Shown: piece after piece, positions 1 to 64,000 of the stretch
Layout of the letters: every line of letters begins with the position of its first letter
How positions within the stretch are numbered: position 1 is the stretch's first letter
Assembly (NCBI RefSeq): GCF_021261325.1
Contig: NZ_JAJSBI010000009.1
Location: forward strand, 124,001-188,000
Source of the DNA: Streptomyces guryensis
GTDB taxonomy: Bacteria > Actinomycetota > Actinomycetes > Streptomycetales > Streptomycetaceae
Direction: 5' to 3'
Length of the DNA: 64,000 bases
Made by a program: the position numbers and the translations under genes
The notes under the pieces: generated by a model
Database searches by the model: none
What the model was told of the DNA's origin: nothing
The model's input: the letters and a program-made list of their open reading frames with translations, nothing else

Positions 1-2601
1 GGCCCGGGTCAGGTTCAGTCCGGTGCCGGCGGCCTTCAACGACAGCAGGAAGACGGGGACTTCACCGTCCTGGAAGCGCCGCACCATCGCCTCGCGCTCG
101 GCGACGGGCGTCCCGCCGTGCAGAAACTGCGAGGTGACGCCGCGGGCCGTCAGATGCCGTTCGATGATGCGCGCCATGCGCACATACTGAGTGAAGACCA
201 GAACGCTCGCCCCCTCGGAGAGGATGGTGACGAGCAGTTCGTCCAGCAGTTCCAGCTTCCCCGAACGACCGGCGATCCGCGGCCGCTCCTCCTTGAGGAA
301 CTGCGCCGGGTGGTTGCAGATCTGCTTCAGCCCGGTCAGCAGCTTCACGATCAGCCCGCGCCGCACCATGCTGTCGGCGGCGGCGATCTCCGCGAGCGTC
401 TCGCGCACCACCGCCTCGTACAGGCCCGCCTGTTCCCCGGTCAGGGAGACGGCACGGTCGGTCTCGGTCTTCGGCGGCAGCTCCGGCGCGATCCCCGGGT
501 CCGACTTGCGGCGGCGCAGCAGGAACGGCCCTACGAGCCGGGCGAGCCGCTCCGCCGCGGCAGGATCCCGACCGCCCTCGACGGCCTGCGCGTACCGCGT
601 GCGGAAGGAGCCGATCCGGCCCAGCAGCCCGGGGGTCGTCCAGTCGAGGATCGCCCACAGCTCGGAGAGGTTGTTCTCCACCGGGGTCCCGGTGAGCGCC
701 ACGCGTGCGCGTGCACCGATGGAACGCAGCTCCCGTGCGGTCGCCGAGTACGGGTTCTTCACGTGCTGCGCCTCGTCCGCCACGACCATGCCCCACGGCG
801 TATCGGCGAGCCGGCGCGCGTCCAGGCGCATCGTCCCGTACGTGGTGAGCACGAACTCCCCGTCGGTCAGGGCGTCCAGGCCGCGCCGCGCACCGTGGAA
901 GCGGCGCACGGGCGTGCCGGGCGCAAACCTCTCGATCTCGCGCTGCCAGTTGCCCATCAGCGAGGTCGGACACACCACGAGCGTCGGACCGGCTGTCGAC
1001 GTGTCGCTCTGCCGGTGCAGATGCAGCGCGATCAGCGTGATCGTCTTGCCGAGACCCATGTCGTCGGCCAGACAGCAGCCCAGGCCCAGGGACGTCATCC
1101 GGACCAGCCAACTCAGGCCCCGGCGCTGGTAGTCCCGCAGGGTGGCCGCCAGAGCGGCGGGCTGCGCGACCGGCTCCTGCGCCTCCGGGGCCGCGAGCCG
1201 CTCCCGCAGTGCCGCCAGCCACCCTGTCGGATGTACGTCGATCCGGTGGCCGTCGACCTCCGTCGAGCCCGTGAGCGCGGCACCCAGTGCATCGATGGGG
1301 GTGATCTTGCGGTCCTGCTGGGCGCGGGCGCGGCGCGCCTCCTGCGGGTCGACGAGGACCCATTGGCCGCGCAGGCGCACGACGGGCCGGTTGGCCTCGG
1401 CGAGCCGGTCCAGTTCCGCGCGCGTGAGCCGCTCCTCGCCCAGGGCGAACCGCCAGTTGAAGGCGAGCAGCGCGTCGGCGGACAGGAACGACGGCCTGAG
1501 CGAGGCGGCCCGGTCGGCCGCCGGCTCCTCGTCCGGCGGGCCGATCACCGCGCGGGCGGTCAGGGTGCGGGCCAGTTCCTTCGGCCAGTGCACGTCGACT
1601 CCGGCTGCGGCGAGGGCCCGGGCGCCCTGCCCGAGCAGTTCGGTGATCTCCTCGTCGGCGAGTTCGAGGGCATCCGGCACGCTCGCCGAGAGCAGGGGCG
1701 TCAGTGGCGGCCAGGACCGGGCCGCCCGCCGCAGCGCGAGCAGGGCGTCCATCCGCACACGCGGACCGAAACCCCGGCCCCCGTCGCCGGAACCACCCCA
1801 GACCTCGGATGCGTCCGCCACCAGCGCCGGATCACTGACGCTGTGCACCTGCAGGACGGCCCGGAACGGCACCGCGGCGTCCTCCTGCGTCAGCTCGGCA
1901 AGACCGGGCACCTCGATCCGCAGTGAGAGCCGTACGCCCGCGTCGTGGCCCGCGGCTACATCGGCGGCCCACGCCCGCTGCCCCGGCAGGTGCTGCGGTG
2001 CCTGCGCCGCGTAGGCGGGTCCGCCCGTCACCAGGGAGGCCGCGGGGGAGCGGGGCAGCGAGTCGGCCACCGCGTCCAGGAAGGCATGCACCAGCCCTGC
2101 CGGGTCGGGCAGTCGCAGTGGGCCGGAGCCGTCCACCGCCACGGCGTGCGCCTCGGGCGGCATCGCGGCGGCGAGCCGGCGGATCCGGTCGACGTCGTCC
2201 AGGGCCAGGGGGCCCACGCGCCAGGCGTCGTGATCGCCGGGGGACAGGCCGGGCAACAGCAGTCCCCGCGCGAGGAGTTGCAGGGCCAGGACGGCAGCCG
2301 AGCCCCAGAAGACCGGCCCCCGGTGCGCGTGTGCATCGGCACGCGCACGCGTGAGGACCGGCAGCGCCGCCCGCACTGGCAGCAGCACGGCGGGAACCTG
2401 GGCCAGCTCGACGCCGTCGCCGCCGGGCAGGACGACGGCCAGATCCTCGGCGGGCCAGGCCGGGAGAGGCGCAGGGGCGCTGCCGTCGGGCCGCCAGAAG
2501 GCGACCCGGCCGGTGCGCGCCGGGTCACCGGGCACGAAAACGGCGCAGCAGCGGGCCAGTTCGGAGATCTCGGACGATGTTGCCGCGGGGATCCTCTGCA
2601 C
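1..2601 (-). CDS. SNF2-family ATP-dependent helicase (3' end cut by window edge)
   Basis: Superfamily 2 DNA translocase of the SWI2/SNF2 type, expected to remodel protein-DNA complexes in the cytoplasm. About 867 residues are visible. A long N-terminal region precedes the ATPase core. Walker A DMGLGKT lies at about residues 514-520, a DEAQ Walker B box about 90 residues later, and the helicase C-terminal motif SLKAAGTGLNLTRA is at the window edge. The last motif (normally with HRIGQ) and the stop lie outside the window. Start: GTG at 2601 with GAGGAA about 12 nt upstream. No ATG is in frame nearby, so the start is uncertain. Transcribed divergently from the desaturase across about 250 nt. The family is secure; the specific role is unknown. 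Confidence 0.9.
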   Translation of the reverse strand, partial: MQRIPAATSSEISELARCCAVFVPGDPARTGRVAFWRPDGSAPAPLPAWPAEDLAVVLPGGDGVELAQVPAVLLPVRAALPVLTRARADAHAHRGPVFWGSAAVLALQLLARGLLLPGLSPGDHDAWRVGPLALDDVDRIRRLAAAMPPEAHAVAVDGSGPLRLPDPAGLVHAFLDAVADSLPRSPAASLVTGGPAYAAQAPQHLPGQRAWAADVAAGHDAGVRLSLRIEVPGLAELTQEDAAVPFRAVLQVHSVSDPALVADASEVWGGSGDGGRGFGPRVRMDALLALRRAARSWPPLTPLLSASVPDALELADEEITELLGQGARALAAAGVDVHWPKELARTLTARAVIGPPDEEPAADRAASLRPSFLSADALLAFNWRFALGEERLTRAELDRLAEANRPVVRLRGQWVLVDPQEARRARAQQDRKITPIDALGAALTGSTEVDGHRIDVHPTGWLAALRERLAAPEAQEPVAQPAALAATLRDYQRRGLSWLVRMTSLGLGCCLADDMGLGKTITLIALHLHRQSDTSTAGPTLVVCPTSLMGNWQREIERFAPGTPVRRFHGARRGLDALTDGEFVLTTYGTMRLDARRLADTPWGMVVADEAQHVKNPYSATARELRSIGARARVALTGTPVENNLSELWAILDWTTPGLLGRIGSFRTRYAQAVEGGRDPAAAERLARLVGPFLLRRRKSDPGIAPELPPKTETDRAVSLTGEQAGLYEAVVRETLAEIAAADSMVRRGLIVKLLTGLKQICNHPAQFLKEERPRIAGRSGKLELLDELLVTILSEGASVLVFTQYVRMARIIERHLTARGVTSQFLHGGTPVAEREAMVRRFQDGEVPVFLLSLKAAGTGLNLTRA

Positions 2602-2850
2602 AGCGAAGCCGCATTCCTCAAATTTGACTACTGGGGTCGGGGTCGCCGAGGGTACATCAATCTGCGGGCAACCGGGGCACGGCCGAGCCGCCACCCGGCC
2701 CCTCTCACTGTGGGGGGTGTTGTCAGCCCCCCGGCGCGCCCCCGGCAGACCCCCGCCCGGACACGGGTGGTGCCTTCATGGTCGCAACAGGTCGTCGCTT
2801 CGTACGTTTCCTCAGGTCAGCCCCTTGCCTGAGAGAGCCGGAGACCGGAC

Positions 2851-3903
2851 ATGCCCGAGCCCACCACAGCCGTCGCCGAACCCCGGGGAACGCGTGACGC
2901 ACCGCCCGCCGGAAGCGAGTTCGCCCCCCTTCTGCGCACGGTCCGGGGCCAGGGACTCCTGGAACGGCGCCACACCTGGTACGCGTTCGGCATCGCCACC
3001 AACGCACTCGCCCTGGCCGGCATCGTCACGGGCATCGTCCTGACCGGCGATTCCTGGTGGTCGCTGCTCCTGGCACCCCTGCTCGCCGTGTTCGGCGCCC
3101 GCACGGCCTTCATAGGCCACGACGCGGGCCACTCCCAGATAACCGCCGACAGGACGGCCGCCCGGGTCATCGGCCTGATTCACGGCAACCTGCTCCTGGG
3201 TATGAGCTACGCCTGGTGGAACGACAAGCACAACCGCCACCACGCCAACCCCAACCACATCGACAAGGACCCGGACGTCGTCGCCGACGTCCTCGTGTTC
3301 ACCGGCGCACAGGCCAAGGAGCGGTCGGGCTTCCGGCGCCTGCTGACCCGCAACCAGGCCTGGCTCTTCTTCCCCCTCACCCTCCTCGAAGGCGTCGCCC
3401 TGAAGATCCACGGCTTTCAGGACCTGCGCCGGCAGACACCCCGGGAGCGCGCCGTGGAGGGCCTGCTGCTGGTGACCCACGTCGCCGCGTACGGGACGCT
3501 GCTGCTCACCTCGCTCTCCCCGGGCAAGGCCCTCGCCTTCGCCGCCGTCCACCAGGCACTGTTCGGCCTGCACCTGGGACTGGCCTTCGCCCCCAACCAC
3601 AAGGGCATGGCGATGCCCGACCCGAACGGCGAGCGGTGGGGACATCTGCACCGGCAGGTGCTCACCTCGCGCAACATCCGCGGCGGCGTCCTGACCGACT
3701 GGTTCCTCGGCGGCCTCAACTACCAGATCGAGCACCACCTCTTCCCCAGCATGCCCCGCCCCCATCTCCGGCTCGCCCAGCCCCTGGTGCGCGCCCACTG
3801 CCGGGAGTTGGGTATTCCCTATGCGGAGACCGGCCTCGTCGACTCCTACCGGCAGGCCCTGCGACACCTGCACGCCGTGGGGGAGCCGCTCAGGGCGGAA
3901 TGA
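2851..3903 (+). CDS. Membrane fatty-acid desaturase
   Basis: Integral-membrane di-iron acyl-lipid/acyl-CoA desaturase, 350 aa. The three histidine boxes are present: H90-D-A-G-H94, H127-N-R-H-H131 and Q292-I-E-H-H296, the last followed by LFP. A QxxHH third box is typical of front-end (delta-5/delta-6-like) desaturases, but the regiospecificity cannot be read from sequence. Hydrophobic segments separate the boxes, as the family requires. No cytochrome b5 domain is visible at the N-terminus, so electrons presumably come from a separate ferredoxin or reductase. Start ATG 2851 has GGAG seven nt upstream. It stands alone, divergent from the helicase gene. Confidence 0.92.
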   Translation: MPEPTTAVAEPRGTRDAPPAGSEFAPLLRTVRGQGLLERRHTWYAFGIATNALALAGIVTGIVLTGDSWWSLLLAPLLAVFGARTAFIGHDAGHSQITADRTAARVIGLIHGNLLLGMSYAWWNDKHNRHHANPNHIDKDPDVVADVLVFTGAQAKERSGFRRLLTRNQAWLFFPLTLLEGVALKIHGFQDLRRQTPRERAVEGLLLVTHVAAYGTLLLTSLSPGKALAFAAVHQALFGLHLGLAFAPNHKGMAMPDPNGERWGHLHRQVLTSRNIRGGVLTDWFLGGLNYQIEHHLFPSMPRPHLRLAQPLVRAHCRELGIPYAETGLVDSYRQALRHLHAVGEPLRAE

Positions 3904-4034
3904 CGGACAGTGTTGTCAGGGACGAATCGGGGTCGCACCTCAGGGACGTCTCAGGGTCGTGGTCCGGAACCGCGGGAGGCGCGGGCCCGTTTTCATGACA
4001 GAGAGCGGCACAGGCCGCGAAGGAGGCGACGTAC

Positions 4035-4217
4035 ATGTCGAACAACGCGAAGATCGCCATAGGAGGTGTGGCTCTCGGGCTCTTCCTGTGGATCTGGCTG
4101 CCCTTCTGGGCGGTGGTCCTGATCGTCCTCGGAATCCCGACCGCCGCATACCTCACGCTGGACCCCTCGCAGCGGCGCAGGCTGCGCCGCCTCCGTCGCA
4201 AGGAGCTCGGCCGCTGA
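4035..4217 (+). CDS. Small single- or double-pass membrane protein
   Basis: A 60-residue protein, probably in the membrane. After a short polar N-terminus (MSNNAKIA), residues about 7-42 are almost wholly hydrophobic. The end is very basic (RRRLRRLRRKELGR), which by the positive-inside rule should lie in the cytoplasm. A good ribosome site, AAGGAGG, precedes the ATG by about 8 nt, which supports real translation. Function unknown. It converges with the disrupted esterase gene only four nt away. Confidence 0.75.
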   Translation: MSNNAKIAIGGVALGLFLWIWLPFWAVVLIVLGIPTAAYLTLDPSQRRRLRRLRRKELGR

Positions 4218-4221
4218 AGCA

Positions 4222-5563
4222 CTACCGCAGGGGATCGACCCGGTCGGCCAGGGCGCAGGAGTCGACCACATCGCCGTCCGCGGGCCGTGCGACCGTATGG
4301 TCCGCGGGCGGTCGCGCGCCCGCCTCCACCCAGGAGACCAGCGCTTCGAACGCCGAGCGGTAGCAGGGCAGGATCGGGCGCAGCCGGTCCGGATGCGTGT
4401 CGTACAACCCGTCGACGTGCGTGCCGCCCTGGATGGTGTAGTAGCGGTGCAGCGCACCCTGTCCGCTCGCGGCGACCATGCGCGCGTACACGTCCGAGTC
4501 GGCGGCCTTGGGCAGCAGCGCGTCCAGGTCGCCGTGCAGCGTGATCAGCGGTCGGCCGATGCGTCCCGTGAGTGCCACGCGAGCCACGGCGCGATGGACG
4601 GACACCGGCCGCGACGCGTAGTCGTACACCGCGTCGGCGGGGCAGGGCGACAGGATCTGCTCCGGGGTGCTGCCGGCGGACGGACCGGGGCAGCCGGGGT
4701 CGTATGTGGGGTCGAACTCGGCGCGGTAGATCTTCTGCGTGGCGCCCCAGTACGCCTTCTCGTGGTACGGCCACAGAAACTCCGAGCCACGCGCGAAGCC
4801 CACCGCGTACAGGTCCTCGTCCCGCGCCGAGCCCAGCATCCGCGCCACCGCCGTCGGCAGCGAGGTGAGCAGGCTCGGGCCGTCCGCGGTCCACAGCGCA
4901 CCCTCCCAGTCCACGCCGCCGTCGTACAGGTCCGGGTGGTGCTCCAGCTGCCAGCGGGTGAGATAGCCGCCGTTGGAGATGCCGGTCATGTACGTACGGC
5001 GCGGGGCGTGCCCGTACCGCTGGGCCACCGCGCGCTTGGCCGCCCGGGTGAGCTGAGTGGTCCGCGCGTTCCACTCGGCGACCGCGTCACCGGGCCGGGT
5101 TCCGTCGCGGTAGAAGTCGGCGCCGCTGTTGCCCTTGTCGGTCGCCGCGTATGCGTAACCCTGGGCGATCACCTGGTCGGAGATCGCCGTGTCCGTCGCG
5201 TACTGCCTGCGCGTGCCGGGAGCGCCGGTGACCACCAGGCCGCCGTTCCAGTGGTCGGGCAACCGGATCACGAACTGTGCGTCGTGGCGCCAGCCGTGGG
5301 TGGTGTTGAAGTGCGGTACGGGTCGCTTTGGCTGTAAGGCCCGCCTGATCAGCCATGTCGGTGTACGGCGTGCCGGCGAGCCCGGTCGTGGTCAGGTCGG
5401 GCAGACAGACGCTCTGCTGAAAGGCGGCGCCCGGCACGTGCACCCGCTCCTGGCGGACACAGTGATCCCCGCCGACTGCCATGGCCCGGGCAGGGGCCGG
5501 CCAGGTGACGGCAGCGGTCAGCAGGGCGGCGGCAGCGAGCGGAACACCGCGGGACGGACGCAT
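4222..5563 (-). pseudogene. Tannase/feruloyl-esterase-like secreted hydrolase, frameshifted
   Basis: The 5' part starts at ATG 5563 (GGAGG 6 nt upstream) and gives a Sec signal peptide ending APARA, then a mature N-terminus down to about 5335. The rest of the protein is in another frame, readable from about 5313 to the TAG at 4222. That body has the alpha/beta hydrolase elements: nucleophile elbow GISNGG, an acid HGDLD and a histidine GGTHVDG. The two parts cannot be joined in one frame, and the linker between them looks shortened. Either the gene is inactive or the assembly has an indel near 5313-5340. A start at the internal GTG 5271 would give 349 aa without an export signal, which is unlikely to be functional. 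Assigned to the tannase/feruloyl esterase family from overall appearance. Confidence 0.7.
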
Positions 5564-5658
5564 GACGGACCTCCGGGGCAGGACGGGAGGGAACGGCGCC
5601 CGCAGCGGAGCGGGCGCCGACGGCTGCCCCATCGTGCGGTCCGGCCTCCGCTGCATCC

Positions 5659-6000
5659 ATGGGCCGGGACCACATGGAACGCGCCCACCGCATGGCGGCC
5701 CGGAACAGTGCCCGCGGGCGAAGTCCCGTGCGGAGGAAGGAGATCGACGCAAGGAGGCGCGGCGCGGATTTCACCGTGTACGCCGACAACGGGGCTCCTG
5801 GCGTCGCGGAGGTGTGGCGGGACAACCGACAGGCGCTCGTCCCGGACCACTGGGAGCCCGGCGGCGACCGGGCCGTGGTCGCGCTGCAGACCTGGGTGGT
5901 CCGCAGCGGCGACCGCACCGTCCTGGTCGACACGGGGGTGGGCAACGGCCGCGAGCGGCCCGGCAACGCCCTCTTCCACCCCGCCCAACAGCCTCACGCC
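5659..6000 (+). pseudogene. N-terminal remnant of an MBL-fold metallo-hydrolase
   Basis: From about 5775 to 5985 the plus strand encodes the typical N-terminal strand pair of a metallo-beta-lactamase-fold hydrolase: LQTWVVRSGDRTVLVDTGVGN followed by RERPGN. The metal-binding HxHxDH segment that should follow is missing; the frame continues as low-complexity Arg/Pro/Ala sequence into the 3' end of the next gene. No ribosome site is visible at the possible ATG at 5659. Read as a truncated relic rather than an expressed gene. Confidence 0.5.
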
Positions 6001-6146
6001 GTGGCCGCACCCCGGACTCGTGCGTCCGCCCGCCTGCGCACTCCCGGCTTCCTGCGCTGCCCGGCTCGCACGCCGACGGCCCGTCGTCGCCCGGGAGCAC
6101 GGCACCCGCGCCCCGCCGCGGCGTCGCGTGCGGGGGCGGTCCGGCC

Positions 6147-7034
6147 TCAGCTGGGGCGCACGGCCATCTTGTCGAGCGCCTCCAGCAGACCCGGCAGCTC
6201 CGCTCCGCGGCCGACCGGCAACACCTCGCCGGGCTCCGCGTCGAGCAGCACGAACGCGATGTCGTCGGTCCGGGCGACGAGCGACCAGCCCGGACCGTCG
6301 GCACGCAGCGTCCGCGCGTCGCCCGGGGCGAAGGACGACCGGACGCGGCCGAGAGGCGGCGGAGTCTCCACGTACGCGCGAGCCTCGGCGAGCACCCGCC
6401 GGACCCCGCCGTGTCCCGACGGCCTGCCCGCCGGCTCGGCCTCCTCGGCCTGAGCGTCCTGCTTCTCCGCGTCCTCCAAGGGCTCTTCCGCCGTGCCCTC
6501 GGCGGCCGGGGAGGCCCCGTTCACAGTCGGGAAGGCGTCGTCGCCGATCTGCTCGCGCCACACCGCCCACTGCAGCGCGATCTCGTCGGCACCCAGGCGC
6601 CGCTGAGCCGGCCCCCACCTGCTGGTGTCCGGCGGCGCCAGCGGCGGACCGTCCGCGACCTCGGGGCCGGGATCATGCGGCTCGGGCACGCCGGGAGCCG
6701 CCACGGCGACCGCGAGGGGCCAGCCCGGCAGCGCGGCCACGACCGAGCGCTCGTCCGGCGACAGGTCGTACTCCATCCCGCAGTCCCAGGACGCGATGGC
6801 GACGGCGACCAGGGAGACGTCGTCGACCACGACCGTCCACCGGGCGCCGTCACCGTCCTGGCCGAGCACCAGGCCGTATCCGTCGGCCAGCGGCGCGAGG
6901 CCGAGCGCCGCGCAGGCCTCCGGGTAGTCGTCGCCCAGCACGCTCGGGAACTTCGCCGGCGTCAGAAGTACCGCCGTGAGCACATAAAGCGCATCGTCCG
7001 CGGCGGCGACGGCGTCCTCGTCCGTCCCGGCCAT
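6147..7034 (-). CDS. Conserved hypothetical protein, 295 aa
   Basis: Acidic, Ala-rich soluble protein with no signal peptide or obvious membrane segment. An N-terminal half of about 145 residues is separated from a C-terminal part of about 85 residues by an acidic linker rich in Glu and Ala (roughly residues 165-205). The two parts may be related small domains: both contain stretches alternating hydrophobic and acidic residues around a W-x-V/L motif. ATG 7034 is preceded by GGGGAGG at good spacing, and codon usage is typical of the neighbours. No function is assigned. Confidence 0.75.
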   Translation of the reverse strand: MAGTDEDAVAAADDALYVLTAVLLTPAKFPSVLGDDYPEACAALGLAPLADGYGLVLGQDGDGARWTVVVDDVSLVAVAIASWDCGMEYDLSPDERSVVAALPGWPLAVAVAAPGVPEPHDPGPEVADGPPLAPPDTSRWGPAQRRLGADEIALQWAVWREQIGDDAFPTVNGASPAAEGTAEEPLEDAEKQDAQAEEAEPAGRPSGHGGVRRVLAEARAYVETPPPLGRVRSSFAPGDARTLRADGPGWSLVARTDDIAFVLLDAEPGEVLPVGRGAELPGLLEALDKMAVRPS

Positions 7035-7170
7035 CCCAGCCTCCCCATCGATTCATCCGATCGGGCGCACCCTAGTGCGAGCGGAAGCAGCTTGTCACGA
7101 CTCACAAGCACACCCGGAGCTGCAGTTTTCCGGCTGGACGGGGCGAATCGACCGCACCTGACCCGACGCG

Positions 7171-7467
7171 TCAGGCCGCCGGGAGGCCCAGAAGCGCGCG
7201 GGCCACCGTCCCCGGCGACTCGTCGCGCTCCCGTGCGAGGGCGATGACAGCCCGGCAGGCCAGCTCGTTGACCCCGAAGGACAGCGCCTCCGGCGACACC
7301 CAGCCCGCCGCCTCCTCGATCCGGTCCTGGTCGTCCTCCGCGCACGCCGAGACGTACGCGGCTGCGGCTTCGAAAAGATTGTGTGTATGTTTTTCCCGGC
7401 CGTTGCCGCTGTCCGCGCGAACGGCGTTGAGGAATCTTGCACAGGACTTGCGCACCCTGCCCAACAT
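7171..7467 (-). CDS. Small hypothetical protein, 98 aa
   Basis: A short soluble protein predicted to be mostly helical, starting MLGRVRKSCARFL. The start ATG 7467 has a strong GGGGGAAGG site about 9 nt upstream, which sets it apart from the longer open frame that runs antisense through the next gene. The acidic middle (CAEDDQDRIEEAA) and Ala/Leu-rich C-terminus give no recognisable family. It is divergent from the MpaB-type gene with only about 100 nt between the two starts, so they may share a regulatory region. Confidence 0.6.
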   Translation of the reverse strand: MLGRVRKSCARFLNAVRADSGNGREKHTHNLFEAAAAYVSACAEDDQDRIEEAAGWVSPEALSFGVNELACRAVIALARERDESPGTVARALLGLPAA

Positions 7468-7566
7468 GCTGACCACCTTCCCCCTGCGTGGTTGCCCTGG
7501 CGGAACGTTCATCTCCTGCTGTTCAACGTAGAGTTGGAGCTCCGGCGGCAGAAGGGGGACGCAACG

Positions 7567-8463
7567 GTGAAGCGCTTCCAACGGCTCGAACAGATCCTGC
7601 GGATGGACCCCTGCAAGGACGCTTCCGAGATCTACCGGCTCAGCGCCGCCTACGAGTTCCCGTGGGATTTCACCCGCGCCCTCGAACTGGCCCTGTACCG
7701 CACCTACGCCGTACCCGGCATCGGGCGCCTGCTCGCCGAGACGGCGGAACTCACCCAGCGGTCCCAGAAGCGCTACGACGACACCACCCTCCTCCTCGAC
7801 GCCGTCGTCGAGCACGGCTTCGGCAGCCCGCAGGCCGGCACAGCGATCCGCAGGATCAACCAGATGCACCGCAGCTACGACATCGCCGACGGCGACATGC
7901 GCTACGTGCTGTGCACCTTCGTGGTGATGCCCAAGCGGTGGATCGACGCCTATGGGTGGCGCCGGCTGTCGCGCCACGAGACCGTCGCCGCCGCCGTCCA
8001 CTACCGCACCCTGGGCCGGCACATGGGCATCCGGGACATCCCGGAGTCCTACGAGGACTTCGAGACCTGCCTCGACGCCTACGAGGAGGCGCACTTCGGC
8101 TGGGACGAGGACGCGCGCCGCGTCTCCGACGCCACCCTCGCGCTGATGGCCTCCTGGTACCCGCGCCCGCTCGCCCCCCTCCTGCGCACCTCGACCCTCG
8201 CCCTGCTCGACGACCGCCTCCTGACCGCCTTCCGCTACCCGCCCCCGGGCGCCGCCACCCGCGCACTGGTACGCGGCGCCGTACGCGCGCGTGGACGCGT
8301 CGTGCGCCTCCTCCCGCCCCGGCGCGCGCCGCACCACGCGCGGCAGAACTGGGAGGTCAAGGGCTATCCGAACGGCTACGAGCTGAACGAACTGGGCACC
8401 CGCCCGGTTCCCGGCGTACAGGGATGTCCGGTGCGGCACGTGAACGGATCAGCCGTCGAGTGA
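7567..8463 (+). CDS. Oxygenase MpaB / DUF2236 family protein
   Basis: About 298 aa from GTG 7567, which has GAAGGGGG about 8 nt upstream. The family includes fungal MpaB and bacterial latex-clearing-type haem oxygenases. The conserved core is visible: an RINQMHRSYDIADGDMRY segment followed by FVVMPKRWIDAYGWRRLSRHE, with the YVL-TF and W-I-D/YGWR signatures and a histidine that may serve as haem ligand in relatives. Substrate unknown. The 3' end overlaps the convergent padR-type gene by 15 nt. Confidence 0.85.
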   Translation: MKRFQRLEQILRMDPCKDASEIYRLSAAYEFPWDFTRALELALYRTYAVPGIGRLLAETAELTQRSQKRYDDTTLLLDAVVEHGFGSPQAGTAIRRINQMHRSYDIADGDMRYVLCTFVVMPKRWIDAYGWRRLSRHETVAAAVHYRTLGRHMGIRDIPESYEDFETCLDAYEEAHFGWDEDARRVSDATLALMASWYPRPLAPLLRTSTLALLDDRLLTAFRYPPPGAATRALVRGAVRARGRVVRLLPPRRAPHHARQNWEVKGYPNGYELNELGTRPVPGVQGCPVRHVNGSAVE

Positions 8464-8973
8464 CCCGATGGTCTCCCGCAGCCAGGTGAGTTCGGCCCGG
8501 GACGTGGCCCGTGCGATGGTCAGCAGCCCGCGGCGGAAGGGATCGTCCAGTTCCTCGGCGCGCAGCGGCCGGTCACCCTCGTAGAAGAAGCTCGCCGGTT
8601 CCTCCAGGAAGGACAGCCTGCGCCGGAGCACGGCGGCCTGCGCCGCGGTGTCGTCGAGGTGGCGCAGGAAGGCGAGCACGGTGAACCACCTGTTCTCGTC
8701 GGTGATGTCGCGCCGGTCGGGTGTGGCGAGCCGCCGGCGCAACTCGGCTCTGCCCTCCTCGCTGAGGGTCAGGACGTGGCGCGGGGCGGCCACGGAGCCG
8801 GGTTCTGTGGCGCGCGCCAGCAGGCCCGCCTTCTCCAGGCGTTTGATCGCCGGGTACAGGGTGCTCTCGGCGACGGGTTTCACATGGCCCGTCAGCGCGG
8901 TGATGCGTTTGCGCAGCTCGTAGCCGTGCAGTGGGGTGTCGTACAGGAATCCGAGGATGGCCAGCTCCAGCAT
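8449..8973 (-). CDS. PadR-family transcriptional regulator
   Basis: Winged-helix DNA-binding repressor, about 174 aa. The start ATG 8973 gives MLELAILGFLYDTPLHGYEL, the classic PadR opening, with GGGAG about 9 nt upstream; a GTG at 8991 would add six residues. The HTH is followed by STLYPAIKRLEKAGLL, the recognition-helix region, and by the C-terminal dimerisation helices of the longer PadR subfamily (PF03551 plus PF10400-like). Divergent from the alpha/beta hydrolase gene, with palindromic candidate operators between them. Likely represses itself and/or the hydrolase. Confidence 0.9.
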   Translation of the reverse strand: MLELAILGFLYDTPLHGYELRKRITALTGHVKPVAESTLYPAIKRLEKAGLLARATEPGSVAAPRHVLTLSEEGRAELRRRLATPDRRDITDENRWFTVLAFLRHLDDTAAQAAVLRRRLSFLEEPASFFYEGDRPLRAEELDDPFRRGLLTIARATSRAELTWLRETIGSLDG

Positions 8974-9014
8974 GCCCGCATTCTCCCGCACCAGCGCTGT
9001 ACATCACTACCCTG

Positions 9015-9050
9015 GTATATCGACTTCGCTATACATCGGTGACGATGTAT
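9015..9050. promoter_or_regulatory. Candidate PadR operator palindromes
   Basis: Between the divergent padR-type and hydrolase genes lies a perfect inverted repeat, ATACATCG-GTGA-CGATGTAT (9031-9050). Just beside it is a second, shorter one, GTATA-N10-TATAC (9015-9034). ATAC...GTAT symmetry resembles known PadR sites. The position 45 nt upstream of the hydrolase ATG suits a repressor site. The assignment to PadR is inferred. Confidence 0.6.
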
Positions 9051-9095
9051 CTTCCTGTCCGATCGGGAAAGAACGTGGCGCATGAAGGAGACGCG

Positions 9096-9851
9096 ATGAA
9101 GCAGGCCGAGTTCGACGGCAGGGGAAGCTGCATCCGATGGACGGAGACGCCCGGCGAGGAACCCGCGCGCGTGTATGTGCACGGCCTGGGCTCGATGTCG
9201 GCCGTGTACCACGCGCACATCGCGGCCCGCCCCGAACTCGCCGGCCGGCGCAGCCTGTTCGTCGATCTCCCCGGGCACGGCATCAGCGACCGCCCCGAAC
9301 ACTTCGGCTACACCCTCCAGGAGCACGCCGACGCGCTGGCCGCCGCCCTGGACGCGGCGGACCTGACGGGAGCCGAGCTGGTGGCGCACAGCATGGGCGG
9401 TGCCGTCGCCATCGTGCTCGCCCACCGGCGGCCCGATCTGGTATCCCGGCTGGTGCTCACGGAGGCCAACCTCGACGCCTTCCCGCCGCCCACCGCGGGA
9501 AGCAGCGGCATCGCCTCCCATGAGGAGGACGCGTTCGTCGACGGCGCCCACGCGCGCGTGCTGGAGAACGTCGGCCCCCTGTGGGCGGCGACCATGCGGC
9601 TGGCCGACCCGCGAGCCCTGCACCGCTCTGCCGTCGGCCTGCGGCGCGGCTCCGAGCCCGTCATGCGCTCCATCCTCGAACAGTTGCCGATCGAGCGCGT
9701 CTACCTGCAGGGCGAGCTGAGCGGTGAACTCGCGGGCAGACAAGCCCTGGAAGCGGCGGGCGTCCGGGTGGTGACCGTGGCCGGTGCGGGCCACAACGTC
9801 ATGTTCGACAACCCCGACGCCTTCGTGGCAGCGGTCGAGAGCCGCTGCTGA
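9096..9851 (+). CDS. Alpha/beta hydrolase
   Basis: Soluble alpha/beta-hydrolase-fold enzyme of 251 aa. It has an oxyanion region near VHGLGSM, the nucleophile elbow AHSMGG with Ser99, and the late catalytic histidine in GAGHN (His233). The strand-turn DLPGHGISDRP is typical of the proline-iminopeptidase / haloperoxidase-like branch. Start ATG 9096 has GAAGGAG 5 nt upstream; an open reading frame further upstream crosses the operator and is not used. Substrate unknown. Probably controlled by the divergent PadR regulator. Confidence 0.88.
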   Translation: MKQAEFDGRGSCIRWTETPGEEPARVYVHGLGSMSAVYHAHIAARPELAGRRSLFVDLPGHGISDRPEHFGYTLQEHADALAAALDAADLTGAELVAHSMGGAVAIVLAHRRPDLVSRLVLTEANLDAFPPPTAGSSGIASHEEDAFVDGAHARVLENVGPLWAATMRLADPRALHRSAVGLRRGSEPVMRSILEQLPIERVYLQGELSGELAGRQALEAAGVRVVTVAGAGHNVMFDNPDAFVAAVESRC

Positions 9852-9855
9852 GCCG

Positions 9856-10464
9856 TCAGTCCTCCCGTACGGCCAGTGCCAGGAAGCGGGCGTCCTCGTC
9901 GGTGTACGAGGTCATGCGCCAGCCCGAACCGGCCAGCAGTGGACAGAGGTTGGGCTCCGCGCGCAGATCGTCCGGAGTGATCCGGCGGCCCTGGCGGGCC
10001 GCCAGCGCCGCCCGGCCGATGGGGTGGAACAGCGCCAGCGTGCCGCCCGGCCGGACCACGCGGGCCAACTCCCGCAGATTCTCCGCAGGCTGGGGCAGAT
10101 GGGCGATGAGCCCGGCGGCGAACACGGCGTCCAGCGCCTCGGAGCGCAGCGGCAGTGCGGCGACGTCGGCGAGCAGCAGCTGTCCGTCGTGGCCCCTTCC
10201 GGCCCGTACGGCGGCCCGGAGCATGGCCGGGGTCAGATCGGCCCCGAGGACCACTCCCGAGGGCCCCACGGCGGCGCGCAGCGGCGTCAGGGCGCGCCCG
10301 GTGCCGCAGCCCGCGTCGAGTACCCGGGCGCCCTCGCGCAGCCCCAACTCGGCCACCGCGGCGGCGTAGGCGGGACCGTCGTCGGGGAACCGGCTGTCCC
10401 AGTCGGTGGCGCGGGCGCCGAAGAACTCCTGGACATGCGTGTGGTCGTCGCTCATGTTCCGCAT
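9856..10464 (-). CDS. Class I SAM-dependent methyltransferase
   Basis: 202 aa, methyltransferase-11-like Rossmann fold. Motif I reads VLDAGCGTGRALTPL, followed by the acidic ribose-binding GADLTPAML, a motif-II-like LLLADVAALPLRS and the post-motif VVRPGGTLALFHP. No extra substrate domain is visible. The ATG at 10464 has GAGGG close upstream; a second ATG at 10455 is possible. Its 3' end abuts the convergent hydrolase gene, four nt away. Substrate not predictable. Confidence 0.88.
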   Translation of the reverse strand: MRNMSDDHTHVQEFFGARATDWDSRFPDDGPAYAAAVAELGLREGARVLDAGCGTGRALTPLRAAVGPSGVVLGADLTPAMLRAAVRAGRGHDGQLLLADVAALPLRSEALDAVFAAGLIAHLPQPAENLRELARVVRPGGTLALFHPIGRAALAARQGRRITPDDLRAEPNLCPLLAGSGWRMTSYTDEDARFLALAVRED

Positions 10465-10608
10465 GATCCCTCACCGAAACGGATGGGCGCTGCTGCGCAC
10501 ACGTTCGAGCGGGGCGCGATCGTTCAGGTACCTCTCTGTGTCATATTCCAACAGCTTTCGAAATGCGCGCCCTTTGTGCGCCCCTGTGGGGACTAGCGTC
10601 CCGGGGCC

Positions 10609-11385
10609 ATGGGACACCTGGACCACGCCACCTTCGGCTGGCTTACCCCCGTGCTGTCGTATGTGATGGCCTGCATAGGCGCCGCACTGGGTCTGCGCTG
10701 TACGGTCCGTGCGCTGGGCGCCACCGGGCGCTCGCGCCGCAACTGGCTGATCACCGCCGCCTCCGCGATCGGCACCGGCATCTGGACCATGCACTTCGTG
10801 GCCATGCTCGGTTTCGGCGTCAGCGGCACCGACATCCGCTACGACGTGCCGCTCACCATCGTGAGCCTGCTCGTCGCCATGATCGTGGTCTGGGCAGGCG
10901 TCTTCGCCGTCGGCTACAGCCGTGATCGCACCCGCGCGCTCTTCCTCGGTGGACTGACCACCGGAATCGGCGTCGCGAGCATGCACTATCTGGGCATGGC
11001 CGCGGTACGGCTGCACGGCCACGTCAGCTACGACCCGGCGCTCGTCGCGCTCTCCGTCCTGATCGCCGTCGTCGCGGCGACGGCGGCCCTGTGGGCGGGG
11101 CTCAACATCAAGTCGCCCATCGCCGTCACCGTCGCCTCCCTGATCATGGGCGCCGCCGTGACCAGCATGCACTACACCGCGATGTTCGCGGTGCGCGTCC
11201 ATGTCACACCGTCCGGCCAGGCCCTGCCCGGGGCCACGGCGATGCAGTTCATCTTCCCCCTCGCCGTCGGCCTCGGCTCCTACCTCTTCCTGACCTCGGC
11301 CTTCGTCGCGCTGTCGCCGACGACCGGGGAGCGCGAGGCATCCGCCTCGGCCCAGCGGCCGGTCGAGAGCGCCGTCGCCAACTGA
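10609..11385 (+). CDS. MHYT-domain integral-membrane sensor protein
   Basis: 258 aa with about seven hydrophobic segments and the three MHYT repeats: TMHFVAML (about residue 64), SMHYLGM (about 126) and SMHYTAMF (about 186). In this family the Met/His/Tyr residues near the outer membrane face are proposed to bind copper and sense oxygen, CO or NO. There is no GGDEF/EAL or kinase output domain, so it must signal through a partner. It lies 44 nt upstream of the conservon kinase in the same orientation, which makes that kinase the obvious partner by inference. Confidence 0.9.
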   Translation: MGHLDHATFGWLTPVLSYVMACIGAALGLRCTVRALGATGRSRRNWLITAASAIGTGIWTMHFVAMLGFGVSGTDIRYDVPLTIVSLLVAMIVVWAGVFAVGYSRDRTRALFLGGLTTGIGVASMHYLGMAAVRLHGHVSYDPALVALSVLIAVVAATAALWAGLNIKSPIAVTVASLIMGAAVTSMHYTAMFAVRVHVTPSGQALPGATAMQFIFPLAVGLGSYLFLTSAFVALSPTTGEREASASAQRPVESAVAN

Positions 11386-11429
11386 CGACGGCCCGGTCCG
11401 CCCCCGAACCACTCCCGAGCGAGGAGGCC

Positions 11430-13952
11430 ATGCGTACACCCCGTAGGACCCCCAGCCGCGGCGCCGAGGCGCCGCCAACGCCTCCCGTGCGCGGCCGTCG
11501 CGCCCACGCCGGTCCACCCGCCGACGAGGCCCCCGACGAACCCGCGGACGTGCTGCCGACCGATGCACCCGCGCCCGGGGGCCGCTGGCGGATACGGCCG
11601 CGCACCGTCCGCGCCAAAATCGTCTGCCTGCTGATGGTTCCGGTCGTCTCGCTGCTGGCCCTGTGGGCGTACGCCACCGTCACCACCGCCCAGGACGTGG
11701 CGCGGCTACGGCAGTTGCAGCGCGTCGACTCCGAGATCCGCACCCCGATCGCCACGGCGGTCGCCGCACTGCAGGCCGAGCGCTCGGCGGCGGTGCGCTG
11801 GGCGACCGCCCCGTCGGCCGGGCGGAGCGACGACTACCAGAAGGTCGCGGACCGCACCGACCAGGCCGTCGCAGCGCTGCGGCTCGGAGGCGGCAACACG
11901 GTGGCCGACAGTGAGGAACTGCCCTCCGGAGTGGCCCAGCGGCTCAAGGCCTTCGTCGCCGGTGCCCAACAGCTGCGTTCCCTGCGCACCGCGGTGCTCG
12001 ACCGCCGCGCGCACTGGGACATGGCATACGGGCAGTACACCAGCACCATCAACAGCGCCTTCGCGGTCGGTGGCGCGCTCACCGGCATCCAGGACGCCGA
12101 CCTGGGCTCCGACGCGCGCGTACTGCTCGAATTCTCCCGTGCGGGCGAGGCGTTGGCCCAGGAGGACTCGGTGCTCTCGGGTGCCCGTTTGGCCGGTGGT
12201 CTCAGTGGCGAGCGGCTGCGGCTGTTCACCGGTGCCGTCGACACCCGCCGCACGCTCACCCAGGGCGCCGTGGCCGACCTGAGCGGCCCCGAACGCACCG
12301 CCTGGCGCGACCTCGCCGACGACAGCGCCTATGCCGCTCTGGGCAGCACGGAGGACCGGATCCTCACCGCCGCCCCCGGTGGGCGGGCGGTCGCGGCAGC
12401 ACCCGAAGCCACCTGGAACACGGCGCACACGCGCGTGCAGGAGGGCATGCGGACGATCGAGCAGGACGCCGGGCGCGGCGTCGCACACCGCGCCGACCCG
12501 TTCACGCGCGGCCTGCTCACCCCGGCCGGCGCCGCGGTGCTCCTCGGCCTTGCCGCGGTGGCCGCGTCGCTCGTCATCTCGGTCCGCATCGGACGCGGCC
12601 TCGTCGTCGAGCTGGTGAGCCTGCGCAACAGCGCCCTGGAGATCGCCCGCCGCAACCTTCCCGAAGCCATGCGGAAGCTGCGTGCCGGCGAGGAGATCGA
12701 CATCCAGGCCGAGGCCCCGCCGGGACCACCGGCCGAGGACGAGACCGGACAGGTCGCCGAGGCCCTCGGCACGGTCCACCGCGCCGCCCTGCGGGCCGCC
12801 GTGGAGCGCGCCGAACTCGCCAGCGGCATCTCCGGGGTCTTCGTCAACCTCGCCCGCCGCAGCCAGATCCTCGTCCACCGCCAACTGAGCCTCCTCGACA
12901 GCATGGAACGCCGCTCCGACGACCCGAACGAGCTGAGCGACCTGTTCCGCCTCGACCACCTCACCACCCGGATGCGGCGCCACGCCGAGAGCCTGATCAT
13001 CCTCTCCGGCGCGGCACCCGGCCGGGCCTGGCGCATGCCGGTCTCGCTGACCAACGTGGTGCGCGCGGCCGTGTCCGAAGTCGAGGACTACGCGCGCGTG
13101 GAGGTGCGACAGCTCCCCGAGTCAGCCGTCGTCGGCTCGGTCGTCGCCGACCTCACCCACCTCTTGGCCGAGGTCGTCGAGAACGCCGCCCAGTTCTCGC
13201 CGCCTCACACACGCGTGCGCATCACCGGCGAACCCGTGGGCAACGGCTACGTCATCGAGGTCGAGGACCGCGGCCTGGGCATGGGCTCGGAGACCCTCAC
13301 CGAGGCCAACCGCCGCATCGAGCAGTCCGAGGCCCTCGACCTCTTCGACAGCGACCGGCTCGGTCTCTTCGTGGTCAGCAGGCTCGCGGCCCGCCACGGA
13401 ATCAAGGTGCACCTGCGCACCTCCCCCTACGGCGGCACCACCGCAGTCGTCCTGCTGCCCACCGCCCTCCTGCACGGCGGCGCGGCGGAACGTTCCCCCG
13501 GCAAGGCCGCGGACCCGCAGCGGCCGACGGAACGCGAGTACGCGCGCGTGCCCGGCGGCACCCCGACCCAGGACTCCGTCCCGGCGACGACCGAGCGGCC
13601 CGCGCTGGTGGCCCACGCACCGGCCGTGGTGGACACGACGTCCGACACCCCACCCCCCGGAGTCACCACCTTGCGCCTGCACCGTCCCCCGGAGGACACC
13701 GAAGAGTCCGACGACCTGCCCCGCCGCGTACGCCAGGCAAGTCTCGCCCCCCAACTGCGCGAACAGCGCACCGAGGAGCCCGCCCACCCGCCGGCCTCCG
13801 CCCGCGACGACCGGCGTACCCCCGAGATCGTGCGGGACCGCATGGCCGCCTACCGCGAGGGCTGGACGCGCGGCGGCGGCAGGCAACCCGGCCGCGGCGT
13901 GAAACCGGAACCCACACCGCGCAGCGACAGCAGTGAAGGAGACCGCGCATGA
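11430..13952 (+). CDS. cvnA: Conservon sensor histidine-kinase-like protein CvnA (NIT domain)
   Basis: 840 aa membrane protein. Order: Pro-rich cytoplasmic N-terminus (1-60), transmembrane helix about 62-84, extracytoplasmic nitrate/nitrite-sensing-like helical domain about 90-360, second helix about 363-388, HAMP-like linker, then the conservon DHp-like segment (FRLDHLTTRMRRHAESL) and a HATPase domain with the N box around Asn585 (EVVENAAQF) and G1 box around Asp613 (EDRGLGM). A disordered Pro/Arg/Glu tail of about 150 residues ends the protein. Start ATG 11430 follows GAGGAGG closely. The stop overlaps cvnB (ATGA). In Streptomyces conservons CvnA passes signals to the CvnB-CvnC-CvnD complex at the membrane. 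Confidence 0.93.
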   Translation: MRTPRRTPSRGAEAPPTPPVRGRRAHAGPPADEAPDEPADVLPTDAPAPGGRWRIRPRTVRAKIVCLLMVPVVSLLALWAYATVTTAQDVARLRQLQRVDSEIRTPIATAVAALQAERSAAVRWATAPSAGRSDDYQKVADRTDQAVAALRLGGGNTVADSEELPSGVAQRLKAFVAGAQQLRSLRTAVLDRRAHWDMAYGQYTSTINSAFAVGGALTGIQDADLGSDARVLLEFSRAGEALAQEDSVLSGARLAGGLSGERLRLFTGAVDTRRTLTQGAVADLSGPERTAWRDLADDSAYAALGSTEDRILTAAPGGRAVAAAPEATWNTAHTRVQEGMRTIEQDAGRGVAHRADPFTRGLLTPAGAAVLLGLAAVAASLVISVRIGRGLVVELVSLRNSALEIARRNLPEAMRKLRAGEEIDIQAEAPPGPPAEDETGQVAEALGTVHRAALRAAVERAELASGISGVFVNLARRSQILVHRQLSLLDSMERRSDDPNELSDLFRLDHLTTRMRRHAESLIILSGAAPGRAWRMPVSLTNVVRAAVSEVEDYARVEVRQLPESAVVGSVVADLTHLLAEVVENAAQFSPPHTRVRITGEPVGNGYVIEVEDRGLGMGSETLTEANRRIEQSEALDLFDSDRLGLFVVSRLAARHGIKVHLRTSPYGGTTAVVLLPTALLHGGAAERSPGKAADPQRPTEREYARVPGGTPTQDSVPATTERPALVAHAPAVVDTTSDTPPPGVTTLRLHRPPEDTEESDDLPRRVRQASLAPQLREQRTEEPAHPPASARDDRRTPEIVRDRMAAYREGWTRGGGRQPGRGVKPEPTPRSDSSEGDRA

Positions 13953-14386
13953 TCCAGGACCCGAGCACGAGGGCCGACCGGCGATCCGGCGAACTCGACT
14001 GGCTGCTGGACGACTTGGTGCTGCGTGTGAGCGAAGTACGGCACGCCGTGGTGCTCTCCAACGACGGACTCGCCGTGGGCGCCTCGACCGACCTGCGCCG
14101 CGAGGACGCTGAGCACCTCGCCGCCGTGGCTTCCGGCTTCCACAGCCTGGCCAAGGGCGCGGGACGGCACTTCGGTGCCGGGGGTGTGCGCCAGACCATG
14201 GTGGAGATGGACGACGGCTTCCTGTTCGTGGCCGCCGCGGGCGACGGCTCCTGCCTCGCCGTACTCACCGCCGTCACCGCCGACATAGGCCTGGTGGCCT
14301 ACGAGATGGCACGACTGGTCAAACGCGTGGGCGAGCACCTGTACACGCCGACGCGCGTGGCCGCGCGGCCGCCGGCCGCCCGATGA
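13949..14386 (+). CDS. cvnB: Roadblock/LC7 protein CvnB
   Basis: 145 aa, the roadblock/LC7 fold that in bacteria regulates Ras-like GTPases. Characteristic strings are LDWLLDDLVLRVSEVRHAVVLSNDGL, the GAGRHFGAGGVRQTMVEM-like loop and a hydrophobic C-terminal helix. The start overlaps the cvnA stop by the ATGA arrangement, so the two are translationally coupled. Expected to bind CvnC and/or CvnD. A close paralogue is encoded at 16039-16452. Confidence 0.93.
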   Translation: MIQDPSTRADRRSGELDWLLDDLVLRVSEVRHAVVLSNDGLAVGASTDLRREDAEHLAAVASGFHSLAKGAGRHFGAGGVRQTMVEMDDGFLFVAAAGDGSCLAVLTAVTADIGLVAYEMARLVKRVGEHLYTPTRVAARPPAAR

Positions 14387-14408
14387 GGCGTGAGGGTGGC
14401 GCGCGCGC

Positions 14409-14822
14409 ATGAACGCGGACAGCACCGGCACCCTGCCCGAGCCGGGCAGCCAGTGGTACGACGGCGAGGCCGGGCCCCTCGTCCGGCCGTACGCCATGAC
14501 GGGCGGACGCACCAGGCCCGGCCCCACCGGGGTCCGCTTCGACCTGATCGCCCTGGTCACCCTGGACACGGGCGCACCAGGCGTCGAAGACGACACCGGG
14601 CTCGGGCCGGAACACCGTGCCCTCATCGGCCTGTGTCGCACCGAGACCCAGTCGGTCGCCGAACTCGCCGCTGGCGCCGACCTGCCCGTGGGCGTGGTCC
14701 GCGTGCTCCTCGGCGACCTGCTGGAACTCGGCTGCGTCACCGTCAGCCGTCCGGTACCGCCCGCACAGCTTCCTGACGAACGGATTCTGCGCGAGGTGAT
14801 CGAAGGGCTACGGGCGCTGTAG
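14409..14822 (+). CDS. cvnC: DUF742 protein CvnC
   Basis: 137 aa DUF742 protein, the third conservon component. The N-terminal LVRPYAMTGGRTRP motif and the C-terminal winged-helix-like part (TQSVAELAAGADLPVGVVRVLLGDL) identify it. The latter resembles a DNA-binding fold, but in conservons the protein is a complex member rather than a proven regulator. It follows cvnB after 22 nt and precedes cvnD by 63 nt in one operon. Confidence 0.92.
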   Translation: MNADSTGTLPEPGSQWYDGEAGPLVRPYAMTGGRTRPGPTGVRFDLIALVTLDTGAPGVEDDTGLGPEHRALIGLCRTETQSVAELAAGADLPVGVVRVLLGDLLELGCVTVSRPVPPAQLPDERILREVIEGLRAL

Positions 14823-14885
14823 ATGAACCTTCACCACCACCCGGTCCCGCACAGGGCAACCCGGCACTCCCGAGAGAAGTGATCG

Positions 14886-15491
14886 ATGGTCTCCGAGCAC
14901 TCCGACGCGCAGGACGGCGAGACGGCCGCACTGGCGTTGAAGATACTGGTCGCCGGCGGATTCGGCGTGGGCAAGACCACCCTGGTGGGCGCGGTCAGCG
15001 AGATCAGGCCGCTGCGCACCGAGGAACTGCTCAGCGAGGCGGGCCAGTTGGTGGACGACACCGACGGTGTGGACCAGAAGGTCACCACGACCGTCGCCAT
15101 GGACTTCGGGCGCATCACCATCAGGTCCGGCCTCTCCCTGTACCTCTTCGGCACACCGGGCCAGGACCGTTTCTGGTTCCTGTGGGACGAACTGTCCCAG
15201 GGAGCACTCGGCGCGGTGGTCCTCGCCGACACCCGGCGCCTGGAGGACTGCTTCCCGGCGGTGGACTACTTCGAGCACCGGCACATCCCGTTCGTGGTCG
15301 CCGTCAACTGCTTCACGGGCGCCCGCGCTTACGGCGCCCAGGACGTCTCACGCGCCCTGGACCTCGACCGGGGAACACCGGTGGTGCTGTGCGACGCCCG
15401 TGACCGCGACTCGGGGAAGGAAGTGCTGATCCGGCTCGTCGAGTACGCCGGGCGGATGCACACCGCCCGGCTCCTCGACTCGGTCGGCTGA
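14886..15491 (+). CDS. cvnD: Ras-like small GTPase CvnD
   Basis: 201 aa ATP/GTP-binding protein. P-loop GGFGVGKTT at residues 24-32, and a G3-type FGTPGQDRFWF where eukaryotic Ras has DTAGQE. The canonical NKxD is replaced by VNCF, as is usual for this family, so specificity is set differently from Ras. Expected to be peripheral on the membrane, held by CvnA/B/C, and to act as the output switch. Last gene of the conservon, convergent with the flavin-binding protein 26 nt away. Confidence 0.93.
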   Translation: MVSEHSDAQDGETAALALKILVAGGFGVGKTTLVGAVSEIRPLRTEELLSEAGQLVDDTDGVDQKVTTTVAMDFGRITIRSGLSLYLFGTPGQDRFWFLWDELSQGALGAVVLADTRRLEDCFPAVDYFEHRHIPFVVAVNCFTGARAYGAQDVSRALDLDRGTPVVLCDARDRDSGKEVLIRLVEYAGRMHTARLLDSVG

Positions 15492-15516
15492 CGGAGGTTC
15501 CCGGCGGGCGCCTCGC

Positions 15517-15945
15517 TCAGCTCGCGACGGCCTTCTCCGCCAGCACCTTGTCGATCGTGACACGGACGAGGAGTTCCCCCGGCACCCCGTTGCGGGCCCC
15601 GAACTCCTCGGCACGGTCCGCGCCCATGTAGCGCGCCCCGATGCGGGCGGCCCACCGCCTGAGCTCGTCGAGGTCCTCCGAAATCCGGGCACGGCCCTGC
15701 AGGACGACAAAGTCGAAGGGCGGCCGGTCGTCGTCCACGCACAGCGCGACCCGGCCGTCGCGCACGACATTGCGCCCCTTCACGCTCGTGCTCGCGGTGT
15801 TGAACACCACGTCGTCCCCGTCGAGTACGAACCAGATCGGGGTCACGTGCGGACTTCCGTCGGCCCGGACGGTCGCCAGCTTTCCGGTACGGGTGCCTTG
15901 CGAGACGAAGTCCCGCCATTCCTTGTCGGTCATCTTCTGCGCCAT
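15517..15945 (-). CDS. PPOX-class FMN/F420-dependent split-barrel oxidoreductase
   Basis: 142 aa split-barrel flavin-binding protein of the pyridoxamine-phosphate-oxidase-like superfamily. Conserved string: GKLATVRADGSPHVTPIWFVLDGDDVVFNT, with a K-x-RN motif (SVKGRNVVRDGRVAL) used for phosphate or F420/FMN contacts in relatives. Start ATG 15945 has AAGGAGG 8 nt upstream. Streptomyces relatives are mostly F420H2-dependent reductases, but sequence alone does not decide the cofactor. Confidence 0.88.
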   Translation of the reverse strand: MAQKMTDKEWRDFVSQGTRTGKLATVRADGSPHVTPIWFVLDGDDVVFNTASTSVKGRNVVRDGRVALCVDDDRPPFDFVVLQGRARISEDLDELRRWAARIGARYMGADRAEEFGARNGVPGELLVRVTIDKVLAEKAVAS

Positions 15946-16038
15946 GCCCCTATCCTCCTTGCCCGCGCAGCGGTCGTGGTGAAGGCTGGCGTGGAGATCC
16001 TCCGGCCAGGGGGAGTCATCACGCGGGGAGACCGGATC

Positions 16039-16452
16039 ATGGTGCAGAACCAGGGACTTGGCTGGCTGTTGGACGACCTGACCGAGCGCGTCGAACATGT
16101 GCGGCACGCACTGGTCCTGTCCAACGACGGTCTGGTGACGGGAGCGAGTACGGGGCTGAGGCGCGAGGACGCCGAGCATCTTGCCGCTGTCTCGTCCGGA
16201 CTGCACAGCCTGGCCAAGGGCTCGGGACGCCACTTCGGCGCGGGCAGAGTGCGCCAGACGATGATCGAGTTCGACGACGCGGTGCTGTTCGTCACCGCCG
16301 CCGGCACCAGCAGCTGTCTGTGCGTGCTCAGCGGAGCGGAGGCCGACATCGGCCAGATCGCCTACGAGATGACCCTGCTCGTCAACCGAGTCGGCGAACA
16401 CCTCGGCGTAGAGGCCCGACAGCCCGAGCGAACCCCGACCACAGAGAGCTGA
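16039..16452 (+). CDS. Orphan roadblock/LC7 protein (CvnB paralogue)
   Basis: 137 aa and very similar to CvnB upstream: both share LGWLLDDL/LDWLLDDL, VRHALVLSNDGL, the RREDAEHLAAV block, the HSLAKGSGRHFGAG loop and VRQTM. Start ATG 16039 has GGGGAG 8 nt upstream. No GTPase, DUF742 or kinase gene accompanies it, so it is an orphan copy, probably produced by duplication across the intervening PPOX gene. It could compete with or substitute for CvnB in the conservon complex; that is inference. Confidence 0.9.
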   Translation: MVQNQGLGWLLDDLTERVEHVRHALVLSNDGLVTGASTGLRREDAEHLAAVSSGLHSLAKGSGRHFGAGRVRQTMIEFDDAVLFVTAAGTSSCLCVLSGAEADIGQIAYEMTLLVNRVGEHLGVEARQPERTPTTES

Positions 16453-16479
16453 CCTGCACGTTTATCCTCTCCCCTGGAG

Positions 16480-16488
16480 TTATCCACA
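16480..16488 (+). other. Single DnaA-box match (TTATCCACA)
   Basis: One exact TTATCCACA lies in the 126-nt gap upstream of the DUF6397 gene. It stands alone. Streptomyces origins have many clustered boxes between dnaA and dnaN, so this is not an origin. It could be a titration or regulatory site, or chance. Confidence 0.3.
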
Positions 16489-16578
16489 GGCTTGCCACGA
16501 GATCCGCCGAAGCGGCTACGGTTTTTCCCGAGGCCACGCGAACGGCGTGAGCCACAGACTCCACGGGGGAGACCGGCC

Positions 16579-17634
16579 ATGTCAGGCAACACCGTCACAC
16601 AACCGCACCCCACCTCCTGCACGCCGAGCCGGGCGGCACGCGAACTGGGGCTCAGGCGAGGCGAGTTCGATCTCGCCGTGGACCTCGGATGCATCCGCAC
16701 CGTGCCCGACGAAGGGGGTGGGGGCCGACGGGTCACCCGCACCGAGATCGACCGGCTGCGCGCCGAGGGCGGCTTCCCCGAGACCCTGAAGCAACGCGTC
16801 GAAACCGTGGGCACCAAGGAAGGAGCGGACCTTCTGCAGGTCACGCCCGGCAGGTTCACGCGGCTGGCCCGGCTCGGCGTGGTCAAGCCCGTCAAGTTCT
16901 ACCTCAACCGGTACCGGGCCGTTGTCTGGCTCTATCTGGCCGAAGAGCTACGGCAGTTCGCGGCCGACGAGAACAAGGCGCCGCTGCTGAAGGGCCGTAC
17001 GCCCGCAGGCCCGCGGGAGCAGCTGGTGGCGGGGCTGGATCTGCGGCCCCGTAACTGGCGCGCGCGGAACCTCGGATTCCTGCTGCGGCGGGCCGACAGG
17101 CATCCGTGGGCGTGCGCCGCGGCCGTGGCCTCCCAGCTCGACGCCGTCCAGGTCGCGGAAATCGTGCAGGACCCCTACGAGCGCGTCCACTTGAACCGGT
17201 TCCGGGCCAGGCCGCAGGCGCACGGCGCACCGGACTCGCCCGCCGCGCACCTGGCCGAGAGCCTCACCATGGCGCAGGACCCGGACGAGATCGACTGGCT
17301 GCGGGCCGATCTCGCACAGGCGGTCAGCCATGCGCGCGCAGTCCAGCCCGCACCACGCCCGACCGTAAGGCCGAGGCCGGCGGAAGCACGGCAACAGGAA
17401 CAACCCACAACGCCGACGGCCGGGGAACTGGGCCCGCCCGTGCTGTCGACGGGCGTGGAACAGAATCCACCAGTGCTGTCGACGACCGCGGAACAGAACC
17501 CAACCGTGCCGTCGACGACCGTGGAACAGGCCCCGCCCATGCCTTCGACGACCGTGGAACAAGATCCGAACACGCCGGAAGAACCGGGACGCCCACGCGG
17601 TCTGCTGGGCCGGCTGCGCCGCAGAACGCCATAA
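16579..17634 (+). CDS. DUF6397 family protein with C-terminal repeats
   Basis: 351 aa from ATG 16579, with GGGGGA about 9 nt upstream. The N-terminal half is a compact helical region with an HTH-like segment (TPSRAARELGLRRGEFDLAV) and a second one (LLQVTPGRFTRLARLGVV), suggesting nucleic-acid binding. The C-terminal third is disordered, with four 11-residue repeats. Such DUF6397 proteins are common in Streptomyces and have no known function. The gene ends one nt from the convergent tesB. Confidence 0.85.
   Translation: MSGNTVTQPHPTSCTPSRAARELGLRRGEFDLAVDLGCIRTVPDEGGGGRRVTRTEIDRLRAEGGFPETLKQRVETVGTKEGADLLQVTPGRFTRLARLGVVKPVKFYLNRYRAVVWLYLAEELRQFAADENKAPLLKGRTPAGPREQLVAGLDLRPRNWRARNLGFLLRRADRHPWACAAAVASQLDAVQVAEIVQDPYERVHLNRFRARPQAHGAPDSPAAHLAESLTMAQDPDEIDWLRADLAQAVSHARAVQPAPRPTVRPRPAEARQQEQPTTPTAGELGPPVLSTGVEQNPPVLSTTAEQNPTVPSTTVEQAPPMPSTTVEQDPNTPEEPGRPRGLLGRLRRRTP
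17434..17565 (+). repeat. Four 33-bp tandem repeats inside the DUF6397 gene
   Basis: Four head-to-tail 33-nt units encode PPVLSTGVEQN, PPVLSTTAEQN, PTVPSTTVEQA and PPMPSTTVEQD. The units keep frame and differ by a few substitutions, so they are old enough to have diverged. The number of copies probably varies between strains. Confidence 0.85.
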
Positions 17635-17635
17635 G

Positions 17636-18502
17636 TCAAAGCGCCCGGAACAGACCTTCCTGGACCACCGACACCAGCAGCCGGCCCTCGACGTCGTAGA
17701 TCCGCCCGCGTGCCAGGCCCCGGCCGCCCGTCGCGATCGGTGACTCCTGGTCGTAGAGGAACCACTCGTCCGCGCGGAACGGCCGGTGGAACCACATGGC
17801 GTGATCCAGGGACGCGATGTCGAAACTCTGTGGACCCCACAGGGGTTGGACCGGGATACGGACTGCGTCCAGGAGCGTCATGTCGCTGGCGTAGGTCAGC
17901 GCGCAGGTGTGCACGACCGGGTCGTCGCCGAGCGGTCCGACGGCGCGCATCCACACGGCGCTGCGCGGCTCGGCGTCCTTGACGTCCTCGGGCGTCCAGC
18001 GCAGCCGGTCCACATAGCGGATGTCGAAGGGCTGACGCCGGGCCATCCGCTCCAACTGCTCGGGCAGCTCGCCGTGATACTCCCGGATCTCCTCGGTGAC
18101 CGTCGGCAGGGACTCCGGGTCCGGGACCTTGCGGGCCGGCGGGAGCTGGTGCTCGAAGGAACCTTGCTCAGGCTTGTGGAAGGAGGCGGTGAGGTTGAAG
18201 ATCGTGCGGCCCTGCTGCACTGCGGTGACCCGGCGGGTGGTGAACGACCTGCCGTCCCGCACCCGTTCGACCTGGTACACGATCGGGACACCCGGACGGC
18301 CCGGCCGCAGGAAGTACGCGTGCAGGGAGTGCACCGGACGCTCGCCATCGGTGGTGCGGGCGGCGGCGACCAGCGCCTGGCCCGCCACCTGGCCGCCGAA
18401 GACCCGCTGCAGGGACTCCTGCGGGCTCAGGCCACGGAAGATGTTGACCTCGATCTGCTCCAGGTCGAGCAGGTCGACCAGACTCTCGGCCGGGTTCGTC
18501 AT
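17636..18502 (-). CDS. tesB: Acyl-CoA thioesterase II
   Basis: 288 aa double-hotdog thioesterase that hydrolyses acyl-CoA to free acid and CoA in the cytoplasm. Both hotdog halves are visible: the first with RVFGGQVAGQALVAA and HSLHAYFLRPG, the second with ALTYASDMTLLD, SLDHAMWFHRPF and VVQEGLFR. The Asp, Thr/Ser and Gln corresponding to the TesB catalytic triad are present. ATG 18502 lies 31 nt after the helicase stop, so the two genes are probably cotranscribed. Confidence 0.93.
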   Translation of the reverse strand: MTNPAESLVDLLDLEQIEVNIFRGLSPQESLQRVFGGQVAGQALVAAARTTDGERPVHSLHAYFLRPGRPGVPIVYQVERVRDGRSFTTRRVTAVQQGRTIFNLTASFHKPEQGSFEHQLPPARKVPDPESLPTVTEEIREYHGELPEQLERMARRQPFDIRYVDRLRWTPEDVKDAEPRSAVWMRAVGPLGDDPVVHTCALTYASDMTLLDAVRIPVQPLWGPQSFDIASLDHAMWFHRPFRADEWFLYDQESPIATGGRGLARGRIYDVEGRLLVSVVQEGLFRAL

Positions 18503-18533
18503 GCGTGGGGTTCTCCTTGGCTCACGACGTGGC

Positions 18534-21047
18534 TCACAGCTGGCCGACGTCGGTGACGCGGACGACCGCACGGCCCTCGGCGTCGGAGGCCGCGAGGTCG
18601 ACCTCCGCGCTGATGCCCCAGTCGTGATCGCCGTTCGGGTCGGCGAAGGTCTGACGGACGCGCCACAGGCTGTGCTCCGGCTCCTCCTCGATGAGCAGCA
18701 GCTTGGGGCCGCGCGCGTCCGGGCCGGTGCCGAGGTCGTCGTACTCGTCCCAGTACTTGTCCATCGCCTCGCCCCACGCGTCGGCGTCCCAGCCCGAGTC
18801 GGCGTCCAACTCGCCCAGTTCCTCGACCTGGTCCAGGGCCGCCAGCTCGACGCGGCGGAACATGGCGTTGCGGACCAGGACCCGGAAGGCGCGGGCATTG
18901 GAGGTGACCGGCTTGACCTCGTCGGCCTTCTCCTGGGCCTCCTCGGCGGTCATCTCCGCCGGGTTGGCGAGCTGCTCCCATTCGTCCAGCAGGCTGGAGT
19001 CGACCTGGCGGACCATCTCGCCGAGCCACTCGATGAGGTCCTGCAGGTCCTCGGACTTGAGGTCGTCGGGGATGTTGTGGTCGAGGGCCTTGTACGCACT
19101 GGCGAGGTAGCGCAGCACGATGCCCTCGGTGCGCGCCAGCTCGTAGAAGGACACCAACTCCGTGAAGGACATCGCCCGTTCGTACATGTCGCGGATGACC
19201 GACTTCGGCGACAGCGGGTGGTCGCCCACCCACGGGTGGCTCTTGCGGTACGTGTTGTAGGCGTGGAAGAGCAGCTCCTCCAGGGGCTTGGGGTAACTGA
19301 CGTCCTGGAGGCGCTCCATGCGCTCCTCGTACTCGACGCCGTCCGCCTTCATCGCGGCCACGGCCTCGCCCTTGGCCTTGTTCAGCTGGGCGACGAGGAT
19401 CTGCCGCGGGTCGTCCAGCGTCGACTCGACGACGGACACCATGTCCAGGGCGTAGGACGGCGATTCGGGTTCGAGGAGTTCGAACGCGGCGAGCGCGAAC
19501 GTGGACAGCGGCTGGTTGAGCGCGAAGTCCTGCTGCAGATCCACGGTGAGGCGGACGATGCGGCCGGTGGCGTCCGGCTCGTCGAGCTTCTCGACGATTC
19601 CGCCGTCCAGCAGCGAGCGGTAGATGGCGATCGCCCGCCGGATGTGCCGCAGCTGCTGCTTGCGCGGCTCGTGGTTGTCCTCCAACAGATGCCGCATCGC
19701 CTCGAAGGCGTTGCCCGGGCGGGCGATCACCGACAGAAGCATGGTGTGCGTCACCCGGAAGCGGGACGTCAGCGGCTCCGGATCGGAGGTGATGAGCTTC
19801 TCGAAGGTGTTCTCCGTCCACGCGACGAACCCCTCGGGCGCCTTCTTGCGGACCACCTTGCGGCGCTTCTTCGGGTCGTCGCCCGCCTTGGCGAGCGCCT
19901 TCTCGTTCTCCACGACATGCTCGGGGGCCTGGGCGACGACAAAGCCCGCGGTGTCGAAACCGGCCCGCCCGGCACGGCCCGCGATCTGGTGGAACTCACG
20001 GGCGCGCAGCGTGCGCACACGGCTGCCGTCGTACTTGGTCAGGGCCGTGAACAGCACCGTGCGGATGGGGACGTTGACGCCCACGCCGAGTGTGTCCGTA
20101 CCGCAGATCACCTTCAGCAGGCCGGCCTGCGCCAGCTTCTCCACCAGGCGCCGGTACTTGGGGAGCATGCCGGCGTGGTGGACGCCGATGCCGTGCCGCA
20201 CGTACCGGGAGAGGTTGCGGCCGAACTTGGTGGTGAAGCGGAAGTTGCCGATCAGCTCGGCGATCTGGTCCTTCTCCTCCCGCGAGCACATGTTGATGCT
20301 CATCAGCGCCTGCGCCCGCTCCACGGCCTGCGCCTGAGTGAAGTGCACGATGTAGACCGGAGCCTGCCGGGTCTCCAGCAGCTCGGTCAGTGTCTCCGTG
20401 AGCGGGGTGAGCCGGTACTCGTACGAAAGCGGGACCGGGCGGATCGCCGAGCGGACCACCGATGTGGGGCGGCCGGTGCGCCGGGTGAGGTCCTTCTCGA
20501 ACATCGAGACATCGCCGAGGGTGGCCGACATCAGGACGAACTGCGCCTGGGGCAGCTCCAGGATCGGGATCTGCCAGGCCCAGCCGCGGTCCCCCTCCGC
20601 GTAGAAGTGGAACTCGTCCATGACGACCTGGCCGACGTCCGCGGCCTTGCCGTCGCGCAGCGCGATCGAGGCGAGCACCTCGGCGGTGCAGCAGATGACG
20701 GGCGCGTCCGAGTTCACGGACGCGTCGCCGGTGAGCATGCCGACGTTCTCGGTGCCGAAGATCTTGCAGAGTTCGAAGAACTTCTCCGAGACGAGCGCCT
20801 TGATCGGCGCGGTGTAGAAAGTGACCTCGTCCCGGGCCAGGGCGGCGAAGTGGGCGCCCGCCGCGATCATGCTCTTGCCGGAGCCGGTCGGCGTCGACAC
20901 GATCACGTTCGCACCGGAGACCACCTCGATCAGCGCCTCCTCCTGATGGGGATAGAGCGTGAGACCTCGCTCCTGGGCCCACGACTCGAAGGCTTCGTAG
21001 AGGGCGTCGGGGTCGGCGGTCGGCGGCAGCTGATCGATGAGGGTCAC
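18534..21047 (-). CDS. DEAD/DEAH-box helicase, Ski2/Mtr4-like
   Basis: About 837 aa superfamily 2 helicase of the Ski2-like type, probably acting on RNA. Motifs: I TPTGSGKS (52-59), II DEFH (144-147), III SAT (174-176), VI QIAGRAGRAG (354-363). The long C-terminal half is helical and acidic. Start GTG 21047 opens VTLIDQLPPTADPDAL. An ATG at 21077 is also in frame, but neither has a strong ribosome site. The downstream tesB probably shares its transcript. Confidence 0.92.
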   Translation of the reverse strand: MTLIDQLPPTADPDALYEAFESWAQERGLTLYPHQEEALIEVVSGANVIVSTPTGSGKSMIAAGAHFAALARDEVTFYTAPIKALVSEKFFELCKIFGTENVGMLTGDASVNSDAPVICCTAEVLASIALRDGKAADVGQVVMDEFHFYAEGDRGWAWQIPILELPQAQFVLMSATLGDVSMFEKDLTRRTGRPTSVVRSAIRPVPLSYEYRLTPLTETLTELLETRQAPVYIVHFTQAQAVERAQALMSINMCSREEKDQIAELIGNFRFTTKFGRNLSRYVRHGIGVHHAGMLPKYRRLVEKLAQAGLLKVICGTDTLGVGVNVPIRTVLFTALTKYDGSRVRTLRAREFHQIAGRAGRAGFDTAGFVVAQAPEHVVENEKALAKAGDDPKKRRKVVRKKAPEGFVAWTENTFEKLITSDPEPLTSRFRVTHTMLLSVIARPGNAFEAMRHLLEDNHEPRKQQLRHIRRAIAIYRSLLDGGIVEKLDEPDATGRIVRLTVDLQQDFALNQPLSTFALAAFELLEPESPSYALDMVSVVESTLDDPRQILVAQLNKAKGEAVAAMKADGVEYEERMERLQDVSYPKPLEELLFHAYNTYRKSHPWVGDHPLSPKSVIRDMYERAMSFTELVSFYELARTEGIVLRYLASAYKALDHNIPDDLKSEDLQDLIEWLGEMVRQVDSSLLDEWEQLANPAEMTAEEAQEKADEVKPVTSNARAFRVLVRNAMFRRVELAALDQVEELGELDADSGWDADAWGEAMDKYWDEYDDLGTGPDARGPKLLLIEEEPEHSLWRVRQTFADPNGDHDWGISAEVDLAASDAEGRAVVRVTDVGQL

Positions 21048-21192
21048 GCACCCATCTTGCCTGGCGACCTCCCCCATAGGGGAATCGGTTGTCGGCAGGA
21101 AGATCACGACCAGTACGCTGTGTCGCCGACGGAGTGTCAGCGCACCCGGTCAACTGGACAGCGGCACACGAGGAATGGGGCGGGCAACGGCC

Positions 21193-21987
21193 ATGATGGG
21201 ACCAGCACACTCACTGTCGGGCGCCGCCGCCTGGCTCGGCGTCGGCGCGGCGGCTGCCGCTGCCGGCCACCCGATGCCCTGGCCGGTCATCCTGGTCGGC
21301 GCTCTGATCTGCGCCGGAGCCGCTCTCGCCCCGGACCTGGACCACAAGGCGGCCACCATCTCCCGGGCCTTCGGTCCCCTCTCCCGCGGCCTGTGCGAGA
21401 TCGTCGACAAGCTCTCCTACGCCGTCTACAAGGCGACGAAGAAGCAGGGCGACCCGCGCCGCTCCGGCGGCCACCGCACCCTCACCCACACCTGGCTGTG
21501 GGCGGTCCTGATCGGTGGGGGTACGTCGGTCGCCGCCATCACCGGTGGCCGCTGGGCGGTGCTCGCCATCCTCTTCGTCCACGTGGTGCTGGCCATCGAG
21601 GGGCTGTTGTGGCGGGCGACCCGGGGCTCCAGCGCCGATGTCCTGGTCTGGTTGCTGGCCGCTACCAGCGCGTGGATCCTCGCCGGTGTGCTGGACAAGC
21701 CGGGCAACGGCTCGGACTGGCTGTTCACCCAGCCCGGCCAGCAGTACCTGTGGCTGGGGCTGCCGATCGTGCTGGGCGCGATAGTCCACGACATCGGGGA
21801 CGCGCTGACGGTCTCCGGCTGCCCGATCCTGTGGCCGATCCCGGTGGGCCGCAAGCGCTGGTACCCGATCGGACCGCCGAAGGTCATGCGCTTCCGCGCC
21901 GGCAGCTGGGTCGAGCTCAAGGTGCTGATGCCGGTGTTCATGCTGCTGGGCGGGGTGGGCTGCGCGGCGGCCCTGAACTTCATCTGA
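21193..21987 (+). CDS. YdjM/DUF457-type membrane metal-dependent hydrolase
   Basis: About 264 aa membrane protein of the LexA-regulated YdjM-like family annotated as inner-membrane metal-dependent hydrolase. Putative metal ligands are His6 in MMGPAHSLSG, the APDLDHKAAT Asp/His cluster near residues 48-51, the GGHRTLTHT histidines and a later HDIGDALT. Five or six hydrophobic helices are visible. Start ATG 21193 is chosen because the family usually begins just before the first His motif. No strong ribosome site is seen, and ATG 21175 is an alternative. Confidence 0.85.
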   Translation: MMGPAHSLSGAAAWLGVGAAAAAAGHPMPWPVILVGALICAGAALAPDLDHKAATISRAFGPLSRGLCEIVDKLSYAVYKATKKQGDPRRSGGHRTLTHTWLWAVLIGGGTSVAAITGGRWAVLAILFVHVVLAIEGLLWRATRGSSADVLVWLLAATSAWILAGVLDKPGNGSDWLFTQPGQQYLWLGLPIVLGAIVHDIGDALTVSGCPILWPIPVGRKRWYPIGPPKVMRFRAGSWVELKVLMPVFMLLGGVGCAAALNFI

Positions 21988-22057
21988 GGAAACCGGCCCG
22001 CGGGAGTGGGGCGCGCCTGCCGTGGCCCCACCCTCCAAGCCCTCCGAGTCAGTCTCT

Positions 22058-22391
22058 TCACTGCTGGGCGGGGGAGACACCCGGCAGCGGCCTGCCGATC
22101 ACGGCGAGCGGGATGAAGAAGCAGACCTGTCTGACCGTGATGAACGACGGCAACCTGCGCAAGGCCGGCGAGTCCGAGGAGCGGAACACGGGGTTGGCGA
22201 CCTGGAGGGACGGCCCTGTTTCACCGACGCCGAGCGGGTCGCGCCGGCGCGGTGTTGCCGACCGGCTGGCCGGCGCTGATGGCGCTCTGCGGAACCGAGC
22301 CGTTGCCGGTGGCCTTGAACAGGGCTTCGTTGATCGGACCGAACTCGGGGACGAGCCTGACGGGGTTGGACGGACGCGGCCGCGTGGTCAT
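22058..22391 (-). pseudogene. Scrambled AhpD/carboxymuconolactone-decarboxylase-like pseudogene
   Basis: Three fragments of one AhpD-type gene are present but not in order. On the minus strand, ATG 22391 opens MTTRPRP then LVPEFGPINEALFKATGNG, ending after PVGNT near 22246. Also on the minus strand, 22128-22058 encodes the C-terminal end VCFFIPLAVIGRPLPG, then a stop. The middle of the protein (LTVMNDGNLRKAGESEER, then LATWRDGP and, after a 1-nt shift, FTDAERVA) is on the plus strand at about 22130-22245. So the internal segment is inverted, and the part that should follow it is deleted. Short palindromes lie at both junctions. Family assignment is from memory of AhpD-like sequences. Confidence 0.7.
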
Positions 22392-22488
22392 GACGTTTCC
22401 CTCCGGAGCCTTCGGGACGCTCACGTCGCACTGACGGATCCCGAAGGGCGGATGCGACCGCCCGGCGTCAGGCACGTCCGCGCGTACT

Positions 22489-22746
22489 TCAGGCGTCGTC
22501 CTTACCGCCGCCGTAGCGCCGCACGAACTGGGCGATGCGCCCCTCCGTGTCCACCGTCCGCGCCTTGCCGGTGTAGAACGGGTGGCTCTCGGAGGAGATC
22601 TCCACGTCCACCACCGGGTAGGTCTCGCCGTCGTCCCACTCGATGGTCTGGTCGCTGGTCGCGGTGGACCGGGTCAGGAACGCGTAGCCTGCGGCGCGGT
22701 CACGGAAGACGACCTGGTGGTAGTCGGGGTGCCTGTCCTGCTGCAT
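22489..22746 (-). CDS. rpmE2: 50S ribosomal protein L31 type B (zinc-independent)
   Basis: 85 aa alternative L31. It has no cysteine at all, so it lacks the zinc-binding CxxC of the housekeeping form; this is the C-minus paralogue that replaces it when zinc is scarce, normally under Zur. Conserved strings include [11 protein letters not shown] and [11 protein letters not shown] 22746 has AAGGAGC 6 nt upstream. A DUF5709 gene lies 28 nt upstream on the same strand and may share its promoter. I see no clear Zur box, but cannot rule one out. Confidence 0.92.
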
Positions 22747-22774
22747 GTGTGCTCCTTGGCTGGTCGACGGCTGG

Positions 22775-23245
22775 TCAGCCGGACAGGGCGTCCTCGTCCA
22801 CGATGTGCATGGCAGCCTCCTCGGCGGAGGCCGCCGCGCCGTCGATGCCCACGTCCCTGGCGACGAGCGCACTCTCCTCGTCCTCGTGCGCGCCCTCGTC
22901 CGGTGCCACGAGACGGCCGGAGCGGACGGCGCCGACCTCGTTGTCCAGGAGCTCGCCGTCGGTTCCCTCGCAGTCGCCGATGCCGTCGCTGTCGGGCATC
23001 ACGAGGTCCGGCAGTTCCTCGGCGAGCCGCTGGTCCAGGGTCTCCCCGTGCTGCCGTTCCGCCGCCGTCACATCGGCCCGCTCCACCGCCCATGGTCGGT
23101 CCGGAGGGGACCAGCCCCGGTCCAGGGGGTCGTCGACACCGTCGTCGACCAGGGTGTCCTCCACGTCGAGCAGCCCGGAGTCCTCCTGGATCTCGGATCC
23201 GTCGGGCTGGTAGACGTCGTCTCCCCATCCGTCGGCGCTGTTCAC
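22775..23245 (-). CDS. DUF5709 family protein
   Basis: 156 aa, very acidic, probably soluble and partly disordered. Features are [17 protein letters not shown] at the N-terminus, a central [23 protein letters not shown] block and an acidic end. Matches the actinobacterial DUF5709 family, whose function is unknown. GTG 23245 has GGAGG 5 nt upstream. Sits directly upstream of rpmE2. Confidence 0.8.
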
Positions 23246-23485
23246 GGGTACCTCCAGGTGGTGGGGACGGGCCCGTTTCTCACCGCGTGGGGCGTCGGTG
23301 TGCCATGACGCGGAGCACAGGCTGCGCCCGGGAGGAACCGTCGGTCCCAGGGCGCTCCCCGAGCCGGTGCCGATATCCAGCCTTCCACCCCTTTTCGGGA
23401 CTGCGCAACGGCACGGCAGCAGGAGGTGTGCGGTGCCGGGGGGAAAGCGGCGCCGTGGGTCATGGCCGGGTGCCGCGGGCCGACG

Positions 23486-24130
23486 TCAGCTGTGCAGCTC
23501 GGCCGACGACCAGACATGGCCGTCGTCCGTCACGAGATCGACACGGTCGATGGCGTTGGCCGCTCCGTAGGCGATCCAGGTGGCCCGGCCGGAGGACGGC
23601 ATCCACCACTGGCCGGCGTCACGGGTGGAGCCGTCCTTGAGGAGGAGCCGACAGGTGTAGTGGGTGCCGGGCAGCCCGGCAGTGATCTGCATGACCACGA
23701 CGTGCTCCGCGCCGGCGCGGCTCGGTTCGACGCTGCCGACCCGCGCCCCCGTGCCGGTGAGCAGCAGGGCTCCGTGATCGCTCGCGGTCACCTGGACCGG
23801 GGCCGAGTCGTGGTGCAGGAGTGCGGTGCCGACCGTGCCCAGACCCAGTCCGGCCGCGGCGGCCGCGGCGACCAGCAGCGGGGTCCGGTGGCGCCGGCGG
23901 GCGGGGGAGGGACGGCGCAGTTCCAGGCGGTCGAGGACCCGGCCGTCGAAGCCCGGCGGGGCCGCGACGGCCGGGGTCGCGGGCAGCACGGCGTCGACGG
24001 CCGCCGACAGGTCGTCGTAGGCCCTGCGGCAGGTGGCGCAGGCGGTGAGGTGGCGCAGCAGCTCCGCCGGTTCGCCGGGGAGGGTGCCGAGGGCCAGGGC
24101 GGTCAGCTCGTCCTCGTCAGGATGTTCCAT
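23486..24130 (-). CDS. Membrane anti-sigma factor (RskA-like, zinc-finger type)
   Basis: 214 aa anti-sigma factor for the overlapping ECF gene. The N-terminal cytoplasmic ZAS motif is His27-x3-Cys31-x2-Cys34 (HLTACATC). One transmembrane helix lies at about 83-104 after a basic stretch (RRRHRT). The extracytoplasmic domain is of the RskA_C type (VVVMQITAGLPGTHYTCRL and GQWWMPSSGRATW). Its first 14 nt overlap the sigma gene, so translation is coupled. Release probably follows regulated proteolysis or a redox signal; the signal itself is unknown. Confidence 0.92.
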   Translation of the reverse strand: MEHPDEDELTALALGTLPGEPAELLRHLTACATCRRAYDDLSAAVDAVLPATPAVAAPPGFDGRVLDRLELRRPSPARRRHRTPLLVAAAAAAGLGLGTVGTALLHHDSAPVQVTASDHGALLLTGTGARVGSVEPSRAGAEHVVVMQITAGLPGTHYTCRLLLKDGSTRDAGQWWMPSSGRATWIAYGAANAIDRVDLVTDDGHVWSSAELHS

Positions 24131-24716
24131 CGCGGCTTCCCTCCTTCAGTGCGTCGCGCAGCCTGCGCAGGCCGGTACGGATACGGGTCTTGGCGGTGCC
24201 CAGCGGAATGCACTCGTGCCTGCCCACCTCGGCGGCGGTGCAGCCGCCGAGCACGGCGAGCGCGACCGCCCTGGCCTGCTCGACCGGCAGGGCCCGCAGC
24301 CGGTCGAGGGCGCGCTCGCTCTCCAGGGCGATCAGGGCCAGCCTTTCCGTGCCGTCCGAGTCGTTCTCGGCCCGCAGGGTCACATCCAGGAGCCGCTCCA
24401 GGGTCTCGGCCAGGACGGGAGTGGAGCGCCGCGCCCGCACGGCGTCGATCGCGGCGTTACGGGTGATGGTCAGCAGCCAGGTGAGCGCCGAGGCCCGCCG
24501 GGGGTCGTAGTTGCCCGCGGCCCGCCAGGCCCGTACGAACACCTCCTGGCTCACGTCCTCGGCCAGGACCGGGTCCCGGGTCACCGACACCGCCAGCCCG
24601 TACACCGCGTCCTGGAACCGGCGCACGAAGGCGACCGCCGCCTGCTCGTCGCCCAGCGCGAAACCGGCGACGAGTGAGGCGTCGTCGACCCGGTCGGCCC
24701 GTGGGAACAGCTCCAC
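24117..24716 (-). CDS. ECF RNA polymerase sigma factor (SigK/ECF19-like)
   Basis: 199 aa, group IV sigma factor. Region 2 (FVRRFQDAVYGLAVSVTRDPVLAEDVSQEVFVRAW) and region 4 (ALPVEQARAVALAVLGG, then GTAKTRIRTGLRRLRDAL) are both complete. Longer frames upstream have no ribosome site. GTG 24716 is chosen because a promoter match (CAATCC-N16-CGTACA) ends 7 nt before it, so the transcript probably starts at the GTG and is leaderless. Paired with the RskA-like anti-sigma gene and divergent from a lipoprotein gene with the same promoter motif. The ECF19 label is by resemblance of the sigma/anti-sigma pair. Confidence 0.88.
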   Translation of the reverse strand: MELFPRADRVDDASLVAGFALGDEQAAVAFVRRFQDAVYGLAVSVTRDPVLAEDVSQEVFVRAWRAAGNYDPRRASALTWLLTITRNAAIDAVRARRSTPVLAETLERLLDVTLRAENDSDGTERLALIALESERALDRLRALPVEQARAVALAVLGGCTAAEVGRHECIPLGTAKTRIRTGLRRLRDALKEGSRDGTS

Positions 24717-24723
24717 GTAGATA

Positions 24724-24751
24724 TGTACGCACGGGAACACCGAAAGGATTG
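24724..24751 (-). promoter_or_regulatory. Predicted ECF autoregulated promoter of the sigma gene
   Basis: On the minus strand CAATCC (24751-24746), a 16-nt spacer and CGTACA (24729-24724) are followed 7 nt later by the sigma-factor GTG. The same two hexamers with the same spacing occur on the plus strand in front of the lipoprotein gene. Confidence 0.65.
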
Positions 24752-24765
24752 AGCGCAATCCGCCC

Positions 24766-24793
24766 CAATCCGTCCACATCGTTCGCCCGTACA
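24766..24793 (+). promoter_or_regulatory. Predicted ECF promoter of the lipoprotein gene
   Basis: CAATCC (24766-24771), 16 nt, CGTACA (24788-24793), 27 nt upstream of the lipoprotein ATG. Identical in both hexamers and spacing to the divergent sigma promoter. A 6-bp inverted repeat (GGATTG-AGCG-CAATCC, 24746-24761) lies between the two cores and includes the -35 of the sigma promoter. Confidence 0.65.
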
Positions 24794-24820
24794 ACCCCCG
24801 ACAGAAGGGACGGAGAGACC

Positions 24821-25330
24821 ATGAGGCGAACCAGGATCACCGTGGCGGGGATCGCACTCGCAGGTCTGGCGCTTGCCGGCTGCGGCGGCGCGAGCGGCAG
24901 CGCCCACAGCGTCAGCCCGGCAGCGGCCACCATGAACACCTCGACCCTCAAGACAAGCCACTCAGCGGTGGGCGACATCCTCGTCGACGGCGGCGGACGC
25001 ACGCTGTACCTGTTCACCGAGGACGGCAAGAACACCAACTCGATGAACTGCAACGCCGCATGCATGAAGCTGTGGCCGCACATGGAGGGCAAGCCGCACG
25101 CGGGCGCCGGCGTCGACGCGCACCTCATCGGCCACACGAAGGGGTCGGGAACCCCTCAGGTCACCTACGCCGGACACCCGCTGTACTACTACGCCAAGGA
25201 CCGGAAGGCCGGCGATCTGAAGGGGCAGGGCATCGACAAGATCTGGTACGTCCTGAACGCCAAGGGCACGGCGATCAAGAAGGCCGTCCCGGCGTCGAAC
25301 AACAGCGGTGGCGGTGGATATGGGTACTGA
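24821..25330 (+). CDS. Secreted-repeat lipoprotein (COG4315 type)
   Basis: 169 aa lipoprotein. The signal ends in the lipobox LAGC with Cys21 as the lipidated residue. The body carries two Lipoprotein_15-type repeats with aromatic-rich signatures: LYLFTEDGKNTNSMNCNAACMKLWP and PLYYYAKDRKAGDLKGQGIDKIWYVL. Two cysteines in the first repeat (CNAAC) could form a disulfide or bind metal. The end is Gly-rich. ATG 24821 has GGAG upstream. Placed divergently from an ECF sigma/anti-sigma pair and with the same promoter motif, so it is the likeliest target of that sigma factor. Biochemical function unknown. Confidence 0.88.
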   Translation: MRRTRITVAGIALAGLALAGCGGASGSAHSVSPAAATMNTSTLKTSHSAVGDILVDGGGRTLYLFTEDGKNTNSMNCNAACMKLWPHMEGKPHAGAGVDAHLIGHTKGSGTPQVTYAGHPLYYYAKDRKAGDLKGQGIDKIWYVLNAKGTAIKKAVPASNNSGGGGYGY

Positions 25331-25368
25331 CCCGGTCGGGTACCGCCGAACGGCGGGCCCCGACCGGG
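25331..25368. terminator. Bidirectional hairpin terminator
   Basis: Directly after the lipoprotein stop, CCCGGTCGGG (25331-25340) pairs with CCCGACCGGG (25359-25368). Inside it a second hairpin, CCGCCG-AA-CGGCGG (25343-25356), forms. It separates the lipoprotein gene from the convergent ABC gene ending at 25379. Confidence 0.75.
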
Positions 25369-25378
25369 CCGGGAACGC

Positions 25379-27160
25379 TCACCCGTGCCACGACCGCCAC
25401 AGCGCCGCATACGCCCCCTGGGCCGCGACGAGCTCGTCGTGGCTGCCGAGTTCGCTGATGCGGCCGTTCTCGACGACGGCGATCACATCCGCGTCATGGG
25501 CGGTGTGCAGCCGGTGGGCGATCGCAACCACCGTGCGGCCGTCGAGGACGCGGGCGAGGGAGCGCTCCAGGTGGCGTGCCGCACGGGGGTCCAGCAACGA
25601 GGTCGCCTCGTCCAGGACCAGCGTGTGCGGGTCCGCCAGCACCAGACGGGCCAGCGCGATCTGCTGGGCCTGCGCCGGGGTGAGCGCCAGCCCGCCCGAG
25701 CCGACCTCCGTGTCCAGACCGTCGTCCAGCGCACGCGCCCACCCGTCGGCGTCGACCGCGCCCAGCGCCGCCCGCAGCTCGGCGTCCGCGGCGTCCGTCC
25801 GGGCCAGCAGGAGGTTGTCGCGCAGGGACCCCACGAAGACGTGGTGCTCCTGGTTGACGAGGGCCACATGGGAGCGCACGCGCTCGGCGGGCATGCGGGA
25901 CAGCTCGGCACCGCCGAGGGTGATGCGGCCCTGCCGCGGTGCGTAGATCCCGGCCAGGAGCCTGCCCAGGGTGGACTTGCCCGCGCCTGAGGGGCCGACC
26001 AGCGCCAGCCGGGTGCCGGGCGCGACCCGCAGGGACACCTCGCGCAGCACGTCCACGCCCTCGCGGTAGCCGAAGTGCACCCGGTCCGCGTGCACGGCGC
26101 GCCCGTCCGGAGCGGACGACTCCTCGCCGGCGTCCGGTTCGATGTCCCGCACGCCGACCAGCCGGGCCAGTGACACCTGGGCCACCTGCAGCTCGTCGTA
26201 CCAGCGCAGGATCAGGTTCACAGGGTCGACGAGCATCTGCGCGATCAGCGCCCCCGTCGTCAGCTGGCCCACGCCGATCCAGCCCTGCAGGACGAACACG
26301 CCGCCGATCATCAGGACCGAGGCGAGGACCGTCACATGGGTGAGGTTGATGACGGGGAAGAGCACGGACCGCAGCCAGAGCGTGTAGTTCTCCCAGGCAG
26401 TCCATTCCTTCACTCGGCGCTCGGACAGTTCGATCCGGCGCTCGCCGAGGCGGTGCGCCTCCACGGTGCGCCCGGCGTCGACGGTCTCCGCCAGGGCGGC
26501 GGCCACCGCGGCGTACCCGGCGGCCTCGGAGCGGTAGCCGGACGGCGCCCGTTTGAAGTACCAGCGGCAGCCGGCCACCAGCAGCGGCACGGCGACCAGC
26601 ACGGCGGGCGCCAGCGGCGGCACCGTGACGACGAGACCGCCGAGCAGCAGCACCGCCCACACCACACCGATCGCCAGCTGCGGCACCGCCTCGCGCATCG
26701 CGTTGGCGAGCCGGTCGATGTCCGTCGTGATCCGGGACAGCAGGTCGCCCGTGCCCGCCCGCTCCAGGACGCCCGGCGGCAGCCCGACCGACCGTACGAG
26801 GAAGTCCTCGCGCAGGTCGGCCAGCATCCGCTCGCCGAGCATCGCCCCACGCAGCCGCACCTGCCGTACGAAGACGGCCTGGACGAGCAGCGCGAGGACG
26901 AACAGCGACACGGTGGGCGGTAGACGAAGGTCCCGTGCGCCGTCCGACACCCGCTCGACCAGGTCGCCCAGCAGCCATGGGCCCGCCATCGAGGCGAGTA
27001 CGGCCGCCGTGTTGACGGCGATCAGGACCAGGAAGGCGCGGCGGTGCCGGCGGAACAGCTCGGCCACATAGGCGCGTACGGTCGCGGGAGCGCCGACGGG
27101 CAGGGTGTGCGCCGTCGTCGGGGCCGCCGGGTCGTACGCCGGTGGCGCCACGCCGATCAT
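25379..27160 (-). CDS. ABC exporter half-transporter with intact P-loop (second subunit)
   Basis: 593 aa, type IV exporter fold: six hydrophobic helices (about 40-320) followed by the nucleotide-binding domain. Walker A GPSGAGKST and Walker B HTLVLDEATSLLD are intact, but the signature is degenerate, reading LTPAQAQQIAL where LSGGQ is expected. Start ATG 27160 overlaps the stop of the upstream half-transporter by four nt, so the two are coupled. The two proteins should form a heterodimer in the plasma membrane. Substrate not predictable; multidrug-like or lipid-like cargo is usual for this class. Confidence 0.9.
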   Translation of the reverse strand: MIGVAPPAYDPAAPTTAHTLPVGAPATVRAYVAELFRRHRRAFLVLIAVNTAAVLASMAGPWLLGDLVERVSDGARDLRLPPTVSLFVLALLVQAVFVRQVRLRGAMLGERMLADLREDFLVRSVGLPPGVLERAGTGDLLSRITTDIDRLANAMREAVPQLAIGVVWAVLLLGGLVVTVPPLAPAVLVAVPLLVAGCRWYFKRAPSGYRSEAAGYAAVAAALAETVDAGRTVEAHRLGERRIELSERRVKEWTAWENYTLWLRSVLFPVINLTHVTVLASVLMIGGVFVLQGWIGVGQLTTGALIAQMLVDPVNLILRWYDELQVAQVSLARLVGVRDIEPDAGEESSAPDGRAVHADRVHFGYREGVDVLREVSLRVAPGTRLALVGPSGAGKSTLGRLLAGIYAPRQGRITLGGAELSRMPAERVRSHVALVNQEHHVFVGSLRDNLLLARTDAADAELRAALGAVDADGWARALDDGLDTEVGSGGLALTPAQAQQIALARLVLADPHTLVLDEATSLLDPRAARHLERSLARVLDGRTVVAIAHRLHTAHDADVIAVVENGRISELGSHDELVAAQGAYAALWRSWHG

Positions 27161-28962
27161 GCTGTCTCCTCGATCTCTTCCAGTGCGTTCAGTACGTGGT
27201 CTTCTTCGAGTACGCCGCTCAGGGCGGCCTCGTCCTCGGTCTCCCGGGTCACCACCGCCCGGTAGCGGGGCTCGGTGTGCACCAGTTCGCGGTGCACGCC
27301 CACCGCGGCGACCTCGCCCTCGTGGACGAGCACGACCCGGTCCGCGTGGTCCAGGAGCAGCGGCGAGGAGGTGAACACCACCGTCGTGCGCCCCTCCCGA
27401 AGGGCGCGCACGCCCTCCGCGATCCGCGCCTCGGTGTGTGAGTCCACGGCCGAGGTCGGCTCGTCCAGAACGAGCACCGCCGGGTCGGTGACCAGCGACC
27501 GGGCCAGCGCGAGCCGCTGCCGCTGCCCACCGGACAGCGACCGCCCGCGCTCGGTGATCCGGGTGTCCATCGGGTCCTCGGCGTCCAACGACCCCTGGGC
27601 GAGCGCCTCCAGGACGTCCCCGCACTGGGCGGCCGCCAGCGCGTCGCGCGCGTCGACATGGCCCGAACCGGGCACGTCGAGCAGCTCGCGCAGGGAACCG
27701 GACAGCAGCACCGGGTCCTTGTCCTGGACGAGCACCGCCTCCCGGGCTGTGTCCAGCGGCAGCTCGTCGAGAGGGACGCCGCCCAGCAGGACGGAGTCAC
27801 TCTGCTCGGCGGGGTGTCCGCCGAGCCGTTCGGCGAGCAGGCCCGCCGCGTCCGGGTCGCCGCACACCACCGCGGTCAGCCGGCCGGAGGGTGCGAGCAG
27901 CCCGGTAGCCGGGTCGTACAGGTCCCCGGAGGGGACGTCGGCCGTGCGTGAGCCCTCGGTGTCCGTGGCCCGTTCCAGCGACAGCACGCGCGCCGCCCGC
28001 TTGGCGGAGGGCCGTGAGAAGGAGTACGCCATGGCGATCTCCTCGAAGTGCCGCAACGGATAGGTCAGCACCATCACCGAGCTGTAGACGGTGACCAGTT
28101 CACCGACGGTGATGCGGCCCTGGCGGGCCAGGTGGACGCCGTACCAGACGACCACGACCATCAGCAGACCCGGCAGCAGCACCTGGATCGCGGAGATCAG
28201 GGACCACATGCGGGCGCTGCGCACGGCCGCGTGCCGGACCTCCTGGGAGGCGCGGCGGTAGCGGTCGAGGAACAGCTCCTCGCCGCCGATGCCGCGCAGT
28301 ACGCGCAGTCCGGCGACGGTGTCCGAGGCCAGTTCGGTGGCCCGCCCCGCCTTCTCGCGCTGGAGGTCGGCCCGCCGGGTCGCCCGCGGCAGCAGGGGCA
28401 GCACCGCGATGGCCAGCAGGGGCAGGCCCGCGGCGACGACCACGCCGAGCGCCGGCTGGTAGACGAGCAGGGCGACGCAGACGAGCACCACGGTGAGGGC
28501 CGCCGCAGTGAACCGCGAGACGGCCTCCACGAACCAGCCGATCTTCTCGACGTCACCGGTGGAGACGGCCACGACCTCACCGGCCGCGACGCGCCGCGTC
28601 AGCGCCGAGCCCAGTACCGCGGCCCTGCGGGCGAGCAGCTGCTGGACGCGGGCGGCGGCCGTGATCCAGTTGGTGACCGCGGCGCGGTGCAGGAACGTGT
28701 CGCCGAGTGCGGTGCCGAAGCCGGCCAGCGCCAGCAGCGCACCCGCGAGGGCGAGTCGGCTGCCCGAGCGGTCGACGACGGCCTGGATGGCGGTGCCGAC
28801 ACAGAAGGGCAGCGCGGAGACCGACACGAAGTGCAGCAGGCCCCAGGCCAGTGACTTGAACTGACCGCCCAGTTGATTACGGCCCAGCCACCAGAGGAAT
28901 CGGGGACCCGAGCGCGCGTCCGGCACACCGGGGTCGGAATACGGAAGGTCTTGAATCTGCAT
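27157..28962 (-). CDS. ABC exporter half-transporter lacking the P-loop (first subunit)
   Basis: 601 aa with about six membrane helices and a C-terminal ATPase domain. The P-loop is missing: where GxxGxGKST is expected the sequence reads CGDPDAAGLLAERLGG, without the lysine. The signature LSGGQRQRLALARSL and Walker B VLVLDEPTSAVD are canonical. It thus complements its partner, which has a P-loop but no LSGGQ: the pair can build only one consensus ATP site. ATG 28962 opens MQIQDLPYSDPG. Divergent from the L,D-transpeptidase gene. Confidence 0.9.
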   Translation of the reverse strand: MQIQDLPYSDPGVPDARSGPRFLWWLGRNQLGGQFKSLAWGLLHFVSVSALPFCVGTAIQAVVDRSGSRLALAGALLALAGFGTALGDTFLHRAAVTNWITAAARVQQLLARRAAVLGSALTRRVAAGEVVAVSTGDVEKIGWFVEAVSRFTAAALTVVLVCVALLVYQPALGVVVAAGLPLLAIAVLPLLPRATRRADLQREKAGRATELASDTVAGLRVLRGIGGEELFLDRYRRASQEVRHAAVRSARMWSLISAIQVLLPGLLMVVVVWYGVHLARQGRITVGELVTVYSSVMVLTYPLRHFEEIAMAYSFSRPSAKRAARVLSLERATDTEGSRTADVPSGDLYDPATGLLAPSGRLTAVVCGDPDAAGLLAERLGGHPAEQSDSVLLGGVPLDELPLDTAREAVLVQDKDPVLLSGSLRELLDVPGSGHVDARDALAAAQCGDVLEALAQGSLDAEDPMDTRITERGRSLSGGQRQRLALARSLVTDPAVLVLDEPTSAVDSHTEARIAEGVRALREGRTTVVFTSSPLLLDHADRVVLVHEGEVAAVGVHRELVHTEPRYRAVVTRETEDEAALSGVLEEDHVLNALEEIEETA

Positions 28963-29095
28963 GACGACTGACGTCCCAGTGGCTCGTGTCAGGGGGTGGG
29001 GGGAGCCGCGAACGGCGGCAGCAAACCGTGACAGGTTCGCGTCGCAGCGTGGTCGGAGGCAAACGGTTTTCCGTGGAGCCGTACAGAATGGGGCG

Positions 29096-29833
29096 ATGCG
29101 AAAGATCGGTGCACCGCGTGCGGCGGTCGCGGTGGCGGCCCTGGGAACCCTTCTGACGGCCCTGTCTGCCTGCGGCGGCGCGCAGGACAGCAGTACCGCA
29201 GAGACAGGAGCCGCCGGCAACATGGCCGCCACGCGCGCGCGTACCGCCGATCGCACCCGCATCCCCGGCATCGGCGACCGTTTGGGACAGCGGATTCCCG
29301 CGAACTCCCGTCAGGTCGTGGCGGTCTACGGCGCGGGCAGGGACTCCGCGGACGCCACGGTCGTGCTGTACACGAAGCACGGCTCGGCCTGGGAGCGGAC
29401 CCGCAGCTGGCCGGCGCACAACGGCAGGAAAGGGTGGACCGCCGACCACCACGAGGGCGACCGGCGCAGCCCCGTCGGCGTGTTCACCCTCACCGACGCG
29501 GGCGGCGTCCTGCCCGACCCCGGCGCCCGGCTCCCGTACACCCGCGACGCGTCCTTCGCGGCCCCGCGCCAGTGGGCCGCATCGCACTGGCACGACTTCG
29601 ACTACGTCATCGCCATCGACTACAACCGGGTCAGGGGCACCGCGCCCAACGATCCGACCCGCCCCGAGGGCGAGGCGAAGGGCGGCAGCATCTGGCTGCA
29701 CATGGACCACGGCACCGGTACGTCGGCCTGCGTCAGCCTGTCCAGGGCAGCGATGGAGTACCTGCTGCGCACGCTCGACCCGGATCGGCATCCCGTGGTG
29801 GTGATGGGGGACAGAGCGGACCTGGAGGCATAG
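29096..29833 (+). CDS. L,D-transpeptidase-family (YkuD-like) lipoprotein
   Basis: 245 aa. The signal ends in LSACGG, a lipobox, so the protein is probably anchored on the outer face of the membrane. The YkuD-type catalytic segment is seen as a conserved HMDHGTGTSACVSLS, with Cys212 as nucleophile and the upstream His residues. Such enzymes form 3-3 peptidoglycan cross-links or attach proteins to the wall; relatives in Streptomyces are often annotated only as L,D-transpeptidase catalytic domain proteins. ATG 29096 is preferred to the far upstream ATG at 28961 because it opens the signal peptide. Confidence 0.85.
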   Translation: MRKIGAPRAAVAVAALGTLLTALSACGGAQDSSTAETGAAGNMAATRARTADRTRIPGIGDRLGQRIPANSRQVVAVYGAGRDSADATVVLYTKHGSAWERTRSWPAHNGRKGWTADHHEGDRRSPVGVFTLTDAGGVLPDPGARLPYTRDASFAAPRQWAASHWHDFDYVIAIDYNRVRGTAPNDPTRPEGEAKGGSIWLHMDHGTGTSACVSLSRAAMEYLLRTLDPDRHPVVVMGDRADLEA

Positions 29834-29890
29834 CACTTCTGACGGAGGCCTCATTGCCACGAGGCGCCGACTGCCCGTAGAACACCGGCC

Positions 29891-31486
29891 ATGAAGAGAC
29901 GGATCGTCATGTCCATGCTCGCGGGAGCGTCCCTCCTGGCGAGCACCCTCCTCGGGGCGGGCCCGGCGCGAGCCGCCGACGTGCCCGCGGAGTTCGGCAC
30001 CGACTGGCACGACCCGGTGACCGCCGCCCCGCCGATCACCAAGCCGGCCGGCAAGTCCTGCCAAGTCACCCTCGCCGAGGCCCAGTTCAAGGACTTCACC
30101 CCCTACAAGGGAACGTACACACCCCCCGACGGCTGCGGCGACCGCTGGAGCAAGGTGGTGCTGCGCCTCGACGGCAAGGTCAAGGGGCGGCAGTTCGACC
30201 GGCTCGGCTATCTGCACGTCGGCGGGGTCGAGATCCTTCGCACGTCCACCCCCGAGCCCTCGCCCGACGGCATCGGATGGTCCGTCGAGAAGGACGTCAC
30301 GCGCTACAGCGACACCTTCCGCAGCAGGCAGGACGTCGAGATGCTCATCGGGAACGTCGTCGACGACACCTACACCGGCGTGATCGACGTCAAGGCCACG
30401 CTGACCTTCTACCCGGGCAGGCCGGCCGCCGCGCCCGCGGACAAGGTCCTCACCCTCGGCGACGGCAACACCCTCACCACCCCGCGCAACAGCGAACGCA
30501 TCCTCGCCGAGGTGTACGCCACCGGATCGGGCGGCGGCTGCGAGGAGTTCTGGTACCTCGCGGTGCCCGCCAAGGCGCCGTATTCCTGCCAGGCCGACGG
30601 CGGCCCCTACCGTGAGGTGCAGATCAAGGTCGACGGCCAACTGGCCGGAATCGCCGCACCGTTCCCGCACGTGTGGACCGGAGGCTGGTCCAATCCCTTC
30701 CTCTGGTACGTCGTTCCGGCACCGCGCGCCTTCGATGTCAAGCCGATCGAATACGACCTGACCCCCTTCGCGGGGCTGCTCAATGACGGCCGCCCGCACA
30801 AGGTCGACGTCTCGGTCGTGGGCGTGCCCGAGGGGCAGAGCGGCTGGAGCGCGCCGGTCAATGTGCTCGTCTGGCAGGACGCCGGGCGGGCGCACGTGCC
30901 CGGGAAGCTCACCCTCGACCGGGCGGGCGACCTCGCGAACTCCTCCACGTATACGGCCGGTTCGCCGGAGCGGGTGGACACGCAGGCCGGTCACCGCCTG
31001 ACGGTCTCCGGATACGTCGACACCTCGCACGGGCGCGTGACCACCACGTTCAGCCGCACGCTCGCCAACACCTCCGCGCACCAGTGGACCGACGGCGAGA
31101 ACGTCGACAGCCTCGACGCCACCTGGAACGACGACGAGTCGGTCACCGTCGAGGGGCGTGGGCCGGCCCGCACGACGCTCACCCACCGCACCTACACGAT
31201 GGACGGCTCGACCACGATCGGCGGCGACGCCCGGCTGCGCACCGTGCTGACGCTCGGCGACCGTGCCGCCGTCGTCGAGACGCGCGGCGGCCGGCGGACA
31301 AGCTGGTCGCGGCTGGACGACACGGTCACCGGCGACGCCGGCTACACGACGGGCGTGCCGCGCGACCAGCGGCATGCGGTCGGCACGACCGGCGAGCGGT
31401 ACCGGCTGTACGGCTCGGCGGGCTGCTACGACCGCTCCCTGACGACCGTTCAGGGGGTGCTCACGGAGGATCGGGACGGCTGCTGA
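29891..31486 (+). CDS. Secreted peptide-N4-(N-acetyl-glucosaminyl)asparagine amidase (PNGase A type)
   Basis: 531 aa exported protein with a Sec signal of about 28 residues ending GPARA. It matches the PNGase A family, which cleaves the amide bond between N-glycan and asparagine. Supporting strings are KGTYTPPDGCGDRWSKVVL, WSVEKDVTRYSDTF, GGCEEFWYLAVP and TGGWSNPFLW. Several paired cysteines suit an extracellular protein. This is a complete-length family member. In a soil actinomycete it could release glycans or peptides from plant or fungal glycoproteins. Stands alone on its strand. Confidence 0.85.
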   Translation: MKRRIVMSMLAGASLLASTLLGAGPARAADVPAEFGTDWHDPVTAAPPITKPAGKSCQVTLAEAQFKDFTPYKGTYTPPDGCGDRWSKVVLRLDGKVKGRQFDRLGYLHVGGVEILRTSTPEPSPDGIGWSVEKDVTRYSDTFRSRQDVEMLIGNVVDDTYTGVIDVKATLTFYPGRPAAAPADKVLTLGDGNTLTTPRNSERILAEVYATGSGGGCEEFWYLAVPAKAPYSCQADGGPYREVQIKVDGQLAGIAAPFPHVWTGGWSNPFLWYVVPAPRAFDVKPIEYDLTPFAGLLNDGRPHKVDVSVVGVPEGQSGWSAPVNVLVWQDAGRAHVPGKLTLDRAGDLANSSTYTAGSPERVDTQAGHRLTVSGYVDTSHGRVTTTFSRTLANTSAHQWTDGENVDSLDATWNDDESVTVEGRGPARTTLTHRTYTMDGSTTIGGDARLRTVLTLGDRAAVVETRGGRRTSWSRLDDTVTGDAGYTTGVPRDQRHAVGTTGERYRLYGSAGCYDRSLTTVQGVLTEDRDGC

Positions 31487-31528
31487 GGCCGGTGGTGTGC
31501 GATGTGTCACATGGGGTGTGATTTACAT

Positions 31529-31625
31529 GTCCGCAACACGGAGGTTGCGGACGGGATCATCCGGAGCGCGAAAGTGATCGTCACGGAAGCCGCTTTCCGT
31601 ATCGCAGAAGTCCCCCCGGCTTCTG
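31529..31625 (+). promoter_or_regulatory. Three inverted repeats upstream of dctA
   Basis: The 168-nt gap before dctA holds GTCCGCAAC-N6-GTTGCGGAC (31529-31552), ACGGAA-N6-TTCCGT (31584-31601) and CAGAAG-N9-CTTCTG (31605-31625). The first, a 9-bp perfect palindrome, looks like a repressor operator; the last ends 29 nt before the GTG and could affect translation. Ligand and protein are unknown. Confidence 0.5.
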
Positions 31626-31654
31626 TGAGGTTGACGTCCCCACTAGGAGTGCCC

Positions 31655-33001
31655 GTGCCGCCGTCCGTCCCGTCCGCCCCGCGACGCGTCGCACACATAC
31701 TGCGTACCTCTCTCTTCGTGCAGGTTCTCTGTGCGCTCGTACTCGGAATCGTCGTCGGGAAGCTGTGGCCCGGCTTCGCCGCGGACCTCCAGCCGCTCGG
31801 CGACGGTTTCACCCGGCTCATCAAGACGATCATCTCGCCGCTGGTGTTCTGCGTGGTCGTCGTCGGTATCGCCAAGGCCGGTGACCTCAAGGCCTTCGGC
31901 CGGATCGGGCTCAAGGCCCTGATCTGGTTCGAGGTCGCGAGCACCGCGGCGCTGATCATCGGCCTGGTCGCCGCCAACGTCGTCCAGCCCGGTTCGGGCA
32001 TGCACGTCGACCCCTCCACGCTGAGCACCAAGGCGGTCGACGCGAAGACGGGCGGCGGCGCGCTGCCCTCGACGACCGAGTTCATCGTCAACGCGCTGCC
32101 CACCAGTTTCATGGGCGCCTTCGCCGAGAACTCCCTGCTCCAGGTGCTCGTCCTGGCCTGTCTGGTGGGTGCCGCACTGCTGCATCTCGGCCACACCAAG
32201 GTGCCGCAGGTGCTGCCTGCGATCGAGCAGGCACAGGAGATCATCTTCGCGATCGTCGGCTTCGTCATGCGGCTGGCCCCGATCGCGGTGTTCGGCGCGA
32301 TGGCCGTTCTGATCGGCCAGTACGGGCTCGGGGTGATCGAGACGTACGCCAAGCTGATCATCCTGTGCTACGTCGCCGCGGCGCTGTTCGTCGCGCTGCT
32401 CGCCGTCGCCCTGCGCATGGTCACCGGGCTGAGTCTGTGGAAGTTCCTGCGCTATATCCGCGAGGAGATGCTCCTCGCGCTCGGCACCGCGTCCACGGAG
32501 TCCGTCATGCCGCGGGTGATGCAGAAGCTGCGCAAGGCCGGCGCCCGCGACGACGCGGTGGGCCTGGTGCTGCCCACGGGCTACTCCTTCAACCTCGACG
32601 GAGCCTCGCTCTACCTCTCCATCGGCACACTGTTCATCGCCCAGGCCGTCGGCGTCGACCTCAGCCTGGGCCAGCAGATCACCGTCGTCCTGGTCCTGAT
32701 GCTGACCAGTAAGGGCATGGCCGGCATCCCCGGTTCCGCCTTCCTCGCCCTGTCCGCGACCGCCTCCTCGCTGGGGGCCATCCCCGCCGGAGCGGTGGCG
32801 CTGCTGCTGGGGGTTGACCGGATCATGGACTCGATGCGCGTGGTGACGAACCTGCTCGGCAACTGCGTCGCCGTGTTCGCGGTGTCGCGCTGGGAGGGGG
32901 CGCTGGACGTGGAGCGGGCGAAGAAGGTGCTGGACGGTTCGGCCGGCGCTGACGAGTCGGAGTCCTCGGTGTCGGAGCCGACGGTGCCTGTCGCCCAGTA
33001 G
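31655..33001 (+). CDS. dctA: C4-dicarboxylate/H+ (Na+) symporter DctA
   Basis: 448 aa DAACS-family transporter that imports succinate, fumarate and malate with cations. About eight membrane helices plus re-entrant loops. Family signatures: STESVMPRVMQKL, LPTGYSFNLDGASLYLS (the substrate/cation site) and a later GIPGSAFLALSA. GTG 31655 has AGGAG 5 nt upstream; GTG 31649 is possible. A strong terminator hairpin follows the stop. Confidence 0.93.
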   Translation: MPPSVPSAPRRVAHILRTSLFVQVLCALVLGIVVGKLWPGFAADLQPLGDGFTRLIKTIISPLVFCVVVVGIAKAGDLKAFGRIGLKALIWFEVASTAALIIGLVAANVVQPGSGMHVDPSTLSTKAVDAKTGGGALPSTTEFIVNALPTSFMGAFAENSLLQVLVLACLVGAALLHLGHTKVPQVLPAIEQAQEIIFAIVGFVMRLAPIAVFGAMAVLIGQYGLGVIETYAKLIILCYVAAALFVALLAVALRMVTGLSLWKFLRYIREEMLLALGTASTESVMPRVMQKLRKAGARDDAVGLVLPTGYSFNLDGASLYLSIGTLFIAQAVGVDLSLGQQITVVLVLMLTSKGMAGIPGSAFLALSATASSLGAIPAGAVALLLGVDRIMDSMRVVTNLLGNCVAVFAVSRWEGALDVERAKKVLDGSAGADESESSVSEPTVPVAQ

Positions 33002-33014
33002 CTCGGAGTGCCCT

Positions 33015-33127
33015 GGTTCGCGGGCGGCTGCGGGTGGTTCGTGGCTTGTCGCGCAGTTCCCCGCGCCCCTGAAGGGCGCGGGGAACTGCGCGATCAACCC
33101 CCACTCACCCGCAGCCGCCCGCGAACC
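33015..33127. terminator. Nested 22 bp + 19 bp hairpin between dctA and the marR gene
   Basis: An outer perfect stem of 22 bp (33015-33036 with 33106-33127) encloses an inner perfect stem of 19 bp (33050-33068 with 33074-33092, loop CTGAA). The inner GTTCCCCGCGCCC...GGGCGCGGGGAAC element belongs to a type of palindrome I recall as frequent in Streptomyces intergenic DNA. It fits exactly between two convergent genes and must terminate both. Confidence 0.85.
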
Positions 33128-33128
33128 G

Positions 33129-33587
33129 TCAAGCCCCCTGGCTGCAGCGCTCCGGCGCCCCGTCCACCAGCGTGTCCAGCAGCCCGCCCAGCACCTCGCG
33201 CTGATCATCGTTCAGCGGCGCCAGGATCTCCGCCGCAGCCGACCTGCGTGCTTCGCGCAACTCCCGCAGCGCCTTCCGCCCGTCGTCCGTGAGCTCGATC
33301 CGGATGACCCGGCGATTGGCCGGATCCGGCACCCTCCGCACCTTGCCACCCGCCTCCAGCCCGTCGACCAGCGTCGTCACGGCCCGGGGGACCACCTCGA
33401 GGCGTTCGGCCAGGTCGGCCATGCGCGGCGGTGAGCTCCAGTGCGCCAGTGTGCGCAGCAGCCGGGACTGGGCCGGGGTGACGCCCAGGCCGCACTGCTC
33501 GATGTGCCGCTTCTGGATGCGGTGCACACGGCGGGTGAACCGCAGCAGCTGCTCGGCGAGCAGGCTGTCGGAATCGGGGGTGGCCAT
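33129..33587 (-). CDS. MarR-family transcriptional regulator
   Basis: 152 aa winged-helix regulator. The HTH (PPRMADLAERLEVVPRAVTTLVDGLEAGG), wing (RVPDPANRRVIRIELTDDGRKAL) and terminal dimerisation helices are all present. Divergent from an ABC exporter gene with 93 nt between starts and an operator-like palindrome there, so it probably represses that exporter and responds to its substrate. Confidence 0.9.
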   Translation of the reverse strand: MATPDSDSLLAEQLLRFTRRVHRIQKRHIEQCGLGVTPAQSRLLRTLAHWSSPPRMADLAERLEVVPRAVTTLVDGLEAGGKVRRVPDPANRRVIRIELTDDGRKALRELREARRSAAAEILAPLNDDQREVLGGLLDTLVDGAPERCSQGA

Positions 33588-33611
33588 GCGGGAACAATAT
33601 CAGGATCTAAT

Positions 33612-33636
33612 TCATTGTGAGCATAGGTAACAATGA
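33612..33636. promoter_or_regulatory. Candidate MarR operator
   Basis: TCATTGT-N11-ACAATGA, a 7-bp perfect inverted repeat with the spacing usual for MarR sites, in the gap between the marR-type and exporter genes. The AT-rich setting contrasts with the flanking DNA. Confidence 0.55.
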
Positions 33637-33680
33637 GCTAAGCTCCGCCAGTCCTCGTCACCTCACTCCCTAGGAGTCCA

Positions 33681-35483
33681 TTGCACCCCGATCGAGAACC
33701 CCGCTGGACACCGCCGGCCGATGCCAAGGAGCAACCCCGGCAGGTCCGCCGCATCCTGAAACTCTTCCGCCCCTACCGCGCCCGCCTCGCCGTCGTCGGG
33801 CTGCTGGTCGGAGCCTCCTCGCTGGTCTCCGTCGCCACGCCCTTCCTGCTGAAGGCCACACTCGACGTCGCGATTCCGCAGGGCCGCACGGGCCTGCTCA
33901 GCCTGCTCGCGCTCGGCATGATCCTCAGCGCCGTCCTCACCAGCGTCTTCGGGGTGCTCCAGACCCTGATCTCCACGACGGTCGGCCAGCGCGTCATGCA
34001 CGACCTGCGCACCGCCGTCTACGGCCGGCTGCAGCGCATGTCGCTGGCGTTCTTCACACGCACGCGTACCGGCGAGGTCCAGTCCCGCATAGCCAACGAC
34101 ATCGGCGGCATGCAGGCCACCGTCACCTCCACCGCCACCTCCCTGGTCTCCAACCTGACCAGCGTGGTCGCCACCATCGTCGCGATGATCGCCCTCGACT
34201 GGCGCCTGACCGTCGTCTCGCTGCTCCTGCTCCCGGTCTTCGTGTGGATCAGCCGCCGGGTCGGCAAGGAACGCAAGAAGATCACCACCGAGCGCCAGAA
34301 GCAGATGGCCGCCATGGCCGCCACGGTCACCGAGTCGCTCTCCGTCAGCGGCATCCTGCTGGGCCGCACCATGGGCCGCTCCGACTCGCTGACGAAGTCC
34401 TTCGCCGAGGAGTCCGAGGGCCTGGTCGACCTCGAGGTCAGGTCGAACATGTCCGGCCGCTGGCGCATGGCCGTCATCACGATCGTCATGGCCGCCATGC
34501 CTGCCGTCATCTACTGGACCGCGGGCATCGCGCTCCAGGCGGGCGGCCCCGACATCTCCATCGGCACCATCGTTGCCTTCGTCTCTCTCCAGCAGGGCCT
34601 GTTCCGCCCGGCGGTCAGCCTGCTGTCGACCGGCGTCCAGATCCAGAGCTCGCTCGCGCTCTTCCAGCGCATCTTCGAGTACCTCGATCTGCCGATCGAC
34701 ATCACCGAGCGGGAGAACCCGGTCCACCTCGACCGGATCAAGGGCGAAGTCCGCTTCGAGAACGTCGAGTTCCGCTACGACGACAAGAGCGGCCCCACTC
34801 TCGACGGCATCGACGTCACCGTTCCCGCGGGCAGCAGCCTGGCGGTCGTCGGTCCCACCGGCGCCGGAAAGTCGACCCTCGGCTATCTCGTACCCCGGCT
34901 GTACGACGTCACGGGCGGCCGCGTCACCCTCGACGGCGTCGACGTGCGTGACCTCGACTTCGGCACCCTCGCCCGCGCGGTCGGCGTCGTCTCCCAGGAG
35001 ACCTATCTCTTTCACGCCTCGGTCGCGGAGAACCTCCGCTTCGCCAAGCCGGACGCCACCGACGAGGAACTGCACGCGGCAGCCGGGGCGGCCCAGATCC
35101 ACGACCACATCGCGTCGCTGCCCGACGGCTACGACACGGTCGTCGGCGAGCGCGGCCACCGCTTCTCCGGTGGCGAGAAGCAGCGCCTGGCCATCGCCCG
35201 CACCATCCTGCGCGACCCGCCGGTGCTGATCCTGGACGAGGCGACCAGTGCCCTGGACAACCGCACCGAAGCAGCCGTCCAGGACGCCATCGACGCCCTG
35301 TCGGCCAATCGCACCACGCTCACGATCGCGCACCGGCTGTCCACCATCCGTGGCGCCGACCAGATCGTGGTCCTCGACTCGGGCCGCGCCGCCGAACGGG
35401 GTACCCACGAAGATCTACTGGAACAGGACGGCCGGTACGCGGCCCTGGTACGCCGGGATGCCCAACTGGAACCGACAGGCTGA
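33681..35483 (+). CDS. Homodimeric-type ABC exporter (permease-ATPase fusion)
   Basis: 600 aa half-transporter: six helices (about 30-320), then an ATPase with GPTGAGKST (Walker A), FSGGEKQRLAIARTIL (signature) and VLILDEATSALD (Walker B) all intact, so it can work as a homodimer. Start is TTG 33681 with GGAG 4 nt upstream; no ATG or GTG is near. Placed beside a divergent MarR gene, which suggests an inducible drug or metabolite efflux pump. Confidence 0.9.
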   Translation: MHPDREPRWTPPADAKEQPRQVRRILKLFRPYRARLAVVGLLVGASSLVSVATPFLLKATLDVAIPQGRTGLLSLLALGMILSAVLTSVFGVLQTLISTTVGQRVMHDLRTAVYGRLQRMSLAFFTRTRTGEVQSRIANDIGGMQATVTSTATSLVSNLTSVVATIVAMIALDWRLTVVSLLLLPVFVWISRRVGKERKKITTERQKQMAAMAATVTESLSVSGILLGRTMGRSDSLTKSFAEESEGLVDLEVRSNMSGRWRMAVITIVMAAMPAVIYWTAGIALQAGGPDISIGTIVAFVSLQQGLFRPAVSLLSTGVQIQSSLALFQRIFEYLDLPIDITERENPVHLDRIKGEVRFENVEFRYDDKSGPTLDGIDVTVPAGSSLAVVGPTGAGKSTLGYLVPRLYDVTGGRVTLDGVDVRDLDFGTLARAVGVVSQETYLFHASVAENLRFAKPDATDEELHAAAGAAQIHDHIASLPDGYDTVVGERGHRFSGGEKQRLAIARTILRDPPVLILDEATSALDNRTEAAVQDAIDALSANRTTLTIAHRLSTIRGADQIVVLDSGRAAERGTHEDLLEQDGRYAALVRRDAQLEPTG

Positions 35484-35526
35484 AGATCTGTCGGGTTTAT
35501 GGTGATATGCGGGTTACCGTGCCCGC

Positions 35527-36507
35527 ATGCACCAGAACACTCCGCCACGGAGCACGATCCGACTGACGCGCCGGGGCCGACTCGTCCTGATCCTCCTCGC
35601 GACCGGAGCCGTGGTGGCCGGCACCGCCCTGGTCATGCCGCTGCTCAACCTGCGGCACGGCGGGGAGGAGGCCAAGCCCGCCTCCCTGGTGATCCCGGAG
35701 GGCTGGCGCGCGAGCCAGGTCTACGGCGCCGTCGACAAGGCCCTCGCCCTGCCCGCCGGCAGCACCGAGAAGGCACTCGCGAAGGCCCGCCTGAAGCTGC
35801 CGAGCGACGCGGCGGGCAATCCGGAGGGCTACCTCTTCCCGGCGACCTATCCCGTCACGAAGAAGACGACGCCCGAGTCCCTGCTGTCGTTCATGGTCAA
35901 CACCGCCAACAAGAAGTTCAACGGCGCCCCGGTCGCAGCCGGCGCCCAGCGCAACGCGATGAACGTCTACCAGGCGGTCACCGTCGCGAGCATCGTGCAG
36001 GCCGAGGCCGCCTCGAAGGCCGACATGGGCAAGGTGGCGCGGGTCGTCTTCAACCGGCTCGAGCGCGGGATGCCGCTCCAGATGGACTCCACCCTCAACT
36101 ACGCCCTCAAGCGCGCCACGCTGAAGACCAGCGCCGACGACACGAAGCTCGCCAGCCCCTACAACTCCTACCAGCGCATGGGCCTGCCGCCGACGCCGAT
36201 CGACAACCCGGGCGAGGAGGCGATGCGCGCCGCGATCAACCCGCCCGCGGGCGACTGGCTGTACTTCGTCACCGTCAAGCCTGGCGACACCCGCTTCACC
36301 GCCGACTTCGCCGAGCACCAGCGCAATGTGGCCGAGTTCAACGCCCAGCAGAGCGGTGCTCGTCCAGCACAGAGCCCCGCTTCGCAGGCCACGCAGAGCA
36401 GCTCCGCTCCGCAGACCGCGCAGAGCAGCTCCGCTCCGCAGACCGCGCAGAACAGCCCCGCTCTGCAGGCCACGCAGAACAGCCCCGCTCCGCAGGCCAC
36501 GAAGTAG
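35527..36507 (+). CDS. mltG: Endolytic transglycosylase MltG-like protein
   Basis: 326 aa YceG/MltG family, a membrane enzyme that cleaves nascent glycan strands. One membrane helix lies at about 20-42, followed by the YceG domain: PEGWRASQVY, NPEGYLFPATY, the catalytic-glutamate segment ASIVQAEA, ARVVFNRLERGMPLQMDST and YNSY. No separate LysM domain is obvious. The C-terminus carries nine-residue Ser/Gln/Pro-rich repeats that may span the wall. It follows the exporter gene after 43 nt. Probably a second, shorter copy, since mltG usually sits beside aroE or the Holliday-junction resolvase gene. Confidence 0.85.
   Translation: MHQNTPPRSTIRLTRRGRLVLILLATGAVVAGTALVMPLLNLRHGGEEAKPASLVIPEGWRASQVYGAVDKALALPAGSTEKALAKARLKLPSDAAGNPEGYLFPATYPVTKKTTPESLLSFMVNTANKKFNGAPVAAGAQRNAMNVYQAVTVASIVQAEAASKADMGKVARVVFNRLERGMPLQMDSTLNYALKRATLKTSADDTKLASPYNSYQRMGLPPTPIDNPGEEAMRAAINPPAGDWLYFVTVKPGDTRFTADFAEHQRNVAEFNAQQSGARPAQSPASQATQSSSAPQTAQSSSAPQTAQNSPALQATQNSPAPQATK
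36370..36501 (+). repeat. 27-bp tandem repeats at the mltG 3' end
   Basis: Five in-frame units: QSPASQAT (8 aa), QSSSAPQTA twice, QNSPALQAT and QNSPAPQAT (9 aa each). The two middle copies are nearly identical at the DNA level, which points to recent slippage. The encoded tail is disordered and probably extracellular. Confidence 0.8.
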
Positions 36508-36522
36508 CCCGCGGGGCGGCCG

Positions 36523-37608
36523 TCAGGCGGCGACGGGCTCGGTCGGCCGCCCGGCCGGCAGCCGCCGGATGTCGCGTACGGCCGCCCGGCCCGCCCGGTT
36601 GGCGCCGATAGTGCTGGCCGACGGTCCGTAGCCGACGAGATGGACCCGCGGATCGGCGACCGCGCGCGTGCCCTCGACGCGGATCCCGCCGCCAGGCTCG
36701 CGCAGCCGCATCGGCCGCAGATGGTCGATCGCCGCTCGGAAGCCGGTGGCCCACAGGATGACGTCGGCCTCCACCCGGCCCCCGTCGTTCCACTCCACCC
36801 CGTCCGGTGTGATCCGGTCGAACATGGGCCGGCGGTCCAGAACCCCGTCCGCGATGCCCTGCCGGAGCGCGTCGTTGAGCGGCAGCCCGGTGACCGAGAC
36901 GACACTCTTCGGTGGCAGCCCCTGCCGCACCCGCTCCTCGACGAGCGCGACGGCAGCCCGCCCCACGTCCTCGCTGAAGGGGCCCTCGCGGAAGACCGGC
37001 GGCCGCCTGGTCACCCACGTGGTGGCAGCCGCGTACGGGGCGATCTCCAGCAGATGCTGCGTACCCGAGGCGCCCCCGCCCACCACGACCACCCGCTGCC
37101 CGGCGAACGCCGCGGGCCCTGGGTACTGCGCCGTGTGCAACTGCCGCCCCCGGAAGCTCTCCTGACCGGGATACCGCGGCCAGAACGGCCGGTCCCAGGT
37201 TCCGGTCGCGTTGATCAGCGCCCGCGTCGACCAGTCACCGTCCGAGGTCCCGACGAGCAGTCGGCCACCCACGCCCTCCCGTACGGCATGGACATCGACG
37301 GGCCGCCGGACCCGCAGGTCGAAGGTGCGCTCGTACGAGGCGAAGTACTCGGCGATCACCTCGGACGAGGCCCGCGCCGGATCGGCGCCCACCAGCTCCA
37401 TGCCCGGCAGCGCATGCATACCGTGCACCTTGCCGTACGTCAGCGACGGCCACCGGAACTGCCAGGCGCCGCCCGGCCCGGGGGAGCGGTCGAGCACCAC
37501 GAAGTCACGCCCCGGCTCGAAACCGGTGCGCCGCAGGTGATACGCGCTGGACAGACCCGCCTGCCCAGCGCCCACGACGACTACCTCGACCTCACGCGCA
37601 TCGTTCAC
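36523..37608 (-). CDS. FAD-dependent monooxygenase / NAD(P)-binding oxidoreductase
   Basis: 361 aa flavoprotein of the CzcO/FMO-like group. FAD site VVVGAGQAGLSSAYHLRR (about 10-27), second dinucleotide site VVVVGGGASGTQHLLE (NADPH), FMO-like FRGRQLHTAQYP between them, and a late WATGFR. Probably oxygenates N, S or C in a soluble substrate; the substrate is unknown. It lies 74 nt downstream of ssuA in the same direction, so a role in sulfur metabolism is possible but unproven. Confidence 0.88.
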   Translation of the reverse strand: MNDAREVEVVVVGAGQAGLSSAYHLRRTGFEPGRDFVVLDRSPGPGGAWQFRWPSLTYGKVHGMHALPGMELVGADPARASSEVIAEYFASYERTFDLRVRRPVDVHAVREGVGGRLLVGTSDGDWSTRALINATGTWDRPFWPRYPGQESFRGRQLHTAQYPGPAAFAGQRVVVVGGGASGTQHLLEIAPYAAATTWVTRRPPVFREGPFSEDVGRAAVALVEERVRQGLPPKSVVSVTGLPLNDALRQGIADGVLDRRPMFDRITPDGVEWNDGGRVEADVILWATGFRAAIDHLRPMRLREPGGGIRVEGTRAVADPRVHLVGYGPSASTIGANRAGRAAVRDIRRLPAGRPTEPVAA

Positions 37609-37682
37609 GCTTCCACCAACCGCGCCGCGGCCGTGGATCTTCCCGTGGCGGGTCCGAGGTCTGCCGGATCACCGCCCCGTGC

Positions 37683-38705
37683 TCAGTCCTCCGACGCCCG
37701 GGCGGGCGTGGTCGAGGCCGGCAGCCTGCCGTTGTAGCGGGTGTCCACGAAGTCGGCGAAGTCCACCTTCTTCGGGATGAGCTTCAACTCGGTGAAGGCA
37801 TCGGCGATCTGCTGCTCGGAGGCGATGAGCGGCTTGTCGACGGCGACCGAGATCCGCGTGGCGTTGGTGCGCCGCACCGAGGCCAGCGCCACCTCGTACG
37901 GCAGACCGGTGTCCTTCGCCCAGACCTTCGCCCACTCCTCCTGATGGCCGTGGACCCACGCCGTGGCCCGCCGCAGCCGCTCCAGGTAGTCCTTGATGGC
38001 GGCGGCTTTCTTCTTGTCCTGCAGCGCATTCGGCGCCGCCACCTGGAAGGTGAGTCCGTTGGTGATGCCCTCGCCGGTGGTGAGGACGCGCCCCTGCTTG
38101 GCCTGCAGGATCTGCGAGGTGTACGGGTCCCACACCGCCCATGCGTCCACCTTGCCGGAGGTGAACGCGGCCAGCGCGTCGGCCGGCTGGAGGTACTTGA
38201 CCTTGACGTCGCTCAGGCTCAGCCCGGCCGCCTTCAGGGAGGCGACCATCTGGTAGTTCGCGGAGGAACCCTGCGCCACGGCGACCGACTTGCCCTTGAG
38301 GTCCTGGGGCCTGGACAGCTTCGAGTCGTTCGGTACGAGGATGGTGTCGCCCTTGGACGTGCCGTGGAAGGCGGCCACGACCGTGATCTTCGAACCCGCG
38401 CCTGCGGCGAAGACGGGCGGGGTGTTGCCGACCCCGCCGATGTCGACGGCCCTGGCGTTGACGGCCTCCAGCAGCGGCGGGCCGGAGGTGAAGGTGGACC
38501 ACTTGATCTTGTAGTCGAGGTTCTTGAGCTCCCCGGCCGCCCGCAGGATGGCCTCCGAACCGCCCTTCTGGTCGCCCACGTTGAGGGTGAGGGAGCCCTT
38601 GCCGTCTGTGTCGGTCCCTGTGCTCGCGGACGAGTTCCCGCCGCAGGCGGTGAGCAGGAGAGCAATGGGGAGGAGCAGCGCGGCGGGGACGTGACGTCGT
38701 CGCAT
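37683..38705 (-). CDS. ssuA: Aliphatic sulfonate ABC transporter substrate-binding lipoprotein
   Basis: 340 aa. Lipoprotein signal with lipobox LLTACGG. The mature protein is a type II periplasmic-binding fold with NVGDQKGGSEAILRAAGEL, VDIGGVGNTPPVFAAGA and the inter-domain AVAQGSSANYQM, typical of SsuA/taurine-type binders. Downstream of ssuB by 42 nt. Captures organosulfonates outside the membrane and delivers them to SsuC. Confidence 0.9.
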   Translation of the reverse strand: MRRRHVPAALLLPIALLLTACGGNSSASTGTDTDGKGSLTLNVGDQKGGSEAILRAAGELKNLDYKIKWSTFTSGPPLLEAVNARAVDIGGVGNTPPVFAAGAGSKITVVAAFHGTSKGDTILVPNDSKLSRPQDLKGKSVAVAQGSSANYQMVASLKAAGLSLSDVKVKYLQPADALAAFTSGKVDAWAVWDPYTSQILQAKQGRVLTTGEGITNGLTFQVAAPNALQDKKKAAAIKDYLERLRRATAWVHGHQEEWAKVWAKDTGLPYEVALASVRRTNATRISVAVDKPLIASEQQIADAFTELKLIPKKVDFADFVDTRYNGRLPASTTPARASED

Positions 38706-38747
38706 GGGGGATCCGTTCTGTGCAACTGGACTTGGAGGAAAGGGAGT

Positions 38748-39488
38748 TCAGGCGGTTTCGGCGGCGGTGTCGACGCCGAGCCGTTCCAGCAGGCCGGCGC
38801 GCAGCTGGGCGAACCGGGGGTCGGCGATGTCGCGTGGCCGGTCGAGATCGATCTCCTGCTCGTACGCGATGACGCCTTCGTCCATCACCAGGACGCGGTC
38901 GGCGAGCAGGACGGCCTCCTCGACGTCGTGCGTGACCAGCAGCACCGCGCAGCCCCGGCGCTGCCACAACTCGCCCACCAGGCGCTGCGCCTTGATGCGG
39001 GTGAGCGCGTCGAGCGCGCCGAACGGCTCGTCGAGCAGCAGCAGATCGGGCTCGCGGACCAACGCCCGTGCGAGGGACACGCGCTGGGCCTCTCCGCCGG
39101 AGAGGGTCTTGGGCCAGGCGTCGGGGCGGTGGCTGAGGCCCACCTCGTCCAGGGCCTGTTCGGCGACGGCGCGGGCGGGCTTGCCGGGCAGGCCGAGCAG
39201 GACGTTGCGCCACACCTTCTTCCACGGCATCAGCCGGGGCGCCTGGAAGGCCACGGCCTTGCGGCGCGGCACCAGGACGGTGCCCTGGATGTCACGGTCG
39301 AGACCCGCGAGGATGCGCAGCAGCGTGGACTTGCCGCAGCCGCTGCGACCGAGCAGGGCGACGAACTCACCCGGCCGCACGCCGAGTCGGAGGTCGTCGA
39401 TGACGGCACGGCCGTCGAAGGAGCGGGTCAGCCCCTCGACCCGTACCGCGGTCTGCGGGGTCACCGGCCGGTGAACGTCGGTCGCCAT
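38748..39488 (-). CDS. ssuB: Sulfonate ABC transporter ATPase
   Basis: 246 aa. Walker A GRSGCGKST at 47-55, signature LSGGEAQRVSLARAL, Walker B LLLLDEPFGALD and switch VTHDVEEAV. Drives sulfonate import through SsuC. Its start lies inside the last 28 nt of ssuC, so translation is coupled. Confidence 0.92.
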   Translation of the reverse strand: MATDVHRPVTPQTAVRVEGLTRSFDGRAVIDDLRLGVRPGEFVALLGRSGCGKSTLLRILAGLDRDIQGTVLVPRRKAVAFQAPRLMPWKKVWRNVLLGLPGKPARAVAEQALDEVGLSHRPDAWPKTLSGGEAQRVSLARALVREPDLLLLDEPFGALDALTRIKAQRLVGELWQRRGCAVLLVTHDVEEAVLLADRVLVMDEGVIAYEQEIDLDRPRDIADPRFAQLRAGLLERLGVDTAAETA

Positions 39489-40363
39489 TGCAGCAGCAGC
39501 CTTTCGAGGGAGCGGACGATGAAGTCGGCCAGCAGACCGAGGAAGGCGTAGACGATCAGGCAGACCACGATCACGTCGGTCCGCAGGAAGTCCCGCGCCT
39601 GCACCATCAGGAAGCCGATGCCGGAATCGGCGTTGACCTGCTCGGCGAAGACCAGCGCCAGCCAGGCGATACCGAGGGAGTAGCGCAGCCCGGTGAGCGC
39701 GCCGGGCAGGGCCCCCGGCAGCACGACATGCCGCACCAGCCCCCAGCGGGAGAGGCCGAGGGACTCCCCGGCCTCGACCAACTGGGCGTCCACACCGCGG
39801 ATTCCGGCGTACACGTTGAGGTAGAGGGGGAAGGTCACGCCGAGCGTGATGATGGCGACCTTCGGGGCTTCGCCGATGCCGAACCAGATGATGAACAGCG
39901 GGATCAGGCCGACGAACGGCACGGTCCGCAGCATCTGCACCGGGGCGTCAACCAGGTCCTCACCGATCCTGAACAGGCCTGAGACCAGTGCGAGTCCGGT
40001 CCCGACGACGGTGCCCAGCAACAGCCCGAACGCCACGCGCTGCAGTGAGGTGCCCATGGCCGAAGCCAGCGAACCGTCACCGATCAGATCCCCGGCGACC
40101 TGAGCGATCCGGCCGGGCGAGGCGAGGACGTCCGACGCCAACACGCCGGTGGTGCTGAGGAGTTGCCACAGTGCGAGCAGCAGGAGAGGGCCCGCGGTAC
40201 GGCGCAGCCAGCGTGGGACGCGGGTGCGGCGGGAGGATGCGGGGACGATGGGCGTGAGATCGAGGGACGCCAGGGCAGGGGTACCGGCCTTGGCCTTCTT
40301 CAATGGTGATATAGAGGAAATGTCGGGTTCGGAGGAGCCGGGCGGGGCACGGCTGATGCTCAT
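39461..40363 (-). CDS. ssuC: Sulfonate ABC transporter permease
   Basis: 300 aa, about six membrane helices, with the EAA-loop EAGESLGLSRWGLVRHVVLPGALPG that docks on SsuB. Start ATG 40363 with GGAGC 6 nt upstream is preferred to an upstream in-frame ATG at 40423. First transporter gene of the operon, preceded by a leader peptide 127 nt away. Confidence 0.92.
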   Translation of the reverse strand: MSISRAPPGSSEPDISSISPLKKAKAGTPALASLDLTPIVPASSRRTRVPRWLRRTAGPLLLLALWQLLSTTGVLASDVLASPGRIAQVAGDLIGDGSLASAMGTSLQRVAFGLLLGTVVGTGLALVSGLFRIGEDLVDAPVQMLRTVPFVGLIPLFIIWFGIGEAPKVAIITLGVTFPLYLNVYAGIRGVDAQLVEAGESLGLSRWGLVRHVVLPGALPGALTGLRYSLGIAWLALVFAEQVNADSGIGFLMVQARDFLRTDVIVVCLIVYAFLGLLADFIVRSLERLLLQWRPTFTGR

Positions 40364-40489
40364 GGGTGCTCCATGGGAGAGGAGAGCGTCCGGTGAGGGA
40401 GGGGTACGCCTCGGCGCCGCCACGTCACACGGGCGTGCGGATATGGCGGAGTTCAGGCAATGAGGCAGTGAGAAAGAGGGGGAGGGGCG

Positions 40490-40573
40490 TCAGCAGCCGC
40501 GGCGACACGCGGCGGAGGCCACCCGCAGCAGGTCGATGTGACCGCGCGTGGTGAGCATGGCTGAACGCAACAT
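40490..40573 (-). CDS. Cysteine-ending leader peptide upstream of ssuCBA
   Basis: A 27-residue open frame: MLRSAMLTTRG then HIDLLRVASAACRRGC and stop. It carries the RxH-x-DLLRV-x-SAxC pattern I recall from small Streptomyces 'putative leader peptides' placed before sulfur genes, and cysteines occur at residue 23 and as the last codon. No ribosome site precedes it. A sigma-70-type promoter match ends 6 nt before the ATG, so the mRNA is probably leaderless. Likely a cysteine-sensing attenuator that controls ssuCBA. An internal ATG at 40558 could also start. Confidence 0.7.
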   Translation of the reverse strand: MLRSAMLTTRGHIDLLRVASAACRRGC

Positions 40574-40579
40574 GCGGCG

Positions 40580-40609
40580 AAAGTAGCCAGATCGTCGGTG
40601 CACGGTCAA
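40580..40609 (-). promoter_or_regulatory. Predicted promoter of the ssu leader and operon
   Basis: TTGACC (40609-40604), 18-nt spacer, TACTTT (40585-40580) on the minus strand. Six nt then remain to the leader ATG, so transcription should begin at or next to the A of that ATG. Confidence 0.6.
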
Positions 40610-40694
40610 TGGCGTCTCGCGGACTGGACCGCCGGTATCAACCCACGAACGGCCGTTGACCTGCGAAACCCGGCGTGTGGGTCAGGATGGGGGC

Positions 40695-41117
40695 ATGCCA
40701 GATGCCTTCACCACCCGAGTCCTGAACGTCGCCACCGGCTCCACGGAGCGGGTCGTCGACCTGACCCGCGACTGCGAGGCCTTCCTCCGGGAGGCGACCG
40801 CCGGCCGTGACGGCCTCCTCAACGTCTTCGTCCCCCACGCCACGGCCGGGATCGCGATCCTCGAAACCGGCTCCGGCAGTGACGACGACCTCCTCGCCAC
40901 CCTCCACACCCTCCTCCCCGCCGACGACCGCTGGCAGCACCGCCACGGCAGCCCCGGCCACGGCCGCGACCACGTCCTCCCGGCGCTCGTACCACCGCAT
41001 GCGACGCTGCCGGTGGTGGGCGGGCGGCTGGAGCTGGGGACCTGGCAGTCGGTGTGTCTGGTGGATACCAACATCGACAATGCCAACCGTCGGGTTCGCC
41101 TGAGCTTCTTGGCCTGA
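40695..41117 (+). CDS. YjbQ / UPF0047 family protein
   Basis: 140 aa. The YjbQ fold with the signature VFVPHATAGIAILETG, a second His region (HRHGSPGHGRDHVLPAL) and the C-terminal LELGTWQSVCLVDTN. Relatives are annotated as secondary thiamine-phosphate synthase because some rescue thiE mutants, but the physiological role is unsettled. ATG 40695 has a GGATGGGGG stretch just upstream. Confidence 0.9.
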   Translation: MPDAFTTRVLNVATGSTERVVDLTRDCEAFLREATAGRDGLLNVFVPHATAGIAILETGSGSDDDLLATLHTLLPADDRWQHRHGSPGHGRDHVLPALVPPHATLPVVGGRLELGTWQSVCLVDTNIDNANRRVRLSFLA

Positions 41118-41457
41118 GCAAGATCGCCCTGAGGGTGGCCGCGGCATCTCCGTTCCTTGCGTGTTCGCCCTACGACGGCTGCGTCAAATGCTGCTGCGCG
41201 TAAGGCAGCTGTCGTGGATCAAGCAGCTGGAGGGCGGCCGTTCGACCTCTGCGGCTACGACGTCCAGGCCTGGTCCGCGACATGCTCGCCGTGCCGGGCG
41301 AGGGAACGGAAAACGCCTCTCGTCGCGGCACGCAGCGGTATCGCCCGCGGCCTGACGCGCGCGGGGCACTTTGGTCCGCAGGCCCTCGTGCGCGCCTGCC
41401 GGTGACAGGTCGGCGCCTGCCCTCCGGGGTAGTGCTGAGGGTGTGAGCGGCAGGTCG
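41118..41457. other. Gap of about 340 nt without a recognised gene
   Basis: Between YjbQ and the last gene of the leftward cluster operon. Short frames exist on both strands but none has a ribosome site or a recognisable product. A phrase such as LRQMLLRVRQLSWIKQLEGG (plus strand, about 41180) could be a decayed gene, but I cannot name it. It marks the left border of the accessory cluster. Confidence 0.4.
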
Positions 41458-43146
41458 TCACCCGCCTCCCGACCGGTCCGGGACGCGCTGCTGAATCGCC
41501 CGGGCGGCCAGGGTGCGATGACAGATCTTGCCGGTAGGGCCGAGGGGCATCTCCTCGACCACCAGGAGGAGTTCGGGGAGTTTGCGGCGGGCCAGGCCGC
41601 GGTTCAGCAGGTGGGTGGTGAGGTCGGACAGGGTGGGGGCGGGGGCGCCGGGTGCCGTGCGGAGGCAGGCGCACACGCGTTCGCCGAAGGCCGGGTCGGG
41701 TACCGGAACGCAGACCGCCTCGGCCACCGCTGGATGGCTGCCGAGTTCACGTTCGACCTCGGCGAGGCTGATGTTGAGGCCGCCGCGGATCACGATGCGC
41801 TTGAGCCGTCCCAGGACGTGCAGCCGTCCGTGCTCGTCCAGCCGGCCGAGGTCGCCGGTGCGTACCCAGCCGTCCGACGTGCGGTAAAGGGCGTCCAGTT
41901 CCGGCGCGTTGACGTAGCACATCGGTGTCATGGGGCCTCTGGCCTCGATCTGGCCGGTGTGCCCGGTGGTCAGGGGTGTGCCGTCGGGGCCGGTGATCCG
42001 CACGCGGGCGACCGTGGGGTCGGGGGTGCCGACGCTGTCGCCGGGCGGGAGGTTCTCCCTCGCGGTGTGGCAGTTCACGCCGTCCGAGGAGCCGTAGACG
42101 CTCACCACCGGCCGGGCGAACCGCCTGAGCCACGCGTCAGCGGTCGCTGCGGGCAGCGCCGCGCCGCTGGAGACGACGACACGCAGCGACGAGGTGTCCT
42201 CGTCGGGCCGGGGTGGGAGGTCGGCAAGCCGGCGGAGCATCGTGGGCACCGCGAAGAGGTGGGTGGGGCGGTGCTCGGCTACCAGCCGCAGCGCGCCCTC
42301 CGCGTCGAACCCCGACTGCATGATCAGAGTGCCGCCGAGGGCGGCGAGGGTGACGGGCGTGCCGAGGGAGCCGAAGGAGGAAGCAAGCGGGACGAGGACG
42401 AGGTGACGGGGCGCCACCGAGGAGTCCGGGTGCAGCGCCCGGACGTAGCGGGCCCTGCCGCCGGCCAGGGCGTGATGGCTGTAGGCGACCATCTTCGGCT
42501 CGGCCTCGGTACCCGAGGACACCAGGATGCGGGCGGGGCCGTACGGATCGGCCGACCGGTGCCACCGGCCGTGCCGGGCCGTGGGATGCGGGGCGTGCAG
42601 CCCCTGGGTCCGTCCCCCGCCGGGGCCGGGTACGAACACGGTGCGGAGGTGGGGAAGACCCACGACGACCCGCGCCTGAGGCGCCCCGGTGAGGACGGCA
42701 CCGCGGGCCCGTGAGCGGGCGAGCAGCGCCCGCAGGTCGTGGTCGTCGCCGCCCGGAGGGAGCGGGAGGGCCACCGCGCCGATCGCGTAAACGGCGAGTT
42801 CCGCGGCGACGGCGTCGCGTCCGTTGGGCAGCCGCAGCGCGACCAGGTCCCCGGCCCTGAGCCCTGCTTGTTCGAACACGTCGGCGATGCGGCGCACCTC
42901 GATATCGAGGGCCGCATAGGACAGCACCCCGGCGTCGTCCACCAGCGCCTCACGGTCCGGGTGTTCCTGGACATGGGCGGTGAACAGGCTGTACAGGTCG
43001 GTGTCCGGGCACAAGCCGGCCGCCACCCAGGCCCGTCGCCGGTCGCGGGGCACGTGGTCGGGGAAGGGGACTCCGGCGCGTGAGGTCCACACCGGTTGCT
43101 CGGTACCCGTCGTACCCGTCGTCTCCGGCGTGGTGGGGGCTGTCAT
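41458..43146 (-). CDS. Acyl-CoA/acyl-AMP ligase (ANL family), cluster gene 1
   Basis: 562 aa adenylate-forming enzyme that activates a carboxylic acid with ATP and probably loads CoA. Motifs: VSSGTEAEPKMVAYSH (P-loop-like A3), VYGSSDGVN (A5), YRTSDGWVRTGDLGRL (A7), RLKRIVIRGGLNISLAEVE (A8) and the C-terminal PTGKICHRTLA with the catalytic lysine. The acid is not predictable. Start ATG 43146 overlaps the preceding CoA-transferase stop by four nt. Last gene of the leftward operon. Confidence 0.9.
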   Translation of the reverse strand: MTAPTTPETTGTTGTEQPVWTSRAGVPFPDHVPRDRRRAWVAAGLCPDTDLYSLFTAHVQEHPDREALVDDAGVLSYAALDIEVRRIADVFEQAGLRAGDLVALRLPNGRDAVAAELAVYAIGAVALPLPPGGDDHDLRALLARSRARGAVLTGAPQARVVVGLPHLRTVFVPGPGGGRTQGLHAPHPTARHGRWHRSADPYGPARILVSSGTEAEPKMVAYSHHALAGGRARYVRALHPDSSVAPRHLVLVPLASSFGSLGTPVTLAALGGTLIMQSGFDAEGALRLVAEHRPTHLFAVPTMLRRLADLPPRPDEDTSSLRVVVSSGAALPAATADAWLRRFARPVVSVYGSSDGVNCHTARENLPPGDSVGTPDPTVARVRITGPDGTPLTTGHTGQIEARGPMTPMCYVNAPELDALYRTSDGWVRTGDLGRLDEHGRLHVLGRLKRIVIRGGLNISLAEVERELGSHPAVAEAVCVPVPDPAFGERVCACLRTAPGAPAPTLSDLTTHLLNRGLARRKLPELLLVVEEMPLGPTGKICHRTLAARAIQQRVPDRSGGG

Positions 43147-44945
43147 GCGAACTCCCACGGTGTGTACGGGCGGGCGTACCCGTTGGCAGGGTCCGGCGGC
43201 GCGACGGCCGTCTGGAAGGCGGCGTCGTGGTGCAGGTCGGACAGCTCGGTCCGCACGGGTGTCGCCGTCAGCCCTGCCTCGGCCAGTCGCACCCGCCACT
43301 CCTCGGTGGTACGGCGGGCGAAGCGGGCCGTGACGTCCTGCGCGGACGCGGTGTCGGCGCCGTCCAGGAGGCGGCGCACGGCGTCGGGGCGTTGCCGGGC
43401 ACCGGGGCCGAGGTACAGGTGGCCGTCCGCCGTGCGCAGCGGCCGGTCCAGTGGTGTCCAGCGGACCCGCTGCGCGGGACGGGGGACCAGCGCGCCCGCG
43501 GAGAGCAGACTGGAGTGGACCTGGCTGCCCTGGTGGGTCGCCTCGCGGACCGCCAGCGCGGTCAGCACGCCCTGGGCGCACACCAGCCCGCCGAGCACGT
43601 CGGTGAGGGTCATCAGGGACGGGGCCGGGGGTTCGTCGGCCGGTCGTAGCGCGGCTGCGAGTCCGCTGTGCACCTGGGCGAGGTAGTCGGTGCCCACCGG
43701 GGGCCGGTCACCGAAGGTGTCGCCGAAGCCGGATGCCCAGGCGTACACCAGAGCGGACCTACCGGGCGGCAGGTCGGAGGCGGCCAGACCGAGACGGGAG
43801 GCTTTCCCGGGGGCCCAGTTGTGCAGGAACACGTCGGCATCGGCGGTCAGGGTGCGGATGGTGCGGCGGCCGTGCGCGGTGGTGAGGTCGGCCTCGATCA
43901 CCGGCTTGCCCGCGTTGAGTGCCAGGAACCGGGCCGAGCACTCTCCCGCCAGCGGGGGGAGCCAGCGCATCGGGTCGCCGCCGGGCGGCTCGATCCGTAC
44001 GACGTCAGCGCCCAGCATCCGCAGGATGTGCCCGGCGAGCGGGCCCTGCACTCTACGGGTGGACTCCACGACGCGAATCCCGGTCAGCGGCAGGGCGGCA
44101 TCGCGGGCCGGGCGCGGGGAGGGGAACCCGACGGCGCTGTCCGCGTGCGGCCCACGGCCCCGCGCCGGTTCCGGCCAGGGAGCCAGTTCCCAGGGTTCGG
44201 GGCGGACGGCGGGGGCCGGGTCGGAACGTACGACGAGGAGGCTGACCCCGCTGTGGTGTGCGGCGGCACGCAGATCCGGCAGCGTGCAACGGTGTGCGGC
44301 CTGCCGCAGCGCGTCGGGCAACGGACAGACAGCGGTGGCGAACCGTTGCTGGAAGGGAAGCCAGCCGCGGCCCGCGACGGCGGGCGCCACACCGAGCCGG
44401 ACCCAGAACTCCCGCCAGGCGTCGGGGTCGAGGGTCTCGATCTCCACCCGGACACCGTCGGACGTGACCAGGGTCGCCGGGCCGCCCGCCTGCCTCGCGG
44501 AGTCGGGCAGGAATGGGAGTTCGGGCGGTCCACCGCTCCCCCCGGCCGTCGCGGCGGCCAGGTACTGGCCGACCGCCAGCAGCGCTCCCTGAGCCACCGA
44601 GCTCCGCACCTCGCACAGGTCCAGCCCGCGAGCTCGCCCGACGCGCAGGGCGGTGGCGCCCAGAGCGGCGAGCACCCCTGCCACGACCGACGCGTAGTCG
44701 ACTGCCAGCGGGGCGGGCCCGCCCGTGGCCCGGCCGTGGACGTGCATCAGACCGCAGGCGGCCTGTACGGCGCGCTCGTCCGGCAGCTCCGTCGCGACGG
44801 GGCCCGCCCACTCGATGCGGAACCGCACCGGGTCCGGGCCGGCGCCGGCCCCCTCCGGCAGGGCCTGTGCGGTGTGCCGCAGCAGACGCTCCGCGATCGT
44901 GGTGGCAACGGCCGGCCGGGCCTCGGCCCGCAGTCCCGGCGTCAC
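43143..44945 (-). CDS. Double-length CaiB/BaiF-type CoA-transferase
   Basis: 600 aa. The C-terminal half is a typical class III CoA-transferase: LPLTGIRVVESTRRVQGPLAGHILRMLGADVVRIEPPGGD, a LALNAGKPVIEADL strand and GTDYLAQVHSGLAAA, whose Asp corresponds to the catalytic aspartate. The N-terminal half (residues about 1-300) resembles the distal part of another CaiB domain (HGRATGGPAPLAVDYASVVAGVLAAL, then RVGRARGLDLCEVRSSVAQGALL) but has no catalytic signature, so it is degenerate. GTG 44945 overlaps the upstream methyltransferase stop (GTGA). May move CoA between acids or act on a carrier-free thioester. Confidence 0.85.
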   Translation of the reverse strand: MTPGLRAEARPAVATTIAERLLRHTAQALPEGAGAGPDPVRFRIEWAGPVATELPDERAVQAACGLMHVHGRATGGPAPLAVDYASVVAGVLAALGATALRVGRARGLDLCEVRSSVAQGALLAVGQYLAAATAGGSGGPPELPFLPDSARQAGGPATLVTSDGVRVEIETLDPDAWREFWVRLGVAPAVAGRGWLPFQQRFATAVCPLPDALRQAAHRCTLPDLRAAAHHSGVSLLVVRSDPAPAVRPEPWELAPWPEPARGRGPHADSAVGFPSPRPARDAALPLTGIRVVESTRRVQGPLAGHILRMLGADVVRIEPPGGDPMRWLPPLAGECSARFLALNAGKPVIEADLTTAHGRRTIRTLTADADVFLHNWAPGKASRLGLAASDLPPGRSALVYAWASGFGDTFGDRPPVGTDYLAQVHSGLAAALRPADEPPAPSLMTLTDVLGGLVCAQGVLTALAVREATHQGSQVHSSLLSAGALVPRPAQRVRWTPLDRPLRTADGHLYLGPGARQRPDAVRRLLDGADTASAQDVTARFARRTTEEWRVRLAEAGLTATPVRTELSDLHHDAAFQTAVAPPDPANGYARPYTPWEFA

Positions 44946-45805
44946 GGTCGCTCCTCGGCGGGCCGACGGCCCTGTACGGAGTAGAAGACGCTGGAGGCGG
45001 CACGGAAGGACGGGTCCCGCATCAGATCCCGCACCCGGTCCAGGTCGTCGTCGGTCATGCCCTGCTCCTTGAGCCGGTCCCGGAGGTTGCGGGTGTGGTT
45101 CAGCTGGAGCCCCAGGCCGGGGTCCTTCGCGTGTCGTACGCCGATGTGGAGGTGGACGTCGAGGGCGGTCAGTCCGGCCGCCCGCATGGCGGCCGGTACT
45201 TTCCGTGCCCAGCACGGGTCGCCGCCCGCGGCGCGCAGCGCCGCCGTCTTGGCCTCGAGGAACCGGACGTACAGTGCCTCGGCCTGTGGGTTCGGGGTGA
45301 GCAGTGGCGGTTCGTAGGAGGCGTCGATCTCGTCGATGTGCAACATGCCACCGGGTTTGAGGGCGCGCACCAGCTTGTGCAGGACGATGTCCCGGAAGGG
45401 CACGTGCTGCAGGATCAGGCGGGCCACCACCAGGTCGTAGGCTGCCTCCGGGAGCGGGTCGCGGGACACGTCGAGGGCAGCGACCTCAAGGCCCGGGCCG
45501 GGTACCAGGTCGCGGGGGTCGAGGTCTGTGGCGAGCACGGAGCCGCCCGGTGCGACCCGGTCCGCCAGCCAGCGCGCGATGCTGCCACCGCCGGCACCGA
45601 CCTCCAGACAGCGCCAGCCCGGACCGGCACCGGCGGCGGCAAGCCGGGGCAGGGTCACCGGGTCGTACGCGGCAGCCAGGCAGCGGTGCTGGTCGCGGCT
45701 GTGCGCGGTGCCGTTGCCGAAGACCGCGCGGGCACCTTCCTGGGCGTAGGACGGCTCCCGGGCGCAGGACGGCTGAGACACGGTATCGGGAGACGGCTGG
45801 GACAC
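44942..45805 (-). CDS. SAM-dependent methyltransferase, cluster gene
   Basis: 287 aa class I methyltransferase. Motif I CLEVGAGGGSIARWLADRV, acidic LATDLDPRDL, then VVARLILQHVPFRDIVLHKLVRALKPGGMLHIDEID. The closest familiar pattern is the methyltransferase-12/UbiE-like group that methylates O or C of small metabolites. Coupled to the CoA-transferase (GTGA) and 54 nt downstream of the second acyl ligase. Confidence 0.88.
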   Translation of the reverse strand: MSQPSPDTVSQPSCAREPSYAQEGARAVFGNGTAHSRDQHRCLAAAYDPVTLPRLAAAGAGPGWRCLEVGAGGGSIARWLADRVAPGGSVLATDLDPRDLVPGPGLEVAALDVSRDPLPEAAYDLVVARLILQHVPFRDIVLHKLVRALKPGGMLHIDEIDASYEPPLLTPNPQAEALYVRFLEAKTAALRAAGGDPCWARKVPAAMRAAGLTALDVHLHIGVRHAKDPGLGLQLNHTRNLRDRLKEQGMTDDDLDRVRDLMRDPSFRAASSVFYSVQGRRPAEERP

Positions 45806-45859
45806 GGCAGGACTCCACTCGTCATGTGGTGGCTCGTCAGGTCGTCACGTGGTGGCTTG

Positions 45860-47437
45860 TCAGGTCCAGCGGCCGGTCCCGGTGACCGCGGTGCCGGTGA
45901 GGTGCCGGGCCAGCGCGGCGCGGCGAACCTTGCCGGTGCCGGTGCGAGGGACTTCGTCCCAGGTCAGGACCGCGGGCTGACGCATCGGCGGCAGCCCCTG
46001 GACGGCCTGTTTCCAGGCATCCGGATCCAGCCGGCCGTCGGCGGTGACCACGGCCGGCAGCGGGTCGCCGTCCGGGGCGCCGACGATCACGCATTCCAGG
46101 GCCTGTGGCAGCCGCTGCTCGAGCAGGTCCTCGGTCCGCAGACAGCTCATTCCGGGCAGGGTGTCGGCCTCGCGGTCCAGGACGCTGACGCTGCCGTCGC
46201 GGTGGTGCACCCCCACATCACCCGAGGACCACCAGTCGCCGACGCGCTTGGCCTCCCAGCGTTCCTGTTCACCGACGTAGCCCAGGGCGAGGGCCGGTGT
46301 GCGGATCAGGAGCAGACCCGGGCGGCCGCGCGGCACCGGGTACAGCGTGTCCGGGTCCACCACGCGCAGCCGGGTCCGGCCCGGCACCGGACGTCCCAGC
46401 CGACGCGTCGTGGACGCGGCGTCCGGTGCGAGCGCGGAGCTCCGCGTGTGGAAGCGGAACGTCAGCGGTCCGGTCTCGGTCTGGCCCCAGCCCTGCATCC
46501 ACAGCGGGTGGGCTCGGCGGCTGGCGGCCAGATACGCGCGCAGCGCGGGCGGGTGCATCGCGTCGTAGGTGCTGATGTACAGGCGGACGCGCCGGAACGG
46601 GTTGTCCAGCCGTGCGGTGAGCGGCCGCAGCCGGACGTAGGTGGCGGGCAGCGCCTCCATCACGGTCGGCGGGTACGCCCGCAGCAACGGGTCGGCGGTG
46701 TCCGGTTCGTCGCCGGTGAGGACCACGATCCTGGCGGGTGCGAGCGCCGTCACCACCGCCGTCCAGCAGAAGGTGCGCCCGTGTGCGTAGGCGCTGGCGT
46801 TGCACAGGGTGTCGTCCCGGCGCAGGCCGATGCCCGGGTAGCGCACCGCCTCCAGGCGGGCCAGCTTGTGCACGAGTGTCCGCGTGGAGTGGACCACGAG
46901 TTTGGGCACGCCGGTCGTCCCCGAGGTGTGGTGGATGACCAAGGCCTCGTCCTCGTGGCGTCGTACCGGCGCACCGGGGCCGGAGGCGTCCAGTGCGGCG
47001 AGGTGGGCCGCCCCGGGCACGGCGGTGTCGACGGTGACACAGAGGGGGGCCGATGCGGCCGCGTCCCGGCAGCGGGCCAGCACTGCGGAGGTGGTGATCA
47101 GTGCGGCCGGGCGCAGCCGACGCAACAGGGTGAGGAGGTCCGGGGTGTCCAGTCGGGCGGAGAGCTGGGCGGGCACGGAGCCGATACGGACGGCGGCGCA
47201 GGCGAGCAGGTCGTAGTCCCAGTGGTTGTCCTTCACGATGGCCACGCGGTCCCCGGGCCGGACTCCGGCGTCGGTGAGCCGGGCTGCGGTGGCGCGGACC
47301 AGGGCGGCGAGCTCCGGGACGGTCCACCGGGTGCCCGCCCGCGGGGCGATGTCGAAGGGCCGGTCAAGGTGGAACACGGTCCGGGCGCCGCCCGCCGCCG
47401 CGTCCTCGAACAGGGTGCCCATGTCATTGGGTCGCAC
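45860..47437 (-). CDS. Acyl-CoA/acyl-AMP ligase (ANL family), cluster gene 2
   Basis: 525 aa. Motifs: HHTSGTTGVPKLVVHS (A3), GWGQTETGPLTF (A5), SSGDVGVHHRDG (A7), LDREADTLPGMSCLRTEDLLE (A8 region, less canonical) and RTGTGKVRRAAL (A10 lysine). Only modest likeness to the first ligase, so the two probably activate different acids. Start ATG 47437 overlaps the flavoenzyme gene by 14 nt. Confidence 0.88.
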   Translation of the reverse strand: MRPNDMGTLFEDAAAGGARTVFHLDRPFDIAPRAGTRWTVPELAALVRATAARLTDAGVRPGDRVAIVKDNHWDYDLLACAAVRIGSVPAQLSARLDTPDLLTLLRRLRPAALITTSAVLARCRDAAASAPLCVTVDTAVPGAAHLAALDASGPGAPVRRHEDEALVIHHTSGTTGVPKLVVHSTRTLVHKLARLEAVRYPGIGLRRDDTLCNASAYAHGRTFCWTAVVTALAPARIVVLTGDEPDTADPLLRAYPPTVMEALPATYVRLRPLTARLDNPFRRVRLYISTYDAMHPPALRAYLAASRRAHPLWMQGWGQTETGPLTFRFHTRSSALAPDAASTTRRLGRPVPGRTRLRVVDPDTLYPVPRGRPGLLLIRTPALALGYVGEQERWEAKRVGDWWSSGDVGVHHRDGSVSVLDREADTLPGMSCLRTEDLLEQRLPQALECVIVGAPDGDPLPAVVTADGRLDPDAWKQAVQGLPPMRQPAVLTWDEVPRTGTGKVRRAALARHLTGTAVTGTGRWT

Positions 47438-48794
47438 GGATCTCCTCCGCTTGGTGGGGGCCGGACGACGGGCGCCGCCACAGCCTGCTCAGGACACGGG
47501 ACGCGGCCAGCGCACCCGCCCGGACGGCGCCCTCGGAAGCGGGCCGCAGCATCACCCAGTCGCCGGCGTACTCAACGGCGCGCACCGGGCGGGCCAGGAA
47601 GCCGGGGCGTTCCCGCAGTGCCTGCGGGGTGGCTTCCGGCAGGCCCTGGCGGAAGGCGTGCACGAGGTGGTGGCGGCGGGCACCGGCGAGGCCCGGTACG
47701 TAGCGTTCCGCCGCGTGGGCGAGCACGTCGGCGGCCTCGTCGGGGGAGGCGTCCAGCAATCCGCGGACCCGGCGCGGACCGGCCACGAGGGTGATCAGCC
47801 CGCGGCCCGCGGGGGCCCGGCCGGGGTCCTTGGCGTGGTCGACGACGACACCGGAGAGCACGTCCTCCTCGACGGCAGGGGTGAGCAGGATGTGCACCGG
47901 ACGTCGGGCGGCCGGGGCCAGCGGGCGGTCCAGCAGGTAGCTGACCTTCATCATCGGGGTGAAGGTGCAGGCCGTGACGAACGGTCGCTCGTCGGCGGGG
48001 ACGTCCGGGCGCAGCGCCACCGCTACGGGCGCCGGTACGGCCAGTACAGCGGCCCGCGCCCTGACCTCACCGTCGTCGAACCGCAGGACGGCGTGCTCGC
48101 CCGCGTCGGTGACCTCCCGCACGGCGCGGCCGGTCACGACGTCGGTACCGGCGGCCAGCCGGCGGGCCAGGAAGTCCATGCCGTCCCGGTAGGTACGCCA
48201 GGTGGTGGGGGAGCCGGCCTCCAGCAGCAGGCTCACCAGGGGGGCGGCGGCAGAGCGGGCCGTGTCCCAGCCGAAGAAGCCGCCCGCGACCGGTTGGAGG
48301 AGGTAGTCGTGCAGCTCGGGGTGGTAGCGGGCGGCCGTCTGTCGCACGGTGGCGGCACCGAGCGGAGTGTGCTCGGGGCGGTCGCCGTCGAACCGGGCGC
48401 GGCGGCGTCCGGTCCACGCCGAGAAGACGGCCAGGTCGAGCCGGGCGCGGGCGGACAGGCCGGCGCCGGTGAACACCGCCGTGCTCTCGCCGACGCCGAG
48501 ACGGGCGCGCCCACCACGCCAGACGGCCACCGCACCGCCGACCCGGGGGACGTCCGCCGGGCCGGCGCCCAGTCGGCGCAGCAGCTCCCAGGTGGCACGG
48601 TAGCCACGCGACGCCACCTGCTCGGCTCCGGTGTCCACCGTCCAGCCCTCGTGGCGCAGACTGCGCATCCGGCCGCCCACCTGCGGCAGAAGCTCGTAGA
48701 CCCGCACCGACAGCCCGGCGCGCCGCAGTTCGTGGGCGGCGGTCAGTCCGGCGACGCCCGCGCCGACGACCGCGACGTCGACCTCGGGCGTCAT
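47424..48794 (-). CDS. FAD-dependent oxidoreductase, protoporphyrinogen-oxidase/amine-oxidase-like
   Basis: 456 aa flavoprotein. N-terminal dinucleotide site VAVVGAGVAGLTAAHELRRAG with the following GGRMRSL motif, a mid-region FLARRLAAGTDVVTGRAV, and a C-terminal AGDWVMLRPASEGAVRAGALAA that closes the FAD site. This pattern is shared by protoporphyrinogen oxidases, phytoene desaturases and amine oxidases, so the substrate could be an amine or a prenyl/terpenoid C-C bond. The ATGA overlap with the UbiA gene couples the two. Confidence 0.85.
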   Translation of the reverse strand: MTPEVDVAVVGAGVAGLTAAHELRRAGLSVRVYELLPQVGGRMRSLRHEGWTVDTGAEQVASRGYRATWELLRRLGAGPADVPRVGGAVAVWRGGRARLGVGESTAVFTGAGLSARARLDLAVFSAWTGRRRARFDGDRPEHTPLGAATVRQTAARYHPELHDYLLQPVAGGFFGWDTARSAAAPLVSLLLEAGSPTTWRTYRDGMDFLARRLAAGTDVVTGRAVREVTDAGEHAVLRFDDGEVRARAAVLAVPAPVAVALRPDVPADERPFVTACTFTPMMKVSYLLDRPLAPAARRPVHILLTPAVEEDVLSGVVVDHAKDPGRAPAGRGLITLVAGPRRVRGLLDASPDEAADVLAHAAERYVPGLAGARRHHLVHAFRQGLPEATPQALRERPGFLARPVRAVEYAGDWVMLRPASEGAVRAGALAASRVLSRLWRRPSSGPHQAEEIRATQ

Positions 48795-49765
48795 GAGGCG
48801 GCCCCCGCTGCGACCAGGACGTTGGCCACGGTCATCAGCACCACGCTCAGCCGGTGCACCGCGAAGCCCGTCCGGCGCGCTGTCATGATGTCCGCCCGGA
48901 CGAATCCGGTCAGGTACTGGCGGGCGCGCAGCACGGTCGCCGGCAGCATCAGCACCACGAACCATGACGGGGCCACCCCGGTGACCGAGGCGACCGCACC
49001 GATGGAGAACTCGGTGACCGACAGGGTCCCGATGAAGACGGCGTTGCCCCGTTCGGACACCAGAGCCGCCACGGTCGGACGGCCCACCGCCCGGTCGCCG
49101 GCGACGTCGTTGGTGTTGGAATAGACCCCGAACATCAGCGGCCCGAACCCGAACAGAACCGCCTGCACCATCAGGAAGCCGGACCAGCCCCCTGCCACCA
49201 GGCCGTACGGCACGATCACGAGCACCGCGCCGAGCGCGACGAGGAACGCCTCCTGGAAGCCGTGGTAACTGAGCTTCAGACCGTACGAGTACTGCAGCGA
49301 CACGGCGAACAGCGCGCCCGCCGCCACCAGCGCCCACAGCGGGCGGTACGGTGCCAGCGCGGCGGCGCCCGCCCACAGCACCGCGCCCGCGGCCGCGCAG
49401 CCCCAGGCGAAGCGCAGCGCCTGCGGCACCGTCAGCGTCCCGGCGACGAGGGGTTTGCGTGCCTTGCTGCGCAGCGGGTTGTCGGGGCCGTAGTTGGCGA
49501 GGTCACTGCCGTCCCGGAAGCCGGTGACGTCGTCCAGGGCGACCATCGCCATGAGGACCGCGATCTCCCCGGCCAGGAACACCACCAGTACCAGCGCCTG
49601 CCGGGCCGTGAAGTCGCCGACCGGGAACAGGACGGCGGAGAGGGCGAGAAAGATCCCTAGGTAGTAGTCGTACACGTCCAGCTTGCCGAGCCGCGCATAG
49701 ACGCGCAGCCTGCCGGCGCCGTGGGCGGCGGGCGCGGGACGGCCCGCCGCAATGCTGTCCGTCAT
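48791..49765 (-). CDS. UbiA-family prenyltransferase
   Basis: 324 aa with about eight membrane helices. The first Asp-rich motif is DDVTGFRDGSD (78-88), the second NTNDVAGDRAVGR (D220 and D224); a YxxxK element (YSYGLK, about 159-164) also fits. These bind Mg-prenyl diphosphate. UbiA enzymes transfer a prenyl group to an aromatic or other acceptor, and some are terpene cyclases. No prenyl-diphosphate synthase is encoded nearby. Separated from the upstream aminotransferase by 96 nt. Confidence 0.88.
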   Translation of the reverse strand: MTDSIAAGRPAPAAHGAGRLRVYARLGKLDVYDYYLGIFLALSAVLFPVGDFTARQALVLVVFLAGEIAVLMAMVALDDVTGFRDGSDLANYGPDNPLRSKARKPLVAGTLTVPQALRFAWGCAAAGAVLWAGAAALAPYRPLWALVAAGALFAVSLQYSYGLKLSYHGFQEAFLVALGAVLVIVPYGLVAGGWSGFLMVQAVLFGFGPLMFGVYSNTNDVAGDRAVGRPTVAALVSERGNAVFIGTLSVTEFSIGAVASVTGVAPSWFVVLMLPATVLRARQYLTGFVRADIMTARRTGFAVHRLSVVLMTVANVLVAAGAAS

Positions 49766-49861
49766 GGGTGACCTCCTGGGTTTCTCGGCGTCGGGCGGGA
49801 GGGCCGCGCGCGGTCCGTGTGGCCGGACGGCCCCGGCGGCTGTCGTACGTGCTGTCGTACG

Positions 49862-51004
49862 TCAGGAGTGCTCGGTGACGAACGTGCACACCAGGTCGGC
49901 GACGTGTTCGACCTGCGCGTCGCTCAGCAAGTGGTGTACCGGCAGCGCGAGATGACGGCGGGCGGCCTGTTCTGCCCGCGGCCAGCGGGCACCGGGTGGC
50001 GCGTAGGGGACGAAGGCATGGTGCGCGGGCAGGGGGTGCGGGTAGTAGACGTGCGTGGCCACCCCCCGCTCGGCCAGGTGGACGCCGAGGGAGTCCCGGT
50101 CGGAGGCGAGCACCGTGTAGACGTAGAAGCACCGGCCGTCCTGGTCGGGCGGGGGCGGGACCACACCGCGGTCGGCCAGCGGCGTGAAGCGCTCGGTGTA
50201 GTAGGCGGCGATCTCCGCCCGCCGCGCCAGCCGCTTGGGGAAGCCGCGGTAGCGGTGCGTCTGGAACGCGGCCTGGATCTCGTCGAAGCGGCTGTTGAGC
50301 CCGACGGCGTGGTGCACGAAGCGCTGCCCGGCCACCTGGCCGTGGTTGCGCAGCATCCGTACCTTCTCGCCCAGCTCCGCGTCCCGGGTGACCACCACGC
50401 CGCCTTCGCCGGGCATGCCGCAGGTCTTGACCTGGACGAAGGAGTAGACGCCCGCCTCGCCCCACAGTCCGGCCGGAACACCGCGCAGGACGCCACCCTG
50501 GGCGACCGCCGAGTCCTCCACCAGACGCAGTCCGTGCCGACGGGCCAGCTCGACGAACCTCGGCATGTCAGCCATCACGGAGAACATGTGGGCCGGCATC
50601 ACCGCCTTGGTCCGCGCGGTGACGAGTCGCTCGGCATGGTCCGGGTCCATGGTCATGGTGTCCGGCCGGATGTCGGCGAAGACCGGGGTGGCTCCGGTGC
50701 CGACCACCGAGGCGGCCAGCGGCGCGCACCCGAACGCGGGCACGATCACCTCGTCACCGGGACCGACGTGCAGAGCCCGCAGCACCAGTGAGAGCGCCGA
50801 AGTGCCGCTGGAACACGCGACCACGTCCGCCGCTCCCAGGTCCTCGCGCAGCAGATCCTCGAACGCCGCGGTGCGCCGGCCCAGGATGAACCGCTGCTCC
50901 GGGTCCAGGCCCACCTCCCGGACCAGGCCGATGAGCGCGGCGCGGTCGGCTTCGAAGAGGGCGGGCGGGAAGAACGGGACGGCAGGAGGGAGCGACACGG
51001 TCAT
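49862..51004 (-). CDS. DegT/DnrJ/EryC1/StrS aminotransferase, copy 2
   Basis: 380 aa PLP enzyme of fold type I. PLP lysine Lys193 in FVQVKTCGMPGEGG, ACSSGTSAL (phosphate binding) and VEDSAVAQG (Asp). The sequence before the lysine, VYSFVQ, differs from the SFFPSK of the first copy, so the substrates may differ. Acts on keto-sugars or keto-cyclitols. ATG 51004 overlaps the upstream gene by four nt. Confidence 0.92.
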   Translation of the reverse strand: MTVSLPPAVPFFPPALFEADRAALIGLVREVGLDPEQRFILGRRTAAFEDLLREDLGAADVVACSSGTSALSLVLRALHVGPGDEVIVPAFGCAPLAASVVGTGATPVFADIRPDTMTMDPDHAERLVTARTKAVMPAHMFSVMADMPRFVELARRHGLRLVEDSAVAQGGVLRGVPAGLWGEAGVYSFVQVKTCGMPGEGGVVVTRDAELGEKVRMLRNHGQVAGQRFVHHAVGLNSRFDEIQAAFQTHRYRGFPKRLARRAEIAAYYTERFTPLADRGVVPPPPDQDGRCFYVYTVLASDRDSLGVHLAERGVATHVYYPHPLPAHHAFVPYAPPGARWPRAEQAARRHLALPVHHLLSDAQVEHVADLVCTFVTEHS

Positions 51005-52194
51005 ACGGTCGCCCTCCCTTCGGCGCGGAAGGAGCGGACGGTGTCACACACGCGGTCCAAATCGCCGGGGCTGAGATCGGGGTGGAGCGGCAGGGCCACG
51101 GCATGCCCGGCCGCCGCCTCGGCATGGGGGAACTCGCCCGTCCGGTGGCACAGGTGGGCGAAGGCGGGCTGGTGGGGCAGCGGCAGCGGGTAGTAGACCT
51201 CGGTGCCGATACCGTGCCGGTCGAGATGGACGACGAGGGCGTCCCGGTCCTCGGTCTCGATGAGGTAGACGTAGAACACGTCGCGGGCGCCCGGACCCTC
51301 GGCGGTGACGCGCGGCAGGCGCCTGATGCCCGGCACGTCCCGCAGGCGGGCGGTGTAGGCGTCCGCCAGGCCGGCCCGGTACGCGATCTGCTTCTCCAGG
51401 AGGGGTAGTTTGGCGAGCAGGACGGCCGCCTGGATGTCGTCCATCTTGCTGTTCACGCCCGGCCATGCGCTGTCGGTCGAGATCGCCGGAAAGTCGTTCA
51501 GCGTGCGGCCGGTCCTGCCGTGGTGGCGCAGGGCCGCGACGGTGTCCGCCACCTCCCCGTCGTCGGTGAGCACGGCTCCCGCGTCCCCGAGCGCCCCGAG
51601 CGTCTTGGAGGGGAAGAAGGACAGCACCCCTCCGGCGCCGTGCAGGCCCGCGTGCACACCGCGTCGGCGCATGCCGATCGCCTCGGCGCTGTCCTCGACC
51701 ACCGTCAGACCATGCCGCCGTGCGACTTCGGTGACGGCCTCCAGGTCGGCCATGGTGTGGAACAGATGCACCGGCATCACGAACCGGCTGCGGGGAGTGA
51801 CGGCTGCCTCCAGGGCCGCCGGATCCATCGCGTAGGTCTCCGGGGCGATGTCCACGAACTGGGGCCGGCCGCCTGCCAGAACGACGGCCGACGCGGTGGC
51901 GAAGAACGAGTAGGCGGGGACCAGGACGCCATCACCGGGACGCAGCCCACAGGCGCGCAGCAGCAGCACGAGTGCGTCGGTGCCGCTATTGACTCCGACG
52001 ACGTACCGTGCGCCGGTGTATTCCGCGAGCGCCGACTCGAGCTGTCCGACCTGTTTTCCGTGAGAGAACTTACCGCAGTGGAAAACCTCCTCCAATGACT
52101 TTTCGATGGAAGGCCACAGCAGTTCGAAGGTTTTGGCCTGGGAAAAGAAGGGAACCGCCTGCGCCGTTCCTTCTGTGACCGATAATTCGCTCAA
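51001..52194 (-). CDS. DegT/DnrJ/EryC1/StrS aminotransferase, copy 1 (TTA codon)
   Basis: 397 aa. Motifs: NSGTDALVLLLRA, VVEDSAEAIG and the PLP lysine Lys197 in SFFPSKTLGALGDAG. Start TTG 52194 is supported by GGGAGA about 6 nt upstream; the frame stays open above it but has no conserved sequence. The fourth codon is TTA, the rare leucine codon read by the bldA tRNA. First gene of the leftward operon, so the whole operon could depend on bldA. Divergent from the first Gfo/Idh/MocA gene over about 206 nt. Confidence 0.9.
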   Translation of the reverse strand: MSELSVTEGTAQAVPFFSQAKTFELLWPSIEKSLEEVFHCGKFSHGKQVGQLESALAEYTGARYVVGVNSGTDALVLLLRACGLRPGDGVLVPAYSFFATASAVVLAGGRPQFVDIAPETYAMDPAALEAAVTPRSRFVMPVHLFHTMADLEAVTEVARRHGLTVVEDSAEAIGMRRRGVHAGLHGAGGVLSFFPSKTLGALGDAGAVLTDDGEVADTVAALRHHGRTGRTLNDFPAISTDSAWPGVNSKMDDIQAAVLLAKLPLLEKQIAYRAGLADAYTARLRDVPGIRRLPRVTAEGPGARDVFYVYLIETEDRDALVVHLDRHGIGTEVYYPLPLPHQPAFAHLCHRTGEFPHAEAAAGHAVALPLHPDLSPGDLDRVCDTVRSFRAEGRATV

Positions 52195-52295
52195 ATTTCG
52201 TCTCCCGCCCCGTGGAGTCGTACACCCTGTTGAGTCATGCTGAATATCAACGCTAATCGGACTCGTCGGCCGCGGAGAATGGGAAAGGGGCATCT

Positions 52296-52357
52296 TCACA
52301 CGTTGTGAGTAAAGGCATTCCGAATGTCTTGACCCAATCCCGGCGGGGCGGCAATAG
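52296..52357 (+). promoter_or_regulatory. Predicted promoter and palindrome of the rightward cluster operon
   Basis: TTGACC (52329-52334), 17-nt spacer and CAATAG (52352-52357) form a plausible sigma-70 promoter 43 nt before the GTG. Just upstream lies the palindrome TCACA-CGT-TGTGA (52296-52308), a possible operator between the two divergent operons. No regulator gene is encoded nearby. Confidence 0.45.
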
Positions 52358-52400
52358 TCCTGCGTCGCAACGGAGTTGGCGCACGGACTAGGAGGCCCAT

Positions 52401-53474
52401 GTGCTGCAGCCCCTCGTGGTCGGGCTCGGCCGGTCCGGATCCGGACTGCACTTGAAAACGCTGGCCCGGCTGGCCGGGCGGACCGGGAGCACGGGCGATC
52501 CACTGGTCGCCCTGCCCGCGATCGGATGCGACCCGCGCGCCGGCGTTCTGCGGCTCTCGTCCACCCCCGGAGAGGTGACCGTCGTCACCACGCTGGATCA
52601 GGCCCTGGACCACGTGGACCCCGCCACCGCGGTGGTGCACGTGTGCACGCCGCCCCGGTCGAGACACGCCCTGATCGAGGCACTCGCCGGGCACGGGTTT
52701 CGCCGGATGATCGTGGAGAAACCCCTGGCCGCGTCCCGCGACGAACTGGACGCCCTGATCCGGCTCCGCGACGAGGCGGGCCTCGCCCTGGTGGCCATGG
52801 CCCACTGGACCGGCTCCCGGCTCGCGGACCGGCTGCGCCGGCTCGTCCGCGGCGGCCGGCTCGGCCCGCTGCGCCGCATCACCGTGGACCAGCACAAGCC
52901 GCGCTTCCTGCGGTCCCTGACCACCGACGGGCACCAGAGCGCCCTCGACGTGGAGATCCCCCACTCCCTGGCTCTGGTCCTCGACCTGGCCGGCCCCGCC
53001 GAACTGCGCGCCGCGCACTGCTGGGACCTGCGCTGCGAAGACCGGGAGCTGCCCCGTATGGGCGGTGCCCACCTGGAACTGGAGCACAGCACCCGGGTGT
53101 CCACGCTGCTGCGCTCCGACCTGGGTGCACCCGTGCGACAGCGCAGCGTCGTATGCGAGTTCGACGGCGGGACGGCCACAGGCCACTTCCCCCTCAGCGA
53201 GGACGACGACCACGCCCAGCTCGTCATCACCCCCGTCGGCGGCGATGCGCCCGCGGCGCCGACCGGAGCCCCCGCCACGGACGGCGGGCCCGGGCCCGGC
53301 CACCAGGTCTTCCGGGACGACGCCCTGACCGACTTCCTGGAAGGCGCCTATCGCGGCTTTCTCTCCGGAGCGCCGGACGCCGGCTTCTCGCTCGCCTGCC
53401 AGACCGCCCGCCTGCTGTGCGCGGCCCGGGAACACCGCGCCACCGCGACATCCGCCCGCACCGGGAGCCGCTGA
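52401..53474 (+). CDS. Gfo/Idh/MocA-family oxidoreductase, copy 1
   Basis: 357 aa, N-terminal NAD(P)-binding Rossmann domain (PLVVGLGRSGSGLHLKTL) and C-terminal substrate domain. The VEKPLA motif with the conserved lysine is at about 110-116. Oxidises or reduces a sugar or cyclitol hydroxyl. GTG 52401 has GGAGG 5 nt upstream. A long disordered Gly/Pro insert follows the Rossmann part (about residues 275-300). First gene of the rightward operon, followed after one nt by the isomerase gene. Confidence 0.88.
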   Translation: MLQPLVVGLGRSGSGLHLKTLARLAGRTGSTGDPLVALPAIGCDPRAGVLRLSSTPGEVTVVTTLDQALDHVDPATAVVHVCTPPRSRHALIEALAGHGFRRMIVEKPLAASRDELDALIRLRDEAGLALVAMAHWTGSRLADRLRRLVRGGRLGPLRRITVDQHKPRFLRSLTTDGHQSALDVEIPHSLALVLDLAGPAELRAAHCWDLRCEDRELPRMGGAHLELEHSTRVSTLLRSDLGAPVRQRSVVCEFDGGTATGHFPLSEDDDHAQLVITPVGGDAPAAPTGAPATDGGPGPGHQVFRDDALTDFLEGAYRGFLSGAPDAGFSLACQTARLLCAAREHRATATSARTGSR

Positions 53475-53475
53475 G

Positions 53476-54381
53476 ATGCCCCGACTCGGGACCGCCCGGC
53501 ACCGCGCCGCAGGATTCGGGCCCCTGGCCGGGATCGGCGACGAGGCCGCGCCCGGTACCGACGGCCAGCTGGCCGCCCTGCGGCAGCTGGGCTGGAACGC
53601 CATCGAACTGCGCACGGTCGACGGCACCGCACTCGCCGATCTCTCCGCGGCCGCCTTCAACACCCTGACCCGGCGGCTGGCGGACGCCGGCGTCACGGTG
53701 ATCGCCGTGGCCTCCAGGATCGGCAACTGGTCCCGTCCCGTCACCGGTGACCTCGCCGTGGACCTCGCCGAACTGGACGTCCTGGCCGAGCGGTGCGCCG
53801 CCCTGGGCTGCCGTCTCGTACGGATCATGTCGTACCCCAACGACGGCCTGACGGAGACCGAGTGGGCCGACCGCGTCCTCGCCCGCACCGCCGTCCTGGC
53901 GGACCGCGCCGAGCGGGCGGGCCTGGTGCTGGTGCACGAGAACTGCGCGGGCTGGGCCGGGGACCGGGCCGACCGAGCGCTCCGACTGCTGCGTGGCGTC
54001 GGCAACCCGGCCCTGCGCCTGCTGTTCGACACCGGCAACGGCGTTCCGTACGGCTACCGCGCGCCGGACATGCTTGAGGACCTCGCCCCCTACGTGGCCC
54101 ACGTCCACATCAAGGACGCCGTCCGCACCCCGGACGGCACCACCGCCTACACCCTGCCCGGTGAGGGCGGTGCCGAGGTGGCCGCATGCCTGCGGATCCT
54201 GGCCTCCCACGGCTACACCGGCGCCCTCTCCCTCGAACCACACCTCGCCGTGCGCCCCCACGACGGCCTGGTCCGGGCCGGTGAAGACGCCGGTGCCCTG
54301 TTCGTACGGGCCGGACAGGCGCTCACCCGGCTGCTGCGGACCGTGGAGGCGGCACCCGCCCACCCGGACGGTACGGCGTGA
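53476..54381 (+). CDS. Sugar-phosphate isomerase/epimerase-like TIM-barrel protein
   Basis: 301 aa AP-endonuclease-2-type barrel (IolE/IolI, UxaE-like). Metal ligands are plausibly the Glu in VLVHENCAGW, the Asp in LLFDTGNGVPYG, the His/Asp in VAHVHIKDAV and the Glu in ALSLEPHL. Probably interconverts a keto-sugar or inosose. Begins one nt after the Gfo/Idh stop and overlaps the M20 gene by the GTGA arrangement. Confidence 0.88.
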   Translation: MPRLGTARHRAAGFGPLAGIGDEAAPGTDGQLAALRQLGWNAIELRTVDGTALADLSAAAFNTLTRRLADAGVTVIAVASRIGNWSRPVTGDLAVDLAELDVLAERCAALGCRLVRIMSYPNDGLTETEWADRVLARTAVLADRAERAGLVLVHENCAGWAGDRADRALRLLRGVGNPALRLLFDTGNGVPYGYRAPDMLEDLAPYVAHVHIKDAVRTPDGTTAYTLPGEGGAEVAACLRILASHGYTGALSLEPHLAVRPHDGLVRAGEDAGALFVRAGQALTRLLRTVEAAPAHPDGTA

Positions 54382-55673
54382 CCGTACTGTTCACCGACCA
54401 GTACCAGAAGCTGCTGCTGGACCTCCTGCGCCTGCCCAGCGTCAACCCTCTGGAGGCCGGGCCCGACGACCCGCCGTCCCGACTGCCCGACCTCCTCGAC
54501 CAGTACGCGGCAGCCGCCGCCGACGCGGGGTTGCGCACCGTACGGCTCACGGCTGCGCCCGCCGCATGTCTGGACCGGCCCGGGGTTCCGTCCACCGTCC
54601 GGGCCGCCGCGCGCGATCCGCGCTTCCTTGTGGACCAGCCCAGCCTGCTGCTGCGGCTGGGCCCCGAGCGTCCCCGCGTGGACACGGTGATGTTCAACGT
54701 CCATCTGGACACCGTCGCCGGACACGTCCAGCCCGCCTTCGACGGAAGCAGGTTCACCGGCCGGGGGGCCGTCGACGCCAAGGGACCCGCCGTCGCCCTG
54801 CTCGCGGGGCTGCGGGCCGCCGCGACCCACCCCGCCGTCGGACGGGACGTCACCGTCCTGCTCCAGGCCGTCGCCGGGGAGGAAGGCGGCGCCCTGGGCA
54901 CCTACGGCACCCGCCCCCTGCTGGAAGCCGGCCATCACGGACGCCTCAACGTGTTCTGCGAGCCGACCGGTCTGCGCGCGCTGCCCCGGGCGACCGCCTC
55001 CATGACCGCCCGGATCACCGTCACCGGTGAGGACGCCGTGGACGACCATCCGGACGCCGGACACAACGCCACCGTGCTGCTCGGCTTCCTCGCCCAGCAC
55101 CTCGCCGCCCGCCTGGACGGGGCCGTACCCGGCACACGGGTGTGCCTGGCCGGACTGCACACCGGCCGCACGCACAACCGCGTCCACGGCACCGGCACCC
55201 TGCTGGTGAACCTGTCCTACGGCACCACCGCGGACGGCAGTCACCTCAAGGCCGCTGTGACCCGGCACGTCACCGACGGTCTGCGCGGCTTCAGCGAACT
55301 CTTCGCCTCCACCCGGGAGTTCGCCCGCACGGCACGGGACGCGGCACGCATCACCCTGCTCGGCTGGGACAAGGATGGACTGCCCGCGCTGGACAACCGC
55401 GACCCCTGGGCCGAGGCGCTCCTGGCCCGCGCGGGAGCCCGGCCGGCGGACGGCGATCCCGGTTTCACCTGCGACGCCATCTGGGCCGCCGGTCTGGACG
55501 ACGCCTTCACCACCGTGCTCGGCCCCGGTGACCTCGCCGTCAACCACGCCCACGCGCCCGGGGAGTTCGTCGACCTCGCCGACCTGGAGGACTTCGCGGG
55601 CGTCGTCCACCGCCTCGTCACCCTCTTCGCTGAAGACCACCGACCCGCCCCTCCCGTAAGGAACCGCGTATGA
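54378..55673 (+). CDS. M20-family metallopeptidase/deacylase
   Basis: 431 aa dizinc hydrolase of the ArgE/DapE/CPG2 group. Metal-site segments: NVHLDTVAG (HxD), GRGAVDAKGPAVALLAG, AVAGEEGGALGTYG (catalytic EE), and the late NHAHAPGEFVDLADL (His). The dimerisation domain is present between. Relatives remove acyl groups from amino acids or amino sugars, so a protecting-group removal step is plausible here. GTG start within GTGA of the preceding stop. Confidence 0.88.
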   Translation: MTVLFTDQYQKLLLDLLRLPSVNPLEAGPDDPPSRLPDLLDQYAAAAADAGLRTVRLTAAPAACLDRPGVPSTVRAAARDPRFLVDQPSLLLRLGPERPRVDTVMFNVHLDTVAGHVQPAFDGSRFTGRGAVDAKGPAVALLAGLRAAATHPAVGRDVTVLLQAVAGEEGGALGTYGTRPLLEAGHHGRLNVFCEPTGLRALPRATASMTARITVTGEDAVDDHPDAGHNATVLLGFLAQHLAARLDGAVPGTRVCLAGLHTGRTHNRVHGTGTLLVNLSYGTTADGSHLKAAVTRHVTDGLRGFSELFASTREFARTARDAARITLLGWDKDGLPALDNRDPWAEALLARAGARPADGDPGFTCDAIWAAGLDDAFTTVLGPGDLAVNHAHAPGEFVDLADLEDFAGVVHRLVTLFAEDHRPAPPVRNRV

Positions 55674-56803
55674 CGGTGTCCACTGCCTCCTCGGCAACGT
55701 CCGACCACGCATCCGTCCTTGTCGGCCACGCCGAGCTGCATGCCGCGCTGACCGGCCTGTTCACCGGCCACGGCATTCCGGCACCCAGGGCCCGGCTCGC
55801 CGCCGACGCCCTGTGCCACGGTGACCTTGCCGGCCTCGACTCGCACGGAGTGTTCAACCTCACCCGGCTCTACCTGCCGCTGCTGGAGTCGGGGCGCTGC
55901 GACCCCCGTGCCGAACCGCGGACCGTCACCGACCTGGGCGCCTGCGCGGTCGTCGACGCCCGCCGCGCCCTGGGCCTGTGGGCCGCGGCCGAAGCCATGG
56001 ACGATGCCGTCGCCCGGGCCCGCCGGCATGGCGTCGGCCTGGTGTCCGTGCGCGGCGCCACCCATCTCGGGTGCGCCGGCTTCCACGCCGTCCGCGCCGC
56101 GCACGCCGGGATGATCGGCGTCGTCGCGAGCAATTGCGGCGGCCAGCGCATCGCACGCCCGCCGGGAGGCGCGGTGGCCATGCTCGGCACCAACCCGTTG
56201 AGCGTCGCCGCCCCCGCTCTCGACGGCCACCCCTTCCTGCTGGACATGAGCACCACCGTCGCGCCGACCGGACGGGTCCGCGTGGCCGCCCGCCGGGGCG
56301 CTCCGGTGCCCGCCGGCTGGCTCGAGGACGCGGCGGGCAACCCGGTGACCGACCCGTCCGCCTTCGACCGCGGCGAGGCGTTCCTGCGCTGGCTGGGCGG
56401 TACGGCCGAGACCGGCGTCCACAAGGGCTACGGACTCGGTATCGCGGTGGAACTGCTGGCCGCGGTGGTGTCCGGGGCGGCCGTGGGACCCTCGCCCGCC
56501 GCTCTGGAAGGGGACGGGCGGCCGCACGGACGGGACGACGGCATCGGCTTCTTCCTCCTCGCGATCGCCCCGGAGGTGCTGAGTCCGGGCACGGACGTCG
56601 TCGGCTCGACCCGGTCCCTGTTCGGCGCGCTCGTCGACTGCCCGCCGGTGCCCGGCGGAGCACCGGTGCGTTACCCGGGGTGGCGGGAGGCCGAACTCGC
56701 CGCCGAGCGCCGCCGGGACGGCATCCCGCTGCCGGAGCACCTGTACCGGGAACTGGCGGACCTGGGCCTCCCCGTCGGTCCTGGCTCCGGGAACCCGCGA
56801 TGA
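55670..56803 (+). CDS. Ldh2-family (malate/L-lactate/ureidoglycolate-type) oxidoreductase
   Basis: 377 aa, the NAD(P)-dependent dehydrogenase family of YlbC/YiaK/DpkA type. Characteristic: HGDLAGLDSHGVFNLTRLY, GATHLGCAGFHAV and the C-terminal ETGVHKGYGLGIAVELL. Members reduce 2-oxoacids or cyclic imines such as piperideine-2-carboxylate. Overlaps the M20 stop (ATGA) and the next gene (ATGA). Confidence 0.88.
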   Translation: MTVSTASSATSDHASVLVGHAELHAALTGLFTGHGIPAPRARLAADALCHGDLAGLDSHGVFNLTRLYLPLLESGRCDPRAEPRTVTDLGACAVVDARRALGLWAAAEAMDDAVARARRHGVGLVSVRGATHLGCAGFHAVRAAHAGMIGVVASNCGGQRIARPPGGAVAMLGTNPLSVAAPALDGHPFLLDMSTTVAPTGRVRVAARRGAPVPAGWLEDAAGNPVTDPSAFDRGEAFLRWLGGTAETGVHKGYGLGIAVELLAAVVSGAAVGPSPAALEGDGRPHGRDDGIGFFLLAIAPEVLSPGTDVVGSTRSLFGALVDCPPVPGGAPVRYPGWREAELAAERRRDGIPLPEHLYRELADLGLPVGPGSGNPR

Positions 56804-57750
56804 CCCGGCCCCTGCGGCTGGGCGTCGTCGGCCTCGGCGCCATCTCCCCCTACTACCTGGCCGCCGCCGAACGACTGCCCGGCTGGGAGCTGTCGGCCGT
56901 GTGCGACACGCGCGACCAGGCCCTGGAGCAGTACCGGGGCCGGGCGGCCCGCTTCCGCGACCACAGGACACTGCTGACCCAGGCACGGCCGGACGCCCTG
57001 GTCGTGGCCGTACCCAACCACGTGCACCTCCCGGTCTGCCGAGAGGCGCTGGCCGCCGGTGTTCCCGTGTGCGTCGAAAAACCCCTCGCCCTCACCGCCG
57101 CCGAGGGACGCCTGCTGGTGGATCTCGCGCGGCGTTGCGGCGTCCCTCTGCTGACGGCCTTCCATCGCCGCTACAACACGGCCGTCCGCGCGCTGGCGCA
57201 CCAGACGGCAGGCCGGAAGATCGTCGCGGTTCGCGTGCGCTACCTGGAACGCATCGAGGAACACCTCGGCGGCGAGGACTGGTACCTCGACCCCGCCCGC
57301 TGCGGCGGCGGCTGTGTGGCCGACAACGGCCCGAACGCCCTTGACCTGGTGCGGATGCTGCTCGGCGACGTCACCGTCACCGGCTGCGAGATCCACCGCG
57401 ACGGCTCCGGCGTCGACCGGCAGGCAGTGATCCGCCTCAGCAGCCCCACCGGCGCCACCGCAACGGTGGAACTGGACTGGTCGTACCCGGGAGAACGCAA
57501 GGACGTCGAGGCCGAACTGGCCGACGGGGAGGTCCTGCACGCCGACATGCTGGCCGGCCACCCCGGCTTCAAGGCGTCGCTGTGGCACGAGTACGAGGCG
57601 ATCCTCACCGAGTTCGCCTCCCTCGCCGGCCGGTGCGCCCCGGTCGGGTCGGGAGCGCACGGCGGCCTGCCCGCACTGGAGTTGGTCGAGGCGGCCTACC
57701 GCTGCGCCCGGCCCGCGTCCTGTGCGCCGCCGGCGGAGGCGGACCGGTGA
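56800..57750 (+). CDS. Gfo/Idh/MocA-family oxidoreductase, copy 2
   Basis: 316 aa. Rossmann motif LGVVGLGAISPYYLAAAE, VEKPLALTAAEG, then AFHRRYN, and a C-terminal domain with GGGCVADNGPNALDLVRMLLGDV (the His/Asp dyad region). Only low likeness to copy 1, so a different step is expected. Start ATG 56800 sits in an ATGA overlap and lies far inside a longer open frame that is not used. Confidence 0.9.
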   Translation: MTRPLRLGVVGLGAISPYYLAAAERLPGWELSAVCDTRDQALEQYRGRAARFRDHRTLLTQARPDALVVAVPNHVHLPVCREALAAGVPVCVEKPLALTAAEGRLLVDLARRCGVPLLTAFHRRYNTAVRALAHQTAGRKIVAVRVRYLERIEEHLGGEDWYLDPARCGGGCVADNGPNALDLVRMLLGDVTVTGCEIHRDGSGVDRQAVIRLSSPTGATATVELDWSYPGERKDVEAELADGEVLHADMLAGHPGFKASLWHEYEAILTEFASLAGRCAPVGSGAHGGLPALELVEAAYRCARPASCAPPAEADR

Positions 57751-58181
57751 ACCCGGCGGAGGACGGCCCGAAACGTGTGGTGCGCGCAAGCCTGGTCAAA
57801 GTGCTCACGCATCACCGCACGGACCGGGGGATGCGGTTGGAGGAACACGCGGCGCGCTGCGTACGGCGGGACGAGGTGCACGAACTCGTCAGCACCGACC
57901 AATGGGACCCGCGCCCCGGCGCCCGGATCGACCGGGTGGGCTTCCTCGGCTTCGCGGAACTGGTGTGCGGCGGCGTGATCGACCGTGGTGACCTGGTGAG
58001 CATCGACGGCACGCCGGTCGGCACGGTCCTCGGCTTCGACGCCTGCCACCTTCCGAACCACTACAACATCCTGATCCACACAGCCAGTCCGGTCAGTGGC
58101 CGGGACCTGCGGCTGCGGCCCGAGGCCCGTGTCACCTTCGTCCAGGGCCCGGATGAAGGGGGCCTGGGGCCGAAGGACTGA
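57747..58181 (+). CDS. Small cluster protein (DUF6917-like)
   Basis: 144 aa soluble protein, last gene of the rightward operon. Visible strings are VKVLTHHRTDRGMRLEEHAARC, RDEVHELVSTDQWDPRPGARIDRVGF and GTVLGFDACHLPNHYNILI, with several His/Asp/Cys residues that could bind metal. I think it belongs to DUF6917, but that is from memory. Start GTG 57747 in GTGA overlap with the preceding stop, so translation is coupled. The stop lies inside the following terminator stem-loop. Function unknown. Confidence 0.7.
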   Translation: MNPAEDGPKRVVRASLVKVLTHHRTDRGMRLEEHAARCVRRDEVHELVSTDQWDPRPGARIDRVGFLGFAELVCGGVIDRGDLVSIDGTPVGTVLGFDACHLPNHYNILIHTASPVSGRDLRLRPEARVTFVQGPDEGGLGPKD

Positions 58182-58204
58182 CGCCTTCGTCCAGGCCCCC
58201 TTCA
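58154..58204 (+). terminator. Strong hairpin overlapping the end of the last cluster gene
   Basis: A 14-bp perfect stem (58154-58167 with 58191-58204) plus an inner CGAAGG/CCTTCG stem. The stop codon TGA is in the loop region, so the terminator begins inside the coding sequence. Confidence 0.8.
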
Positions 58205-58246
58205 TGGGGTTCATTGGGGCTCATGCGGCTTCATGCGGCTTCATGG

Positions 58247-58282
58247 GGTGATCCCCCTGAGCGGATACTCAGGGGGATCACC
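58247..58282. terminator. Second, perfect 15-bp hairpin
   Basis: GGTGATCCCCCTGAG (58247-58261), loop CGGATA, then the exact complement (58268-58282). It lies between the rightward operon and the convergent EF-hand gene and can serve both. TCATGCGGCT-type direct repeats fill the space between the two hairpins. Confidence 0.85.
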
Positions 58283-58300
58283 GGGCCTGGGTCCGGCAGG

Positions 58301-58834
58301 TCAGCCGAGAAGCTCGACGTCCAGCCGGCCGAAGTGGAAGTCGCGGAGCGCCCCCAGCAGTTCCTCCTCGGACAGGCGGCCGTCTCCGTTGGCGTCGATC
58401 TGCTCGAACATGTCACCGGCCCGGGAGTCCGGTACGCCGACGCCGGTCAGCCAGGCACGGAACTCCAACTGGTCGATCTCGCCGTCGTGGTTGTCGTCGC
58501 ACAGGCGGATCAGCGCCTTCACGATGGGGGAGAGGGCGCGGTTGAAGCTCGCCTCGCCCTCCTTGAACAGCATGTCTCCCGTGGCGTTGAGGAACTGCTC
58601 CCGGCTGATGCCGCTCCCGGCGGGGACTCCGGCCTTCTGGGCCAGGTTCTCGTAGAGTCCCTGGAACGCGTTCAGGAGTTCCCGAACCTCCGCGGAGTCG
58701 GCCTTCCTCCCCAGGTTCTGGGCGATCCGGGCTGCCTCACCCTGGAAGTCGCTGGGTTCCAGCACACCGTTGCCGTCGGTGTCCCACTTCTCGAAGCGCT
58801 TCACCAGACGGTCGTTGGCGACAGCAGTGCTCAT
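58301..58834 (-). CDS. EF-hand calcium-binding protein
   Basis: 177 aa, sarcoplasmic-calcium-binding-like. Canonical 12-residue loops at Asp18 (DTDGNGVLEPSD), Asp113 (DDNHDGEIDQLE) and Asp147 (DANGDGRLSEEE); a fourth hand between about 60 and 90 is degenerate. Start ATG 58834 with GAAGGAG 5 nt upstream. Streptomyces has several such cytosolic proteins, thought to buffer or sense calcium. No partner gene is adjacent. Confidence 0.92.
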   Translation of the reverse strand: MSTAVANDRLVKRFEKWDTDGNGVLEPSDFQGEAARIAQNLGRKADSAEVRELLNAFQGLYENLAQKAGVPAGSGISREQFLNATGDMLFKEGEASFNRALSPIVKALIRLCDDNHDGEIDQLEFRAWLTGVGVPDSRAGDMFEQIDANGDGRLSEEELLGALRDFHFGRLDVELLG

Positions 58835-59038
58835 GTGGTCTCCTTCTCGGTTCGTCTCGGAGATTTGACGGACTGCGGCCCCTGGTAAGGGCCGCAACCG
58901 CGCAGGGCGCTGCCCCTGCGCGGGTCTGTGGGGCCGGCGGGACGCCGGCAGGAAGGTGCCGACCGCAGTCGGCGAGGCGAGGCGTCGGCTGGGGCGGCGA
59001 AAGGGGCCGCAGCCAGTCCCGGAGACGCGGCGGGGCTG

Positions 59039-60298
59039 TCAGAGAAGCGTCACTCTGCTGCCTGCGGCCTTGCCGCGCGTGTCCAGCACGGCGCAACGGG
59101 CTCTGCCCAGCGTTTCCCTGGCGTAGCAGGCGTGATGCTGCAGCAGGATCGCCACATCCGCCTCACCCAGGGCCTCCCGCAGATCCGTGGCGCGCGGCAG
59201 GGACCGATCGTCCACGCTGAAGTCGGCCGCGTAGGGATCGTGGTAGAAGACGTCGACCCCCGTGGCGAGCAGCCCCGCGGCCACGGGGCGTGCCGGTGAC
59301 TCACGGACGTCGGCGACATCGGCCTTGTAGGTGACGCCCAGGAGGAGGGCACGTGCGCCCTCGGGCCGGCCGCGGTTCTCGGTGAGCAGGGACAGGGCCC
59401 GGTCCACGACATGCCTCGGCATGTGGGTGAGGACCTCGTGTGCAGCTGCCAACATGCGGAAGGGGAAACCCTGGGACTCGGCCCGCGCGGCCAGATAGCG
59501 GGGGTCGACGGGGATGCAGTGCCCGCCGACGCCGGGACCGGGACTGAAAGGGGCGAAGCCGAACGGCTTCGACGCCGCGCAGTGCAGAACGTCCCAGACG
59601 TCGATGCCGGCCTGGTGGCAGAACAGTGCCACCTCGTCGACCAGGGCGATATTGACGTAGCGGTAGGTGTTCTCGAGGAGTTTGGCCATCTCCGCCTCCC
59701 GCGTGCCCCGGGCGAGGACGAGGTGGTCCACGAACCGCCCGTAGAACGCGGTGGCGTACTTCGCGCACAGAGCGGTGCAACCGCTCACGACCTTCGGGGT
59801 GTTGCGAACGTCCCAGATCTCGTTGCCGGGGTCGATGCGCTGCGGAGAATACGCGAGATGGAAGTCCTCGCCCGCCCGCAGTCCACTGCCGTGCTCCAGC
59901 AGCGGTCTCACGACATCCTCTGTGGTGCCTGGGTAGCTGGTGGACTCCAGGACGACGAGCATGCCGGTGCGCAGCCGGGCAGCGACGACTCTCGAGGCGT
60001 CCTGCACCGCGGACAAGTCGGGTAAGCCCTCCGGCGTGAGCCCGGTCGGAACACAGATCACCACGGTCTGTGCGCCGTCGAGGACCGCGGGGTCGGCCGT
60101 GGCGCGGAAGCCTGCGTCCAGCATGGCCGCGACCTCGGAGTCACAGACGCCACCGACGTGCGAGCGGCCCTCGGCGAGACCGGACACCACGGTGCCGGAC
60201 ACGTCGTACCCGGCGGTGGCCAGGCCGGCCGAGACTGCGGCTCGGGCGAGCGGTAACCCGACATGGCCAAGCCCCATGACGACAAGGTCGACGGTCAT
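59039..60298 (-). CDS. Nucleotide-sugar (UDP-GlcNAc/ManNAc-type) 6-dehydrogenase
   Basis: 419 aa enzyme of the UDP-glucose/GDP-mannose dehydrogenase family that oxidises C6 of a nucleotide sugar twice to give the uronic acid. N-terminal Rossmann site VVMGLGHVGLPLARA, central dimerisation region, catalytic Cys261 in SPGPGVGGHCIPVDP, and a C-terminal UDP-binding GVTYKADVADVRESPA. The GHCIPVDP form is typical of WecC/WbpA-like HexNAc dehydrogenases. Starts at ATG 60298. No glycosyltransferase gene is adjacent, and it converges on nothing from the neighbouring cluster. Confidence 0.88.
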   Translation of the reverse strand: MTVDLVVMGLGHVGLPLARAAVSAGLATAGYDVSGTVVSGLAEGRSHVGGVCDSEVAAMLDAGFRATADPAVLDGAQTVVICVPTGLTPEGLPDLSAVQDASRVVAARLRTGMLVVLESTSYPGTTEDVVRPLLEHGSGLRAGEDFHLAYSPQRIDPGNEIWDVRNTPKVVSGCTALCAKYATAFYGRFVDHLVLARGTREAEMAKLLENTYRYVNIALVDEVALFCHQAGIDVWDVLHCAASKPFGFAPFSPGPGVGGHCIPVDPRYLAARAESQGFPFRMLAAAHEVLTHMPRHVVDRALSLLTENRGRPEGARALLLGVTYKADVADVRESPARPVAAGLLATGVDVFYHDPYAADFSVDDRSLPRATDLREALGEADVAILLQHHACYARETLGRARCAVLDTRGKAAGSRVTLL

Positions 60299-60347
60299 GT
60301 GCAGCAGTTCTCCTGGGTGTGCGTGGGAGGGCGAAAGAAACGGTGGT

Positions 60348-60656
60348 TCAGGCCGAGAAGCTGCCGCTGCCGGGCGGCACATGCGCCCCGAAGCCCGGCT
60401 GCACGATGAGACCGGGCGTCAGACAGAAGGGGTCGCCGTACACCGTGACCGGCCGGTCGGTGCGATTCGTCAGCACGTGTGCGGCCACCGGAAGCTTGTG
60501 ACAGCCGTGTGGTTCCGGGTAAACGGTCAGCGGCGCCAGTTCCGTCGCGAAGACGACGACCTCGTCCGGTTCCGCCGCCGTGGCTGTACCGGGGGCTGCG
60601 GTCCCCGCGAGGAGCGCACAGGCCACAGCGAGCAGAAAGGTCCGGGCACCACGCAT
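60348..60656 (-). CDS. Small exported protein
   Basis: 102 aa. A signal peptide (MRGARTFLLAVACALLAGTAAPGTATA) leaves a mature protein of about 75 residues with two cysteines (GCHKLP and DPFCLTP) that may pair. Start ATG 60656 with GGAGG 7 nt upstream is favoured; an ATG at 60686 lies in the repeat above. No family recognised. Confidence 0.7.
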   Translation of the reverse strand: MRGARTFLLAVACALLAGTAAPGTATAAEPDEVVVFATELAPLTVYPEPHGCHKLPVAAHVLTNRTDRPVTVYGDPFCLTPGLIVQPGFGAHVPPGSGSFSA

Positions 60657-60674
60657 AAACGGCCTCCACTGGAA

Positions 60675-60708
60675 TTCTTCGGTCATTCTTGTTCTTCGGT
60701 CATTCTTT
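60675..60708 (-). repeat. 17-bp direct duplication upstream of the small exported gene
   Basis: TTCTTCGGTCATTCTTG occurs twice in tandem (60675-60691 and, with one change at the last base, 60692-60708). It sits just above the ribosome site of the exported gene and could be a regulator site or a slippage duplication. Confidence 0.6.
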
Positions 60709-60924
60709 TCAGGGAGAAGGGCGGTTGAGTTCCGAAGTCCCCGCGCGAATATCGTCATCGTCCGTCGGTGAGTTTTTCGTGCATCCGTGAATGGTCGTCC
60801 TGATCGTGCGTCATGGCACAGCGCAGTACCGCGTTGAACGCCACGGTGACCGTTCTCGCGGGGCTCCCGGCTGGAACGGTGGCCACCGAGACGAGGGCGG
60901 CGATGTTCGCGGCCTGCCTGGTGG

Positions 60925-61272
60925 TCAGGTCGACGGCGGAACGGGAGATGCAGGTCGGCTTATCCGTGCCTGGCCATGAAGGCGCCGTCCTCGCTGCGGG
61001 TTCACTCCTGGATCGGTGCTGTGGTGGTGCGAGAAGAACGACTCCACCCCCCGGACGTCCTCGGCCGTCCAGCCGGGCGGCGGCGCCACGGCCTCGCGCG
61101 GGAACTCCTCCAGCCAGGGCGGCAGTTGGGGATGCCGCGTGGAGAGCCTACGAATGGCGCGGAAAGAGCCGTTGACGTGAGAGATCTGGCCGGAGTCGAG
61201 CAGTTCGGCCACAAGGACGTCCGCCGGCGGATCACCGAACCTGGTGGCCTCGGGCAGGTGATCGACGGTCAT
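60925..61272 (-). pseudogene. Truncated N-terminus of a DUF2236/latex-clearing-like protein
   Basis: From ATG 61272 about 75 residues look like the N-terminal helical part of DUF2236 proteins: FGDPPADVLVAELLDSGQISHVNG, LPPWLEEFP and PPGWTAEDVRGVESFF. The frame then runs into random-looking Arg/Pro sequence and stops at 60925. The DUF2236 core is absent, though another frame downstream (60755-60950) reads protein-like. Taken as a decayed gene; a short functional form cannot be excluded. Confidence 0.45.
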
Positions 61273-61545
61273 GGGCACAGATGCTTCCCCTTCTGGCGGC
61301 CATGAGATGGGAGCGGAACAGTCAAGTCGTGTGGTGTTCCTCGGGAGGAGGCGGCTGCCGCGCTTCGGCGTCTGGAGTCTGTCCGCCTGCCGGAGAAGGA
61401 TGCGCCGACGGCAGGTGGTGTACACGTGTGAGTGAACGGGCCTGTTGAGAGGGTGCCCTCCTGTCGGCGTGGCTCGCGCACTCGACCCCACCTCGCGGAA
61501 TTTCCATGGTGGGGCGAAAGGAAGGGTTCACACCAAGAGGCCCGT

Positions 61546-61731
61546 ATGACATTCACCCAACTCGTGCGGGACGGCTGGACCGGCACTTGCGGCAAGGCCG
61601 GCGAGACTATCCGGGACCAGATCGAAGCTGGCCTCAACGGCTCGCGTTCTCTTGTCTTCGCCGCCCTCATCTGCGACGAGATGACGCTGGCCGAACGCAC
61701 CAGAGAGCACAGAGGTGTTTCGGCGGGCTGA
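61546..61731 (+). CDS. Small hypothetical protein, 61 aa
   Basis: MTFTQLVRDGWTGTCGKAGE... ending REHRGVSAG. AGAGG precedes the ATG by 5 nt, so it may be translated. The sequence is mixed helical with one Cys in the N-terminal half and one later. No family recognised; it could also be a fragment. Confidence 0.35.
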   Translation: MTFTQLVRDGWTGTCGKAGETIRDQIEAGLNGSRSLVFAALICDEMTLAERTREHRGVSAG

Positions 61732-62258
61732 AACCGTCGTAAGCCCGTCGCCCCCTGACGTGGCCCGTTCCTCACGGCCAGGCGCGTTCCGCCCGAAACA
61801 GCAAGCGGCGCGGGTTGGCAAGCGGGCTGGTTCGACCACGGACCTGGCGGCGCCCTGACGGTAACGCCACGGCAGCAGTGTCGGCAGTTGGGATTGAATC
61901 TCGCCCGCTTCTGCATCCGGTTGCCACGGCCAAGGCGGATCATGACCTCCGCCCACGCCGAGACCGGCTTTGGTCCTGCCCTGCCCCGGACCGCGCGGTG
62001 TCTCGCGACGGCACTTCGCCGTGTACTCGCCCACGAGCACATCGTTGTCGGACACCTCGGTGAACGGGCCGCACTCGTTCGACTCGCCGTACCCTCCGAG
62101 AGCACCCGTGAATGTGCGAAGCTGGTTTTCCGACCACGAGGACGGTGCTTCTCCGTGTCACGGCGTCAGCCGGGCGCACACCCCGTGAGCCCGATCCGTG
62201 TCGCGTCCGGTGACGTCCTGCCGTCGGAGCCGTTCCAGCCCGGGAGCGGTGAGTACAG
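61732..62258. other. 527-nt stretch without a convincing gene
   Basis: Open frames are short or overlap antisense ones, no start has a good ribosome site, and no product is recognisable. Codon-position GC bias seems weaker than in the flanking genes. Possibly decayed DNA with the 5' region of the cyclase gene at its right end. Confidence 0.4.
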
Positions 62259-63227
62259 ATGAGTCCGAGTTCCGCCGATGCCGCCAATACCGCGCCGACC
62301 GGCGTCGGGAACGGGCCCGCCGTCTCCCGTCGGGAGTTCGACGCACTCTTCGAGGCGGTTCGCACGTGGGGTCGCTGGTCCCCGGCCGACCGCGGTGTCT
62401 GGAACCGCGTCACCGCGGACCATGTGCGGCGGGCCGCAGCGTGCGTACGGACCGGGACGGTCGTCCCGCTGGCGCTGCCGTGGAACACCCGGCCCGGCCC
62501 CGGCAACCGCAAGCCCGCCCTGCACCACATGACCGACCTCGGTGACGTGGAGGCGCCGGAACCCTCCACCCACAAGGACTTCATCGCCGCCGACTACCAC
62601 GGCAAGGGCATCACCCATCTGGACGCGCTGTGCCACATCGCCTATCGGGGGCAGCTCTACGACGGCCGTACAGCACACGAGGTCGTCGATGCCGCAGGCG
62701 CCCGCTTCGGCGCGGTGTCCACGCTCGGGTCCCTCGTCACGAGGGGAGTGCTCCTCGACCTGCCCGCCGTCCTCGGGATCCACTGGCTGGAGCCGGGGCG
62801 AGCGGTGCACGCCAAGGACATCGTCGTTGTGGAGAAGGCGCTCGATGTGACGATCGGCGATGGCGACGCGGTACTGCTGCGCTCCGGACACGTCCGGCGC
62901 CGCGAGGAACTCGGCGCCTGGGACCCCGACACGGCCAGCGCGGGCTTTCATGTGGACGCCCTGCCGCTGCTGGCCGAGCGTGGCATCGCACTGCTCGGCG
63001 GAGACGGCGACAGTGACGTACGGCCCTCACCCGTGGACGGCGTGCACTCGCCGGTCCACGCCCTGGCTGTGGCCGCGATGGGGATGCCACTGCTGGACAA
63101 CCTCGACCTGGAAGCGCTGTCCGCGGCGACCGCGACGGCGGGGCGCTACGACTTCATGCTCGTCGTGGCGCCGCTGAACGTCCCGGGCGGGACCGGCTCG
63201 CCCGTCAACCCCGTCGCGGTCCTGTGA
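62259..63227 (+). CDS. Cyclase-family (kynurenine-formamidase-like) metal hydrolase
   Basis: 322 aa, PF04199 cyclase fold. Metal motif GITHLDALCH with His120, Asp122 and His126. Further conserved strings are RGVLLDLPAV, GDAVLLRSGH and ALPLLAERGIALLGGDGDSDV. Relatives hydrolyse formamides, cyclic esters or amides (kynurenine formamidase, isatin hydrolase) or act in polyketide cyclisation. Start ATG 62259 has GGGAG nearby. A GAF regulator gene follows 118 nt downstream in the same direction. Confidence 0.88.
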   Translation: MSPSSADAANTAPTGVGNGPAVSRREFDALFEAVRTWGRWSPADRGVWNRVTADHVRRAAACVRTGTVVPLALPWNTRPGPGNRKPALHHMTDLGDVEAPEPSTHKDFIAADYHGKGITHLDALCHIAYRGQLYDGRTAHEVVDAAGARFGAVSTLGSLVTRGVLLDLPAVLGIHWLEPGRAVHAKDIVVVEKALDVTIGDGDAVLLRSGHVRRREELGAWDPDTASAGFHVDALPLLAERGIALLGGDGDSDVRPSPVDGVHSPVHALAVAAMGMPLLDNLDLEALSAATATAGRYDFMLVVAPLNVPGGTGSPVNPVAVL

Positions 63228-63345
63228 CACCGATCCGGTCCGGTCACCGTGTGTGAGGAGCCTTGTGAACGGTGACTCGCGCCTCCAATGCCCGTATCCT
63301 CGTCAATATCAGGCATTTCGGAAAAGTTGACTGTCGAAGGCGCGA

Positions 63346-64000
63346 GTGAGGCGGAGCGTGGTTCGGACCGGAGAAGATCCGATACCGGCGGGGCGTGCGC
63401 CAGGCGGCACGGGGCCCGTCAGTTTCCGTGAGCGGTTCCTGCAGGGTGAGCCGGTCGAGACGGGTGTGCGCACGTCGATCCTGGATTCCTGGCGGCGCTG
63501 CCGGACCCTGGGGCTGTCGCCGGACCAGTCCGACCTTCCCTTCCGGGAGGACTTCGAACCGGACGGACGGATCGTCCGCGCGGCCGTTCCGGTGCTCGAC
63601 CGGCTGCAGGCCACGTTCGCCGGCAGCGCGATGAACATCTCCGTCGCCGATGCGAGCGGGACGGTTCTCCTGCGCCGTTTCGGAGAAGCGTCGCTGGCCA
63701 GAGTTCTCCCGGCCATCCAGAGTGTTCCCGGGTTCGTGTTCGCCGAGAAGGTCGCAGGTACCAACGGCATCGGTCTCGCCCTGGCCGAGCGCCAACCCAT
63801 CCGGGTCTACGGTGCCGAGCACTTCGCCGAGCGCTCCCAGGGCAGTGCCTGCCGCGCGCTTCCCGTCCGCGACCCGCTCAGCGGCCGCATCGAGGGCGTC
63901 CTGTGCTTCGGCTATCCGCGCAGCGCCGAGGACCCGGCGCTGGACACCGTGATTCGCAAGGCGGCCGAGACCATCGAGCGGCGGCTGCTGGGGCAGAGTT
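63346..64000 (+). CDS. GAF-domain transcriptional regulator (3' end cut by window edge)
   Basis: 218 residues visible. N-terminal segment LDSWRRCRTLGLSPDQ, then a GAF domain with NISVADASGTVLLRRFGE and AEKVAGTNGIGLALAERQPIRVYGAEHFAE, followed by GVLCFGYPRSAEDPALDTV. This layout is that of AcoR/GAF-type regulators, which usually end in a helix-turn-helix or response domain outside the window. GTG 63346 has GAAGG 5 nt upstream. An inverted repeat AATGCC-N19-GGCATT (63287-63317) lies just before it. Confidence 0.85.
   Translation, partial: MRRSVVRTGEDPIPAGRAPGGTGPVSFRERFLQGEPVETGVRTSILDSWRRCRTLGLSPDQSDLPFREDFEPDGRIVRAAVPVLDRLQATFAGSAMNISVADASGTVLLRRFGEASLARVLPAIQSVPGFVFAEKVAGTNGIGLALAERQPIRVYGAEHFAERSQGSACRALPVRDPLSGRIEGVLCFGYPRSAEDPALDTVIRKAAETIERRLLGQS

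Follow-up and report, generated by a model that had tools for sequence, protein, structure and literature searches.

A conserved 16-gene cluster of Streptomyces guryensis combining sugar-amine, acyl and prenyl enzyme families with a calerythrin orthologue

Gene content and layout of the cluster

We analyzed a window of 64,000 nucleotides from Streptomyces guryensis (contig NZ_JAJSBI010000009.1), in which an initial annotation had placed a 14-gene accessory cluster at 41458–58181. Pfam and NCBIfam scans recovered all 14 genes at these coordinates and with the families proposed, several of the proteins being scanned as the longest open reading frame and thus including some upstream residues. These borders proved too narrow, as two further genes beyond the right border, encoding an EF-hand protein (EFh) and a nucleotide-sugar 6-dehydrogenase (UGD), belong to the same conserved unit. 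The cluster therefore comprises 16 genes (41458–60382), arranged as two divergent arms and an EFh–UGD pair (Table 1). With the chosen start codons, eight of the 12 intra-arm junctions are 4-base overlaps, as had been described for both arms, and one is a 14-base overlap; the remaining three are gaps of 1, 54 and 96 bases. DegT1 may start at 52194 or at an upstream codon, for example at 52293. Comparison with locus L012 yielded dN/dS values of 0.17–0.37 for all 16 genes, indicating purifying selection.

Pfam and NCBIfam detected in the 14 proteins no domain of a PKS, terpene synthase, glycosyltransferase, transporter or regulator, and no hallmark PKS, NRPS or terpene synthase domain scored above cut-off in the full set of 16. 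The sole NRPS-like match among the 14 proteins was that of ANL1 to the amino-acid adenylation model (109.8 bits, below the cut-off of 317.4).

Table 1. Positions, family evidence and occurrence of the cluster features
Feature	Position	Strand	Evidence	Loci (of 72)
ANL2, acyl-CoA/acyl-adenylate ligase (AMP-binding + AMP-binding_C)	41458..43146	-	PF00501 188.7 bits, PF13193	50
CaiB, double-domain family III CoA-transferase	43143..44945	-	PF02515 196 bits, 2 stretches	52
MT, class I SAM methyltransferase	44942..45805	-	PF08241 48.5 bits	69
ANL1, second adenylate-forming ligase	45860..47437	-	PF00501 183.9 bits	71
FAD, flavin amine-oxidase-fold enzyme	47424..48794	-	PF01593 128.3 bits	71
UbiA-superfamily membrane transferase	48791..49765	-	PF01040 46.8 bits, cut-off 34.2	
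DegT2, PLP aminotransferase	49862..51004	-	PF01041 296.6 bits	69
DegT1, PLP aminotransferase	51001..52194	-	PF01041 341.4 bits; WbpE 231 bits	69
Intergenic region between divergent arms	52195..52400	.	one sigma-70-like match	
Gfo1, divergent Gfo/Idh/MocA oxidoreductase, EKP motif	52401..53474	+	PF01408 30 bits; alignment of 18	68
TIM, sugar isomerase/epimerase barrel	53476..54381	+	PF01261 107.5 bits	66
M20 metallo-amidohydrolase	54378..55673	+	PF01546 53.7 bits	67
Ldh2-family NAD(P) oxidoreductase	55670..56803	+	PF02615 330.2 bits	57
Gfo2, Gfo/Idh/MocA oxidoreductase	56800..57750	+	PF01408 75 bits, PF22725	50
DUF6917 all-beta protein	57747..58181	+	PF21891 177 bits	47
EFh, calerythrin orthologue, EF-hand Ca2+-binding protein	58301..58897	-	PDB 1nya E=2.9e-60	48
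UGD, nucleotide-sugar 6-dehydrogenase, HexNAc-type	59039..60382	-	TIGR03026 362 bits, cut-off 189.8	44

Family assignments of the predicted enzymes

The UbiA gene product is assigned by its sequence to the UbiA prenyltransferase superfamily. It carries two Asp-rich motifs, DDVTGFRDGSD and NTNDVAGD (alignment of 14 sequences), the first of which occurs as a strict pattern in 63/72 loci. CaiB is doubled, as had been proposed, with two CoA_transf_3 stretches; its second half contains a TDVLGGL motif (alignment of 11; strict pattern matched in 37/52), which we take to be a candidate catalytic Asp motif. The nearest NCBIfam model to FAD is HpnE, with a score of 81 against 283 bits, far below the cut-off.

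UGD contains the GGHCIPVDP cysteine motif. Its nearest equivalogs are UDP-ManNAc dehydrogenase models (224 and 222 bits, below their own cut-offs), compared with 153 bits for AglM and 90.5 bits for TuaD among the UDP-glucose dehydrogenase models, and its nearest PDB chains are 4r16 (198 bits) and Cap5O. At family level, UGD is predicted to be a UDP-HexNAc 6-dehydrogenase. Both DegT1 and DegT2 score well against the PDB chains WbpE, QdtB and 2oga (presumably DesV), and clearly above ArnB. The lysine of the DegT1 SFFPSK motif is present in 73/76 sequences (three unclear), and that of the DegT2 SFVQVKT motif in 72/76, with no match in the other four. DegT1 resembles WbpE at family level (231 bits, PLP lysine present), with 4qgr and 7b0d scoring slightly higher. 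The top PDB matches of DegT2 are sugar or cyclitol aminotransferases, perosamine synthetase lying near WbpE (180 vs 183 bits). Because perosamine synthetase and 7b0d (named glutamine--scyllo-inositol transaminase, level with WbpE in the case of DegT1 and ahead of it for DegT2) score close to or above WbpE, the C3 assignment of the DegT enzymes is soft, and DegT1 is a putative WbpE-like 3-aminotransferase at family level only, with a predicted substrate.

In the plus arm, the Gfo1 profile matched no PDB chain at E≤1e-8, so that a WbpB-like role is not supported by its sequence. Gfo2 scored 57 bits against PDB 3q2k, which we take to be WlbA and which was not its best match. TIM retains a conserved E-D-H-E pattern (alignment of 15), presumably its metal site. 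The DUF6917 protein contains a GFDxCHxPNHYN stretch that alignments show to be conserved within the group of this cluster, and its AF2 model has a pLDDT of 91.

Conservation of the gene set

A single scan with the UbiA protein retrieved 72 actinobacterial loci, 63 of them nearly whole. Both arms occur together in 68/72, as judged by the additional presence of Gfo1 from the opposite arm, and the gene set is thus conserved far beyond chance; the complete set of 16 genes was found in 27/63 nearly whole loci. These co-conserved copies of both operons, for which the initial annotation had proposed a search, support its view of one accessory biosynthetic unit with sugar-amine, acyl and prenyl chemistry. 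In Streptosporangium L071 and Catenuloplanes L079, both arms run in a single direction. When distances were compared with those of UbiA, each of the remaining 15 proteins showed a correlation (r 0.82–0.95), a result that shared ancestry alone could give. Distribution is patchy, with a close UbiA orthologue in 26/392 Streptomyces genomes. Searches of open-access papers gave no description of this cluster.

Calerythrin as a cluster member

Residues 24–198 of EFh align with residues 2–176 of calerythrin (PDB 1nya) over the full length, the two proteins being of similar size, and EFh contains three canonical EF-hand loops, at residues 39, 134 and 168. Among 95 homologous stretches, some of them cut or repeated, 79 have three loops, 12 have fewer and four have four. 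In the passages on calerythrin in PMC10574481, the protein counts as the first true EF-hand protein found in bacteria, apparently with no function beyond Ca2+ buffering, and no gene cluster is mentioned; EFh, in contrast, sits in a biosynthetic one.

Across 392 Streptomyces genomes, calerythrin was present in 29/44 with UbiA at the search's own cut-off (E≤1e-40) and in 4/348 others (p=1.3e-28). At E≤1e-110, a cut-off chosen after the table was seen, the counts were 26/26 and 7/366 (Fisher p=1.5e-34). Of the genomes with only a distant UbiA, 15/18 had no calerythrin. All 12 calerythrin genes of Saccharopolyspora adjoin cluster genes. Five Streptomyces genomes hold a calerythrin relative with no cluster genes nearby, one of them with a generic ANL match; these relatives show 32–41% identity, a range overlapping that of cluster members. 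Of all parts of the cluster, the presence of calerythrin is the most surprising and lends itself best to testing.

Modularity and related clusters

The cluster is modular. Its sugar-amine genes turn up in blocks apart from the remainder, next to isoprenoid genes, amid tryptophan genes and in Rhizobium; UbiA, FAD and ANL1 likewise occur where the sugar block is missing. In Rhizobium pT136b, the same seven-gene block lies beside ectB-type transaminase, histidine-methyltransferase-like and ATP-grasp genes, with no UGD in the surrounding stretch. At L099, most of the block lies among trpC, trpB, trpA and a trpE-like gene, with UGD present and no Gfo1 in the run. These two loci indicate that DegT1 and DegT2 go with the plus arm, so that operon borders are not module borders.

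Five sister clusters (the NBC_00490 plasmid, L095, L097, L098 and L115) share DegT1, DegT2, UGD, Gfo1, TIM, M20, Ldh2, Gfo2 and DUF6917, and all five have an MT homologue (32–36%); NBC_00490 and L115 also have ANL1 homologues. They differ in that dxs adjoins or is fused to DUF6917 in L095, L098 and NBC_00490, that NBC_00490 and L115 carry an MMPL transporter gene, and that the stretches analyzed (20 kb in four clusters) gave neither a CaiB nor a calerythrin match and lacked a close ANL2. The related cluster L094 contains dxs, ispH and polyprenyl synthase genes, with neither UGD nor DegT within 50 kb. As related clusters hold dxs (L094, L095, L098 and NBC_00490), ispH, polyprenyl synthase and UbiA (L095, L098 and NBC_00490) genes, an isoprenoid partner is supported.

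Separate occurrence of the two operons had been named as evidence against a single unit. The arms proved linked in nearly all UbiA loci, but much of the plus arm does occur with other partners (L094, L099 and NBC_00490), which we read as reuse of a module and not as catabolism in its own right.

Proposed pathway and alternative readings

The Wbp pathway to UDP-2,3-diacetamido-uronic acids (WbpA, WbpB, WbpE, WbpD and WbpI) likewise brings together a 6-dehydrogenase, a Gfo-type oxidoreductase and a DegT enzyme, with the reaction order WbpA–WbpB–WbpE according to the relevant part of PMC10622841. Our cluster differs in having no N-acetyltransferase, UDP-sugar 2-epimerase or O-antigen genes (Pfam and NCBIfam detected no WbpD-type or WbpI-type domain of the first two kinds in the 16 proteins) and in adding TIM, M20, Ldh2, a second DegT, UbiA, ANL, CaiB and EF-hand genes.

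As a genetic unit the cluster is firmly established; its chemistry is inferred. We give an even chance to the reading that these genes form a natural-product cluster in which a UDP-HexNAc-derived amino-uronate would be joined to isoprenoid and acyl groups, the product probably being an amphiphilic amino-uronate conjugate. UGD would oxidize C6 of UDP-N-acetylhexosamine to give the uronate, Gfo1 (or Gfo2) would oxidize C3 in a WbpB-like step, TIM would isomerize or epimerize the keto sugar, and DegT1 would aminate it at C3, as WbpE does. M20 may then remove the N-acyl group, and Ldh2, Gfo2 and DegT2 may perform a second redox/amination round, leading to a poly-amino uronate. UbiA would transfer the isoprenoid, FAD would oxidize and MT methylate, while ANL1, ANL2 and CaiB would activate and transfer acyl groups and join them to the amino-uronate; conjugation to isoprenoid and acyl groups would involve no PKS, NRPS, terpene synthase or glycosyltransferase. 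Calerythrin would serve this pathway specifically, in the simplest case by buffering Ca2+ or as a Ca2+-dependent partner. Counting against this scheme, the cluster encodes neither a glycosyltransferase nor any other obvious condensing enzyme; the lack of UGD in the Rhizobium stretch, and of UGD and DegT within the 50 kb at L094, also counts against it, as do the Gfo1 and Gfo2 results, the soft C3 assignment, the five Streptomyces genomes whose calerythrin relative lies away from cluster genes, and the genomes with a distant UbiA that have no calerythrin. Of the amino-sugar or aminocyclitol core with acyl or prenyl groups suggested initially, the joining of sugar-amine with acyl and prenyl chemistry is supported, and the added HexNAc-type dehydrogenase moves the core from aminocyclitol towards amino-uronate.

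More tentatively, calerythrin may be dedicated to an undescribed hybrid pathway that combines a portable amino-uronate module with a portable UbiA–FAD–ANL1 module, the making or handling of the product depending on intracellular Ca2+. The joining would again require no PKS, NRPS, terpene synthase or glycosyltransferase.

It is unlikely, though worth weighing, that the sugar block yields a free sugar-derived amino acid, ligated as an amino-acid building block, rather than a nucleotide-bound amino sugar. Such a compound would carry the uronate carboxyl and an amino group introduced by transamination of a keto group; Ldh2 and M20 would act on alpha-keto or N-acyl amino-acid intermediates. The gene neighbors in Rhizobium pT136b, where the stretch has no UGD, and at L099 agree with this, and amino and keto acids are typical for the M20 and Ldh2 families. 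However, UGD accompanies the block in most of the actinobacterial clusters analyzed, L099 included, which points to nucleotide sugars, and DegT1 and DegT2 both resemble nucleotide-sugar aminotransferases. Modification of the cell wall or an envelope glycolipid, in place of a released metabolite, appears improbable: the membrane location of UbiA, the uronate dehydrogenase and the 16 genes without an exporter would suit it, but no glycosyltransferase, flippase or polymer gene is present and the distribution is patchy.

We consider an inositol-derived aminocyclitol core about as improbable. The hygromycin A pathway combines a Gfo/Idh dehydrogenase with DegT-type ring amination, as does the cluster, and by analogy the dehydrogenase acting on inositol would be Gfo, the inosose-type isomerase TIM, and the inosose aminotransferases the DegT enzymes. 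Both DegT proteins match 7b0d about equally to or above WbpE; Gfo2 scores 61 bits against inositol 2-dehydrogenase and TIM 31 bits against inosose dehydratase (NCBIfam), but these values are far below the cut-offs. The deoxy-scyllo-inosose aminotransferases 2c7t and 5w70 score much lower than WbpE, UGD is of HexNAc type, and Pfam and NCBIfam found no inositol-phosphate synthase or cyclitol synthase/cyclase in the 16 cluster proteins. Unlike the hygromycin A pathway, the cluster has no inositol synthesis genes and instead has a uronate dehydrogenase, UbiA and CoA chemistry. Finally, it is very improbable that a catabolic plus arm happens to lie beside a biosynthetic operon: catabolic operons often contain members of the Gfo, TIM, M20 and Ldh families, and the block is also found in the absence of the minus arm, but the arms are linked in 68/72 loci, the plus arm here has no transporter or regulator of its own, and elsewhere its block also accompanies biosynthetic genes.

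Discussion

Judged from its genes, this widely conserved 16-gene set, present in many Streptomyces and in several less common genera of actinobacteria, looks like an unrecognized biosynthetic pathway that links an amino-sugar acid with lipid-like groups. As it contains no hallmark synthase, it may escape routine mining. The sugar-amine genes represent a reusable cassette, ranging from Streptomyces to Rhizobium, and solving its chemistry once would make many products predictable. Calerythrin now has a fixed metabolic context, in which its role is open to deletion testing. If the hybrid-pathway reading is true, calerythrin would acquire a first specific role, and genome mining could be extended to the whole family of sister clusters of the isoprenoid, tryptophan and Rhizobium types.

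A tightly packed sixteen-gene cluster with conserved arms

The window sits within a 10.5-Mb genome of high G+C. Of the gene set proposed in the initial annotation, the 14 genes were borne out by codon-position analysis and domain scans, while its borders fell short, as the tightly packed cluster also includes two genes at 58301-60382, encoding an EF-hand protein (EFh) and a nucleotide-sugar 6-dehydrogenase (UGD). Both emerged from clustering ORFs outside the 14 genes in related loci; with the crude ORF caller used, this clustering found no other neighbour family in more than nine loci. A PaaX-type regulator, an MFS gene and other genes adjoining single loci were excluded from the cluster. Genes resembling a sulfonate-type ABC transporter lie at its left border; the clustering of neighbours that are conserved in related loci brought up no such family. 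A family of small ORFs of about 150 residues, AhpD-like by eye, occurs close to the cluster in nine of the 72 loci, including five from Saccharopolyspora.

Coordinates of the cluster and of features in related loci (L-numbers)
Feature	Sequence	Position	Strand	Genes
Cluster, 16 genes	Window	41458-60382		
Minus arm	Window		minus	ANL2, CaiB, MT, ANL1, FAD, UbiA, DegT2, DegT1
Plus arm	Window		plus	Gfo1, TIM, M20, Ldh2, Gfo2, DUF6917
EFh	Window	58301-58897	minus	
UGD	Window	59039-60382	minus	
ABC transporter-like genes	Window	38748-40423		
AhpD-like small ORF	L079	692-1153		
Sugar-amine block with tryptophan genes	L099	1028-15531		
Rhizobium plasmid run	L108	9338-21579		Gfo1-DegT1-DegT2-TIM-M20-Ldh2-Gfo2
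Lantibiotic-dehydratase N-domain gene and trio	L143	8331-16354		UbiA-ANL1-FAD
Tandem calerythrin-like genes	L055	5762-7515		
Tandem calerythrin-like genes	L093	8449-10227		
Apparent gene loss between DegT2 and MT	L100	18641-18890		
Second cluster copy	L142	7679-19997		
DUF6917-dxs fusion	L094	11613-13955		
DUF6917-dxs fusion	L102	20001-22328		

Scanning named genomes with UbiA retrieved 72 loci, none longer than about 21 kb. They come from Streptomyces, Kitasatospora, Saccharopolyspora, Saccharothrix, Lentzea, Actinophytocola, Streptosporangium and Catenuloplanes, and from one further strain filed as Nocardia; a non-pathogenic carrier among them is Streptomyces griseofuscus DSM 40191 (L021). 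By tblastn, the adenylate-forming ligase ANL1 and the flavoenzyme FAD were each present in 71 loci, the methyltransferase MT and the aminotransferases DegT1 and DegT2 in 69 each, the oxidoreductase Gfo1 in 68, M20 in 67, the isomerase-like barrel TIM in 66, Ldh2 in 57, the CoA-transferase CaiB in 52, Gfo2 and the second ligase ANL2 in 50 each, EFh in 48, DUF6917 in 47 and UGD in 44; these counts are lower bounds, because no locus extends further than 10 kb from UbiA. Of the 63 loci that were nearly complete, 27 contain the full set; over all 72 loci the figure is 28. In these loci, both arms are co-conserved and not split into separate operons, which speaks for the single cluster first proposed. 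Seven genes seemingly missing from L034 and L082 were found on the other side once the flanks were read, and both arms share one orientation in L071 and L079. Absence is real or likely so for Gfo1, TIM, M20 and Gfo2 in L028 (tblastn), and for CaiB and ANL2 beside MT in L048, L054 and L057. In genome G003 (L100), UbiA, FAD and most of ANL1 have apparently been lost, possibly through an assembly error, and a UbiA-FAD-ANL1 trio lies on another contig (L143). Genome G530 has the cluster twice: the diverged copy (L142, partly read) includes calerythrin and UGD genes of its own.

The dN/dS values of all 16 genes were 0.17-0.37 against L012 and 0.19-0.68 against L025, with the EF-hand gene highest in the latter. 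Across 28 loci and the window, the distance matrices of the other 15 proteins track that of UbiA (r 0.82-0.95, permutation p 0.001 each), a correlation that shared genome descent alone could yield. We consider it nearly certain that the cluster is a firm genetic unit.

Modular composition and sister clusters

Parts of the cluster recur in other combinations. In L094, ispH and a gene for a polyprenyl synthase accompany Gfo1, TIM, M20, Ldh2, Gfo2 and DUF6917 fused to dxs (1-deoxyxylulose-5-phosphate synthase). L095 and L098 combine the sugar block with UGD, dxs, the two DegT genes and a UbiA at 43-44%. A plasmid of Streptomyces sp. NBC_00490 carries a DegT-DegT-MT-UbiA-ANL-UGD run, with Gfo1 to DUF6917-dxs about 31 kb on. 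Plasmid pT136b of Rhizobium sp. T136 (L108) holds seven genes of the sugar-amine set, both aminotransferase genes among them, as a single run at 32-46% identity; ectB, an ATP-grasp gene, an MFS transporter and a gene like those for histidine methyltransferases accompany it. In L143 and L144, the 20 kb examined contains UbiA, FAD and ANL1 side by side but no sugar block; in L143, a lantibiotic-dehydratase N-domain protein adjoins the trio. These separate occurrences show the 16-gene cluster to be put together from three modules, one each for sugar-amine, prenyl/redox and CoA chemistry, the last consisting of CaiB and ANL2.

In one Streptomyces genome (L099), tryptophan genes are interspersed with most of the sugar-amine block: UGD, trpC, trpB, trpA, two DegT genes, TIM, M20, Ldh2, Gfo2, DUF6917 and a trpE-like gene, with no Gfo1 within the run. 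This arrangement suggests a sister product that contains indole.

The DUF6917 protein occurs in 9 of 120 relatives (the window's genome counted), in only the window's own among 396 genomes sampled across the phylum, and in 2 of the 121 genomes from the family to which the Catenuloplanes of L079 belongs, where the EF-hand gene adjoins in both. Its predicted structure is confident (pLDDT 91); neither PDB sequences (best E 0.37) nor Foldseek (nothing at E<=0.001) gave a meaningful match. A similarity to translation-factor barrels was too weak to rely on (VIA-align Z at most 4.2). Besides the dxs fusions in L094 and L102, other thiamine-diphosphate enzymes adjoin DUF6917 in Thermomicrobium (L103) and Saccharopolyspora spinosa (L122).

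Enzyme motifs and proposed chemistry

UGD is of the HexNAc type and retains its catalytic-cysteine motif. The DegT enzymes retain the PLP lysine and score well against chains of sugar-3-aminotransferases, with equally good scores for 4qgr (unnamed function) and 7b0d (named scyllo-inositol transaminase). A metal-site pattern of four residues is kept in TIM, as are the EKP motif and a D-H pair in Gfo1. Strict motif patterns were present in UbiA (63/72), ANL1 (64/71), FAD (65/71), ANL2 (41/50), CaiB (37/52) and UGD (34/42), many loci being cut at their ends. For the DegT2 lysine, the strict pattern apparently missed 32 of 70 loci; a looser one was present in 72 of 76, with no match in four. Assignment of ANL1 as a diazotase was not adopted (AvaA6, 91.6 bits against a cut-off of 975).

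Judged by these families, UDP-HexNAc would be converted to UDP-HexNAcA, oxidized at C3 and aminated there, with deacylation and a second amination as later steps. Against this route, Gfo1 has no near solved relative, and in L094 and L108 the sugar block lies with no UGD close to it. UbiA, ANL1, MT and FAD are reminiscent of quinone-type prenyl chemistry. An amino-uronate bearing isoprenoid or acyl groups is a moderately likely product. We know of no compound of the named host species that fits, and searches of the open-access literature gave no description of the cluster among the papers listed. The proposed order of sugar steps fits the known one of WbpA, WbpB and WbpE, as described in PMC10622841.

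Association of the cluster with calerythrin

The EF-hand protein is a calerythrin orthologue with three canonical loops. Its gene has been relocated inside the cluster, with the link kept, in L037, L046, L055 and L079, as has UGD in L037, L055 and L079; calerythrin-like genes form tandem pairs in some clusters (L055, L093). Since EF-hand proteins of other kinds turn up widely in Streptomyces and its relatives (in 79 of 120 genomes at E<=0.001), counting was restricted to strong matches. At E<=1e-24, calerythrin was found in 33 of 392 Streptomyces genomes, including all 26 with a close UbiA (E<=1e-110, a cut-off chosen after the table was seen). The two genes lie on one contig, 1.6-13.8 kb apart, in 24 of these, and on separate contigs in G708 and G762. 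With the UbiA cut-off that the search itself applied (E<=1e-40), calerythrin occurred in 29 of 44 genomes with UbiA versus 4 of 348 without; where the only UbiA was a distant one (18 genomes), calerythrin was missing from 15.

Seven genomes carry calerythrin without a close UbiA. In G003 the cluster is present but lacks UbiA, and G812 shows a partial UbiA match about 13.5 kb off. The other five (L135-L139) showed no cluster genes close by, save a generic ANL match in L137; one of them, G674, was read on a 7.2-kb contig only, and one of the five genes is plasmid-borne, beside hypothetical genes. In Saccharopolyspora, 12 of 22 genomes have the orthologue (E<=1e-25), and all 12 genes adjoin UGD, ANL2, DUF6917 or UbiA. 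Four of these loci were read further: three contain most of the cluster, and the fourth is cut at a contig end. Of the new findings, the link between calerythrin and the cluster is the most specific and the most open to testing.
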